From NCBI RefSeq assembly GCF_003073045.1, contig NC_037593.1, forward strand, positions 18,156,725 to 18,220,724: DNA of 64,000 nucleotides, written 5' to 3'. The translations under genes and the position numbers were made by a program. Under the pieces are notes generated by a model. The model had not been told where the DNA came from and ran no database searches. It was given only the letters and a program-made list of their open reading frames with translations. Below are positions 1 to 64,000 of this stretch, piece by piece. This stretch comes from Pomacea canaliculata (taxonomy: Eukaryota; Mollusca; Gastropoda; Architaenioglossa; Ampullariidae). The first letter of the stretch is position 1, and each line of letters begins with the position of its first letter.

Positions 1-2
1 AG

Positions 3-3000
3 CTATGTCCAAAGGATTTTTCTTCTGATGTCTGGTCTGTCCTAACTGAAGGTCATCTGCCGGGAATATCACCGCTGATCAGTCAGCCAAAGAGGAATTC
101 AGAAAGAGAGCTTGAGATTGTGAGTTCTTGTTTCACCTTTGGTAATAAAGAATGTGTCATTGTGTTCGTAGACAATTCAAAAACAAGAACTTCTTGACAG
201 TAATTTTTTAAAATACTTTTTCAGTCATTTGCCATTCCTGCAAAGTACAGCATTTGCTCCCTTGAACGAGCGGTGGTGAGAAGATGGCTGGGGAATGATA
301 TCCAGGAGTATGTCGAGTGCCTGGGAAATATTGCTACCGCCATCGCTGAGCTCCACTCACGAGGACTTGTCCTGTGTGATTTCTGTGCTGACAAAATCTT
401 CATTGAGAAGGTCCCGACCGCGACTGGGGAGATAAATAAAGTAAGTACTGCGTTATGTCGACAGTGTCTGAGATGCTATCTCTTTATTTCATGTAGCATC
501 TCTTTTAGCTACTACTGGGACTAGTCTGCGATTGTACACATTAATTTGATTAATTAAAAGGTCAATATATGATGAAAGGAGAAATAGGACTGATCAGGGG
601 AGAGAGTGAGGCAGGGGAAGGAATAGAGAAGACTAGCTGACAAGTTTATTTAAAGTCCTACACTGGCATTTAGAGAGAACGGTTAGGGTTATCTGCCTTT
701 TCAGAGATAATGAATGCACGTAACCTTCACCCCTAGTGGCCGTTTGGCTTCTTTGACTTCTCATCGACATGTGCGCAGTATCTGAACTACGTCTGTGCAT
801 GTTACATTGTCTCTTGCAGATTTACTCCGAAATTAAAAAACCCCATTCCATTACGTTTCTAATGAATTTACTTAGACAATGACCGTGAGCAAAATTGCCA
901 GACGAGTTTATTGGGTTTATTAATACGTTCTCCTTTATTGTCTGTCTAGAATTGCTTGATTGTTGTATATGGAACATGTTAAATTTTTTGCACTCGTGAG
1001 GACTGTTACATTCACTCGAACGACTGTAACATACGCAATAGGCTAACCCTTATGTATATGCAACACTGCCAAATTTTTATAGTTTTTATTAAAGCCATGA
1101 ACCTGGGCAATGTTTGCTTGAACACATGCTGGAACTAGATGGTTCCAGAACAGACTGTAAACCTCATTAATACACCATTAGGTGTGCCCATTAGTGCTGC
1201 CAGCAAAACCTGTACATAACTCCCACCTTCAGATACCTAATTACAAAAGAAGGATTCAAATAAAGTGGCAAGGTTTTTCAGAAACTATTTTTAACTGAAC
1301 ATATTAATGTAGATGACCACAATTATGACGATAATGAGGACAGAAATGTAATTGTCTTCATGCCACCGGATTAATCTTAGATCTGTCATATTTAACAGGG
1401 AAACAATCGTCATTACTAGTTTATTGTGCAGGTGGTCTGGTTCGCGTCCATTGCGAACATCCGCAGCATGCAACACCACGTCAACGCGAGTGGTCAGCTG
1501 ATAGAAGTTCCTCCCCCTCAAAACAGCGAAGCTCTCCGCAGGTGCAGTTTTATTTTCTTACTTTAAGAGATTTTATTGTACGTGTGTGCAGTGAGAAAGG
1601 GGAGGGGTAACTGGAATTGTTCCTCTGTAAAAAACGGAATTTTTGAATCTTGTAAACCATTATGATTATCTGATCAGTCTTTAGGTAGGCGACAAATTCT
1701 GCGTCAGTCTACAGAAATGAAATTTCAGAGCTGATGATGTGCGATGTGCGATGATATAGCTCTTGTATAGAAGCGTACTCTGAGGGCGTGACCAAAAAAG
1801 TCCTATGCAATACACAAAGAAATATGGGAACGATGTGTAGAAAAAGTCTTTTATTAATAAGACAACAAAATGGATGCTTCATTATTTATAGGATCCGTAA
1901 TTTGTTTTCATAACCGTAGAAAAACTTAGGACCTTACATTATCACCCTACGATATTTACTTCTTTATGTGTCTTATGTGTGATCATGAGATGTCTTATGT
2001 GTGTTTTAAAATTATTTTGAAAAATATCTCGGATATCTCAAACTTTATCTCAGATAAATATATTAAACAAATCTACTGAGGTCATCATAAATTATTTCAT
2101 TTTGGTGTATTCGCACCTACAAATAGATGGACTTTTTCTGCCACACAGACTGTATTAACTGCGAAGCGTAGTAGGCGGTGGGGGGTAGTGTTCCTTAACG
2201 GCCTGTACAAATCATTATTGCTCAAGATAATAAAGCACGCTACCAGATTATGTAATATCGTGCACGTGCAAACCAGAACTATCTTTAGACTTGCAAGATA
2301 TGTACACGAACACATGCAGAATACATAATAAATCGGTTATTTTGTTTGAAAATTGTATCATCAGAGCAGCGCCGGAAGTTGTGAAGCATGGACTGTACTC
2401 TCAAGCCTCTGATGTCTTTTGCTTCGGCCGCCTGATGTGGTGGGTCTTCAACACTTTTTGTAGAGTTGAAGTTGGCGAGGAAGTAAATAAACATGCACAG
2501 GACCCGTTCGCAGAGGTCGACGACTCCGAGGTAAGAACACAATATGCTGTTACTTACTTGTAGAGACTACGGACTAACCGCTATCATGGTATTATTTTAC
2601 TTACAGTGTCAGTATTTTTATTTTATATGGCTATGGGTACAGAACAATATTTTGATCTGGGCATGTTAGGTAAGAATGCAAAATGCAGGCTGGAACTGTC
2701 TTGACAACCATGAAAGATCTTGGCCTTAGTGGAATATGAATAAAACCAGACCAATAAATGTATCCTGTTACTGGTTTCAGAAGAGAATAGATAAAGCCTT
2801 TCGTGATCAGTATATCCAAAGTTGGCTAGGAGAACTAGACTCCAAACAAGTATACTCAGATTATAGAATGTTCAAAAACACCTTTTTCCGAAGACATTAT
2901 TTAAAAATAATTTCTCCTCATTAATATCTCCCTTTAATAACCATATAGTTACTTTCTAGCGAATGAATGTAGGCAAGCTAAGATCCATAGAAACGAAATT

Positions 3001-6000
3001 CATTGTAGAGACTGTAACACCAAGGATGTATGGGATGAATTTTATTATCTTTTATAATTCTAAAAACAATTGTTGACCAACGTAAACATAAGTTCTCTCT
3101 TTACTTACGATCTTAATGGTTATAAGTTCCATTTATTATTAACTGAGAGTAGATTTCTTACTGAGTCGGTGACCTAGTAGAATTAGTGTGTGTGTGTGTG
3201 TGTGTTTGAGAGAGAGTACATAGGAATATGTGTGAATATGTGCATGTTTACTTTTTTGAATATCTCGGTACCCATTAGAGTGTGACAGATTAATAAAGAA
3301 CCTCGAACCTTAAAATCTTGAAAATCCTTACGAAAACGTGAAAATGCATCCCTAGCTTTTAAGATAACACTCACTTTATTTATCCAAGAAGGCAATGCGG
3401 GACATATCTGTAAGCTCCTCGCTCACACATTGAACATGTATTTTGTATAAAGATCTCAATGTTGTAAGCCAGATTAACATGACTTGATCACAGCTGTACT
3501 CGAGAATATCAGACCTGGGCGCAGCAGCATTAGTACAGAGACCTCCTGCTTGTCCGCCTGTCCTCTACCACCTGATGCTGAAATGCTGGGAACCACGACG
3601 ATCAGAGCGACCATCAATACAAGATTTACAAGAACTTCTTACTGGGTGAGTATAAACTTGAGATATGGGAGGGGTGTACGCGTTGATATATGTGTAGCTG
3701 AGAGAAAGAGAGAGAAAATCCGTCAGGAATGTATATAAAATATGTATATATGTATATAAAAGGAATTTATCCATCATACCTAATTAAGCATTCATGCACT
3801 TTTCTATAGTTATATAAATATATATATAATCATGTGTATGGATGCGCGGGCGTGGGCGTGTGTGTGTGTGATGACGAGGGGGTGTTTGGACGAGCTTGTG
3901 CAATCGTTCCCTTTTTATTATCTTAAAATACACGCAATTACAATACATATATCTTTATATAAAATCTATATGTAAAATAGTTTTGCATTCTTCTCCTAAA
4001 TGTGCAACTTACTGAATGAAGAGATAGCTGTTCTGTGACTCATTTATTGTTCGGATTTTCTCAAAACAGAGTGGAAGACAGCTCGCGCATTGGAAACCAC
4101 AACCAGACCTCAGAATATGATTATTTTGAAGGTTACAGTGAAGCAGAAACAGATGATGTTTATAACAACCCTGATACAATTAACTCAGAAATAGGATGCA
4201 ATGTGGAATGTCATAACCAAAGAGCAGAAGATGATAATGCCGAAGGATACAGTGACATTCCAGACTACCACTTGTCTTGCTTATTGCCCGAGTCAGAGTC
4301 TTCATGGAATAACGATTCCAATGAGCTGTACGAAAGTTTCGGTTCTGAGCCAGTGGTCGCCTCGGGTATACAGAGGTCCCTCCCGCCTTCTACCCGACCT
4401 CATTATCCGCTGCCTCCGCCACCTTCGCAGTCTGTGACCCAGGATCGCGAGAGTCATGCGGATCGGGTTGAAACGGGCTCAGGATATAACACGAGAAGCA
4501 CTAGAAACCAAACACCCCTAGAACATGATGCACAGAGTGCTACGGGTCTCAAGAAAGGACAAACAAAAAGAAAAATAGCGGGATCAGATTTAGCATCAAA
4601 TTTATCCTTGGCAGAAGGTCCTTTATCTTTTCCATTTGGTAAGCGAAATTCTTTCTCAGTCCAACAACAGCAGCCAGCATCAACAACTAAACAATATCCA
4701 ACATCTGTACCTGAACAAAAGCTATCACTGAAAGCGAAGCAACCTCCATCAACACTGGAACCAAAGTTGCCACACGAACAATCGCGATCAACTCACCTGG
4801 CAGAACAAACACCTGTTTCGTCACCAGCGTCGCCACCATCCCCTCTTCTGCCTCATCATCGTCACGTGGCGCAAGTTTCCTCCCAGCACCGACAGCCACA
4901 GTCGGTCAGTCCGCCACCCCTCCCCCCTCGCCGTTATGCAGACTATGAACATTCAGACCCCGTTACTTCGCCACCGTCAGCTGCATCAGGGGCATCGTCC
5001 TCCACCAATGCCCCGCCGCTTCCGCCTCGCCGGCCTAGCAGTTCATCTACACTTGAACACTCCAGTCCGCCACCTCGTCCAGCGCGTGGGTCTGGGCTGG
5101 TCGCTACATCCATTTCTGTAAGCTCACTGTCACCCACTCCTTCAAATTCAATTTTAACAACTCCTTCAGACCCACTCTCATCCACTCCTAGCTTACTTCC
5201 ATCCAATCCTCCACCTCTTCCACCACGTCATTCTCTGAGGAAACCTCCTTCTACACCTGATAAGCCTCAAGAGTCAAACTCTCCACCTGCAACATCCGGT
5301 TTATCACCACCCATGTCACCACTGCCTATTGTCCCACCCCAGTCACTTCTCAGGTTAGAGGATCAACCTTCAGCAGCTCTTTTGCCACAGTCACCCATCT
5401 CTACTTCACTAACGGCATCATCTTCACCAGCAGCGACATCACGGCCGATGCCTCAGCAGACAATAGCATCATCTTCGTGTGGACATACATCTTTATCACG
5501 ACCGCATCCTAAGCCTCGTAAGCATAAATTACAATCGTGTAAAGCACACAGAGAGGATTGTGAAAGTTCTTTAGCAGGTGGAGAGTCCACTCACCTGGCA
5601 GGTGAAGCGAAATACACCTCTACATGTACAATTCAGCTAGAAGTCAAGAATATAAATCTTACAAACAAAAAGGAGGAACATACTTTAAAAGTCCTACCTT
5701 CTACTTTACTTACAGCAAAGGAGAGAACAGATGCACCTACACACAATGCCTTCCATACAACAGAGGATACAGACAACAAAGCAACAGACGATCCCGTAGA
5801 TAAAAGTATACCAGTAAGTGAGGCAATAAAGGCAATAGATGCCAGAACAAAAGCTACTGAGGCAATGGATGATCCAGTATATACAAACACTCAAGCTAGT
5901 GAGTCAATGGATGATCCAGTATATACAAACACCCAAGCTACTGAGGCAATGGATGATCCAGTATATACAAACACCCAAGCTACTGAGGCAATGGATGATC

Positions 6001-6101
6001 CAGTATATACAAACACTCAAGCTGTTGAGGCCATAGATCCAGTATATAGAAACACACCTGGTAATGAGATAACAGATGATCCATATGATGACACACTGTG
6101 A
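3..6101 (+). CDS. Receptor-tyrosine-kinase-like pseudokinase, 3' part (5' end outside window)
   Basis: Exons read by eye: 3-167, 225-440, 1432-1541, 2365-2530, 3494-3645 and 4070-6101. Phases match throughout and total 947 codons including the stop. The first exons give the end of an N-lobe and helix E (AIAELHSRGLVLCDF). The fourth has the APE-to-helix-F block (AAPEVVKHG, then SQASDVFCFG). The fifth has the C-lobe end (LMLKCWEPRRSERPS). The catalytic loop HRDLxxxxN reads LCDFCADKI and the DFG site reads WFA, so Mg/ATP chemistry is probably lost. This is inferred from alignment to the kinase family. The last exon encodes a long cytoplasmic-type tail rich in Pro and Ser, with three PPLPPR(R/H) SH3-type ligands, a DDVYNN motif near its start and a 14-residue repeat (MDDPVYTNTQATEA-like) near the end. 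Upstream ectodomain and membrane segment are not in the window, so receptor status is inferred. The donor at 168 (GTAGAC) is the weakest junction. Confidence 0.75.
5864..6050 (+). repeat. 42-bp coding tandem repeat (Y-x-N motifs)
   Basis: About four and a half units of 42 bp, each encoding a 14-residue block with the core DDPVYTNTQ. The last unit is degenerate (DPVYRNT). Tyr-x-Asn is the known consensus for Grb2-type SH2 domains once the Tyr is phosphorylated. Unit-to-unit DNA identity is very high, so the array expanded recently. Confidence 0.85.
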
Positions 6102-6341
6102 AGCCAGAGAAGATCTCTTCTAGTAACTCCCAGACCACAAGACAAGCAAGCATATTTGACCAGCAAGTCACTGAAGGAATGCCTTGACTGATACTCACGC
6201 ATGACAGATACAATAGAAGGAATCTCTGTCAGGAAATACCACGCCAAACCGACATCAGACAATTGTCTGCCTGCAAACTTCCCAGCCCACTAGGAAAATA
6301 CCTGGACTGTCATTCTGGTGAAATAATGAAGCCTTTTTTGT

Positions 6342-6347
6342 AATAAA
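6342..6347 (+). promoter_or_regulatory. Poly(A) signal of the pseudokinase gene
   Basis: AATAAA 240 bases after the stop codon at 6101, the first canonical signal downstream. It defines a 3'UTR of about 260 bases. Confidence 0.55.
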
Positions 6348-8110
6348 CTATGTAATTTTAAGGAAATTCCATGCATCTTTAATACTCAATGAAACACAGT
6401 GCATCATTGTTTTTCAGAGTTGAGTACTGTAGTCTGTAGTCTCTACATCTGTAATCTGTCAACTAGTATCAGAATCACAGTTGAAAGAAATGTTTCATGT
6501 CAAACTCAATGACGGGGCTATGTCTTTGCCACGCAGTGTCTTTTCTGTTAAGGCAAATGTAACTTACATCATTGACACTTTCTCCCTATATACATGCATG
6601 TAGATATAAATGAACATTTACAGTAGTATACCCGTTTTAAATCGCAATGTTAGTCGTGTTAAATCTAGTGCTTTAGCAGATTAATTGTTCTGTATACGAA
6701 TCATGGGTTGTTTAAAAATGGAAGAAAGTAGTGTGATTAAAGAAGCTTTTTATTTTCATATAACTGATTTAATGTATTTAAATAGTGTATATCAATGTCT
6801 ATAAGCACACAATACAATAGATACAATAGATGTTTCCTTTCAACGGTACATGTATACTCATCTGTATTTGGATTTGCTTCATACAAAACTAAACAAAATT
6901 TAAAGAAAAATTTAATATTATTATATATGCATTTAAATTTGTACACACTTGTGTGTTTTTTTGTATTTCCATATGTACTTATTACAACTTCAATAATCAA
7001 TCATGCTACATTGAAGTTAAAATTTTTGTGTTCTAATACTTATATACTTATATCTTATATTTCAGTCTATTTAAAATGGAAAGCTGATCCAAAAAATGTA
7101 AGAAAATCAAAGAACCAAATAAGTGTTTATGAAATAGTATTTCAATAAACGTGTCAAGTAAGAGTTTTACTTGCAATCATACTTAATAGTTAAAACTGAA
7201 ACCATTGCATTGTATATAAAATCAGTTTTAGCTAATGAAATCCATTTCAAGAAATGATATTCTACAGAAAAATCAAAATACTTTGCTACGTAACATACAC
7301 AGTTCTGTAGCAAATATATAAAACATTAAGATTGTGATTAGATTAATTTTGGTGTGTTACAACTCTCTTTCTGTCTCTCCTTTCAATTGCCAAGTCAATA
7401 AAATTATGTCAGAGCTTTTAATTTAATACAATATATTAGAACAGCGTCAATATGTCTTCATCTGTCTTGCAACACTATTAAAGAAATAAATGTAGTTGAA
7501 AATAGTGATTCGTTGTATAAAGAGTTGTTTTCTTCTGTTGCATCTCATGAAGATTTATTTTTTTAATTATGGTTCAGTATATATACATATATACATACCT
7601 TTTCTATAGTATTTTCTACAAGTTTGACTCTATACTGTTCAATCAATATTTGTTTCTTTTCGCTTTGAGTTTTAGAATTATTTACTGATATCTTTGTAAT
7701 ATTATCAGGGCTTCTGCTTACGCCAAAAATTGCGTACAGTACGCATTAAAAGTTCGGAGGACCCCTTCAATTTTCGTCAATGGGGTCCCCTCCAAAGTTG
7801 GGCGAAGAACAGGGACCCCCCCAAAATCTGAAGAAGGGGTCCCTGGGACCCCAAAGAATTTAGCCTTAGCAGAAGCCCTGATTATTCATTAAAGTCGAAT
7901 TTTCTTTTAACAAAGCATTTTTTGCTAATCTGTATGTCTGGTATGTACAAAAACTCGCTGTCCGCTACTTTTCAATTGACTCTTCCTAGTACTAGGCCGT
8001 CTCTTGCTCGTTTTTATCTTGAAGTCTTGCAGTTTGTTTACAGGGGAAATGAATAACACACCACTTTTGACATGCTCCTTAATGACAGCATAAACATATA
8101 AACACAACAT
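6348..8110. other. AT-rich intergenic DNA
   Basis: Between the end of the kinase gene and the 3' flank of gene A. An open frame at 6795-7148 is AT-rich, has no recognisable domain and uses no codon bias like the real genes. I see no gene here, only the small inverted-repeat element at 7706-7880. Confidence 0.6.
7706..7880. mobile_element. Small inverted-repeat element (MITE), hAT-like ends
   Basis: Starts CAGGGCTTCTGCTTA and ends TTAGCAGAAGCCCTG, a nearly perfect 15-bp terminal inverted repeat. It is 175 bp with no coding capacity. The interior has GGGGTCCC-type GC-rich blocks in otherwise AT-rich DNA. Flanks share only ATTAT, so the target-site duplication is uncertain and the CAGGG...CCCTG ends are the only hint of hAT affinity. 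Confidence 0.6.
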
Positions 8111-8668
8111 CTTGGTTTGTTAACATTTTATATTCAAGACACATTCATGACTTTGGCGTAAAACACAGGTTACAGGGATGAAGTTCCACTTTCTGGTCAA
8201 TCAAAGAATAATGAAACAGGCGTGCATTTGGCAGGTGAATAAACGTCTTACTGATAGCACATAAATCCAAGAATATTTACAAGCTAAGACAATATTTAAG
8301 TAGCTAAAGGCAGCTAATATTTGCTAAAAATTGGGTCAGAGTAGTTGCATATTAAACACTAAACAATTAAAGAAAATAATAATAAATCTACTTGTTTCCA
8401 CTAGAACAAGAATAAAAGATTGTAGACAAAAAATTCCCAAATAGTAAATAAGAACAAAAGCAAATAAAAATGCTTGCTTTGCACTTTTCCAAATTTGATC
8501 ACATAAATGCATAACTACACAATCATATTCATCGTTAATTAATCATCAAGGTGTAAGCTGTAAGCTTGTCGTTTGAAGGATTTTCTACAGTTTCTATGGT
8601 GACTGCACAGATCCCAGCATAGGGGAAGGTAGGGCACCATATAGACCGTTGTCATGGTGACAGGAAAC
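8110..8668 (-). other. 3' flank of gene A, homologous to the 3' flank of gene C
   Basis: Downstream of gene A, short blocks match 19205-19672 downstream of gene C in the same order, for example the TTTGTTAACATTTTATAT and CAGTAGTTGCATAT-like stretches. The duplicated unit therefore extended past the coding sequence. No confident minus-strand poly(A) signal was found. Confidence 0.5.
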
Positions 8669-11015
8669 CTACAGGCGGAGCTCATTGTTGAGGTTTTGGC
8701 ACGCTACATACACGGCACGTGCAGACTGGAAGTTGTCCGGACTTGAGTTGATGACCCGAGCCGTGAACCCTCGAGCCGTGACGTCAGAGACTACAATCTG
8801 GACATTCTGGTCGGTGCTTTTGTGTGATGAGTCGTCTCCCTGAGAGTTATCGCCATTGGTGGCCCGTGGTGGGTAATCGTCATGAGAGAAGAACTGGGCG
8901 TCGATAGATGAAGAATATCCCGAGAGGACAAAGTCGACGGTCGGGGGTTGAGTAAACGCGGTTTCAAACGGTACTGACACTGTGTCGATCCCAGACACCA
9001 AGACGACAAAGCCATACTCGCCTGCACAAATGTCACACAAACAGCATTTATTGACAGAAAGAATCAAATACATCAGAGTAGCAAAACGAACGATATTCAA
9101 ATTCATTTTCTCAGATCCACGAAACCACACTGTCAGCCTAGTCTTTGTACTAGTGATTGCGATTCCTGATCTTGTTTCAAAACATTGCTTGGAGTTGCTT
9201 TTTCCCTTTCCTCCTCCACCTCACCCTTTCTCGGTGATAGAGTAATAGGTGTTTAAACTCAATGGATGCTAACAACCTGTTACTGAAACAGCCTGAACAT
9301 AGTCCCAGACATTCACGGTGTCAAAGGTCGACGGATGGGTATCGGACGCACGTAACATACAGGTAATTAAGGTGAAAGGTGAGTGGAAAGGACAGACTTT
9401 CAACTCACACTTGCGGCCGTTCACGAAGGCGGTGACGGTCTTGAGGTTCTGTCGCTCCTTTGCCAACAGAGAGGTCAGCTGGCCGATCTGTGTGTCCAGT
9501 TCTTTCAGGAAGTAAGCCTCCAAGTTCCTCAGGTCGCCTTGGAACTGAGCGATGCTGCGGGCGTCGTCCGTGTTGTTCTTTGAGATCTGCGCCACCAGGG
9601 CGCGCTGCTGCCTAATGACGTCACTGGAGGCGTTGGCGGAAGCAAGGGCTGCGGTTGCTGTGACGTCAGCACGGGCTGCGCGGTCCCGCAGTGAGTCAAT
9701 CTGTGGCAAGCAGAGAGACAAGAAGAGTAACACAAGTTGTGATGAAGTGTGGAATGTTAAAGTTTAAAGTCACGTGTTATCCAATGGCGCACATTACACA
9801 CCGGCGATCCGTGACAGTAACTAGGAAACAAGTATTGATAATAATATACACTAAGTGTAATAAAAACATCTGCCTTCAGGCTTACTCCAAGTATAAACAG
9901 AGACTTTTACAAATCTTACCATTTCCACCAAGAGAGAAATAGCAGCGTCTGTCTGAGAGTTGTCGAGTGTGAGTGCTGGGAGAGTTCTTTGGTTGATGAG
10001 GCTTAGACGCTCGGCAGCAACTCCAATGAGAGTCTGGTAAGTGTTCAACTCTTTAATCAGCTCGTCAGTAGAGCCAAACAAAGCTGGGTACACACACAAC
10101 ATGAACCTTTACACCAAATGTCGCTCTGTGTATGATTTTGACAACAAACAGAATCACGATTACAAAACTAAAACAGAGAAATTACAATAAATGAACTTAG
10201 CGTGTAATTATGTAATCCGTGCTACACCGGATTTTTACTAGTGTATTTTTAGTGTTATCTTTATAGTGATTTTCTTACAGATCAGTGTTGTTTAGTTTCA
10301 TCATTTTTTATTTGCAAACGTTTAACACGGGAAGAAAAAAATGTATCAAACATTTAAATGAACACAAACACAAACATACAAACACGGTCATGGACAGCGC
10401 CTTGTGTAGGTAAAAACTACAGGTAATACAAAATGAGGTGAGGAAGATGTTTATATACTCACTTATGACGACGTCGTTGGCCCTCTGAACATCTGCCTCT
10501 GGCACTGAACCAGCGGTAAACTTATCTTCGTAGGGTTTACTGTCATACACTGGACCGTAATTAGGTTTGACTTCATAGTCGGGTTTACTGTCGTACACTG
10601 GAGCATAGGTAGGTTTACCTTCGTACTCGGGTTTTTTGTAGGTAGTTTTACTGTCATAAACTGGACCATAGGTGGTTTTACCTTCATACTCTGGCTTTTT
10701 GTAGGTGGGTTTACTGTCGTACACTGGAGCATAGGTGGTTTTACTTTCGTACTCGGGTTTTTTATAGGTGGGTTTACTGTCATACACCGGAGCATGGGTG
10801 GTTTTACCTCCATACTCGGGCTTTGTGTAGTCGGGTTTACTGTCGTACACTGGAGGATAGGTAGGTTTATCTCCGTATTCAGTCTTTTTGTAGTCGGGTT
10901 TATTTGCATACTTGGAAGACTTGCCGTAGCCACCTGCTGGCAGCTCGGGCGGGTGATACTCAGCAACTGCCGTGACCACCGTGAGCACGACGACGAGGAG
11001 GTGAAGCGCTGTCAT
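8669..11015 (-). CDS. Gene A: secreted Tyr/Lys-rich repeat, coiled-coil, H-type-lectin-like protein
   Basis: Exons in transcript order: 11015-10463, 10083-9920, 9700-9409, 9021-8669, total 453 residues. The start MTALHLL is chosen because genes C and E share it; C has no Met at the position of A's upstream Met (11057). Signal peptide: MTALHLLVVVLTVVTAVA, likely cut before EY. Residues ~20-175 hold Tyr/Lys/Pro repeats of 21 residues (SKPTYKKPEYEGKTTYAPVYD type), about five full units plus partials. Exons 2-3 encode a coiled-coil rod of about 150 residues. The last exon encodes a beta domain from CEYGF to VACQN with the F..PP.V..VLSGY and VSDVT..GF patterns of H-type lectins. The repeats recall DOPA-bearing mussel foot protein repeats (analogy only). 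Subfamily A/C/E. Function not known; secretion is well supported, adhesion or matrix role is inference. Confidence 0.85.
10520..10905 (-). repeat. 63-bp coding tandem repeat in gene A exon 1
   Basis: About five to six 63-bp units encoding a 21-residue Tyr/Lys/Pro-rich block (KP-Y-KKPEY-K-TY-PVYDS). Gene E has about two to three units and gene C less than one, so copy number varies strongly between paralogues. Confidence 0.85.
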
Positions 11016-11121
11016 CGCTGATGTTGGGGAGGACCTGTTGGCAGGTGAGCCACTCATGCTTAGTGCTGAGTAACGAGGCTGAGGCTCAGAGTCGTCAGAG
11101 GGCGTCAGCAGCTAGAGGGCG

Positions 11122-11129
11122 CTTTTATA
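11122..11129 (-). promoter_or_regulatory. TATA box of gene A
   Basis: TATAAAAG on the minus strand, 107 bases before the chosen ATG. The same TATAAAAGCGCCCTCT block precedes gene E at the same spacing and a variant (TATGAAAAC) precedes gene C, which supports it as the core promoter. Confidence 0.75.
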
Positions 11130-11228
11130 CACTGTCGTCTATTATTGCTGTGACCTTTGACAGCGATTGTTGATGTAAAACAAGACACGGCACAACAGTG
11201 GAATCAGTTGCCTAGGGGTTATTTCTTT

Positions 11229-11252
11229 GCTATCAGATAATAATAAAATATA
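11229..11252 (-). promoter_or_regulatory. Conserved upstream block of genes A and C, contains a GATA site
   Basis: A 24-bp stretch identical to 21787-21810 upstream of gene C, although surrounding intergenic DNA is largely diverged. It includes ATCAGATAATAATAAAATA (a WGATAR match). It lies about 100 bp upstream of the TATA box in both. Regulatory role is inferred from conservation only. Confidence 0.5.
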
Positions 11253-11339
11253 CATATTTGTCGACACACGTTAATATTCCAAATATTTTTAAAGACTAGC
11301 TATTTTAAGTTTTGGTTCTTAATTTTAATGGCGCTTAAT

Positions 11340-11530
11340 TATTATGCATGTCTCATACAGAATATTACTGATGAGATAAAGTTTGCAATATATAATCTTG
11401 CCGCAAGGTAAGTGCAACAAAAAATGTGATGTGCTGTTAAAACAACAAGAAAATAGAGAGTAAAACTCTCACTAAAGACTGATTTAAACATTGTGTTCAT
11501 TTGATAGTTATCGAGTAATATTTTTTTATG
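11340..11530. other. Intergenic block shared by pair 1 and pair 2
   Basis: Sequence around GCTGTTAAAACA...TCACTAAAG...GTTCAT...TATCTAG-like words matches about 22470-22640 between genes C and D in order and spacing. This supports duplication of the whole divergent unit including its intergenic region. Confidence 0.45.
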
Positions 11531-12528
11531 TTGAGTTCGTTTTTAACTATACTGCAGGTGTTTTGCAGCACTTTATGAAGTCGATTGTAAATAACAGTGA
11601 AGAATAAGAAATTCTTGAGATAAATCTTGGCTAAAATAATCTGGACCGAGTTCGAAGGAACTTATATGACTCCAACACGTGTTTAAACTTATTAATGATT
11701 TAAGAATGATTATGACATCAAGAGGACTACAAGCAGCCAGGAGTGATGTTTAGCTATAAAAGTGTCAAGATTAATGGAGAAAAAATCCATGTCGAGTAAG
11801 AGACTCTTTTTGTCAGTTCAGTACTGGAGCTCATGTTTGGAAAATTCCTTGGTTGTTTCATGCCTTCTCGTTCGACTTACAAAAATTTCGTTTTGTCAAA
11901 TGACATTCTCCAGACAGGCACTCACTCTCTGAATCACAACAGGCAATGAAATTGAAAATAGAATTTCAAGATTAATGTGTTTATATAATAAAACAAATTT
12001 TCACACATAAGCATGAGTTCTCATTCCTCAGAAACAGACGAAACTTTTCAAATTAAGAAAATGTAAACCAACTTTCAGAAGAAACCTTGAAATGATAAAG
12101 AAATACAAGCGTTTATATTATATATATATACCAACAAAGGTCTACAACAGTCAGATCATTAGAGGATAATGCTGCACCCAATTAAAATGTTAATATAAAA
12201 CTGTGATCCAAACTATATTATTAATATAAATACATTGCCGAAGTTAAGAGACAGTATGAAACGAAAGTCCAAACTGTATCCTTAGCATAAATCACATAAA
12301 TTGTCTTGTAACACATTAATTCTAGATGACAATTAACGCCACTGATCCGAAGGACGATGATAACATCAATAAAGCCATAGGGCTACCACAAAGTGACTTG
12401 AATATAAATTTGAGAGGAAAAAACTTTAGAAAAACAAGAAAACAAAAACGAAACAACCTTATCAGTTTTCCCATCCGACTGTCTCACTACTGGAAGCTCA
12501 GTTTTGTAGCTCCAGGGTGGAAATATTA

Positions 12529-12960
12529 GCGCTTCAGGACTGCAATTCGTCCTTCCCCCCGCCACTGCTGACAACTGTTGATGGACCTGCTCCCGAAGAA
12601 CGAGTTGTCTGTCACAATAGTCTCTTCCTTAGTCTTCTTGGTTATCTTGGTTATCCTCCGAAACGACCTCCACCCCCACAGCCCTACACAACTCTAAGTC
12701 AGGCCAAGCTCCCCACAAAGCCACAGGACCTTACGGGTCTCACCCGTACCCGAGTACGAACAGCTAGTCCTACCCGGATGGTTCTTCCCTCGGGTCTACA
12801 AATGGAGGATACGAAAAAAAAAAATCTCTCTTTACTTCAGCAACACAAACTTCCAACAATGGCAAACTTGGAAAATGCGATTTGTCATCTTATATTTTAA
12901 GTCACCTGACGAGTACAGTAGTACTTACAAAATAATGATGCCTAGTGTGTATTCTTTTGT
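12529..12960 (+). pseudogene. Wrecked B-type gene: exon 1 joined to 3'UTR
   Basis: 12580-12812 aligns with 5'UTR and exon 1 of gene B (same CCTCCACCCCCACAGCCCTAC and AAAGCCACAGGACCTTACG words). The start codon position reads ACAATAG instead of ACAATGG, and the frame is shifted by indels. From about 12826 the sequence matches not the intron but the 3'UTR of gene B at 17650-17750 (AGCAACACAAACTTCCA, then GCAAAATGCGAT-like words). All coding exons 2-6 are thus missing. This is a dead copy of a host gene formed by duplication followed by a large internal deletion or unequal crossing-over. Confidence 0.75.
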
Positions 12961-14493
12961 TTGTAAGGTGCTGAGTGTTTGACGATCCATGTACAGAAAT
13001 ATTAATGTGGGTAGGTAAACAGTACATTGTCAGATGTCAGACTGTTTTATTGTCTGCACTGGCTCTATCCCCGGGGCTGAGACCACAGTGATGTCCATAC
13101 AAGCAATAAAAGACGATTCCCGACATTCATTGCCTTCGTAGCAATATCGCTTCAGGAAATATTGTGTAAACAGGACTTGTATTCATAATATTTATGTGCA
13201 ATATTGTCCTTATCACGTGATCACAAAACTTTCCTCTTTTAGAATTTTAATGACCGAGGCGGTTACTGACTTAAAATAGAAACCAACGGCCTGTCCACTT
13301 CCTGCAGGCATGTTTTCTTCTCCTCTAGATACCGCTGTCAGAGAATAAATTAAAATATATTTGCCTACACCCATGCTTGTGGTAATACGTATTTGAGAAA
13401 CCTAACATTATTTCTCTAAAATGTCTTTTCATAAAGATGCCAGCTGTCGCCTATAAACACAATAAACTGTCTTTGTGAAAGCCTAATATGTAAAGAGATA
13501 GAAACGTTATGATCCATAAAGAACCTGATCTGAATTTGAAGTATATTAAAATAATTGCTTCTTTGGCTGAACATTGCTTTTTCAACTCGACTTAAGATCC
13601 AATGTTATTACCGATGTGTAAAAGGAAGATAAGTCTTCAACCTGAACTCATCCCAAAAATAAGTAAAGAACAAATCCCTCGAACGTTCTCTGAGGGTTTA
13701 CTAAGGGATCCAATGAACAATTACCTAATCTCATTCAGCAGCTAAGAGCAGAGGTCAGCATTGTGACTTCCGGCATTGTACACATTAATTGCAGTTTTAA
13801 TCAGCTTTTTATTCTCAGCTACAGATGACTACAATGGAGACAATAACGGCTTTGTCCTGGTCACCCATGTCTAATGGCGAGCATGATTTGACTGTGTTAC
13901 AGCTAAGCGGGAGTAACTGTTCAAAAAGCCATAGACAAAGATAAGCAAGAGCAGATGCTAATTTTGTCAGTTCAATAAGGGAACATGTTTGGAACATGTA
14001 CTGTTTTCTTCATGTCTTCTCTCGCGAGTTTTGGGATTGAAGATGCAACCACCTTCAAGAAAAGACCCGGTAACGGTAAACGTTTTAGAAAAAGACTTTC
14101 ATATTAGTATTGTTTGCTAACAGACATCTAGAACACTCAGCCTTACCCAATCATTAAAAAATTGCTGCACTTCACTAGACTTTTACTATAAAATATGGTC
14201 TATACTACAACATTATTCATATAGGAGCATGAATAAAATCAGGACATTAATAATATGAAACTATAATCAGAACGAAACTGTCTTGTACCACTTTAAACCA
14301 TCGTGACGACTCCTACAGAGGGCGATGATAACATCAACAAAGCCTGAGGGCTACTGAAAAGTGACATGAATATAAATTTGAGTGGAAAGAACTTTGGAAA
14401 AACGTCAAAACAAAAATAAGACAGCTTTATCAGTTTTCCCATCCCATTGTTTCGCTCTTAAAAGCTCAGGATTTTTTTAAACTTCATGGTGTG

Positions 14494-14501
14494 TATATAA
14501 G
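14494..14501 (+). promoter_or_regulatory. TATA box of gene B
   Basis: TATATAAG 87 bases before the ATG at 14588. The spacing fits a short 5'UTR like those of genes D and F. Confidence 0.55.
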
Positions 14502-14587
14502 TAAGTCTACTTCTTCATAATTGTACTGCAGTTAAGCCCCTCAACGTTGCTGACGACCTGTCCCTGAAGAAAGAGTTGTCTGTCACA

Positions 14588-17470
14588 ATGGTGTCTTTCT
14601 TTGCCTTCCCGGGGATCGTGGGATTCGTCCTGGCGAGTCTGGTCTCTGTTCAAACGTCGCCGCCGCCAACTCGACCTCCACCTCCAACTCCACAGCCCTA
14701 CCCCACTCCTAAGTCGGTCCAAGCTCCAAACAAAGCCACAGGACCTTACGTGCCCCCACCAGGACCGTACCCGGATGGTCCTGTCTATGGGTCTGCGAGT
14801 GGAAGGTATGAAAATTCTAGTTTTATTTGTAATAAATTTCATAATATGCAATTTTAATGATATTTAAAACATAACTGTTGCCATCGTATGCACATTCTGT
14901 TTTGTAAATGTCTTTTCTACACGAGCACTGTTCTCTTGTAAAAGTGATGTAAGTGGAAAAGGTCAAAGTTTGAAGACTGCAGGATGTAAACTGCTTGTGT
15001 GGGTGCATGAACGTTTGTTTGTAAGTCTGCACGTGTATGCACAGGTGATAACTCAGTAGCTCACTATCGTTTCTGATCAGCATTATAAACCATCTAGGTA
15101 CTTGAAGCCGCCATCCTTCCCATCATTCCCAGTGTCGAGTAAAGATGAGGTCGATGAGCTGGACAGACTTTTTGCAGACCTTGCCGGTGAGTAACACTAA
15201 ACATCTGATGTACTTGCATTAACACTAGACATCTGATGTTTCCACTTGCAGTGGGTCATTTAGTGGGTGTTTCTGTTAGTTAGCACACACACACACACTC
15301 ACGTGTGTTTAAATCTGATGTAGTAAACGAAGGCCATAATTGTAATAATATTCACAGAATGTCTAATTAACATTTCCACTCAGCTTCTCCTCTTGGCACT
15401 AAGGTTTGCTAGTTATGTGATCGCACAAATGGCAGTCACTATGAAAACTTATTATTATTCTCCTTTGTCAGTGGTCAAAGAGAACATCTCTACATCTCTG
15501 AAAGACTTTTAACGAGGTTTGCTCTCACAAATTTAGTTTTCTATAATTATTCCTCTCCGCTTCATTCCACCGTAGGGTTACATCTGCTTACATATTAATT
15601 TTGTCTTCTGGGCTCATTGTCGAAATCGCTGTCCTCACTATCATATAAGTATTACAAATTCTAAAATACTTTCAAGATTTTGTAAATTGAAAGAAAATCG
15701 TTGCTTACGCGTTTTAAAAGTGCACGTGCAGTCAGTGACTCTAAAAAATATTTTGAGTTGCTAGGTGAACATATCAACAGGGTGCTGAGTATTTCTGTCT
15801 TGTGTTTTTGCAGCACTGTCTATTGAACTGGACTTCAGTGCCGAGACCTTGTCTAACCTGGACTCTCAGCAAAGTCTGCAGAAGAAGCTGGTGACACAGC
15901 TGACACTTCTGGACCTTCCGGACTTGGAGCAGGAGAACGTCGTCCGGGGCCAGATGCTTGACAAGCTGGAGCAGAAGGTGGGTAACTGCTGCTTCGTGGA
16001 CATCAACCGTTAACCCAGATATGGAGAAGGAAATCGCTTGAGTATACTTTGAAGTTTTGAAAGCTTTTTGTGGACACACACACACACATCTATATACAAT
16101 CATATCTACATGCACACATACAGATATACACGCTTACATGCACACACCCATTCACACATGCCAAAACACACTTGCGACTATGCTAGTGCAATGCGTTTCT
16201 TTTTTAGCTGCTTGACCTTGATGACCTCATTGGCGACCTGAGGGCGAATGTGGAGGATCTGGAGTACAGGAATTCTGAGAACGTCCAGGGCGTGAAAGAC
16301 GTGAAGATCGCTCTAGCCAAAGAGCAGGTTGTCGACTCCAATCAAGATCGCAACATCTCCTCGCTCCTGGCGGCCGTTCAGAACCTCAAGACCCAACTGA
16401 CCGTCGTACGTGTCATTAAGAAAATTATCTGTGTGCGTGTGTGTGTGGTGTGTATGTGTGTGTGTGTGAGAGAGAGAGAGGAAGAGGGAGAGCAGGTACG
16501 TTTTATTCCTTAACAACCTGTTCATTAATCTCCTATAAATTGCATACATGATATTTAAACATCTTTAATGTTTTGTAGTAACCTCTGGAAACTGCGTCTC
16601 GTCCTACGAATGGCTTCGTAGAGATTGTTCTGTTATCCTCACAGTTTAACACGTGAAAACAAACGTGTAAAAAGAGTGTTAATGAAATCATATGTATTTA
16701 CATTTACAGATCTCCAAAATGAAATTCACTGTTTTGGACAAGGAAATCGAAAAGCTGGTTGGGCAGCTTAGTTCTATCCAAGACTTAACATCCTTCGAAT
16801 CGTGTGAGTACATGACACTGACAACGATCGGGAGGAAGTCGTTGTGAAAATTAAAATTACACAACAAGAATTCGAGTTGGAATTAATCAACTGAAATGAA
16901 AAGAAGTTGTCATTATTGTTGTTGTTGTTATTGTTGTTATTATTATTGTTGTTGTTATCATTGTAATTATTAATAATTTAAGAGGTGTGTGTGGATTTTT
17001 AAAGCAACTTGGATATAGTAAATCGTATGTTGATATGCTGCATTACATGATTGTTTGTTCCCATGTTATGTCTTTCAGGTGAGACTGGTGTCACCACGCT
17101 GACGGCTGATGACCGTCGCAGCACCGTTGTGTTCAACACAGACTTCGGTGGCAACGTGCCTCAGATTCAGTATGGCATTACTGGCTTTAAGAGCAAGTTC
17201 GTAGGCGAGAAACCTTCCAAATCGTTTCAGTACGGCTACGGCTACGGCTACGGCAACGCCTACGATCCCAGGTACCCTCAGTACGGCTCTCCATCATACA
17301 GCGTGGGAGAACCAGGAACTCTGGGAGACATTGTTCTCGCCTTGGCCACACCAGAGTCCATCACCCTCCAGTTGTCCAACCTGGGGTTCAATGTCGCTGA
17401 GAGTGTGTCGGTGGAGGTGGCTTGGCAGGCGTGCTTCATGGGGCCCGGCACCCGCCTCGCTAAATACTGA
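14588..17470 (+). CDS. Gene B: secreted Pro-rich, coiled-coil, H-type-lectin-like protein
   Basis: Exons 14588-14805, 15098-15186, 15814-15977, 16208-16405, 16710-16803, 17079-17470; 384 residues with consistent phases. Signal peptide MVSFFAFPGIVGFVLASLVS, then a Pro-rich segment (PPPTRPPPPTPQPYPTPK, later GPYVPPPGPYPDGPVYG). Exon 2 (89 nt) has no counterpart in D or F. Exon 3 is the 164-nt rod exon; exons 4 and 5 are 198+94 nt, which equals the uninterrupted 292-nt rod exon of A, C and E. The last exon encodes the domain from CETGV to WQACF, with TVVFNTDFGGNVPQI and VEVAW as in H-type lectins. It contains a YGYGYGYG run. Unlike D and F, its lectin-like domain is not split by an intron. Nearest relatives are D and F, but it is the most diverged of the three. 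Function unknown. Confidence 0.83.
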
Positions 17471-17729
17471 GCTGTCATCACCTTCAACTGGTGTCGACCC
17501 TACCGATGTCTATTTGCCCGCACTTACCCATCTAGTTAGATAAAAGATGACATAATCGAAATAGTCAAACGTCCAGCTTCAAAGACAAAGTCCCTGAGCA
17601 TCAGTATGGCCGTAGGGAGCGAACTATGAGGATTAGCTTACAGAAACTTTCTGATTTAGCAACACAAGCTTCCATCTGTGGCATACTTGCAAAATGCGAT
17701 GTCTCATGTTATTCTGTAATTCTATTCTA

Positions 17730-17735
17730 AATAAA
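17730..17735 (+). promoter_or_regulatory. Poly(A) signal of gene B
   Basis: AATAAA 260 bases after the stop codon, first canonical signal on this strand. Confidence 0.55.
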
Positions 17736-17739
17736 AAGC

Positions 17740-17907
17740 AGTACTTAGGAAGTTATGTTGAGTGGATATTAACTTTGTAAGGTTGAGTGTATGTGTGTGT
17801 ACGCGCGCTTATGCATTTATATGCTTGAGCATGCGTGTTAACACCGAGAGTATTACATACCACATGTACGTGCATAGATGTGGTCATCGTCTTTTTATAT
17901 GTATATA

Positions 17908-17943
<36 letters not shown>

Positions 17944-19200
17944 ATTCTGTCATTTGACTCTTAATAAACTTGTTATCTATAAAGACCTAATACACGATTA
18001 AAGGCAACTGTCAACACTATACACAGTGGTCACTTAATATACTTATCAGCTGAAGTAACTGGAAACTTCTTTCCCTTTGGTTTCACTAAAATTGTATTTT
18101 TGAGCCAGCACTGAAAAAAGCAGCCGTTTTAAAATTTTCCGTGCTCGAGAGGTGCTGAACCTGTTTAGAAAACTATAGATGTTTCCAAATGTAAAAAACT
18201 ACTATGCACATGCAAAATAAATTAATTCACTGGATTGGGTGTGTTTAAGACAATGCTGAGCCCTACTCAACTGATCAGTGATCAATGGTTTCATGATGAA
18301 TACAACTACAAACCAGAACCAGTCTCTTAAATAAAACGTTGGGGACTTCAGGGGAAAATAATGGCTGACTCAAATAAACAAGTTAATTAAGAGTCTAATC
18401 AAAGCTGTTCTTTATGAAAGTAGAACAATTTTAGTTTTCAGTTTGTTTTTTGACTGGTGATCGCCAAACTAATACCAATCCCTACCCTATACTATACCAT
18501 AAACCACGTATTGACTTGATGTTTAAATACAGTAAATAAAAAATGAAGACAAATAGACGAACCGAACTTAATTTTACTTTTATTAGAGAACGTTTTGTGA
18601 ATGCAGTGGAAAATTTCAGTTAACAGTCATTCACATTTTGACTTAAACCAACTTTACCAATACAACTTGTTTGAAACTATCGGAAAGTTAAAATGAACTT
18701 AACTGTTACTTCAACAGAAAAGCATTTACTACGTAAATATTAAGAAGCTATTTTCTCGATTAATGATTATTTATTTTAGTTTCTTGAACTCCGGTTAATA
18801 CAGAGTTTACTGTCAATGTAATGTTTAAAGCTCTCATAGAGATAGGAGAAAGATATGATGTTTATTAAATGGGAAGATTAACTGGAGGTTTAGGTGGACG
18901 AATGTGATACTGATGACAATGTTGTCTTGAACATCGTGTGCAGCCGGTGGACATGTGAACGTGTCTGTGTATGTAAGAGAAATTAAGAGTGAAAAAAGGA
19001 CCAAGCACAGACAGAGACAATGGCAAGGACAATACTTTATTAACTAGAGATAAAGTAAGCAAGACATGTTTTCTCCGTTGCCTTTTTGTGTCCAGATCGA
19101 AGTTGTGCTTTCATGTTTTGCAATAAACTAATTAACACCGGTACTGAAGAACACACCAGTTATTGACCACATGTTCATTACAAACAGCATCAGGACATAA
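17740..19200. other. Intergenic DNA with a CA microsatellite
   Basis: Space between the convergent 3' ends of B and C. Contains a pure (CA)n run at about 17910-17940. The rest is AT-rich and I see no gene, exon duplicate or transposon end. Confidence 0.6.
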
Positions 19201-19672
19201 ATATTTTGGCTTGTTTACATTTTTTATTAGTGGCACATTCAGTTTGTGCGCGTGAAACACAGATTACTCTCTTCTGTCAAGAAAGGCTTAGTTATTAAAA
19301 TAGTTGTTTTCAGCAGAATAAAAGTGCTATTGATACCGAAAACATAAAAGAATATTTACAAACTAAACTAAATATCTAAATAAGTAAAAGTGAAAGTCAT
19401 AAAAATTGGGTCACAGTAGTTGCATATCTGCAAAATATTCAAGTGTACCATTAAACATCAATTAAACAGTAACAGATAAATATTAATTAGACTTGTTTTC
19501 TTTAGAATCAAAGAATTTTGAGATTAAAATGTATATAAGTGTAAGAAGAAAAGTAAATAAAAATGCTTGATTTGGACTTTCGTAATTTGAGCAAACAAAA
19601 ACAACACAAGAGACAGAACAGACCACGGCTTCAGTGATCCCTTCGTAGGCCATTACCATGGTAACAAGAAAT

Positions 19673-21557
19673 CTACAGGTGGACCTCACTGTCCAGGTTC
19701 TGGCACGCCGCGTACACGGCACCAACACCGTCGAAGTATAAGTTTACTGGACTTGTGTTGATGACCCGCGCCGTGAACCCTTGAGTCGTGACGTCAGAGA
19801 CGACGATCTGAACATTCTGCTCATCGCTCTTGAACGACGACGAGTCCTCTCCCTGCTTAGAGTGATCGTTGTAGGTGGACCGTGGTGGGTAGCTGTTGCC
19901 ATCAGGAGATGAAAGCGGGACGTTGATGGATGAAATATGTGCTGAGAGGACGATGTTGACGACCGGGGACTGGGTGAACTCTGACACGAACTGCACGGAC
20001 TTCTTGTCAATGTTAGACAGCAGGACGACAAAGCCATACTCACCTGTACAAATGTCAAATAAACAGCTGTCACTGACAGAAACATCAGAGTAGTAGTCGA
20101 CCACCCGAGTATTAACATTATAATCTTATAATCCAAGCATTCTTTCTAAGATTCGCTGAATCCGTTTCTAAGCCTAGTCTTTGGACCGTTGATTGCGATT
20201 CATAATTTTTTCACAACGATTGCATGTTCTTTTTTTTAATCTCGAGACTCACTTCCCTTTTCTGTAGTGATATGATCAAAGTTTGCCGCTTGTAGAGTAA
20301 TAGATGTATAAACAACAACAGTTTGTCACTGAGAATTTGTACAAGGCTGCAGCCATGATATTGTAAGCTTAGTTATAAAAATTAACCACATCACAGGTCG
20401 ACTGTTATTTGTTAACATAATAAACTGGTAACCACGGGAAAGGTGAGTGGAAAGAACGGGTTTGAAAATTTACATTTGCGGCTGTCCAAGAAGGTGGTGA
20501 CATTGTCCAGGTCCTGTCGCTCCTTTGTCACCAACGGACTTAGCTGCCCGAGCTGTGTGTCCAGGTCTTTCAGGAAGTAAGTCTGGAACTTTCGCAGGTC
20601 GTCTTGAAACTGAGAGATGGAACGGGCATCGTCCGTGTTGTTCTTTGAGATCTGCGTCGTATCCGTGCGCTGGGACCCAAGGGTTTCACTGGAACCGTTG
20701 GCGGAACCAAGACCGGCCGTGACTGTGACGTCAGCACGGGCAGCGCGGTCCGAGAGTGCGTTGATCTGTTGATGTTAGAAAAACATTAATATACAGCAAA
20801 GCTGCACACATTTATAAAGAAATTAATTAGAAATGCAACACAAACCCACATAAATATTTGCTAATGGTAACCTGAATACATGCATTTATTTATATATACA
20901 AACCCGCTGCACTCTCGAATTGAATGTTCTAGAAATAATTTAATATTTTTCTTACCTCTTCTTCTAACAGAGAGATAATGTCGTCCGTTTGAGAGTTGTC
21001 CAGCCTGATTGCTGGGAGAATTCGAAGGTTTACGAGGCTGATACTTTCCGTAGCAACTTCAAGCAAAGTCTGGTACTTGCTCAAGTCAGTAATCAGCTTG
21101 AACCTGGCTTCATTCACAGCTGGGAACAGATGGGACATAAGAATCTTTGCACTAACCAACATATACAACAGTTATCGTGATCTTTCCACTGAACAAGACA
21201 AACTGTGGGAGCTTGGTGTCAGAGTGGCATGAGATTTAGCAAGACTTCCGAGAGAAACCATTTGAGATATTAGAAGACATGGCATACAGGGTTATTATTA
21301 TTAGTCAGGGTGTCTGTACACAGAAGATCGCAAACAAAGAGGCAATATTTCACATAACAAGGAGAATTATTTTCATACTCACCTTTTACAGCTTTTACCG
21401 CTTCTCCAACACCCACTGGACCATCAGCAGATGTATCCGAATACTCGGGCTTACTCTCGTACACTTGGGCGTAAGGAGGGTTGGGCTGCGGCGGGTGATA
21501 CTCAGCTACTGCCGCGACCACCGTGAGTACGACGACAAGGAGGTGAAGCGCTGTCAT
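19673..21557 (-). CDS. Gene C: secreted coiled-coil, H-type-lectin-like protein with a very short repeat region
   Basis: Exons in transcript order: 21557-21383, 21119-20956, 20765-20474, 20043-19673; 333 residues. Signal peptide MTALHLLVVVLTVVAAVA is almost identical to A and E. The Tyr-rich segment has shrunk to about one half-unit (PPYAQVYESKPEYS). Exons 2 and 3 are 164 and 292 nt, exactly as in A and E. The last exon gives CEYGFVVLLSNIDKKSVQF and ends in VYAACQNLDSEVHL. It contains QNVQIVVSDVTTQGF, matching A and E. It lies head-to-head with gene D. Same subfamily as A and E; function unknown. The short repeat shows that the repeat is dispensable for the rest of the architecture. Confidence 0.83.
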
Positions 21558-21665
21558 CGCTGATGTTGGTGAGGACCTGTTGGCAGGTGAGCCACTCGTG
21601 CTGCGTGCTGAGTAGCGAGACTGAGGCTCGGAGTCGAACAGCGGGCAAGTCAGCAGACGGCGGGC

Positions 21666-21674
21666 GTTTTCATA
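21666..21674 (-). promoter_or_regulatory. Probable TATA-like element of gene C
   Basis: TATGAAAAC at the position where A and E have TATAAAAGC, followed by the same CGCCC block. It is a weaker TATA match than in A and E, which could mean lower expression. Confidence 0.45.
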
Positions 21675-21786
21675 CACTCATCTACTTTATTGCCGACCTA
21701 TGACCTATACATAATTCTTGAAGTAAAACAAGGATGGGCGCAGCCGAAGAAACACACCCCCAAGGGCACTTTTCCCTTCACATATT

Positions 21787-21810
21787 GCTATCAGATAATA
21801 ATAAAATATA
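21787..21810 (-). promoter_or_regulatory. Conserved upstream block of gene C with GATA site
   Basis: Identical over 24 bp to 11229-11252 upstream of gene A and at nearly the same distance from the ATG (230 versus 214 bases). Contains AGATAA. No copy was seen upstream of gene E. Confidence 0.5.
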
Positions 21811-22139
21811 CTCGCTCAAGTACCAAATATCTTAAAAACAAAACATCATTTTTGCTGTCAAATTTATTCAAAAAGATGTCAGATTCTAGCTATCCCGTCT
21901 CCGTTATTACCTGTCTTTGAATGTTTTATATTGGTTGGACTTTGTAACATTATTATCTTAATGGAACCTGAGCTGAATTTAAAATTTGATGACAGTTGAT
22001 GATTACTGGGATTGTTCTGTTCTGTTTTCCAAAATGCAGTTTATATCCCGACAGTTAAATTGTTGTAACCTTTATATTTGTAGAAGCACATTTAAAAAGC
22101 ACTTTTATGTGAGATGTGATTAAAGTACGATGTGTGGTT

Positions 22140-22200
22140 TCTTCGAGGCGAGGTGTTATTGCGGCCCTATGCTCCTTAAGGAGCAACAAAGACTAAACTA
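22140..22200. repeat. SINE/LINE-tail-like repeat fragment
   Basis: GCGGCCCTATGCTCCTTAAG followed by GAGCAACAAAGACTAA, including a perfect 16-bp palindrome at 22170-22185. This wording resembles a dispersed gastropod repeat tail as I recall it; no second copy in the window, so the family call is tentative. Confidence 0.35.
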
Positions 22201-23098
22201 AACCCTGTCATTGTGCCAAGTATAATATTTACTATCATGCCACTATGTATACCTGCAGAAACCGACGTGGACTGATACATTACTGCTGAAAACAGTTGAA
22301 AGACTGTTTACAAAGTCACTCGTGGCTTTATGCCAAGACACTGAACATGAATCCGAAATTTAGTTTTTAACAGAAACATTACCAAACAAATTTATTGAGA
22401 AACTATTTCCAAAGGAAGTTTGCAGTCACATCTTTCCATATAAATCTTAATGATGCTTCTTTTTAAGCCAGCCTCATATCAGCGATCAACGATGAGATGA
22501 ATTTTGCTCCTGGGGTGATGTGTGCCATGAAGCAAGAGTGACATGAACGAGCTGTTAAAACATAAGAAAAAAGTCAAATTCCACTAAAGATCGGCGTAGA
22601 CATCATGTTCATATGCTAATTATCTAGTTTTATTTTTCTCCATGCCCAGTTCGTCTTTCATTACCTTGTAAATGATATGCGACAATTTGAGAAATCCATT
22701 TCTAATAATAGGGAAACATAAGAACTTCTTCAAGTTAAGTAAGCCTTAGTTCAAAGAATGATCATAAATGTAAACAAAAAACAAAAGACAAAAGCATTTA
22801 CACGAACCCAGGACGTGTGCGGACTTAGAAATGATTTAACAATGCTCATTAGCAGGAAGACCAATGGCGCAACATGCAGCCTCAGGCAAAAGAGCCCCGA
22901 GCTCAACCATGAAAATGTCAAAATAAATAGTGAAAATCTCGATTCCCCGAAGCAGATTTTGTAAGTCAGTTGTTTTTTTTATTCTGATGTTTTATGTTTT
23001 AACGATTGCAGTATTCGAGTTTTATGACATTCATAGACGACGAACACCGCCCACAAATAACATTTTATTGTCTTCGCCCACAGGGGAATCCTCACTGC

Positions 23099-23106
23099 TA
23101 TATAAA
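23099..23106 (+). promoter_or_regulatory. TATA box of gene D
   Basis: TATATAAA 83 bases before the ATG at 23182. Gene F has a related CATAAA at 53773-53778 with a similar downstream leader. Confidence 0.6.
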
Positions 23107-23181
23107 CATTGTTCCATTCTTGCTGTCAACATCGTCAGCTTTGTCGGAGTCTGGAGCTGGTTGTCAAACTGTGCGATGACA

Positions 23182-25752
23182 ATGTACCTGTCAGTGTGTC
23201 TGGCTATGGCAGCACTCTTGGGCGGGTCCTGGGCCCAGTCAGGGTATGACTATGTGGGCCCTTATGGACCTCGGCAAGACATAGAGTTGGCCTCCAAAGC
23301 AAGGAGGGTCATTAAAGAAGCAGAGAGTGAGTAAATTTATTTGAGTTCTCTTCTCAATTTTCCTTTTCTCCAATCAAAAAAGATATTAAGTTAGAGGACC
23401 CTATGATATCTTAATAGAAGAGTAGAAAACGAGCTCTGACAAAATTGGCCGCCGTTTAGAATCGTGGCTTATTGTCGGCTATTATGCTCTTTCAGCGGCC
23501 GCTGCAATAGAAAATGCTCTCCAAAAGAAGCTGGACATGTCCAAGGCGCAGGTAATACAGCTGCTGACTGTGCTGGACAACATCAACACCACCACCATTC
23601 AGAGCATCATCAACGCCAGTCAGCAACAACAAGATCGACTTTCCAAATTAAGTGCAAAGGTATGAATAGTTTTAAGACGGGTATGCGTATTTTTAGGATG
23701 GTAGATCGAGTATTAGCAATGTTAGACAAGGAAAAACGACTTTGAACAAGATTTGAACATGATGTTCACATTGTCAAGCTGCATATGTCGACGCAGCTCA
23801 CTTCTCGTTTAACCTTTGGCAACTTGCACGAACGTATGTAATGTAACGCTGATAGCAGATGTCAAAGGTAGATGAACATGTTCCCCCTCTATTTTTCTCT
23901 CTCTCTCTATGTGTTTTGTGTTTGTCAGTGTGTGTGGTGAGAGAGAGAGAGAAAAGGGAAGAAGAGAGGAGACATTCCGTTAACATTACTCCTAACAGCC
24001 TTTCCCATAATGCAAGTCCTTTTTCACACCCTTCTGTTCGCAATATCATGTTACTCTCAGCTCTACATAACACGACTGAAGACCACACCAGGTGACAAAT
24101 GTCTGTACATAACGTTCACTACATTCATTGAAGAGAGCAGTCAACATGTAAGCCGTGTCCTTGCAGTTTTATTTGTCTTCGGGTACTTTCAGGTCAAGAG
24201 CAATCTTGAGCTTCTAACGTCTCTGGAGAACCGCCTAGCTGGCGCTGTGGTCCAGGAGGCAGAGATTAGACCCTCCTCGGTCCCCATAGAGGAATTATTG
24301 GCTCTCGACCGCAAGCAGAAGGCTGATCTCGCCGCCTTCGACATTGCCTTCGGAGAGGTAACCTCTGACCCCTATAACGATGTATACATCACTTGTATGC
24401 GACCGCTGGTATAGACACGTGTACTTATGAGATCACTGCAAACAGTGGAAACAACAAAGATGTAAATTATACCGAAAAAAAATAACAAATAAATAAATCT
24501 TGCGACTTTGTTCTTTTCGTAAAACAACAGAAACATGACTAGCTGACTTAATGACTCAGAAAATGCCACATAATTAATTTTGGTCTCTGTTGGTAGAGTT
24601 TAGTGACCTGTAAATAAGCTGCTGAGACTTCTGTCGGTTTCCTCAGGTCACACGGGAGCTTGAACAGCAATTGTCTGCAGACAATGACACAGCAACTTCC
24701 AGCATCGCCACTCTTGCCGCCTCCATCGGTTCCCTGGTTAAGTTCGTTAACTCCAGGAAATGTAAGTCTTCAGAAAACAATTTAATTATTTATTGACTAC
24801 TTTTTTACCTTTAGATATCTTCGTTACAGTCTCTGTTGTCCTCCTGAGTGTTTCCTTTTACTATGCACATTTCTTTTACAGTTTCTAACTTTGTTGGTCA
24901 GACATTTTATAAATTGACTTTTTAAAAAACTTTTGCCTTTTTATTGTTGAGATCAGGAGTGGTCAGAATATCACTTGAGCAACCTAGTTGCTATTTATGT
25001 GACTTCTAAGACACATTTGACGGTTGCGTGTGTGCAGGTTCTTTCTCCTCCATGCTGCCACTGATGTCTTGTGTTTCAGGTATCACCAAGGCCGCTACCA
25101 TAGAGCTGAAGGGCCAGAAAAGCGCCGACATTGAAATCCCGATTCCACCAGGTGTCTTTGCTGCTGGTGACGTTCCACAGGTGTTCAGTGCCCTCCAAGG
25201 CTTCCAACTGGCTGCTGATGTCTCGCGATCTGTTGTAAGAAGTAACCTTTGCCCTATTCTCCTGAAAATGTTTCGATGAAATGATATGTCTGCGCGCACG
25301 CACGAGTGAATCGGAAAAAGAGTGTAAACGTCAGGAACAAAAAAGTCCCTAGTTCACGAAGCTACTGCATCCATTGTATGTGTGATTTACATACAACAAA
25401 GGAATAAAACAGTAAGAGAAACTCTAGTTACAATTTTTTTTATTACATGGCGTCAGCTAATAATTTTAAGCATCCTTTGGAATTTCAGGCTCCGCCTGTC
25501 TATGGACCAGGGGCATTCTATGGACCTGGCCCAGGCTATGCCAACTACCCAGAGTCAGATGACCGCCGCTTCCTGGGTGTCTCTGTCGTGTCCAAGGCGT
25601 TTGCGGACAAGATCCGCGTGACTGTCGTTGACCAGAGCCAAGGAGCCGGCAACAATGTCGCTGTCGCCTACGTGCAGGTGAAGGCCTGTTCCCTGCCGCC
25701 TGCTGCCTTCTCTCCCGGTCAGGTGCTGGTCTCCAAGCCCAACAAGTACTGA
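23182..25752 (+). CDS. Gene D: secreted coiled-coil, H-type-lectin-like protein
   Basis: Exons 23182-23326, 23496-23659, 24193-24357, 24647-24761, 25080-25234, 25489-25752; 335 residues. The start MYLSVCLAMAALL is chosen because gene F begins there; an in-frame ATG six bases upstream is possible. Signal peptide ends near SWAQ; a short SGYDYVGPYGPRQ segment follows. The 164-nt rod exon encodes DMSKAQVIQLLTVLDN. The next two exons are 165+115 nt, 12 nt (four codons) short of the 292-nt rod unit found in all the other genes. The lectin-like domain runs from CITKAATIEL to YVQVKAC and is split by a phase-0 intron. A Tyr/Gly/Pro insert (PPVYGPGAFYGPGPGYANYP) sits at the start of the last exon. The C terminus is NKY, as in F. 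Head-to-head with gene C. Function unknown. Confidence 0.83.
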
Positions 25753-26057
25753 TCTCCTAGACAACAAGGACACACCTTTAAAGTTCAAACTCGACCTAAT
25801 GCATTTTAGCAGGTGCTTGCTGGTCAGATGGTGTGAGCGGCACATTTTATCTAACAAGGCATCGTGACATGGACGGTTACTGGCGATGTTGTCCATCTTC
25901 TATGGTTAGGTAATGAACACGACTGTAGTAAATTTCGTCTTTTTTAAAAATAATGGAAGTTGTCTTTTTCGAGCAGCATACATAGCGCAGTTGTAAATTT
26001 TTGCTATTAATGATTAATGGGTCACAGTAGTGTGTATATTGATGTATGTCAAAAGTT

Positions 26058-26063
26058 AATAAA
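26058..26063 (+). promoter_or_regulatory. Poly(A) signal of gene D
   Basis: AATAAA about 305 bases after the stop codon of gene D. Confidence 0.5.
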
Positions 26064-26069
26064 TATGCT

Positions 26070-28340
26070 TGTATTTGGCGTGAGAGAGTTGGCTTGGTTT
26101 ATTTTGAGACCAGTCTTGTTGAAATTTGAAGTGTCTTTGTTTGCTAGGGAAGTTACAGGGAAGCTGATTAATCTCAACATCTGAAGCAATCACAGAGCAC
26201 TGTAAATGCATCTATATTCCTCATTACTAAACACACAGGATCGCCATTCTGTCTGCTCTGAACCTTTAGTTTCTGTTGACATTACTTGTAAAGGTAATTC
26301 GGAAAGAACTCGACGACTAGCTAAGGCATGATGTATTGGAATAATCACAAAGAAAACGACAAACCATTTCCTTTTGAGATATTAAAAACAGCTGGACTGA
26401 AAACAATAAATAAAAAGAAGCATTATTTCAAAACGTTGTTGTGGCAATGAAGTGAAACGACTAGAAAGTATGAAATGAATTATACACGTCCAACAGCGTA
26501 ATTACGTAGATTGGTTTCTGGAATACTTATAGGGTGTGTAAATTTAGTAAAAGTATTTGTCATCAGTATTGATTTTAAACTCAAGATGATAGCACAAGCG
26601 TCTTGAAGTTGATTATAACCTCTTTGTGAAATGTTTATCTGTGTGTGTTTGTGTGTGCGCGCGGACACGTGGGTGTAAATATGCTTTAAAGAAATTGTTT
26701 ACCGAGAAAATGTGTTTAGTAGGATTAAAAAATAACAAACATATGGCCTACCTCTGAAAGGTGTTCATCTCCTAGAGATTGTATACCGTTAACTTAACGT
26801 CTAGGATCGCTTGGTGTGCTACCATCGCTGCAATCTGCAACATCCTCAACCAACAGCAGTGGGGATGGTCATGGTGTCTGTCTCCGCTAAAATATTGGAT
26901 GTGTGCTAAAACAGCTTCAGTTGAAGCCGTGAAAACTAAAGGCTCCACACATTCAACTGCAGGTTCGTTTGATCACCTGTTCATTAAACAGACTTTCGGA
27001 GTTATACGCAGAGCTTTCACAGTCTGGTGTAGCAGACTCAGCAAATGAGAAATAAAATTGAACATTATTTTTGGTCAATTAGTCAACAGTTTACTAAACC
27101 AACATACAAACCGTTAACATTACGGTATGAGCAATCCATCAAAATTTTAACTTGCAGACGTATTTATTTTAAACTTAAATGTAAATGCTGCGTGCGTGTA
27201 TTCATCAAACATTACACTGTGCTGTAAACAGTACTTAGTGACTTTTTAAAAGTCACGCTGTCAACATTTGTACACAACCATTAAACTATTAAAATGGGCA
27301 ATGCTATGTGTATCTCCATTTCATTATTTAAAAAAATGAAGATTTATTTCTTGGCTGTTTTTAAAGTAGTTTTAAAATTATTTCTGTTATTGTGTGTTTA
27401 TTTACAACCTGTTTATTTTTCTTATTACGTGAAATATTTTTATAGACAAAATTATTGCTGTGCAGACGCACTTTCTCTCCACATGATTGCTAATCACTGA
27501 ACAGAACTGATCAACAGATCATTTTTCTTAGCTTTCCTTTTATTTTATTTCAAGTGGCATTTATTTCAGTGTCTCTGTTTGGTGACATAGATGTACAAAT
27601 TTCTGATTAGAGCACTGTGACGCAGGCACCCCTTCTAATGCCTATAAAGACTTCACAGCCACCAGAGCTTGTTGGCATGCATGTGATCAGTATGTATATG
27701 TTTAAAAAATGTTTGATATAATCTCATTTTCTTTTTATTATGAACAAGTACTATATCCACATTAACTGCACGCTTGGCAACTCTGATGAGAGCATGCATG
27801 TCAAATTACAGGTGGGGACCACCACAGCGCTTTCTTAATTACATTTGACAACAAGGTGTGAACAATCCTTTGGTTAGTTTTTTGTTTTTATGCTTTTTTT
27901 TCACATTCGTGAATTTTTTTTGTGTGTGCACTAATGTAGGTGTCAAAGGTGGGTGCAACCATGCAAAAGCAGTGGCAGAGCTCTGAAAATAGATTCCCAG
28001 ACAGAAGAGGCACATGTTGTGGCCATAGGGCAGTCATCACTTTGTTACCAACACAGAGGTATGTGTACAAGACTGTGAGCTGTGAGATGGCAGTGTCGTA
28101 ACTGACCATTGTCTTTGGCTCTTGACTACTCCGCCATTCACAATGAAAGCTGCTGTCATGACACTAATGGTTCCTCAACACATTCATGTTGAACAGTTGC
28201 ACATTCTTTCAACAAAGAAGAGTACAGTGACTGCCTTAGACTGCCCAGGTCACATGTTTTGTTGTGCAGGACCAGGGACTTCACACGACAACACAAACAC
28301 TTTTCCCATGCAGTTATAACGAGTTGCAGTCTGAAGCACG
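26070..28340. other. Intergenic DNA, no gene seen
   Basis: AT-rich sequence with scattered short open frames lacking signal peptides, domains or splice-linked partners. A GT/GC microsatellite lies near 26640-26665. I see no paralogue exon here. Confidence 0.55.
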
Positions 28341-28343
28341 GTC

Positions 28344-28400
28344 ACTAGGGGCACTCGGTAGAGTAGTGGTTAAAACACTCGCTTGTGACCATTTTCTTCA
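28344..28400 (+). repeat. tRNA-like SINE head
   Basis: GGGCACTCGGTAGAGTAGTG followed by GTTAAAACACTCGCTTG looks like the A-box part of a tRNA-derived SINE. No full cloverleaf can be folded and the 3' boundary is not visible. Confidence 0.4.
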
Positions 28401-28849
28401 GTGCTGTGTGTAAAGTCCAGACAAGATTAGGTAAAAATGTAAATTATTCAAGTGAAACATGTGAAGGTGAGGCTGCCTCAGTTTTGATTTTTTAAAAATC
28501 TTTGTATGAAGTTTTTAATTTAATGATTAATTAAGGAATATTTAATTAGTAATATTGTATAACTGCGGATTTACAGAAAGAAAGCTCTTGCTCCTTAATT
28601 TTACCAATTTCTTAAGATAATTTCAAACACAAATGAACTCGATACACCAGATGTGTTTTCAACTTTTTTTTCCCCTCTTACATGGTTGTACATTAGGCAA
28701 AGAGTAGATAAACAAAATGAACAGCCAGTAGAAGACTTTACTAACCAGCACACTTTGAACATAATAACAGATCTATCTTACTAAAACGCAGGCCTTGTTG
28801 TTTGACATTCCATTAGCAGTAGGGTCCAGAATGTTTGCAATAGACATGC

Positions 28850-29825
28850 TATGTCTTTTATTCACAGGTATAAAATTTTGTGATATTAATATGCAGAATA
28901 AACAGCTACTGCACATCATGTATGTCATGAAATGAACAGAAAGATACAAAATTTTCCATGCAATCGTCAATGAGTTTAAAACATTTAAATCGAGAGCATG
29001 CAAGCGGTATGACATAACACAAACACCAAGAGAAAAAAATCGTTCCATGCCACCTTTCATGACAGTTTAAATGATTAATCAACAGTTGACTTTACGAAGT
29101 ACAAGGGGAACATACATCATTTCAGGCCACTTGTCATGACTTTAAAAGTTAAACAGCTAGTTTGCAAAATGTATCTTGAAGATGTCAACAGCAAGATGTA
29201 TTTTATAACATCACCATTAAGATAAAAATTCATTCCACACCACCTTTATGACTTTAGAACGGTTATAAGCTAATGTATGTCATTGTCAACAGAAAGATGC
29301 AGCATCTTTCTGCAACACTTTTTATTACTTTAAAACAATTAAACGCCTAGTATTCCAGATTTATGTCATGAAGCTAACATCAAGATGCAACATTTTTCCA
29401 GGCTGTCTTTCATGACTTCAAACAGTAAAACAATTAGTGCGCAATACATATGTTATGATAAAAATATCAATATGCAACATCTTTTCATGTAACATCTTTT
29501 CATGCAATCTTTCAGTACTTTAAAAGAATTAAGCTTTATTGTGCAATAGATTTGTCATGACATCAGCATCAAAGTGCAACATAAAACCCTTCGTGACTTT
29601 TAAATATTGAAACAGTAAGTGTGCAATATGCATGACATGAAGGAAACAGCAAGGTACAAAATCTTTCCAGGTCATCTTTCATGACCCCAAAACTGTAAAA
29701 CAGCTCATAAGTACAATAACATAATTTCATGCCATCTTTCATGGCTTGAAAAAAGTTAAACAGCTAGTGTACAAAATGTATGTCATAATATCAACATCAA
29801 AACACAAAATGAGTAAAAACTGTAT
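28850..29825. repeat. Degenerate tandem array, period about 105-120 bp
   Basis: Eight to nine diverged units recur with the order TTTCATGACTTTAAAACAGT, AAACAGCTAGTGTGCAAAAT, ATGTCATGA, ATCAACA, AAGATGCAACAT, CTTTCCA. Units differ by many substitutions and small indels, so the array is old. No coding frame crosses it. Confidence 0.7.
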
Positions 29826-30184
29826 TACAGCTGTCTGAATTTAGAATGCCACACCCCCTCTAGCAATAAAAAGGAGCTGTCAAAGGACTGCATGAAAATA
29901 AAGATGGCCAAGGGTACTACAGACTTTAGGTGTCACAAGAACACCATTGTGCTGTGGTGGGTGAACAAGGTGACCTTTCTTTCTACCATTCACAGGCCCC
30001 ATATGGTCACCGTAAAGACTTGCACTGGTGTAAAGAGGAAACACTTTAGTCTCTTATTACCAGTTTGAATTGTTTTTCTACCTTTTAGTTATTTTTTAGA
30101 GTAACCCGTGAGGAATTAATACGTTGTTGGGTCGGCAGAAGAATGGGTTTCTGGAAGACGATAAAACGAAAAGTACAGGAGGAA

Positions 30185-30315
30185 CTGTGAGGAATGTTTT
30201 GTGTGTTCCCAGAGACGATGATTCGTAGTAAGTTTCATTATATAATTGGAGAGAAAGGGTTCGTGTGTTCCCAGAGACGACGATTCATAGCAAGCTTTAT
30301 CATAAAGTTGAGAGA
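30185..30315. repeat. Two-unit tandem duplication
   Basis: GTGTGTTCCCAGAGACGATG at about 30200 is repeated as GTGTGTTCCCAGAGACGACG about 64 bp later, with the following GATTC(G/A)TAG(T/C)AAG(T/C)TT also shared. Non-coding. Confidence 0.6.
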
Positions 30316-30587
30316 GTAAGCGTGAGAGGACTGAAAGCTCGATGTTTGAATTGTGAGTAAAGTGTATTTCAAGACAGAACCAATTCCAGTGATTAATGGG
30401 ACGAATTAACATTGTACAAGCAATTAAGATTTCGCCGTCATGACATCTTGGAGATCGGCGATGATATAGAAGTGGACTTGGTAAATAAGAATTGTGGGCG
30501 CAATGTCAAAAGTGTGTCTTGCCCTTCTTTTTTATGCGACGGGTGCCTTTCAAAACAAGACAGGACCGGCTGGAAAATTCTGTCTGT

Positions 30588-31035
30588 CGCTGCTGCCGGA
30601 CGGTCCCCCCTACGCCCGGACCGGGCATGGGATTGACCTGACCTGACCCTGCCTTTCAAAACGTGTGTCAATCTAGCAGGCATCTGCCAAAGAACGGATG
30701 GCCGAATTATTGACAGAGTTACCAGAGCGCTGCTAGATCAGACACACAGGTGGATTAAATTTTCCAATCAACAAGAAGCCAAAAATCAAAAGGCAAATTT
30801 TTTCAACCTTTCGAGGATTTCGAAACGTGGAATGCACTGATAGCACCCACATACGGATTACAGATCTAAAGGAAAACGAATGTGAATTTGTGTGTCAGAA
30901 AAACTTTCATTCAATAAATGTTCAGGTAAAATTTTTACATTGAAATATATATTTCTTAGTTATTTCTTGTGTAGCGCATTGGGCTCGACACCTTGTAAGA
31001 AAATGCTCAATATTAGAGCTTTTCATTATTATTCT
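30588..31035. repeat. SINE-tail-like fragments
   Basis: 30588-30655 ends in a short CCTGA repeat after a GC-rich GCCCGGACCGGGCATGGGAT block. 30970-31035 has GTAGCGCATTGGGCTC...TTATTATT, the type of tail seen in many invertebrate SINEs. Both are short and family assignment is tentative. Confidence 0.35.
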
Positions 31036-32340
31036 GATTCATTTTATTATTCTATAATGAACACTGGCATCAACATTTCATGTATGTAGTCGCTATTGAA
31101 TATGTGTCTAGCAACAGTGTGCAGTGCTGTAGGTGAATGAAGTATAATGGTTACATCCTAATGTGTGTCCCCCTTTTTTTCCATGTGATTTTTTTTATAC
31201 AGTTAAAAGAAATAAAAACTTTGCTGTGGAGTATCGTCTCAAAACTGATCATTCTTAGGATTATTACTGAAAATGTGCACTCGTTGCCCTGCCCTACTGC
31301 ACTGAAGCCAGTTTTTTGCTTTTCACACCTTTACTAGCAAATGCATATTAACTTTTTCAAAAGATCAGTATTCTAAAGTAGACGAAGAGAAAAGAATAAT
31401 AGTAAATTGCATTACATATATTTCAACAGGTCATCTTTAATGATAATCTGATATTTATTGGCGTTGTGGCAAAATGGCCTGGGAGTGTTCACAAGGCAAG
31501 AATTCTAAAGCAGCCAAGTGCTTTTACTGCTTTTTGAGACAAACTTAAAACCAGTCATGGTGTCATGCTCTGTGACAGTGGTTACATGGGTGGCTTATGA
31601 TACCCTTTCTGAATTCCACTACTAGGCAGGAGAGGCGGTATACTGCAGCTCATACTTCTATAAGGTGCTCAGTAGAAAGGGTCTCTGTTTGCTCCAGACG
31701 GACAGTGGAGTAGCGATCAGCAAGAGAGCGTGGCGCAAGGCTACAGAAAGTTAAAGAGAATAAACAAAGTGCGAGCCTAACGCTGGGCCGGAAGGATTTA
31801 AGGGTGAGAACTCTTAGTGCCCTATTAGTACTGTGCCACAGTGTGTGCGGATGTTTTTCTTTTTTTACCCTTACTTATCTTTTGCTTTGGCGTTGGGTAT
31901 CTGTGTTTTCTTACCTATGTATATTCACGTTTTAAAATTTTATTTAAGTGTGATTAAACTTATTATTTCTACCGTTCATTTCCTCTTTGTTATGGTCTAC
32001 GTTTGTTAGAGGTTTGATAGGTACTTCGTGTCCCTCCTGCTGATTTATTTTTCGCAAAGGTCGCAAAGAAGGGAAAAACTTTGGGAGCCTTCAGAAGCGT
32101 GACGTCAGCGGCCTTGACAAGCTGCGCAAAGCCAACTCTTTGCTTCACTCACTGCCGGCCATAAAACTTGTTCTGGCGCTTAGTCAACAACTTTTAAACA
32201 CTATGAAAGGCTCGATAAAGTTAATTGCAACAGCCAAAATAACTCACGGCCTAAGACTAATGACAGACAAAGGTAAAATAAACGAGGGAACCGAAACAAT
32301 GTTTAACTACAAGTAGGTTAAATTAGTCTGTATTGTCAGC
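31036..32340. other. Gene-free stretch before the LINE
   Basis: No coding region seen. The last bases (GCCTCCGTAGCCTTTTGGTT) have a tRNA-A-box look and may be a SINE head against which the LINE is truncated. Confidence 0.4.
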
Positions 32341-32357
32341 AATGCCTCCGTAGCCTT

Positions 32358-35300
32358 TTGGTTAAAGGTCTAAAGGTTGACAGTTGGTGGGTTGATTTGT
32401 GGTTTTATCAATCAGATCACGATGACATACCTTCAGGAGGGACTGCTCTTTTTATTCGTTCAAACCTTTTATTTAGCCAGGTTCCACTCAATACTAATCT
32501 TCAAGCTGTTGCTGCCCGAGTTTCTCTGGGCAAAACCATCACTATCTGCAGTCTTTATCTACCTCCTTCAGCTCGGATATCCCGACAGGACCTAGAGAGT
32601 CTTTTAACCCAACTTCCTACTCCCGTCCTTCTTTTGGGTGACTTTAATGGACACCACCCCATGTGGGGCGGGGCCTCGAGTGACACCAGAGGAGAGATGT
32701 TGGGATCATTTTTTATGGAAAATGACCTCTGTATTCTGAATGACGGTTCAAACACCTTCTGCCGTCCGCACAACAGCACAGAGTCAGCAATTGATTTGTC
32801 AGTGGTCAGCCCAGCACTTTTATTAGATTTTAACTGGGCTATACATGACGACCTGTGTGGCAGCGATCATTTTCCCCTTGTTTTACATTTTACAAATGGT
32901 CTGGAGCGGGATGATAACCTTCACAAAGGCGGGTGGAATTTAACTAAGGCAGACTGGCTTGAATTTCAGACCCTCTGCTCCACCCACCTTACCAGAAACC
33001 CTTTTTTTAATTTTGAGATTGAAGACATTAGAAAAGACCCGATGTTACACCCTGCTAAAGTTTTTACTACAAGTTTAAATAAAATTGCATCAGAAACGAT
33101 TCCGGTACTAAGGCACCGTAATAACCGACCAAGGGTGCCTTGGTTTACAGAGGAGTGTAGGGTAGCTCAGCGCGCGCGGAAAAAAGCCCAGCGTCTTGCC
33201 TTCCGTCAACCCACTCCTGAAAATGTAATAAATTTTAAACGTACCCGAGCTCATACCCGTTATATTTTTAAACAGGCAAGGAAACTTGCGTGGCAGCGAT
33301 TTGTGTCCTCATTATCCCTCCCGCACTACTTCTCAAGCGGTGTAGGCGGCCATAAGGAAGATAAAGGGAAGATTTCAGGCTGAGTCAATAGGCCATCTGC
33401 GGGTTGGAGACTCTATTCTCACAGAGGTACAGGATGTCGCAAATTCCTTAGCATCCACCTTTGCTCATAATTCCTCCTCCTCCTCACACTACTCTTCAGA
33501 TTTTCAACGCTTAAAATCTGTCCAAGAATCTTCGGGTTGTGACTTTTCTTCAGACAACTCCGAAAAGTACAACCTACCTTTTTCTCTTTCTGAACTACAA
33601 CAGGCCCTTCAAAAGTGCAAGGATTCTGCACCAGGTCCTGACAATATTTCCTATCAGCTACTAACACATCTCCCACAGACTTCTCTCCTTCTCCTTCTAA
33701 ATATCTTTATTTGGGTATCCGGCTGTTTCCCCCCATCGTGGAGAGAGGCAGTAGTTATACCCATTCCAAAACCTGGTAAGGATACCTCTGATCCAAATTC
33801 TTACTGCCCTATCGCTCTCACTAGTTGTCTATGTAAAACTCTAGAACGCATGGCCTTACCTGGTACCTCGAATCTCAGAGTCTCCTCTCCAACCTGCAGT
33901 GTGGCTTCAGAAAACGCCGCAGCACCCTGGACCATTTGGTCCGTTTTGAAACCTTTGTCAGGGACGCTTTTGTCGGCAAAGAACATGTTCTAGGGGTGTT
34001 TTTTGATTTAGAGAGGGCATACGACACTACCTGGAAGCGGGGTATTCTGTTAGACCTCCATGCCCTGGGCTTCCGGGGACGTATGCCACTCTTCATTGAG
34101 AATTTTCTTTCACACCGCCATTTCCAAGTCAGAGTAGGGCCTATACTGTCTGATCCTCAGGAACAGGAAATGGGCGTCCCTCAGGGCAGCATTCTTTCTC
34201 CAACTATTTTCAACATCAAAATCGACTCAATCTTGAAATCAGTCTGTCCAGGTTTAGAGGCCTCTTTGTATGTAGATGACTTCACTATCTGCATACCAGG
34301 CCGCTCCCTTCCATGCCTCGAACGCCGGCTTCAGCTGTGCGTAAATGCAGTACAAAAGTGGGTGACAGAAAACGGCTTCAATTTTTCTCCTACGAAGTCA
34401 GTGTGCATCCACTTTTGCAAACTGAGAGGTATGTTTCCAAACCCTTCTATCACTGTCAAAGGCACGATACTCAAGGTGGTCCAAGAGGTTAAATTTCTTG
34501 GGGTCATCTTTGACCGTAAACTGTCCTTTCTACCTCATATCAAATCTCTACGCCTATCTTGTCAGAAAGCCTTGGACATTCTTAGAGTAGTTGGCCATGT
34601 CAGCTGGGGAGCGGATCGCACGGTTCTGCTGCGTCTCTACCGTGCCCTGATCCGCTCAAAGCTAGACTACGGATCCATTATCTATGGCTCTGCTCGAGAG
34701 TCCTACCTTAAAATTCTTGATCCAATTCATCATCAAGGGCTCCGCATCTGTCTGGGTGCCTTTCGCACCACTCCTGTACAAAGTTTGTACGCAGAAGCTG
34801 GTGAGCCTCCACTTTCTCTCTGTCGTTTGAAACTCATGCTATCGTATGCCTGTCGCTTAAAATCTCATCCTGGGAATCCTGCGTATCGTGCCGTCTTCAG
34901 ACCTCAGCGTGCTGCCCAGTATGCCATTCGTACCAAGGAGCAAAAGCCTCTATCACTCCAAGTAGCACCTCATCTTCAAGCTGCCGGAGTAGATATCAAG
35001 CAGGTAGAGCCTTTACCTCCGCAAACAAGTCCTCCTTGGACCCTCCCTGTTCCTGAGATTCGCTTTGATCTTACAACTTTCAAAAAAGGGAACACTAGTG
35101 ACCCCATTTATCTTCAACACTTTCGTAAACTTATTTCTGATTATCCTCAATTCTGTTTAATCTTTACAGATGGCTCCAAAATCCCAAGTGGTGGCCCAGT
35201 CGCTGCGGCAGCAGTTCCATCCTGCCAACCACAACAGGCTGCTTCAGTCCGATTGGCAGACGAAAGTACTATCTTTACAGCAGAACTTTATGCTATCATG

Positions 35301-35833
35301 CTTGCCTTGCAGCATGCTCACCGCTCTTCGGAGCACAACTTTCTGATAATCTCAGACTCTCTTTTTGCTCTCCAAGCTCTTATTTCAAATGAATCTGACC
35401 ACCCCCTTGTGGTCAAGATTCATAAAATTCATGCAGCACTTATCGAACGAAATAAGGACATTGTCTTTATTTGGGCTCCTGGCCATTCTGGTATTCCAGG
35501 CAATGTTCGAGCAGACCAGGCTGCTAAGGCTGCATGTCAGTCCCCTGGTAAAATACAGTTCCTTATTTCATCTGACTGTAAAACTTTACTTACAACCTAC
35601 ATTCTGACTTTATGGCAAAACCTCTGGAACACCCTCTGTCAGAATAAATTATTCGCCACTCTTCCCTGTCTTTCCGACCGCCCACCTTTGTGCCATACCA
35701 CAAGGCGGGAGGAGGTAGTTCTTACAAGACTAAAGACAGGACACACATATGCCATAAACGTAAAAACTTCTTTTATTGCCATGATATAGCCTTAGTTGCT
35801 GGCATGGCATAAAACACCAAAAAACAAACAAAT
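32358..35833 (+). mobile_element. I-superfamily (Nimb-like) LINE, 5'-truncated, degraded
   Basis: Encodes in order an apurinic-type endonuclease (LLLGDFNGHHPMWGG, then GSDHFPLVLHF; 32358-33383), a reverse transcriptase (SAPGPDN and PIPKPGKD in another frame at 33384-33935, then GVPQGSILSP and YVDDFTI in 33936-35789) and a C-terminal RNase H (LIFTDGSKIPSGG, FTAELYAIMLAL, FIWAPGHSGIPGN). Endonuclease plus RNase H points to the I superfamily. The 3' end (GCCATGATATAGCC...GGCATGGCATAAAACACCA) with an A-rich tail resembles mollusc Nimb elements. No ORF1 and no 5'UTR are visible. The polyprotein is broken by at least two frame changes, so it is not active. Confidence 0.85.
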
Positions 35834-37160
35834 CACGATGGAATTTCTATTCCAGAATGGCTGAAATCTTGGAGGGAGACCCTTCATTCATCCCACCAGT
35901 GACATCATCACTGGACGGTGTAAAAGGTCAGTGAACTATTTATAACACCAACAAGAAAGTAAAGCATACTTTTAGTATAACCATATTTAGTAAAACATTT
36001 GACAGTTCAAGTATTAATTGTTTAATGTTTCTTTTCCTACAGGTATTTGGTGAGGGTAGTGACAAAAGTCTGTTCTGCCACAAAGAGATGAGTCTAGATA
36101 TGTAAAAAACTCAGTTAGGAACTTTTTGTAAACATGCACTGTTCCAGCAAGAGCAGTTACCATGGGCATACAGGGCAGACATATTTGTGCTTTCCATGCT
36201 CATATATGGGTCATAATTCATTAATACGTATTTTTCGGTAAACACTCTCTCCGAGATCTCCAATACCCAACAATGTGCCACCCCTACAAAGGAGCAAGAG
36301 CAGCAAGAACAGCAAGAACAGCAAGGAATGTCTCAGGAGACTCCTCACCTGTTTGCACGAAACATAAGAGATTAAACAACTAGTCATCAGAGCAGCTTCG
36401 GAGTTTTTTGGGTTTTTTTTTGGAAAAGAACCTGGCAATTCAGGAATAGATGTTGGTGGAGGAGAGAAAAAGTGGAAGGAGGGGGGCAGGTGGAGGAGAG
36501 GAAGAGGGGGCTAGGGTTCGGCGCTGGAGCGGCATGCAGGGCCAGAGGGCGGACTGCCGCCCGTGGACACTTTGAGTGGACATTTGATCTGCCACCCCGC
36601 AGTACGTGCGGGTGGTCTTCTTTGTGTTTGTTATGACTCGCCTGTGCACAGGGCAACTTTTTTTTAACATTTTTTATTCAACTATTTTTGTTTGTTTGAC
36701 TGCTTGCTCTAATATATATTTGTTTATGTGAGTGTTAAAATGTTTTGATACTTGCTTCCTATAAGTGTTATTAATTAATTTGTTTTTTGTTACGTGAATT
36801 TTGTCTTTGTGATTTCTGTGTGGTCTGCGCTCAGCTGCGGTTCGATTGGTACTTCGTGAACCGTCTCTGGCAGAGCGAGAGGGTGGGCGTTCGTTACCAT
36901 CTGGTTTTGAGCAGTTGCGAGCGTGCATCCGGGGACTTCGGGGGGGTGGGGGGGGTGGTGTGGTGGTGGTGGGGTCGTCGTCACACGACACTAACATCCT
37001 CAAAGAGTACATGTCCAGGACGCAAAACGCACATAGTCATGGTCGATGATGACGAAAAATACTCCACCAACAGGATAAGGAAAGAATCGGTCATCACAAT
37101 GATGACACTAAAAATGTCGGAAGGTCCTGAAGCAGCTAGACGGTTGGCGCATCAGTCAGG
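35834..37160. other. Repeat-rich gap without a gene
   Basis: Contains a G-rich run at 36931-36975 (several GGGGG tracts with GGT repeats) that could fold as a G-quadruplex. Long open frames here on the minus strand are proline runs read off the G-rich tract. No real gene seen. Confidence 0.5.
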
Positions 37161-37164
37161 GAAA

Positions 37165-37370
37165 TGTGTTGCCAGCTTGCCCAGTTCGTCGGGCATGTGT
37201 TGAGCCGAGAAATACTAATGCCAGAGGAGGACAAAGTAAATAAGATAAAGAAAGTGCTGGCACCAAGAACTGAAAAAAGATCTGAGAGCTTTTCTGAGAT
37301 TAGAAAGCTACTACAGTAGGTTCACCCCAATTTCGCCAACATTGCCCTGCCATACACTCAGGGCCGACGT
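37165..37370 (+). mobile_element. Fossil fragment of a Ty3/Gypsy-type LTR retrotransposon
   Basis: A short stretch resembling the end of the reverse transcriptase region of Ty3/Gypsy elements. No LTRs, capsid or integrase part could be assigned, so it is an isolated, broken and old remnant. Confidence 0.45.
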
Positions 37371-38509
37371 TTCCGACCCAAGGATCCCAGAACACTGTTG
37401 AAAACCCCCAAAATGTTAATCATTAGATCTCTAGAAAGTAGTTCTGGATATTATTTTCACTCTGGACTTTAAAAATGTCTGTCTAAATCGCACCAGTTAG
37501 TGCACTACTTAATATCAGATAATGGATATGACATTCCATTTTCCTACAATATCAGTGGTTTGCCAATCTTTCAATCCTCGTGTAATCAGTTTTGGCCTAT
37601 TCTTGGGACAGTATGTAGTCCTGTAGAAACTGCTCCTTTTGTAATTGGCTTGTACTGTGTGGAGAGAAAACCAGATGTTAATGTTTTTACAAGACTTTGT
37701 AAGGGATATGAACCAGAGTGATGTCCCTTCGCCTGACTGGCTCGAGAGGACTAGGGCTCTCAGTATTTGTTGTTGTCTGTTAACATGTTGCGAGTTTCAT
37801 TCATATTATTTGTTACATGCTTCTTCGTCTTACTATTCAATTTGATCTGCTTGTCTGCGGACTTATTGGTTCAGCTACGGCCTTCTGTTGTCCCATCGAA
37901 AGCCAGCGTCTTCGTAACGGCTTCTTCTCGCCATTCGTCGGTGAAAAGATTCCTACTGTGTAGATCTGCGCTATAAGATCTGGGAACTGGCCTCCATCTA
38001 CCATTTGCGATTATCGTTGTGATTGTTGATTTGGTGCTCTTAAAAAAAGAAAGAAACAAAACAAAAACACTCTAGTAATCTCTATTTTGTGCTATTCTAT
38101 TCTGAGGAAGCTTACACCAGTTCTTGGCAATTCATAAAGCACCAGATCAAATCATATCTGGAGTAACGTACAGTTTCTTGTGCCATTCGTCGCATGACTT
38201 TGTGGAATAGAGATCTCTACACAAATATTTTCTCCACTTCCATCACTTGCAAATTTGACAGTTTGCCATCTTGAACTGCTTCGTTACATTTTGGATTCAG
38301 GATCAACGTGTATCAGCAGCGTGGACTAAAACCTTCTGATGTCTTGTGAACTGTTGTACACGGCCTTGGTGTTGAGGCGACGCCTCTGCTAGCAATCTGT
38401 GTGCATGCCGGACTCTGGAAGTTTCCATGGCAGTCCAGTCCATTAGACACTCAACTGGTTTGAGAACCGACGTACGCAGCTGCCTCATGTGCTGACGCTG
38501 CCCTCATAG

Positions 38510-38700
38510 CGGCTTCAAATCCCAGCTACCAACACTTTTCTCTATTATAGTTGTGTGCGTGTGTGTGGATTGGGGCCGGGGACTGCATGTGTGCATTTCA
38601 ATGTGTGTGTGTGTGTGTTATACATGCTTGTCAGATTGGTAAAGCGCGTTGAGCCTACTTGGGAATAGCGCCATGTAAACATCTAATATTATTTTTTTAT
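38510..38700. repeat. SINE tail with GT microsatellite
   Basis: A (GT)n run is followed by TTGTCAGATTGGTAAAGCGC and GTTGAGCCTACTTGGGAATA, then a T-rich end. The GTAAAGCGC..TTGAGCC wording is typical of invertebrate SINE 3' tails. The 5' head was not found. Confidence 0.4.
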
Positions 38701-39239
38701 TTTTTATTTTGTCTTTGCTGCGCAATGAGCATTCTTTTGAATGGATACCTGTGCATTATAAATAAACATCATCATCATATGACAGAATTGCAGAAGGCCA
38801 GTGCAACTAGAAGGTATCCCTCAGTGTGTACAGATTAATTTGCCTTGTTTTATCTATGATGCACCTGCTTGTGCGTTTATAAGGGAAGGTTTGCTTGGAA
38901 GGGGGCGCGACTCTCGTTGATCCGACCCTGTTGAGAGAGCTCCCACTTTTTGTTTGCTTTCTCCCATTTGGAGCTTTTTTTTCTGCATAGCAACTTGTGG
39001 TGTAGGACTGTAAGGATAGATGGTTTTGCTCTGTGTACATTTTGGGAGTCCTGTGTGCTGCTCCTTGCTGCTTCAACGAGTTTCACATTTTCCACGCTAG
39101 ATCACGCCGAACATCATGGCTGACAACTGCCACTTTTCACGCTAGTATTTGATTTCTCTTCAACCCAGAGTTTGCGTCCCACCACCTGATTTCCCAAGCA
39201 TCGACTGGACCGAGCACATCAGGACACCCAGCGGTGAGG

Positions 39240-39785
39240 AAAGTGATCACACCAGAACCTACACGGGAAGGAAGACAACGAAGAAAAAGTGAGGATCTAG
39301 AGGAGGGATCAGTCGTCTCCTGCTGCCGCTGATTTCCTTAACCAACGCCCGCTCCATTGATAACAAAATGACAGAACTCGCTACGCTGGTTAAATGCGAC
39401 CGCGAATATCGCTGTAGCAGACTAATTTGTGTTACAGAGACATGGCTAAGTAGCAACAAAACGGACGTCCACCTCGAGGGTTTCACTACGATTAGGCATG
39501 ACAGGAATAACGAAGATACTGAAAAAATAAAGGCGGAGGGCTGTGCATATTCATAAACAACAACTGGGCCTTGGAGTTCACGACACGTGAAACAACTAGT
39601 ACTGTGTCAAATGAAATCCTGACTGTCGTTTCGGCCGTTTTACTTGCCACGTGAATTTGGACAAGTGACGATCATTTTGGTGTACGTTCCCGGACCTGAC
39701 AGCAAGGATGCCGCCGCTCAGATAGCAGCCAGCTACAACAAGGCCTTACATAGATCCACTGACCAGGCTGTATTTATAGGGGTTT
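39240..39785 (+). mobile_element. CR1/L2-like LINE, endonuclease fragment
   Basis: Reads as an endonuclease N-terminus: SLTNARSIDNKMTEL, then VTETWLSSNKTDVHLEGF, then after a frame change FGQVTIILVYVPGP and TDQAVFIG. It stops abruptly at about 39785, where sequence of the CACTA-like transposase begins. The rest of the LINE is not seen downstream. Frame changes show it is dead. Confidence 0.6.
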
Positions 39786-39799
39786 TCTTTGGAGCTCCC

Positions 39800-41110
39800 A
39801 AAGAAGAAAAATGTTTATGTCTCTTGCGACCATAGACAATAAAGATGTCTTGTATCTTGTAAAGCAAGTGAAAGGTCATTCTGGCTATTATGGTTGTGAT
39901 GAGTGTGTACAAAAAGGATTTTGGATGGAAAGGCTGTTTACCCTAAGCTTGGCTGCCCCCTACGAACTGATGCACAATTTGATGAAATGTGCTTTTCAAA
40001 TCACAAAACTGGAGAATCTCCTCTCAGAACTCTTTCTGTAGGAATGGTTTCACAGTTTCCATTAGATTACATGCATTTAGTGTGTCTTGGCGTTATGAGA
40101 AGGTTGCTGTGGTTCTGGACAAAAAGTCCTGTCAGTGCAGGGATTAGGCTTTCTTCGCATGCTGTTCAGCAGATTTCTTGCAGCCTTCTTAATTTCAGAA
40201 CATACATCCCTCGTGAATTTGCAAGAAAGTGTAGATCCTTGCTTGAACTTGACCGTTGGAAAGCAACAGAATTTCGACAGTTCCTTCTTTTTACTGGTAT
40301 AGTAGCGTTAAAAGGCCAGGTTTCTTTTAGGCAGTATAATCATTTTCTTCTCTTATTTATTGCTATTTTTTGTCTTGCAAGTCCTGAGCTGTGTGTGCTC
40401 TATGCAGATTATTCTAATAACCTTTTATGTTTATTTATACAAGAAGCAGAGCGTTTGTATGGTAGGGGATTTTTGGTGTATAATGTACATAGTTTGTCAC
40501 ATATTGCTGATGATGTTAAGAGATTTGGTCCTTTGGATTCTTACTCCGCATTTCCCTTTGAGAACTATTTAGGCCAGCTTAAACGACTTGTTCGAACACC
40601 AAACTGTCCACTGCAGCAGAATATCTGAAAAAGTGCAAATGGGCCTTTCCCTTAGACAGCATAAGGATTCTGTTCCCAGTGGTGAACCAAAAAAAACTCA
40701 TAGAGATGGCCCATTGACAGCTGATTGTGACTGGAAGTGTCAATTCAGACAAATTACCTTTAATGGTCTCTTTTTTTCTACAACAGATGGTAATAACTGT
40801 ATAATGGTCAATAATTTATTTTACTTAATTAGAAATATTCTCTCTTTAGAAAGTTCAGACATAATGCTAGTTCTTGAGCGTTTTAGGAAAACATCAGACT
40901 TTTTCCAAGTTGGTGATACTGTTGAGAACACCTTTTGTTCATCCAGTAAGTGCATTTTTTAAATTCATAAATAATTCTTGGGGGAGAAAAAAATTTATGA
41001 AGTGTGTGAGCATTAATGGTCAAAATGACTGCTATGCCATGATGTACGTGCTGCAGGAGATACTTGGATTGTTTGAACAGTATAACATGTCATTACACCA
41101 CAGATAGTGG
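39800..41110 (+). mobile_element. CACTA/TNP2-like DNA transposon, transposase remnant
   Basis: 39811-40041 (VKQVKGHSGYYGCDECVQKG) and 39903-40628 (LDYMHLVCLGVMRRLLWFW, YIPREFARKCRSL, RWKATEFRQFLLFTG, YNVHSLSHIADDVKRFGPLD, FPFENYLGQLKRLVR) match the conserved middle of animal transposases I assign to the Transposase_21/TNP2 group. A search should confirm the group. The frame changes once near 39930 and again after 40626; the C-terminal tail runs on in other frames to about 41100. The N-terminal catalytic part is missing, so the element is truncated. Confidence 0.6.
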
Positions 41111-41342
41111 AGCTTTGGTTATGGTGCTGCACTATAAAAGTGCATTATTGTTAACGGGAAATTTATGATGGTTTTTGATCTTGATTTGTGACATCTAATT
41201 GGCTACTTTTTAATATTACAAAGATAACTACCAAAAGGCTAGCCAAATCTGCGAGAGACTGAAAGAAATGTCGGAGGTGGAGAGTGACGACACAAATACT
41301 CCTACTACATCGAAAAGGACACGGATAACTCCGATTAGATTT

Positions 41343-41925
41343 CGGTCTGTTTTAATTTTCTCTACCATATGTTTTAGGGATCTTTTTGTGGACATCCTGT
41401 GTGTCACCTTCCTGGTAAAATAGTATATTTGCAGTGATAAACAAAGTTTTTCCAATAACAATAAAATGTTCTTTTAAAAAATAAAGGTTTTAAACAACAT
41501 ATCAACAGTTTCTAGTTTTAAATTTACTGGGCTGAATATGTTTATGCAAATTTATTAATTTGACACAGGGATGCAGAACTTACAGACAGTGAAGGAGAGA
41601 ATGGTTGCAAGGAATCGCCACGTCATGACCATTCAGCTAAGCAGCAGTGTCCACCACCATTGCCCTGTTCTTTGACAAATACTTCTACAGCACCAAAAAG
41701 GCTAACTCCAGTTAGATTTCGGTCTGTTTTCATTTTCTCTACCATATGCTTTAGGGATCTTTTTGTGGACATCCTGTAAGGACACAAGGCTGTGTAAGCT
41801 TCCTGGTAAAATAGTGTATTTGCAGTGATAAAGTTTTTCCAATAACAATAAAATGTTCTTTTAAAAAATAAAGGTTTTAAGCCACATATCAACAGCTTCT
41901 CGTTTTAAATTTACTGGGCTGAATT
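41343..41925 (+). repeat. Direct repeat of about 190-210 bp downstream of the transposase
   Basis: 41343-41534 and 41717-41925 share CGGTCTGTTTT..ATTTTC, GGGATCTTTTTGTGGACATC, TTCCTGGTAAAATAGT and TCTTTTAAAAAATAAAGG, with few differences. The short stretch before each also encodes similar words (KRTRITPIRFR and KRLTPVRFR), so the unit includes a coding scrap. Each copy carries its own AATAAA. Confidence 0.7.
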
Positions 41926-44435
41926 AATATCCAATTTTTTTTAGCCATGTTTTCTGCTTCTGGGTCATTCCTCACCCTAATAAGCTCTCTAGACACAAAA
42001 ACATAAAGCTAATTAAAAAAAGAAAGGTATGTGTCTTTACCTGTTTCTAATCCTTCATATATCTGACCAGTGCAAAAGATGAAAGATGACACCAGACTGT
42101 GAAACATCTCTGTTCAGTCCTTTCTGTGTTTGGTACGTTGTGTTCCTGTGGTGCCACAATGTGCCCGTGATGTGAAATCATAGGGGTTGAGATTGTTTAC
42201 ACTGCTGCCTGAAAATTAGGACAATCTATTTTGGCAAAACCTAATGAGAATTTAGTTCGTTGATTTTATGCAGTTATTACTATATCATGGCAAGAGGCAG
42301 TCATATTCTAGTTAAAAAAAAAAAAAAAAACGAGCCATCCCAAGTAATAGATAAAGCAATAAACCAACCAAATAAACAACATTCAAAAATAAAAAAAAAA
42401 ATAAAAAAAAATAACATGCAGGGAAAGTAGTGTGTTAAAAAGACCAGTATTAAAATAGACTGGTTGTTGAGGTTTTATTCCATAACAACAGAGGTTATAT
42501 CCTGGTGAGAGATAGTGAAAAAATAGACTTCCAGTTGATTCTGTTTGCTTAGGTTTTACATTGCAAGCAACTAATGTTCTATCATGTAGGGGCGTTTCCC
42601 AATTTTTTTTTCGATGGACGAACATTTCGATTCAGTGCTCCGACTTGATGTCTCTACGATGAGGCCGGACATTCAGAAGTTGGTTTCGGGTAAACAACTT
42701 CAAATATCCCACTAATTACTACATAATTAATGGTAAGTACAACTTGTTTCTAATAAAAAATGGTATCTGCTCTATTTTTTTTTCTTTTTTGCATTTTTGC
42801 GGTGAAGTGGCCCGCGACACGGCTGTCCGCAATGGATATGGCCCGCGACACGGCTGTCCGAGATGAATATGGCCCGCAGGCCGAAAAAGGTTGGGCATCA
42901 CTGAGTTAATTGAAAGTGAAGATAGATAGTTGATATAAATTAGACAGCGGTGAGAAAGAAAGAAGTCCGGAGAAAGTATACACTATAATAATTAAGAAGC
43001 TGCAAGATAACGTCGTCAACACAATCCGTCCATCGGATAATGGAAACATAATGTTATTGTATCGCTGTTCACATTATAATCTTTTCGCGGCTCGACGCAG
43101 ACGTTCAACTGATCGATTTTTCTGGAAAATGAAGTCGTCCACAATGACTATGACGTAGGACTCTTCGCTACAATATGGCAGATTACTAGATTTTGTTTTA
43201 TAAGATTCTGTATACATTGTATATAAATCCTGTGAGAGGAAAAATCAGAGTTAGCGCGAGAGAGAGAGAGAAAGATTAACAATCGTTAGGCGTATGTGTG
43301 GCCTTTTGTGTAATTGCTACTTGCATGGAAGGGACAAGAGTCACAATTTTAGACTTACTCGACAAGAAGCCATGTTTGACTAAGGTCGACCGTTACAGAC
43401 GGAGTTAATAGCGGTTAATTTAAAGGACGCCAAAATAAAAACAGTTGAAAGAAACTCTTATCTATGTTCCAATTAAAAATAATACGTTTGGTGGATGTAA
43501 TATAGACACCAACAAAAACTGCAAGGCAGCATAATCGGTCATAGATTTTCTGTAAGCTCTAGCTTTCACCACCAATGTAAATATAGTTAACTAAATGAAT
43601 CGCTGTTAAAGAGAGGTAATTGTCAACTTACTTTACATGGTACTTGTGGAAATGGTCGGTGCTGTAGAATTTTCAACTATAGTTGAGAGGCGGACGATTT
43701 GCGATTACAAATTAAAGTAATCAGTAACATAGACAGGTTTCTCTTTTAGAACTATTTAAAATTTTTTTTGCGTTTTCCATGTCGAGCTATTAGCATATGA
43801 TTCCGCAAGAGAGTTTCCCTCGTTCAGGAAAGATTCAATGATGTTTCACATCCTGCACAACTTACACAATGTTTGTTTTTCGAAACTTTCAACTGTCAAT
43901 ATTTGTGGGTTTTTTTTTTTCCATGAGTCAATAATCCAGAAATGAACTATGGTGGTATTTTGAATTCAAAATGGCAGACAAACGTCCGGAAAACCACCGC
44001 CAACCTTTGTGGTCACGTGACTAGAATGGTAACGAGGCAGCTAATCGTCTGCGCTTCGCACCTATAGGTACTTATAAGTAGATCCAGACTTTGAAACGAC
44101 TTGCAGCTATATATGTCTCTTACCCTCAACTTTCTGTAGCAGACACAGTTTGAACCAAATCACATCGCCAGATTCTTGTCGCAAAAACAAAATGAAACTT
44201 CAGCCTTAATCCAGCTTCAGCCGGTGGTTTCGCATCTAGCATTTGCTAGATCAGCCTTGGACTGGGAACCGCAAGTGCAAATCGCTACATCCTCATCCAA
44301 ATCACATCTTTACCTCAACAGTTCTAACTTTCTACAGTGAGCATTGTTTTAAACTTCCTTTGAAATCTTTCCGGAGAAATGGCGCGTAGCCGACACAGTT
44401 CATGCGGGTCGCTCAGTGCGCGTGTGGAAGGGATG
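41926..44435. other. Repeat-derived, gene-free stretch
   Basis: Holds poly(A)-rich low complexity at 42314-42415, a hAT-like remnant at 42587-42903 and otherwise AT-rich sequence. No gene was recognised. Confidence 0.5.
42587..42903. mobile_element. Possible hAT-type non-autonomous remnant
   Basis: Left end TAGGGGCGTTTCCCAA and right end AAAGGTTGGGCATCACTG are imperfect inverted repeats. The interior has a 31-bp tandem duplication of a GGCCCGCGACACGGCTGTCC-type unit at about 42809-42870. GGCCCGC...AGGTTGGGC wording occurs at the ends of some hAT-derived repeats. No target duplication found. Confidence 0.4.
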
Positions 44436-44443
44436 GGTGTGGG

Positions 44444-47067
44444 CAGGGATGGGCAAGCTACTTTTAATTTGTAGCCGGCTACGCTACAGCTACTTTTTTT
44501 CAAAACGTAGCCAGCTACACTACAGCTACAATTTTCCAAAACGTAGCCAGCTACTTTGGGCTACTTTTAAAATGTAGCCAGCTTCTTTTGGCTTCTTTTG
44601 GCTACTTTAAAAGCGTGATGTTATAACAAGTTAGCTGTAGCCAGCTGGCTGTAGCAACATACACAAACATCAAGCATACACACAAAACACTATTACTTGC
44701 TAACACAAGAACTGGTTTTTATATACATTGACCTTTATTCTGATCTGAGACCACCAAAAACTCCATATTAACAACAAAATGCAAAGGTATAAAACAAACT
44801 TTTGACTTAGTGCTGATAATTTGTGAATACTGTTAAAACAAATCTACATGCTTTCAGTCCTCCATGGAATTGAACTTGACCAGAACTTTGGCCTCGAAGT
44901 TGCCGTCTGTCCCCCTAGTGCGCAGCTTTGTCATGATAAGTCCTGCCAGACTGAACTATCTCTCAACCGCAGCACTGCTTGGCAAGACGGTGTTGGTGCG
45001 CAGATAGAGTTGTTTGATCGTGGGCTATTCGTCCAGTTCATTGACATTCTGCGACAATCCAGACATCAGGAAGGTAGTTGTCTCAGGGGTGCCGGTAACT
45101 TCTTCATAAATGATGAAGTCTGCCTGTTCGTCTGTGCACTTGATTGGGGATTGGACTGGCGTGTCCATCAATGCTGCCTCTGCAGTCAAGAGGGATCTGC
45201 ATTTCTCACGCAGGGTTTGGTCCCCAGTCCACATCAACTTGCACCTGAAACAATAATATGCACAATAATTAATGCTTTGTTTAATTTCGTTAAATTTTTT
45301 TTCTTATTGTTGTTTTTTAATTAATTTTATAAAATGTACTGGTTTTTATGTACTTATTTTGATTTGTAGGCAAGTTTCAAAAGACCAGTGACAGTGAATA
45401 TTATGTTTTGTTTTTTTAATCAACACCCCCCTCCTCCCACCTTCCGTCAAAAGTTTATTTTTTAATTTATTTACGGATATTTGTATAGCGCTTATTCTCG
45501 TGTAATCTGAGCTCTAAGCGCTTCACATTCTTCTCATTCTCAAAAGAACAGTGACAGAGAGTAGCTTATAAATGAAGAAAAAATACACTGAAATAACGAA
45601 AACTCTCCCTCACCTTGGGTTCGACACAGTTGTAAGCAGGGTGTCTTGGTCCTTATAGGCATCAGCAAATCTGGTCTCCAACCCATTCAGGACAGCAGTA
45701 CCTATGGGACCACAGATTTCTAGCTTGGACTTCTGTTGCTCGATGCGGATCTTGAGGGTGTTGAGCTGAGGCAGGAGGTGTCCCAAGCCCACGCACTTCT
45801 CGCCCTGCAAGTAGTCGAGGCACATGAAATTTGAGTTCTGTGACCAAGAACAAAAGATATTAATTGTGGATACATCACCCTACTTAAAATAAAACTAGTA
45901 AAACAAACAAAAAAGGAAGAAAAAAAAATAGTAAAACTTACCTCCAACATTTGGTTCGCCGTTTTCCTGCTCATTAACTGCGTTTCCTGGCCAGTGAGTC
46001 TGGACACGAACTTTGAAAACTTCTCGTTCTCCAGTATGAAGAAGGACAGGTTGCATTCCAACAGGTAATCAAGGACGGCGGAATTGACGTCTGCTTTGCT
46101 GACGGTACTCTTGTGTTCCACTTTGAAGAGCTTCGAGACAGAGGGTTGGTCGTCGTCTTCCCTTTTCCGCTTTCGTGACGTTTCCAAGTCTTGAGTCAAC
46201 TGCCTGGCAAGCAGTGGATGTTTCCTCTAAAATAAACACATGAAAATGAAACAAAATTTTAGAAGTCCATTCACAATCACAGCAAGTTTCTACCAAGCTA
46301 ATTGTCATATTAAATTACTAGCATTAAATATAAAATCCTTCAAGCCACCATACTGTTCAAACGTCCTCCATGCTCTTTTCATACAAACAAACCAAAACAC
46401 ACACACACACTTTATGACAAAGACTAAATAGATAGTACACAAACGGTAAAGACAGCAGTTTGATCAGTCGTCGCCCCAGCGGTAATCACGTTGATGCAAC
46501 CCCTTACCTTTCCACAATCTTTACAACATGTACACTCCTCTATTCCAAAAGCAGACAAGCAAGAACATGAAGAATGAAGATCGATGAAAATCTCAACGAA
46601 CTTACCTGCAAGTGCGTTCTCAAATTAAACGCCGACGTCTTGTTCGTTGAGTACTTCGTGCTGCCGCACCCATTCTTGCATTTGAAAGTATACCCACTCT
46701 CTTTTGCTTCACAAAATGTAAAGAATTTCAAGTAAGGCTCGAAATTGATCGTCCATCTTCGTTTTCCAAATCGCTCCCGCCACATGGACGACACAGTACT
46801 TGCGGTTACTGAGCGCGCGAGACACGTGGGTGTCTGGCTGTCAACACACCGAGCAGTGAGAGCAGTGGCTGTCGTCGTCTTGCTGACACGCTGTCGACGA
46901 ATGGTCGTGAAAGTAGCCAACATGTAGCCAAGCTACAGCTACTTTCTAAAATGTAGCTACGGCTACAAGCTACTTTTTTTAAATTTGTAGCCGGCTAAGC
47001 TACAAGCTACAAAATTTGTAGCCGGCTACAGTAGCTGTAGCTAGGCTACAGCTACTCCCCATCCCTG
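44444..47067 (-). mobile_element. Full-length hAT DNA transposon, copy 1
   Basis: Ends CAGGGATGGGCAAGC and CTCCCCATCCCTG are flanked by a perfect 8-bp target duplication GGTGTGGG (44436-44443 and 47068-47075), the hAT hallmark. The transposase is on the minus strand. 46923-46607 has a BED-like zinc finger (FKCKNGCGSTKYSTNKT and LRTHL). Further blocks lie at 46227-45951 and 45830-45612. 45240-44850 has the hAT C-terminal dimerisation region (NTVLPSSAAVERQFSLAGLI). Blocks are bounded by GTAAGT and TTTTAG signals, so the gene may be spliced. A TAG interrupts the last block after NVNELDE. Many GTAGCCGGCTAC-like subterminal repeats lie at both ends. Confidence 0.88.
45455..45540. repeat. Dispersed repeat nested in hAT copy 1
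   Basis: TGTATAGCGCTTATTCTCGT, then GAGCTCTAAGCGCTTCACAT is an inverted-repeat-containing motif of a type I associate with mollusc dispersed repeats. It sits in a probable intron of the transposase and is absent from copy 2. Confidence 0.4.
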
Positions 47068-47075
47068 GGTGTGGG

Positions 47076-48336
47076 GGAGTATAAGATTTAAGTTTAAATT
47101 TTTTTTTTAGACCTATAAGCGTACCACGCAGTTCTTAAGCAGAAGACACTATAGTGATTCGGATCTATCTGATTTTACCCCTTTATAATTTCTTGTTCGA
47201 TTTTATAGCCATAATTACCACTGAGTTTACAAATTTCCCCAAGGCAGCTGCTACACTATTATATAATACAACTGTCTCTATAACAAAGTCCTTTTATAGA
47301 TCACACATATAGAGCGTGCTGCTCTTCTCGAGTATTTTTTTTTTTTAGCATTTTACCGGTCAAGTACAAAAGCAGTCTTCATCGTTACCCTTCATTTTCT
47401 TCTAATAAACATCTTTAACATCAGTAAAATGCCTTTCAGCAACAATTTACAGTAAACTTTGAAAACAACATTGACGGATAAATCAGCTGACCTTCATTAT
47501 ATTTTGTTATGAACGCAGTGAATAAAAATGAAAATTGTTCACACCACAGATTACTGCAAACAAGATTACGGTCATCGACAACGAAATCCAAAAAGTAGTC
47601 GAGCTGTTTATTTCCACACGTGACCTGGAAAAAGCGCATGAATGAGGTAACGAGATTGTGACGTCAGGGAGAGAGCAGAGAAGTCAAAACGATTTCTTCT
47701 CATATTTTTTGACTGCCCTCCCCTCTTCCTGACGTCACAATCTCGTTACCTCATTCATGCGCTTTCAGACCATTAAGTTGACGTCATTCATGCGTATTCA
47801 TTCCAATACAGTTGCTGCTATTTTTATCCAATAACATCATACCTAATATTACACTCTCAAGTCAGTGATTCTAATGATCACAGGAATCTCCCATCTCCAG
47901 TCATGTAAGACATCAGGCGGAAGGACATCAAGGCGGCACATGAAGTATTCTAGGCCTGTTACCATGGCATGTAGGGTATAGTACTGCATTCTTTGATATG
48001 GCTGTATTAGTCTAGTAAAATTATTTTTGTGAGTGCTTGTGTGTGCGTTCGTGCGTTCGTGCTTTTGTGTGTTTGTTTTTTAGTTATGCAGATGCGACTA
48101 TTTTTGTTGTAGAAGAAACTTAATATCTTTAGTCCACCCAACCACTAATTAACATCCGATGAGTAATATAATGTCAAGATAATTCACTTGTGATGATAGT
48201 GATCACTGTGGCGGGAAAGTCGTTTGTGTTGTTATTCAGGTCCTAAGGGGAGAAGATTTCGATGCCAGTGTATTTTACGCCAAACGAACTGTATTTCTCC
48301 GGATAAAGATAACATTTGTTGTGTACTTTTAACTTC
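47076..48336. other. Gap between hAT copy 1 and gene E, with a long perfect inverted repeat
   Basis: Apart from the hairpin at 47631-47765 I see only AT-rich sequence and GT-rich low complexity near 48030-48070. Confidence 0.5.
47631..47765. repeat. Foldback hairpin with 38-bp perfect arms
   Basis: 47631-47668 is the exact reverse complement of 47728-47765. The 59-bp centre also pairs partly (GTCAAAA with TTTTGAC, GGGAGAG with CTCCCCTC). Each arm contains TGACGTCA-type sequence (CRE core TGACGT). No coding potential. Confidence 0.85.
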
Positions 48337-48852
48337 ACATCATATTAGGAACAGACCATCATCTTTCACTCGCTGATTTGGTTTCAACAACAACAAACAT
48401 TTATTTCTTCTTTATATTTTATTTATTGACACACTCATCTTTAAGACTCACAATCAATCAGTTAAGCTCACAGGGCTGGCTTTCATTTTTTTTTTCCTGT
48501 TCAAATATAAGACAGTTAACTATCATCACCATCTTTAGCGCTCTTCTCCTTCATAAATGTTACAGACAGCTTCATCAGCATAAAGTCAAGGTTATCAATA
48601 CACTCTGCTTTCTTTGTAACAAGGAAGAGAGCTAATTACATTTAGTTAAAAGAGCCACAGAGGTTGCATATTTACAAAATGCACAAGTTAACGCTTGTGT
48701 ATAAACAGACGTAAACAAAATTGCTTGATTTAGACGAAAACTTAAGGAAAAATGAAAAGGCTGAACATGTCTGTGAGCCGCTGGAAATTAGAGGTGAACA
48801 GTTTTCGGCTGACAGGTTCGCCTTGAAAACTAGTGTCATGGTGACAGGAAGT

Positions 48853-49229
48853 CTAATAGTAGACCTCGCTGTTAAGGTTCTGACACGCCACGTACTTGGC
48901 AGTGGCCTTCCTCAAGTAGAAGTTTTCAGCATTTGTGTTGATGACCCGTGCCGTGAACCCTTTTTCCGTGACGTCAGAGACGACCACCTGGACGTTCTGC
49001 ACTTCGTTCTTGTACGACGAGTCGTCTCCCTTAGGGTAATCACCATAGGTGGACTGAGGTGGGTAGTTGTTACCGGGTGGATAACGATCACCAGGTCCCA
49101 ACCGGGCGTTAAGGAGCGAAACGTATCCTGAGAGGACGATGTCAACACTTGGAGCCTGGTTGAACTTTGTCACAAACTGCACTGACGCGGTGTCGGGATT
49201 ACTCAACAATGCAACGTAGCCGTACTCAC
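48853..49229 (-). CDS. Second (distal) lectin-like terminal exon of gene E
   Basis: Complete exon: acceptor CAG before GTGAGTACGGC, open to a TAG stop, 377 nt. It encodes EYGYVALLSNPDTASVQF to VACQNLNSEVYY, so it keeps the second Cys and the VSDVTEKGF pattern. It is three nt (one codon) longer than the proximal exon. It has the same phase, so it could serve as an alternative 3' exon of gene E. With no upstream exons of its own, it is either alternative or unused; sequence alone cannot tell. Confidence 0.7.
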
Positions 49230-49447
49230 CTGCAAATGATCGCACACACCTATCATTCGCTTCGTTTGCATTCGATTCATTAAAAGATATGAATAATTAC
49301 AGGAATCAAGTATGCAGACAGGAAGGCACAGCTCACTCACTGTTGGTAACCTTAACAACTTAAATCTTTCACGGACCTTAATGGCGTCACGACTTTGAAC
49401 ATCATATTAGGAACAGACCACCATCATTCACGCGGTGATTTGGTTTC

Positions 49448-49497
<50 letters not shown>

Positions 49498-49498
49498 A
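49448..49498 (+). repeat. (CAA)n microsatellite
   Basis: About 16 CAA units. The matching place in unit 1 (near 48386) has only three, so the run expanded after the duplication. Confidence 0.9.
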
Positions 49499-49977
49499 CA
49501 CTTATTTCTGCTTTACATTTTATTTATTGACACACTCATCTTTAAGACGTACAATGAATCAGTTAAGCTTACAGGGATAGCTTTCATTTTTTGCCTGTTC
49601 AAATATAAAACAGTTAACTATCCTCACCATCATCTTTAGCGTTCTTCTCCTTCACAAATGTTACAGACAGCTTCATCAGCATAAAGTCAAGGTTATCAAT
49701 ACACTCTGCTTTCTTCGTAACAAGGAAGAGAGCTAATTACATTTAGTTAAACGGGCCACAGAGGTTGCATATTTACAAAATACACAAGTTAACGCTTGTG
49801 TATAAACAGACGTAAACAAAATTGCTTGATTTAGACGACAATTTAAGGAAAAAGGAAAATGCTGAACAATATATTCAGCGTCTGTGAGCCATGAAACATC
49901 CGCTGGAAATTAGAGGTGAACAGTTTTCGGCTGACAGGTTCGCCTTGAAAACTAGTGTCATGGTGACAGGAAGTCTA

Positions 49978-52607
49978 CTAGTAGACCTCGCTGTTAAGGT
50001 TCTGACACGCCACGTACTTGGCAGTGGCCTGCCCGAAGTAGAAGTTTACTGGACTTGAGTTGATGACCCGTGCCGTGAACCCTTTTTCCGTGACGTCAGA
50101 GACGACCACCTGGACGTTCTGCACTTCGTTCTTGTACGACGAGTCGTCTCCCTTAGGATATTCACCATAGGTGGACTGAGGTGGGTAGTTGTTGCCGGGT
50201 GGATAACTATCGCGAGGTGCAAACCGGACATTAAGGAACGAAGCGTATCCTGAGAGGACGATGTCAACACTTGGAGCCTGGTTGAACTTTGTCACAAACT
50301 GCACTGACGCGGTGTCGGCATTACTCGTCAATGCAACGTAGCCATACTCACCTGCAAATGATCGCACACACCTATCATTCGCTTCGTTTGCATTCGATTC
50401 ATTAAAAGATATGAATAATTACAGGAATCAAGTATGCAGTCAGGAAGGCACAGCTCACTCACTGGTGGTAACCTTAACATAAGGTGACCAGACGTTTCGG
50501 GGGCGAAAGCGGGACACGTGCCGATGATGGTGTCGTCACCGTCAAAGAACGCCGAATCAGCGTACGGTATTCCGATTTTTAAAGATAACCGGGGCATTTG
50601 ATCGACTTGCCAGAAAGCCAGAAAGCGGGACATTGAACGTCCCGCCCGATGAGCAGGCGGGACACGAGGTCAAAAGCGGGACTGTCCCGCCTAATGCGGG
50701 ACTGTCCCGCCTAATGCGGGACCTCTGGTCACCTTACTTAACAACTTAAATCTTTCACGGACCTTAACGGCGTCACGACTTTACCGATAACATCTCTTTG
50801 CACACACTATGTTTAAACAGAAACTGTTTATGAACTTAAAGTTTGGAAAATGGTAGAATGCACTTAGCTACGCTTAGTGACTTGAAAAAACTTTCTGAAT
50901 GGATACGTTTGTGAAAGACAGATGTGTAAAAGGGGATTGTAAAGGACAGACTGTAGAAATGGCCATCAAGAAACTCACACTTGCGGCCGTCCACGAAGGC
51001 GGTGACGGTCTTGAGGTTCTGTCGCTCCTTTGCCAACAGAGAGGTCAGCTGGCCGATCTGTGTGTCCAGTTCTTTCAGGAAGTAAGCCTCCAAGTTCCTC
51101 AGGTCGCCTTGGAACTGAGCGATGCGGCGGGCGTCGTCCGTGTTGTTCTTTGAGATCTGCGCCACCAGGGCGCGCTGCTGCCTAATGACGTCACTGGTGG
51201 CGTTGGCGGAAGCAAGGGCTGCGGTTGCTGTGACGTCAGCACGGGCTGCGCGGTCCCGCAGTGTGTTGACCTGGAGAAATCATCATCGTCATCATCATCA
51301 TCATCAGACCAAGTTAAAACACAGAACGGACAATTTGTAGTAAATGCCAGAATGGAGTGAAACCAGTCGAGACAAGGAGAGGATTCACGGTTCCATTGCC
51401 TATCTCTAAGCACCAAGCGTGCACCAGAGTTCTATTCTTTCTTGACTTTATGACTAATGTATGGAGGGAAGCAGCAAGTAAGGAATTACAATAATTAAAC
51501 CCAGAACGAAAACACAGAAGTGGCTGCAGCGAGTGTTGAGAGAAAATGAAGAATGGCGCAGATTTACAGCTGTAACTTGTCTGTCAAGCTTAAAGAAAAA
51601 TACGAGATTACCGACGGACGACGATGATGTTGGTGTCTCAAAAAAAAAAAATATTATACTATTTTGTTATTATTGTATTTAGGTAAGCTATGCGTGAAGC
51701 TTACTAATGTCGGCAAACGGTTAGAAAGACGCCTTTATCAATGTCTGCTAATATTAAAATACCGTTCAAACTGTCTCCTTATATGTGAAACTATTTTGCG
51801 ATGTACACTGGAACCTTACCTCTTGGTCTAAAAGAGTAATAGAAGCGTCTGTCTGAGAGATGTCCAGTCTGACTGCTGGGAGTTCTCTCTGGTTGATGAG
51901 GTTGAGACGCTCCGCAGCAACTTGAATGAGAGTCTCGTAAATGTCCAAGTTGGTATACAGCTCGTCCTTCTTGGTTATCAAAACTGGGGACAGAGACATT
52001 AGTCACTCTATTGCTGTGTGATTTACACAATAAACACAGAAGCGGTTTTTATGGCAAGATGTTACAAGAGTTCTATTTAACTTTAGTCTTTGCCGTTTAA
52101 TTGCCTAACACACTTTTGTAAACGTTTTCAGTAGTCCATTCAATGTTTCCTCCACATCCTCACATAGACAAATAATCATGACGACAACAATGTAATAAAG
52201 AGTTAAAATGCTACAGACAATAAGAAAGAATATTGACAAGTGAAATTAAAATACTCACCTCCGACAGCATCTATTGCTGACCTGACATCTGCCCCAGTAG
52301 ATTTCTCTCCATAGGGTTTATCTTCATACACTGGGTACTCGGGCTTCTTGTAGTCTTGGTTACCGTCATACACTGGAGGATAAGCCGGTTTACTTGGGTA
52401 CTCAGGCTTCTTGTAGTCTTGGTTACCGTCATACACGGGAGGATAAGCGGGTTTACTTGGGTACTCGGGCTTTTTGTAGTCTGGAGCATAGGTAGGTTTA
52501 TACTCGGTTGGTTTATATACCTTACCGACAGTCGGGTACGGCGGGGAGTACTCAGCAACTGCCGTGACCACCGTGAGCACGACGACGAAGAGGTGAAGCG
52601 CTGTCAT
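49978..52607 (-). CDS. Gene E: secreted Tyr/Lys-rich repeat, coiled-coil, H-type-lectin-like protein
   Basis: Exons in transcript order: 52607-52259, 51983-51820, 51270-50979, 50351-49978; 392 residues (393 if the distal last exon is used). Signal peptide MTALHLFVVVLTVVTAVA. N-terminal segment has two to three 21-residue units (DYKKPEYPSKPAYPPVYDGNQ-like is the unit; Tyr, Lys and Pro dominate). Rod exons are 164 and 292 nt as in A and C. The 292-nt exon is nearly identical to that of gene A although introns and the other exons differ strongly. The last exon encodes CEYGYVALTSN to VACQNLNSEVY with VSDVTEKGFTARVIN. Head-to-head with gene F. Same subfamily as A and C. Function unknown. Confidence 0.85.
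50480..50736. mobile_element. 257-bp inverted-repeat element (MITE)
   Basis: Begins TAAGGTGACCAGACGTTTCG and ends CTCTGGTCACCTTA; the ends are inverted repeats of about 13 bp. It splits a sequence that is continuous in unit 1 (CCTTAACAACTT at 49348 onward), with CTTAACA on both sides as a likely 7-bp target duplication. The interior has a 20-bp tandem unit built on GCGGGACTGTCCCGCC. Superfamily unassigned. Confidence 0.8.
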
Positions 52608-52715
52608 CGCTGATGTTGGTGAGGACCTGTTTGCAGGTGAGCCACTCGTGCTTCGTGCTGAGTTACAAGGCTAAGGCTCGAGTCAAACAGCGTGCACGTT
52701 AGCGGACAGAGGGCG

Positions 52716-52723
52716 CTTTTATA
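52716..52723 (-). promoter_or_regulatory. TATA box of gene E
   Basis: TATAAAAG followed by CGCCCTCT on the minus strand, the same block as upstream of gene A, 109 bases before the ATG. Confidence 0.75.
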
Positions 52724-52729
52724 CACTGT

Positions 52730-53760
52730 CTCCTTTAATGGCTGTCACCTACAGTCTGGCCCAATGGCGAATTTAGCTCGTTAAGCAAAAGTAGCACGCG
52801 CCAGGTAAGTTTCCTTCGGGCATTTTTTCCGATCCTCACACTGCTTTAGAAAAATAACTTGAATTAACTGAATGAATTAATTTTTTTAATGCTAACTTTA
52901 CTATTTTTATTTGTGCATATTATATGTGTATACATATCATGTAGGTTTGGGCATCAAACCTTTTAAAAGACAAATTGATAACCAATTTCTTCATAAAACT
53001 ATTATGTTCTTTAACATAAAATTATAATGAATGATTAATGTTGGTTAAATAAAAGAATATTAAAATAATAACCGAACTTTAAAAGTTATTGGTTAATAGC
53101 TTGTTTATTTCAGGGCTAGTTGTACTTGTTTTGACTTTACTGGACATTTTGATAGAGAAATCTGTTTCACTGCAATAAAGAAAAGTTTGATTTTATGCTT
53201 TTATTCTTGCATTTTTTCAGGAACATGCGATCGGCATAGACATTTAATAACAAAAAATTAAAAGAAAAAAGACATCGAATTGTTATACATTTGTATTTAC
53301 GTTTGTCATCAAGCAATGATAACAAAAATTATTACAAAAAGACAGCAGGATAAGTTCCTGTTCAGACTGGATTTGGTCTAATATTCATGTTACTGTTTAC
53401 AAGTATTATTTTTTACAGAGAAAAAGTTTTTTAAAAATCATTCTGCGGATTGTTTACAAATTAGACTCCAGATGATGGTAGAGCACAAGGAAGACTTCAA
53501 GGTAAGGTGTAACTGCACTAAGATAGTGGAAAGACCATAAAGAGTCCATTAAACGTGACCAGATTCAATAATAACCATGAGCGTGGAGACTAGTGGAACA
53601 ACGAAGCCAGCGGCACAAGACTCAGCTATTAAAATGTCAAATAATGAAAAAAGACATTATTCGGTTTTATTTTGTTTTTCAGGCTATTGACTGATGATTT
53701 TGTAAGATATTGCCCGATCTATTCTGAGGAGCAACTCAAGCCAATCACACTCTAGTACAC
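52730..53760. other. Divergent intergenic region of pair 3
   Basis: About 1.0 kb between the promoters of E and F. It is AT-rich and lacks the 24-bp block shared by A and C. No gene seen. Confidence 0.5.
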
Positions 53761-53772
53761 TTCGCCCAGGGG

Positions 53773-53778
53773 CATAAA
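53773..53778 (+). promoter_or_regulatory. TATA-like element of gene F
   Basis: CATAAA about 103 bases before the ATG. The leader after it shares a CTCGTCAG word and the GCGACGACAATG start context with gene D (GCGATGACAATG). Confidence 0.4.
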
Positions 53779-53880
53779 CCTTCCTACATAAGCCAGATAC
53801 TTTGTTCGTTGCTGCAGTTGTCGCGGACCTCGTCAGACTGTTCCTCAATCCAACGTTGGTAGCAAGACCACGCGACGACA

Positions 53881-56765
53881 ATGTACCTGTCAGTGTGTCT
53901 GGCTGTGGCAGCTTTGTGGGGTGGGGCCTGGGCCCAGTCAGGGTATGACTACCCGGGTCCCTACGGACCTCGTCAGGAGATAGAGTTGCCGAAAGTAAAG
54001 CGTGTTATCAATGAAGCAGAAAGTAAGTGACAACTTTTCTTTGTCCTTCTTCCATACTAACGTTAAGATGCTTTTTGACCGTAATTTTTTCTTAAGTCTT
54101 AAGATGTAATTTTTATTGTCTACTTGTTATCAATTTATCTAGAAATCGTACTGTCTTGTAACACTATTTGCGTGTTTTTTTTTTACCTCTATCAACATAT
54201 GTAAGCGATCTTACTTCTTCTAACATTGCACATTTACAATTCCGAGTGATGCTCAAGCTTTAAAAGAATTTTAAATGCACGTTTGGAACAATCACTGACT
54301 TACTGTCGACCACTACGACGATCGCTGGCTGACAATTAGTCCCGATGACACTCATTGACTTATTGTTTACTAAAACCCGTGCAGGAGTCGCTGACATAGA
54401 AGAAGTTCTCAAGGATAAACTGGACATGTCCAAGGCAGAGGCACTAGAGCTGCTGGCCGTGCTGGACAACATCAGCAACACCACAATCTATGACATCAAC
54501 CAAGTCAACCAAAGAAACCGAGAGCGACTCGCCAAACTTTCTGCGAGGGTAGGTATAGTTGTAACATGTTCAGGTGTAACAAGGGTAGGTGTAATTACTT
54601 TGGAAACAAAAATTTCTGTGACAAGTGATGATTGTTTCCTACCTGTGCGTCACTGCCAGAAGAAAACAATATCGTGTTATAGACATAAAAACTGCACTTT
54701 TAGGTGGGTGACTTAACAAGCGAACATATGCATGGATAGACAAATGAAAATACAACTTCAAGGTACGTGATCTTTACTACCAACGAAGTAATTCGTGTTC
54801 AGGCAGCTTTGCTTTCCATCCATTACTCTCAGGTTAAGGCCAGCCTTGAGCTGCTGACGACACTGGAAAACCGGTTGGCTGGCGCCGTGGCTCAGGAGGC
54901 GCTCATCAAGGGTCAGACCGACGCCATCGCGACATCCATCAGTGAGTCTCTGGCTCTCAACCGCCGGCAGAGGGCAGATCTGGCCGCCTTCGTCGTTGCC
55001 TTGAGAGAGGTAACCTTTGACCATTTAATCAACTATGTGTTGCTGTGACCGTAACGCTACAGAAGTGCAATTATACTGTTGTTACAGAAGACTGATTTAG
55101 ATGTCAAGGGAAAGTTTTAATGAGGGAGGACACTTGTAATCTGTAAAACGCCATCATCAAAACTCTGGAAAACGATCAAAGAGAACTGAAAAAAATGTTT
55201 CTTAAAAATTTAACAGAATAACATGAGGGCTGTTGTTGTTTCGGTAATATAGTTTAACTGACTCTCTTGTAGATTGTAGTGAAGGCTAGAGACACTTGTG
55301 ACATTAGGTCCATGGCGGTTTGTGTAGGTCACACAGGAGCTTCAACAACGATTGGCCGCCGACAGCAAGACTGCAGCTTCCCGTATTGGTTCCCTTGCTG
55401 CCTCCATCCGCTCCTTAGTCAAGTTCGTAAACACCAGGAAATGTAAGTTGACAGTAACAAAAAAAATTTAATCTCTGTATTACCGAAAAAGCTTAAGATT
55501 ACAAATACTATATACTATTTCGGTTTTAGCTTAAAAAAAAATTAAATTTAATTAAATTTAATCTTTTTGATGTCTCGACTACAAAACTCATTTTAGTTGC
55601 ATCCCTAACACATAGAGGGAGATTGTGTGTGTTTTACTGCGCAGTATGTATAACCACCACTTAGACGTAGTGTGTAACAGCTGTGGGACTTGAGAGAATA
55701 CCGTTAGCTGCTGGTGTGAAGTGGCCAGACTACCGCTAACTTTCCTACCAAACGATGTATGTACCTCGTGTTTCAGGCTTTACCAAGGCCGTTACTGTAG
55801 AGCTGAAGGGAGAGGACAGCGTGGACACCGAGATTCCAATACCCAAAGGTGTTTTTGCTGCTAATGATGTTGCACAGGCGTTCTGTGCCCTTCAAGGTTT
55901 GCAGCAGTCTGCTGAAGTCTCGCAATCTGTTGTAAGTTACCTTGACATTATTAGTATTGTAAAAATGTTTTGATAGAATGACTCTGTGAATGCATGTCAG
56001 TCAGTGAGTGGGACAGTAAGTGAATGAGTCAGTCAGTCAGTCGGACTATAAGTCAGTCAATCGATGAATACATCAGTCAGTATAATTTTCTTTGTTAGTT
56101 TGTGAGTCATAGTGTAAGTGAGTAGTAAGTCAGTGAGTCTGTTTGTCAGTCAGTAAGTTAGGAAGAGGGAGTCAGACAACAAACCAGCCAGTTTACTTGA
56201 AGGAAGAATGAAGGCGACGAACGACTCTGATATAAAAAGACGAGTACTGAATTTAAATTTTAAAGTCTTCGATGGACATACCTCAAACAAAATGCATGCC
56301 AAGAAACCTTTTTGCTGAGTAAGCGAACACGTTGATGTTATCTGACTGTTTGTAAAGAGAAGGTTAAAGACCAAACAGACTGAAAAGATTAATTTTGCTT
56401 TTAGTAATATTGAGATTGACTTTAATACTAATATTAAATTGAAAATGGTATGTAACTAACACTCAGCTACATAGTGTCAACTAGAGCCTTCTACCATCCT
56501 GTGGAATTTTCAGGCTGCTCCTGCCTATGGTGCAAGCTATGGATCAGGCTATCCTTATTACCCAGAGTCAGATGACCGCCGCTTCCTGGGTGTCTCTGTG
56601 GTGTGCAAAGCGTTCTCGGACAAGATCCGCGTGACTGTCGTTGACCAGAGCCAAGGAGCCGGCAACAATGTCGCTGCCGCCTACGTGCAGGTGAAGGCCT
56701 GTTCCCTGCCGGCTGCTGCCTTCTCTCCCGGTCAGGTGTTTGTTCCCAAGCCCAACAAGTACTGA
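53881..56765 (+). CDS. Gene F: secreted coiled-coil, H-type-lectin-like protein
   Basis: Exons 53881-54022, 54385-54548, 54833-55009, 55328-55442, 55777-55931, 56514-56765; 334 residues. Signal peptide MYLSVCLAVAALWGGAWA, then QSGYDYPGPYGPRQ as in gene D. Rod exons are 164, 177 and 115 nt; 177+115 equals the 292-nt single exon of A, C and E. The lectin-like domain runs from CFTKAVTVEL to YVQVKAC, split by a phase-0 intron at the same place as in D. The final exon is about 95% identical to that of D from 56559 to the stop and into the 3'UTR, while the preceding exon is clearly less similar. C terminus NKY. Head-to-head with gene E. Function unknown. Confidence 0.85.
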
Positions 56766-56810
56766 TCTCCTAGACAACAAGGACACATCTCAGATAGTTT
56801 ATGGCACATT

Positions 56811-56816
56811 AATAAA
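56811..56816 (+). promoter_or_regulatory. Poly(A) signal of gene F
   Basis: AATAAA 46 bases after the stop codon; a second AATAAA lies near 57053. Confidence 0.5.
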
Positions 56817-56819
56817 ATT

Positions 56820-58742
56820 TGAGCAAATTTCTTTCAACGTGTCAGGTAACTAGAGTGACACACTCATCTAACAGGCGTCAGGAGGTTGATAATGAAGTGT
56901 GAGGTTGCTGGTTAAAAATCCTCGAAACACTTGACTTTGACTGCTTTGTCATCGTCAATGACTACATCACCATCGTAGCTACAATCGATCTATTGATAAT
57001 TTCAACTTCAGACTTATTCTAACGGTTCAGACCGCAATGTTGTAAATCTTGTAATAAATGGGTCATTGTTGTGTATTTACTGTTTTACACCACCAGGCGT
57101 TAATAAAGTTGCTTGTTTTAGACATTATACATTTGTTGGTTTTCTTGAAGGTGTTTCCGTTTTATTTTATACAATCTGCCTGTTATCCTGCTCAATCGTT
57201 CTGGACATTGAAGACACGGCCCTGTTCTAGTTCCTCTGATACCTTCAGTCCACAGACACTGTACACCTTACGACTGACTCACATGCTCATTATTTTCTTC
57301 TCTTTACATACATTGTAAACCTTCCAATACTGATCAGGCTGGTCACATTACGACTGAATACACAAATTATTAATCAGGAAAAAACAATTAATTTGAAAGC
57401 AAGAAGTGACTGCCAAGAGAAAACATAACGCGTATACCTGAATTGACGAAACAGCCGAATCTTAATCATCCCATTACTACACATGGGACATTAATTTCCA
57501 GTAAGAAAACAGTTCAGCCATACTTTTGATCTCTAGGACATCATGTGTATCAATTTTGTCATTTCTATATGAGAATTATCTATCAACATTAGATCCTACA
57601 AGTGGTAATACACGCACAAATAATGACGTACAAGTAGAAGACAGCGTAGTGTCAGATATTTGATATTTGCTGAGCTGTTCAAGGGTTACCCGCTCGAGAG
57701 GCTATAACAAGAAGGCCAGGCTAAAAACAAGACAGCAGTCATTTAGGCTGATTGCTAAAGGGTTGTCTTCTTTAGATCATGACACATAATGACAGATACA
57801 GTTCCAGTGAAAAGCGAAGAGGATGTTCATGATGGCATTATAATGACTAGCAAAAGCTTGTGGAGAACAAGAACCGCACAAAGAACGGTGGACGGTGAAT
57901 GTAGCTGTCGCGGACGCCGGCTCTCTCTCGAGCAACACACACACGACGTCTGTACGCGTTCTTTCACACACAAAACGATTGCCTGAGGCTGTCCACAAGT
58001 TGTTAATGAGTTGCTGAATGGCTCAGGATTTCACAAACTTCAAGACACATATGCATAAACAATAATCCGCCTCAACACAATATTCTATCGGCGTAACACA
58101 GTTATCTCGGCGTAACACAGTTATCGGTACATACAATGTTTACAATCCGGGGCCTTTCCCGATCACACTTAATTAACTCTTAATCGTAATTCTTGATCCT
58201 AATCTCCCCTCTCAATCTCAATTATTATCATGTAGTTAATAATCACACCAGCAGTCATTTATTACTCTACTCACAGCTCTGTTCGTCCACACATAGTTCC
58301 AATTTTATCATCTCATTTATATGTTGTTGACGGCGCGAAACTCACGGTACACACGGTGCACTACATTGCTGGGCGCTTCACCGAAGGCGACATGATTAGA
58401 TCTAGACGAATCCTCGATCAAAAGTGCGCTACCTACCACAATCGCCCATACACAGAGGAGAAAAGAAACCTTGTCTTGCCAAGGAATTACTTCTAGCATC
58501 TACATTATAGCATTAATACTCACAGAACATCCGTCAACTCTCATGTCCGCCAATGCCGTCTGCTTCTCTCTATTTTTCGCTAGAGTGATGTCCCTTTCCT
58601 CGCTGACACTCTCACTCATCAATGCATGTTATTTACCATTGTAATTTACAAACAGCGAAGGGATTAAAACAACTTTAAAACATGGAGGCAAGGACTGATC
58701 TGTGACAGTATCTCATATTTCTGATGGCGACGTTATCGATGG
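56820..58742. other. Intergenic DNA, no gene seen
   Basis: AT-rich sequence. A short tandem pair CGGCGTAACACAGTTATC lies at about 58089-58126. Short open frames show no domain or splice partners. Confidence 0.5.
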
Positions 58743-58750
58743 GTTATTGC

Positions 58751-61293
58751 CAGGGATGGGGAGTAGCTGTAGCCTAGCTACAGCTACTGTAGCCGGCTAC
58801 AAAGTTTGCAGCTTGTAGCTTAGCCGGCTACAAATTTTAAAAAAGTAGCTTGTAGCCATAGCTACATTTTAGAAAGTAGCTGTAGCTTGGCTACATGTTG
58901 GCTACTGTAGCACTCTAGTAGTGTACTGTACTGTAGCACTCTAGTAGTGTACAAAGTATGTCTTTGGGTTGTAGATTTGCATCTATATTCCAGAATGTTC
59001 AGCACGGCAGCAATGTAAAAAATAGAATGTCTTTGTGCGAGGGAGGAAATGATGTTCAACAATGTAGCGATGTTCAAAAATGTCTTTATTGCGACGAAAT
59101 AGAATGTCTGTGCTAGAATGTTCGAGGGGAGGGAGAATAAATAGAAGGCTGACAGTGGTGTGGGACCTCTTTGTGAATTGGAGAGAGAGAGAAGTTAGGC
59201 CAGCTGCTGAGAAAAAGATACTGAATTAAAGAAAACTTCAGTGTGGAATTCAATCTCTGTGTTATTTCTGGTACGACAGCCCACTCTACGTAGCCATTTG
59301 ACGTGTTGGTTACACGACCATTCGTCGACAGCGTGTCAGCAAGACGACGACAGCCACTGCTCTCACTGCTCGGTGTCTTGACAGCCAGACACCACGTGTC
59401 TCGCACGCTCAGTAACCGGAAGTACTGTGTCGTCCAAGTGGCTGGAGCGATTTGAAAAACGAAGATGGACGTACCCATCAATTTCCAGCCTTAATTGAAA
59501 TTTTTTACATTTTGCGAAGCCACAAAATGTGGCGATAGTTTCAAATGCAAGAATGGGTGCGGCAGCACGAAAAAGTACTCAACGAACAAGACGTTACCGG
59601 CACCCCTGAGACAACTACCTTCCTGATGTCTGGATTGTCACAGAATGTCAGTGAACTGGACAAATAGCCCACGGTCAAACAAATTTATTTGCGCACCAAC
59701 ACCGTCTTGCCAAGCAGTGCTGCGGTTGAGAGATTGTTCAGTCTGGCAGGACTTATCATGACAAAGCTGCGCACTAGGGGGACAGACAGCAACTTCGAGG
59801 CCAAAGTTCTGGTCAAATTCAATTCTATGAAGGACTAAAAGAATGTAGATTTGTTTTAAGGTTACCGGTACACTCCAAAAATTAAAATCCATATTTTAAA
59901 TATCTTTAAGGGTTTTAAAATATATAGTAACAAAATAACATAAATATAGCACTTTAAAACTGTTTTTGAGTACCTAAAGTGAAAATTGTGACTTTAATCA
60001 ACGTTTTTGTTTCAAAACGTACAAGCATTTTAAAAACAAATTTACACAATACCATAAGTCATATACCAAAGGTTTTGGGTTTTTTGTAAACTAGAGGCAC
60101 TGATAAGAAAACTGATTCATAAGGCGTTTTGATATCTCAAGATTTCTAGGAGATATAAAAAATCAGACATGGTACCCCCCGACTCAGTGTGAATGTGGCA
60201 ATTAAATATTTAGAAAAATGTTAATTTTATCAAAAGTAATGTTTATATCATATTCTCAAATGCATCACTTTGTAGCTTATGCATTTCTAAACAAAATTGC
60301 AAAATTGTACTGCTGTAGCACAAGCCCATCTTGAGAAATATGTTTTTATAGTTTATGACTGGATGTCAAAAACGACAAACAGAGAAATTCAAGCTTAAAG
60401 ATTTAAAATAAATATATCTTTTATCAGATCATTTTTGAAAAATATATTTCAGTGTTTATATGCTACACTTGACATCCTACTATATAATTAAAGTCTATTC
60501 TAGTATGCCAGGACTATACTTTTCACCCTATCAGCTTTTGGAAACAGTTTGTGTTCCTTTCTTTGTTTTCAGTGTCAGTGTTAGAAAAAAATGCCTTATG
60601 ATCTGCTTGCCTAAATTAGATTAAGCAGTGTTTTACTTATATTCCATGCAAACTCATTTATTTCAATGGTCTGTTGTTCATTGTCACAGTATTGATAAGA
60701 GGTTGACATTTTTCATCACCACATAACCTAACTTATTGAAAATTCCACCAGGTACCTGATACTTAAGCATCTGTTTAGTTTTCATTTCTAAGTAATAGGG
60801 AACAAATAGTTATAGAAAACAAATGTTTATCGGAAAACTTATATAATTTCTTTTGTCACTAAAACAGGATGAGGAAAAAGGTCCAGAAATGTTAAATATA
60901 ATCGTAAAATACGTGTACTTATTGTGTGAAAAAGGCCGGGGGAGGAAGGGTGCAAGGAATGAATGAAAGCATTTATGGATTCACTAAATAAAATTGTCGG
61001 TATATCGCAGTTCTCCGTTTCATTATTATAATAAAAACTTTGTAAAGCAAGTAATAGTGTTTAGTGTGTATGTTTGATGTTTGTGTACATTGCTACAGCC
61101 AGCTGGCTACAGCTAACTTGTTATAGCATCACGCTTTTAAAAGTAGCCAAAAGAATCTGGCTACATTTTAAAAGTAGCCCAAAGTAGCTGGCTACTTTTT
61201 GGAAAATTGTAGCTGTAGTGTAGCCGGCTACATTTTGAAAAAAGTAGCTGTAGCCTAGCCGGCTACAAATTAAAAGTAGCTTGCCCATCCCTG
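58751..61293 (+). mobile_element. hAT DNA transposon, copy 2, internally deleted
   Basis: Ends CAGGGATGGGGAGTAGC and GCTTGCCCATCCCTG match copy 1, in inverted orientation. A perfect 8-bp target duplication GTTATTGC flanks it (58743-58750 and 61294-61301). The transposase keeps the start region and BED-like scrap (about 59315-59600), then jumps at about 59596 directly to the C-terminal block (VTGTPETTTFLMSGL, then NTVLPSSAAVERLFSLAGLI). The middle is deleted. The same TAG as in copy 1 follows NVSELDK. About 1.2 kb at 59865-61040 and about 400 bp at 58906-59314 have no match in copy 1 and are extra insertions. Confidence 0.85.
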
Positions 61294-61301
61294 GTTATTG
61301 C

Positions 61302-63600
61302 CTGCAGCCTTTAGTGACTGAGTGAAAGCATGTCAAGGGTGGAAGTCCCTGAGACTATACTGTATATATATATTATAATGTGTAGAAAGCGGCATGGCAG
61401 AGGAGGAGTTGAGCACTGGAATGTTTCGTTACCGCCATGTGCCTACAAATGTGTTTGAGACTGGGGAACATTTGGGCTCGAACACGTACAATTTTTTTTT
61501 TTCCTGAAAAACTGCTACTATAGCACGATAAATGCAGTCTTTCAGCGTCCGAATAATCCAACTGTAGCTCATTCTCTGTGTGTGTGTGTTTGGTGTTGAC
61601 TGCTGGCAACCTTATGAACGGTATACCAACGTGACGTAGTATACAGTTAATGGCGCTCTTTGATCACAGGTGCGAATCGCGTACTTTAGTAGCGGATAAT
61701 TACTTAACGGATAGGGTTTTGGAGGCTAAAATTTACAGGTGATGTTTAAATTTCCTAAATCTACTGATATCTGCACTAAACGCTCGCAATTCGGGTCGGT
61801 CTTTAAAGAATATTATAAAATTGGTAGTTGACATTTGATTACTCTACAGACGCAAAACACGAAATAAATAAATTATTTATGTGACATTTTGATGCGTCAT
61901 TTCAATAGCTTATTTTTTCTAAGAAAACGAGGAGATAGAGAGAGAGGGAGGGGAGGAATATATGTGTGTGTTAGTGTGCGTGCGCGCAGAATATTAAGTG
62001 TGTGCTTCAAATAAACAGTGAAAGTGTCAGTGTCGCGTGAGCTGCTATATCTTTTAATGTTCCAAAATCAACTGACAACTATTCTCTCGGTCCATAAAAA
62101 TGAGATCTGATAACAAATCTTCAGTGCCCTGAAGTATCCTTTAAGTGTTTAAGTATTTAAAATGCATTTCACGAAACACATAAACAGACACATTAACATT
62201 CATGTTCCTAACGGCCATACTGGAGGTCAGGATGTTCTGCCATGTAGATGAACCAAATTTCTAGTTTTTGGATAACTTTTTTGTATATCAAACCATATTC
62301 GATTTTGCATACAAAAAACGGGAGAAGACGTTTTCCAACGGTAAACATAATGTTTGTTCTTTTAGTCGTCTACTACTACTACTACCACTACTACTAATAA
62401 TAATAATATCCTTTTTGTTTTGCTCACGAGTAATTGAAAGAGCACTTGAACCTACTGGAGACATGACTCTAATTGAATTGTCATGTACTGGCAGTCTCTT
62501 TTAAAAATCTTTATCAACAATGAATGTAAATATAAGACTTTCCAACATCACTGGCGATATGTAAATCTGATCAGAAGTAGATGAATAGGGAAGACCATAT
62601 AGTGGCTTATTTCTTGGAAATATTGTCATCCTTTGACATGTTATGTAATATTGTGTGGCAGTAATTATCTCCGGAGAACCACCCAGTCCTACTATAGGTT
62701 ATTATGCCCTAGTTTATTTCCACATTGTGGAAGCGTCATAAAGTTTGTTTATTTAGGTTTGCAATCACTCTTTTTTTCCAGTAGACGACCATACTCTGGA
62801 GATGTATCAAGCAGTCATCGTCCTGAAAGTACTAAATCGTTTTTAGACCTAAACTATGAACAATGAAACGTTGAGAACATTTACATATATCAAGCATATG
62901 AAAATAAAAGTGAACGGATGACGTGTAAAGTTTCCTCTCATCCTTGTGAACCGGAAATAAAAAAATTAAAGTCCTTAATGTTGTAAGCGGCAGAGTGCAT
63001 ACGAACAAAATAACAAACAAACATGCAGAGAGCCTACTGTTGATATCATAAATGTCGGAGTTATCCTTCCTGAAAGAGGAACGAAGGAGCGAAAGAATGA
63101 GTACCCGTGGGTAAACAAACGACTTAAATTGAAATGACCGAGAGCTGACAAGTACACAGTTTTAGGAAATGTGTGAAGAAAATGTTACAGAAAACTCAAT
63201 CCCTGAAACATTGTGAGAAGGGTGTGCGGGCTGTCCACCTGCACCAAACTCACTGGGACAGCTCAGAGTTCTCTTCCGACTCTGTAGAACAGGCAAATAC
63301 TTCTGAAAGTGTCTGAAATTCTTTGTGATGACCGACCTGTACTATCAGGACAATTTTCCAACTTCCTTTGAACCGCCGATTCTGTTTACCTGCAGGTAGG
63401 ACCAACAGATTGAGGCTGTCATTCGTTGCGACTTCCCAATGTTACTGTGTGCGATTGAATGATGCTGTCTGAACCAGAAATGTATACGTCTGCTTGGTGG
63501 ATATGAATATACATTGGTCTAGTTTTGTGCTTTTAAATCGAACTGTCCCTATTTTTCATCTGAGATAAATAAAGTGTCGTTGTTGTTGTTGTTGTTGTTT

Positions 63601-63635
<35 letters not shown>

Positions 63636-64000
63636 ATATTAATTGACAAATCACTTGTGACAGCCAAATGGACTGCTGAATGACTGAAACATTATGTTCC
63701 GAAGTCATGTGCTTTTTTTCTACATAACAGATACGAAATTATAAAAATCGAATCCACTAAATGATACTGTTAAGTATGAGCACACCATCCAAACTATAAG
63801 AGAGTAAAACGTGCAGTAGGTAATACTAAAATCTGTTACTGACAAGTCAAAGACCTAAAAGAAGCTGACATCATCAAGCCTTCAGGTTCCCCCGAGGACT
63901 GAATATAAAATTTAGGGGAAAAAGAAATTCGTATGCGAACAATGAAAATCGTTTCATCCCCCGGCCCACCCAGCTCGCCCTATCCATACAAAGTTGAGTT
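61302..64000. other. Gene-poor end of the window
   Basis: Contains a (TAC/CTA)n plus TAA run at about 62370-62405 and a long (GTT)n run at about 63580-63640 preceded by GATAAATAAAGTGTCG. The latter looks like the end of a LINE or of a transcript's 3'UTR. No coding exon recognised. Confidence 0.45.

Follow-up and report, generated by a model that had tools for sequence, protein, structure and literature searches.

Results

Three divergent gene pairs with a common protein layout

The stretch of Pomacea canaliculata DNA analyzed here (the window; 64,000 nucleotides) carries six spliced genes organized in three head-to-head pairs, A/B, C/D and E/F. This arrangement had been proposed in an earlier note and is borne out by gene models whose splice borders and frames check: in all seven models (gene E being modeled with either of two tail exons) every intron follows the GT-AG rule and the reading frame closes. 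The A-type genes are on the minus strand and have four exons each, namely gene A (8669-11015; exons 10463-11015, 9920-10083, 9409-9700 and 8669-9021; 453 amino acids), gene C (19673-21557; exons 21383-21557, 20956-21119, 20474-20765 and 19673-20043; 333 amino acids) and gene E (48853-52607; exons 52259-52607, 51820-51983 and 50979-51270 followed by one tail exon, either E2, 49975-50351, or E1, 48853-49229; 392/393 amino acids). Their partners on the plus strand have six exons each: gene B (14588-17470; exons 14588-14805, 15098-15186, 15814-15977, 16208-16405, 16710-16803 and 17079-17470; 384 amino acids), gene D (23182-25752; exons 23182-23326, 23496-23659, 24193-24357, 24647-24761, 25080-25234 and 25489-25752; 335 amino acids) and the D-type gene F (53881-56765; exons 53881-54022, 54385-54548, 54833-55009, 55328-55442, 55777-55931 and 56514-56765; 334 amino acids). 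Scans of the whole window with Rfam (gathering scores) and for tRNA genes gave no matches.

All six proteins are built alike. A signal-like start is followed by a variable head and a rod, then by a cysteine whose codon a phase-1 intron interrupts, and last by the tail. As previously described, genes A, C and E have in common both the exon with MTALHL and the tail exon with EYG, and D and F a MYLSVCLA start; D and F end in NKY and B in LAKY. The proposal that the family is secreted is upheld by the signal-like starts and the lack of any later hydrophobic stretch, the mean hydropathy of every 19-mer past residue 30 being at most 1.45. The heads are short in C, D and F (29-40 residues), Pro-rich in B, and long in A and E, where they measure 98-166 residues and carry Tyr/Lys/Pro repeats; in gene A, the Tyr/Lys/Pro-rich head is encoded by a tandem repeat (10581-10902, minus strand; 63 bp, 5.1 copies). 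Cysteines at the rod-tail junction and in the tail are found in all six proteins and, with signal cut sites placed by eye, are the sole cysteines of five of the six mature chains.

Rod length, exon structure and heptad register

A 164-nt rod exon of phase 1-to-0 is common to all six genes and this, together with the common rod length, is new here. The remainder of the rod is encoded by 292 nt in five of the six genes, as one exon in A, C and E, as 198+94 nt in B and as 177+115 nt in F, and by 165+115 nt in D; the resulting rods are 152 residues long in all but D, where the rod is four residues shorter (148). The rods are homologous in all six genes and fit a coiled coil in which the register skips twice. 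Separately fitted heptad registers agree at 90-99% of positions in the A-B, A-F, B-F, C-B and C-F comparisons at jump penalties of 12, 16 and 25, at a rod identity across subfamilies of 10-14%; another round of fitting gave 0.91-0.99. In controls, 151 rotations gave a mean agreement of about 0.14, with 0-1 of them reaching the observed value, as did none of 300 shuffles; at the lenient penalties of 6 and 9 agreement drops to 0.57-0.93 and the fitted start positions differ. Among the 152-residue rods, between 1 and 6 of 2000 heptad-preserving shuffles attained the ungapped score at offset 0 in each of the seven cross-subfamily comparisons; other ungapped offsets scored better in A-F (one), E-F (two) and C-F (three). 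Fourier analysis of B by itself finds weak heptad periodicity (matched by 132 of 1000 shuffles), and the register fit of D is poorer (reached by 10 of 200 shuffles). A, B and E each have a single rod proline, at residue 36, where C has one of its two; the D rod has two prolines, neither at this position, and the F rod none. The maintenance of register and skips by three subfamilies at such low identity implies a continuing constraint. We note that common descent alone could preserve a rod geometry without hetero-assembly. Charge complementarity was considered as a sign of heteromers and rejected, since only E/F shows complementary rod isoelectric points (5.5 and 9.6), the A/B and C/D rods all being acidic.

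H-lectin-like tails in the A-type proteins

A profile search of the tails against Pfam H_lectin (PF09458) supported the lectin-like assignment for the A-type proteins, three of whose four tails exceed the gathering cut-off of 24 bits (A 33.5, E1 26.6, E2 24.9), with C below it at 20.9; it did not extend to B, D and F, whose tails had no Pfam match at E values up to 10. The A tail exon (8669-9021, minus strand) matched with an E value of 4.6e-8, and A alone passed the H_lectin cut-off when five full-length proteins were scanned. The A-type domain is interrupted by a low-complexity insert. Lectin activity of these tails is doubtful, because Arg63, Trp83 and His84 of Helix pomatia agglutinin (HPA), which we take to be sugar-contact residues, are replaced by Gln, Ser/Thr and Ser/Asn in all four A-type tails in a MAFFT alignment with an HPA segment, the comparison covering these three residues since Asp26 falls outside the segment. 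The A-type tail profile outscored all of 100 shuffles against HPA/SLL-2 segments, but over 9 columns only. An AF2 model of the A tail has eight strands at a poor pLDDT of 44; with this poor model, the best Foldseek match was SLL-2 (E value 0.19), discoidin I coming at ranks 12 and 18. Sequence searches of the PDB with the A-type tail profile (E values up to 1) and with the A and B tails (up to 10) gave no match.

The B tail appears to be related to the A-type tails, the similarity being clear only in the first 40 residues (reached by none of 1000 shuffles) and not in the last 40 (58 of 1000). Against HPA/SLL-2 segments, 41 of 100 shuffles score as well as the B tail, which is thus shuffle-like, and 5 of 100 as well as the D/F tails, which are nearly so. 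The AF2 model of the B tail (six strands, pLDDT 46) is poor, and with it no lectin was found among 14 Foldseek matches. A lectin identity of the D/F tails was not upheld, Pfam giving no match and no convincing link to the A tails emerging: their profile comparison with the latter was reached by 1 of 200 shuffles, but the aligned part is the low-complexity linker, and anchored 40-residue tests were reached by 643 and 197 of 1000 shuffles. The similarity between the B and D/F tails is marginal (3 of 200 shuffles, again over the linker with the tail end; 67 and 56 of 1000). Immunoglobulin, fibrinogen, C-lectin and C1q domains were found neither in the seven tails nor in A, B, C, E2 and F, the five of seven models that were scanned at full length (E values up to 1), and full-length B gave a subthreshold Fib_alpha match (E value 0.11).

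Subfamilies, duplication and exon-confined tracts

The earlier note had recognized two subfamilies, with B allied to D/F. B is not detectably closer to D/F than to A, and gives no blastn match (E values up to 1e-5) and no tblastn match (E values below 1) to D or F; from the sequence comparisons, three subfamilies (A-type, B and D/F) fit the data better. The related claim that the divergent pair duplicated as a unit agrees with pairs 2 and 3, where C-E and D-F have similar dS, and does not fit pair 1, in which A resembles C while B gives no match to D or F. The partial sharing of 3' flanks and intergenic blocks between pairs 1 and 2 was confirmed by sequence matches. The 3' flanks of A and C (8037-8507 and 19132-19599) are 65% identical, and an A-type promoter block with a TATA box at -114 from the ATG (11016-11253, minus strand) is common to C (21558-21811) and partly to E (52608-52750), matching at 75% between the A/B and C/D intergenic regions. 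Two further intergenic blocks match between these pairs, 11321-11818 with 22443-22971 (61%, E value 2e-30) and, more weakly, 13322-13540 with 21775-21983 (60%, E value 2e-8). Pair partners share no promoter 8- or 9-mers beyond background: shared 7-mers numbered 8, 10 and 4 for B, D and F (null mean 4.7, maximum 16), 8-mers 0, 2 and 0 (null 0.54, maximum 4), and 9-mers none.

Three further features are added here to the earlier description: a broken B-like copy, a tail exon of E present in duplicate, and two tracts of unusually low divergence that stay within exons. The broken copy lies between A and B on the plus strand (12351-12981) and comprises a 5' flank with exon 1 (12351-12817) followed by a B-like 3' flank (12836-12981); its start codon is not conserved, its B-like stretches sit in different frames, and the duplicated 5' region is wider (12057-12616 vs 14039-14587, 65%). 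The E tail exon was duplicated in tandem with its flanks (48385-49357 vs 49486-50479, minus strand; 92%), and the two exons are diverging (dN 0.066, dS 0.088). The first tract, between A and E (9404-9692 vs 50974-51262, minus strand), is essentially rod exon 3 and is 97-100% identical in 40-bp steps as against 42-55% in steps wholly outside it. The second (25554-25753 with 56567-56766, plus strand; 90-97% in 40-bp steps) lies in the D/F tail exon, exon 6, whose dS is 0.18 compared to 0.42-0.97 for the other five exons. Judged by these patterns of identity, both the A/E rod exon and the D/F tail exon look gene-converted.

Discussion

On balance, we lean towards the view that these genes code for secreted proteins that serve as subunits of a coiled-coil structural material outside the cell. 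Hetero-assembly would require rods that match in length, register and the placing of skips, as these do, and the finding of matched rods despite drifted sequences suggests, short of proof, that the proteins jointly build a secreted material, for instance egg capsule, mucus or glue. Hetero-assembly and co-expression of the pair partners are putative, the partner promoters having no 8- or 9-mers in common beyond background. Equal rod geometry would let A-, B- and D-type chains align side by side in register as homo- or hetero-oligomers, the two cysteines found in every mature chain may form disulfides, and the heads could cross-link filaments via oxidized tyrosine and lysine; the tail would serve to cap or oligomerize the rod more than to bind sugar. 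The nearest functional analogy is the whelk egg capsule bioelastomer, with mucus or glue as an alternative setting. A bolder version of this proposal, which we regard as rather unlikely, is a keratin-like extracellular system in which divergent gene pairs encode three sequence-diverged chain types that have a single rod geometry and form obligate heteromers; an H-lectin fold devoid of its sugar site would cap the assembly, and gene conversion would keep the rods interchangeable between pairs.

A more conservative reading, compatible with the others and a fair contender even if we do not hold it to be probable, is that the rod geometry was merely inherited from one ancestor, that each chain now forms homo-oligomers and that tandem duplication placed the genes in pairs by chance. 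The homology of all six rods, the non-complementary rod isoelectric points of A/B and C/D, the partner promoters without common words beyond background and the loss of four residues from the D rod all agree with it; against it stand the register and skips kept by three strongly diverged subfamilies and a divergent arrangement that recurs in all three pairs, the second and third perhaps going back to one event. It is unlikely, in our opinion, that the proteins are soluble immune or agglutinating lectins in which the coiled coil multimerizes H-lectin tails binding microbial sugars, diversity being provided by duplication, conversion and the extra E tail exon. The H_lectin domains of A and E (C falling below the cut-off) and the diverging duplicate of the E tail exon would suit such a function, and the protective mucus of snails contains H-type lectins, according to the available part of one report (PMC10475054). 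However, the three HPA contact residues compared are gone from every A-type tail, Tyr/Lys/Pro repeats in such long heads would be unusual for an agglutinin, immunoglobulin, C1q and fibrinogen domains are absent from the five full proteins scanned, and the A/E tract homogenizes the rod exon and not a binding site, although the D/F tract does lie in the tail. We give similarly little weight to the possibility that these are network proteins of foot or mantle mucus or adhesive, a reading that leaves the molecular design unchanged and alters the material. H-lectin is listed among semislug adhesive components, more in foot than in mantle, in the portion of that study available (PMC11178922), and Tyr/Lys-rich repeats would suit DOPA-type adhesion; the present data, however, do not separate an adhesive from an egg capsule.

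If the proposed structural role is correct, the locus would provide a genomic basis, in three chain types and their gene order, for a protein elastomer, glue or mucus of snail type, with a measurable design rule consisting of a 152-residue rod, two skips, a terminal cysteine and an H-lectin-like tail. Both the heteropolymer nature of such materials and the shift of a lectin domain to a structural part would then become directly testable.

Several related precursors build one egg capsule material in whelks and other marine snails, known as CPs in Busycotypus and ECPs in Pugilina. Snail egg capsule proteins are described, in the accessible text of one review, as having a central rod with two or three coiled-coil regions and linkers, and head and tail domains at the N- and C-terminus (PMC13052691). 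A head, a coiled-coil rod with two skips and a tail are also present here, the likeness being one of description only; the two skips are at most putative linkers, as is the proline at residue 36 of A, B, C and E. In intermediate filaments and fibrinogen, too, diverged chains have a common rod length, register and discontinuities, an analogy of function only, as no sequence relation was found beyond the subthreshold Fib_alpha match of B. With the H-type lectins (Helix pomatia/aspersa agglutinin, SLL-2 and the C-terminal domain of discoidin I) the A, E1 and E2 tails share a PF09458 match above cut-off; unlike them, the A-type proteins add a rod, a head and an insert in the domain, and lack the sugar-contact residues compared. 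A literature search covering titles and abstract openings, with subscription egg capsule papers outside its scope, returned no description of a head-rod-H-lectin-like-tail architecture, and the available text of a paper on the Pomacea egg capsule mentions a coiled coil nowhere but in a figure legend, and lectin solely within an immune group (PMC13394694). The CAMPs of Cornu aspersum mucus are secreted proteins with oligomerization regions and lectin or fibrinogen C-termini, and CAMP2 clusters next to a possible H-type lectin, as far as the accessible part of that report goes (PMC10475054). As described there, the N-terminus of CAMPs is constant and the C-terminus varies, whereas in the Pomacea proteins, compared with them by description only, the rod is constant and the heads vary most.

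Gene models and shared protein architecture

The six genes form a real and well-structured family, more coherent than was visible at first reading. Spliced models were built by hand, and their splice borders and frames were checked by script. The genes are arranged in three head-to-head pairs: A (8669-11015, -) with B (14588-17470, +), C (19673-21557, -) with D (23182-25752, +), and E (48853-52607, -) with F (53881-56765, +). There are four exons in each A-type gene (A, C and E), with two possible tail exons in E (48853-49229 in model E1, 49975-50351 in model E2), and six in each of B, D and F; all introns in the models have GT-AG borders. Each protein consists of a signal-like start (cut sites placed by eye), a head, a coiled-coil rod, a junction cysteine and a tail.

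The exon that starts the rod is exactly 164 nt long in all six genes, with a phase-1 intron before it and a phase-0 intron after it, and in every case the rod closes with a cysteine whose codon is interrupted by a phase-1 intron. The remaining rod-coding length is 292 nt in five genes (a single exon in A, C and E; 198+94 in B; 177+115 in F) and 165+115 in D, so that the rod comprises 152 residues in five proteins and 148 in D. Each of the six mature proteins carries the junction cysteine and, close to the end of the tail, an Ala-Cys; five have no further cysteines, and F has two extra. Heads measure 166 (A), 98 (E), 40 (C), 80 (B), 30 (D) and 29 (F) residues, those of A and E being encoded by 63-bp repeats and made up of 13-15% Lys, 16-17% Tyr and 14-19% Pro.

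Screening the window by tblastn with all seven models (E < 1) revealed no further complete family member. The sole extra match was a B-like fragment between A and B, in which, from tblastn and comparison with B, 12351-12817 resembles the 5' flank and exon 1 of B and 12836-12981 its 3' flank; the start codon is changed, the stretches that resemble B are in different frames and one of them contains a stop, and 156 codons are open in another frame. The DNA of the window is of animal type, has short introns and contains a LINE (32322-35789, +) whose endonuclease, reverse transcriptase and RNase H domains are spread over frames. An ORF at 39903-40628 (+), with a subthreshold DUF4218 match, is perhaps a transposase fragment. 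A Pro/Ser-rich open frame of 693 codons (4020-6101, +), containing a 42-bp repeat that encodes DDPVYTNTQATEAM-like units, had no Pfam match at E up to 0.01.

Rod register

Between subfamilies, the 152-residue rods are identical at 16-22 of 153 residues (ungapped, junction Cys counted). The ungapped score at offset zero was nevertheless matched by only 1-6 of 2000 heptad-composition-preserving shuffles in each of seven cross-subfamily comparisons; among 61 offsets, offset zero ranked first for A-B, C-B, E-B and B-F, second for A-F, third for E-F and fourth for C-F. Heptad positions were fitted to each rod separately by the Viterbi method with jump penalties of 6, 9, 12, 16 and 25. With penalties of 12, 16 and 25, but not of 6 and 9, all six rods began at the same heptad position. 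Every rod had a first register jump at 31-34 whatever the penalty. A second, at 116-123, was seen in every rod up to penalty 16, and at 25 in all but D. With penalties 12, 16 and 25, fitted registers agreed at 0.90-0.99 across A-B, A-F, B-F, C-B and C-F. Rotated sequences gave about 0.14, with 0-1 of 151 reaching the observed value, and none of 300 shuffles reached it; at penalties 6 and 9 agreement dropped to 0.57-0.93, which no more than 1 of 151 rotations matched. The heptad fit itself was reached by none of 200 shuffles for A, B, C and E, by one for F and, less clearly, by ten for D, and a Fourier coiled-coil period was found in five rods (0-9 of 1000 shuffles), that of B being weak (132 of 1000). 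Residue 36 is the sole rod proline in A, B and E and one of two in C; the rod prolines of D are at 82 and 86, and the F rod lacks proline.

Taken together, the shared exon and rod register data are strong evidence that homology links the A, B and D/F types and that constraint acts on the geometry of the rod. We note that B and F differ by exactly one heptad in the position of their extra rod intron, which follows rod residue 121 in B (16405, +) and 114 in F (55009, +), in rods that are otherwise register-matched.

Tails and lectin identity

Scanned alone, the tails of A (E 4.6e-8), E1 (6.6e-6) and E2 (2.2e-5) scored above the cut-off of the Pfam H_lectin profile (PF09458), and that of C under it (3.8e-4); the tails of B, D and F alone gave no Pfam match at E up to 10. 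Among the full-length proteins scanned (A, B, C, E2 and F), A alone passed the H_lectin cut-off. No shuffle out of 200 reached the profile score of the B tail against the A tail, nor did any of 1000 for its first 40 residues, the last 40 being marginal (58 of 1000); judged by these scores, the B tail is related to that of A. No sequence link was found between the D and F tails and the A tail (643 and 197 of 1000 shuffles reach the score), and their resemblance to the B tail is marginal (67 and 56 of 1000; 3 of 200 by profile). The label of lectin-like, applied by the earlier note to the whole family, holds for part of the family only. AF2 modelled the A and B tails poorly; the best PDB match of the A model was the H-type lectin SLL-2 (E 0.19), and no lectin was among the structural matches of the B model. 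The tail queries had no PDB sequence match.

Aligned with a segment of Helix pomatia agglutinin (HPA), all four A-type tails have Gln, Ser/Thr and Ser/Asn in place of Arg63, Trp83 and His84, which we take to be sugar-contact residues. Because these residues are replaced, GalNAc-lectin activity of the HPA kind is unlikely. Oligomerisation is another property of H-type lectins, and is the more likely role of these tails.

Duplication and probable gene conversion

Per-exon dS (NG86) is 0.42-0.77 for A-C, 0.39-0.71 for C-E and 0.28-1.12 for A-E, except in exon 3, the rod exon, where A and E show a dS of 0.014 (7 differences in 292 nt). Gapped 40-bp steps show 97-100% identity up to the borders of this exon and 42-55% beyond them, and aligned intron bases are about 70% identical. 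Since high identity falls off at the exon borders, we infer that gene conversion between A and E, 41 kb apart, recently affected the rod exon. The dS of D-F is 0.42-0.97, but 0.18 in the tail exon, where 200 bp are 90-97% identical.

Duplication of the divergent pair as a unit, as proposed earlier, is consistent with pairs C/D and E/F. In pair A/B, A resembles C and intergenic blocks are common to both pairs, but B, which had been taken for a diverged relative of D and F, matched neither by blastn or tblastn. B is thus best regarded as a third subfamily, sited where a D-type partner would be expected and with its own 5' region duplicated (12057-12616 versus 14039-14587, 65%).

E owes its two tail exons to a tandem duplication, about 1 kb long and 92% identical between copies. 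A stretch at about 50480-50736 has no counterpart in the other copy and contains a perfect 20-bp tandem repeat of 2.3 copies (50676-50722), within the intron that precedes the E2 tail exon. Inverted copies of one repeat (44444-47068 and 58750-61293) lie on either side of the E/F pair, forming eight arm pairs of 61-272 nt that are 87-98% complementary; two ORFs inside it had no Pfam match.

Promoters, pairing and proposed function

ATG-to-ATG distances are 3573 (A/B), 1625 (C/D) and 1274 bp (E/F). The promoter blocks of A-type genes are 75-86% alike, and the TATA box that A carries at -114 and E at -116 is altered in C. TATA-like boxes lie between -94 and -81 in B and D; that of F, at -94, is poorer. 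The partner promoters of A/B, C/D or E/F have no 8- or 9-mers in common beyond background, and rod charge is complementary in the E/F pair only. Hetero-assembly of partner chains is plausible, and the idea that head-to-head genes encode such partners, which may be co-expressed, is an attractive hypothesis.

We favor the six proteins being subunits of an extracellular coiled-coil material. They may instead act in mucus, glue or immunity, because H-lectins are reported in snail protective mucus (available portion of PMC10475054) and in a semislug adhesive (available portion of PMC11178922). As to a structural material, the accessible part of a review on marine snail egg capsules (PMC13052691) describes a head, a tail and a rod that combines two or three coiled coils with linkers, a plan that the six sequences resemble.
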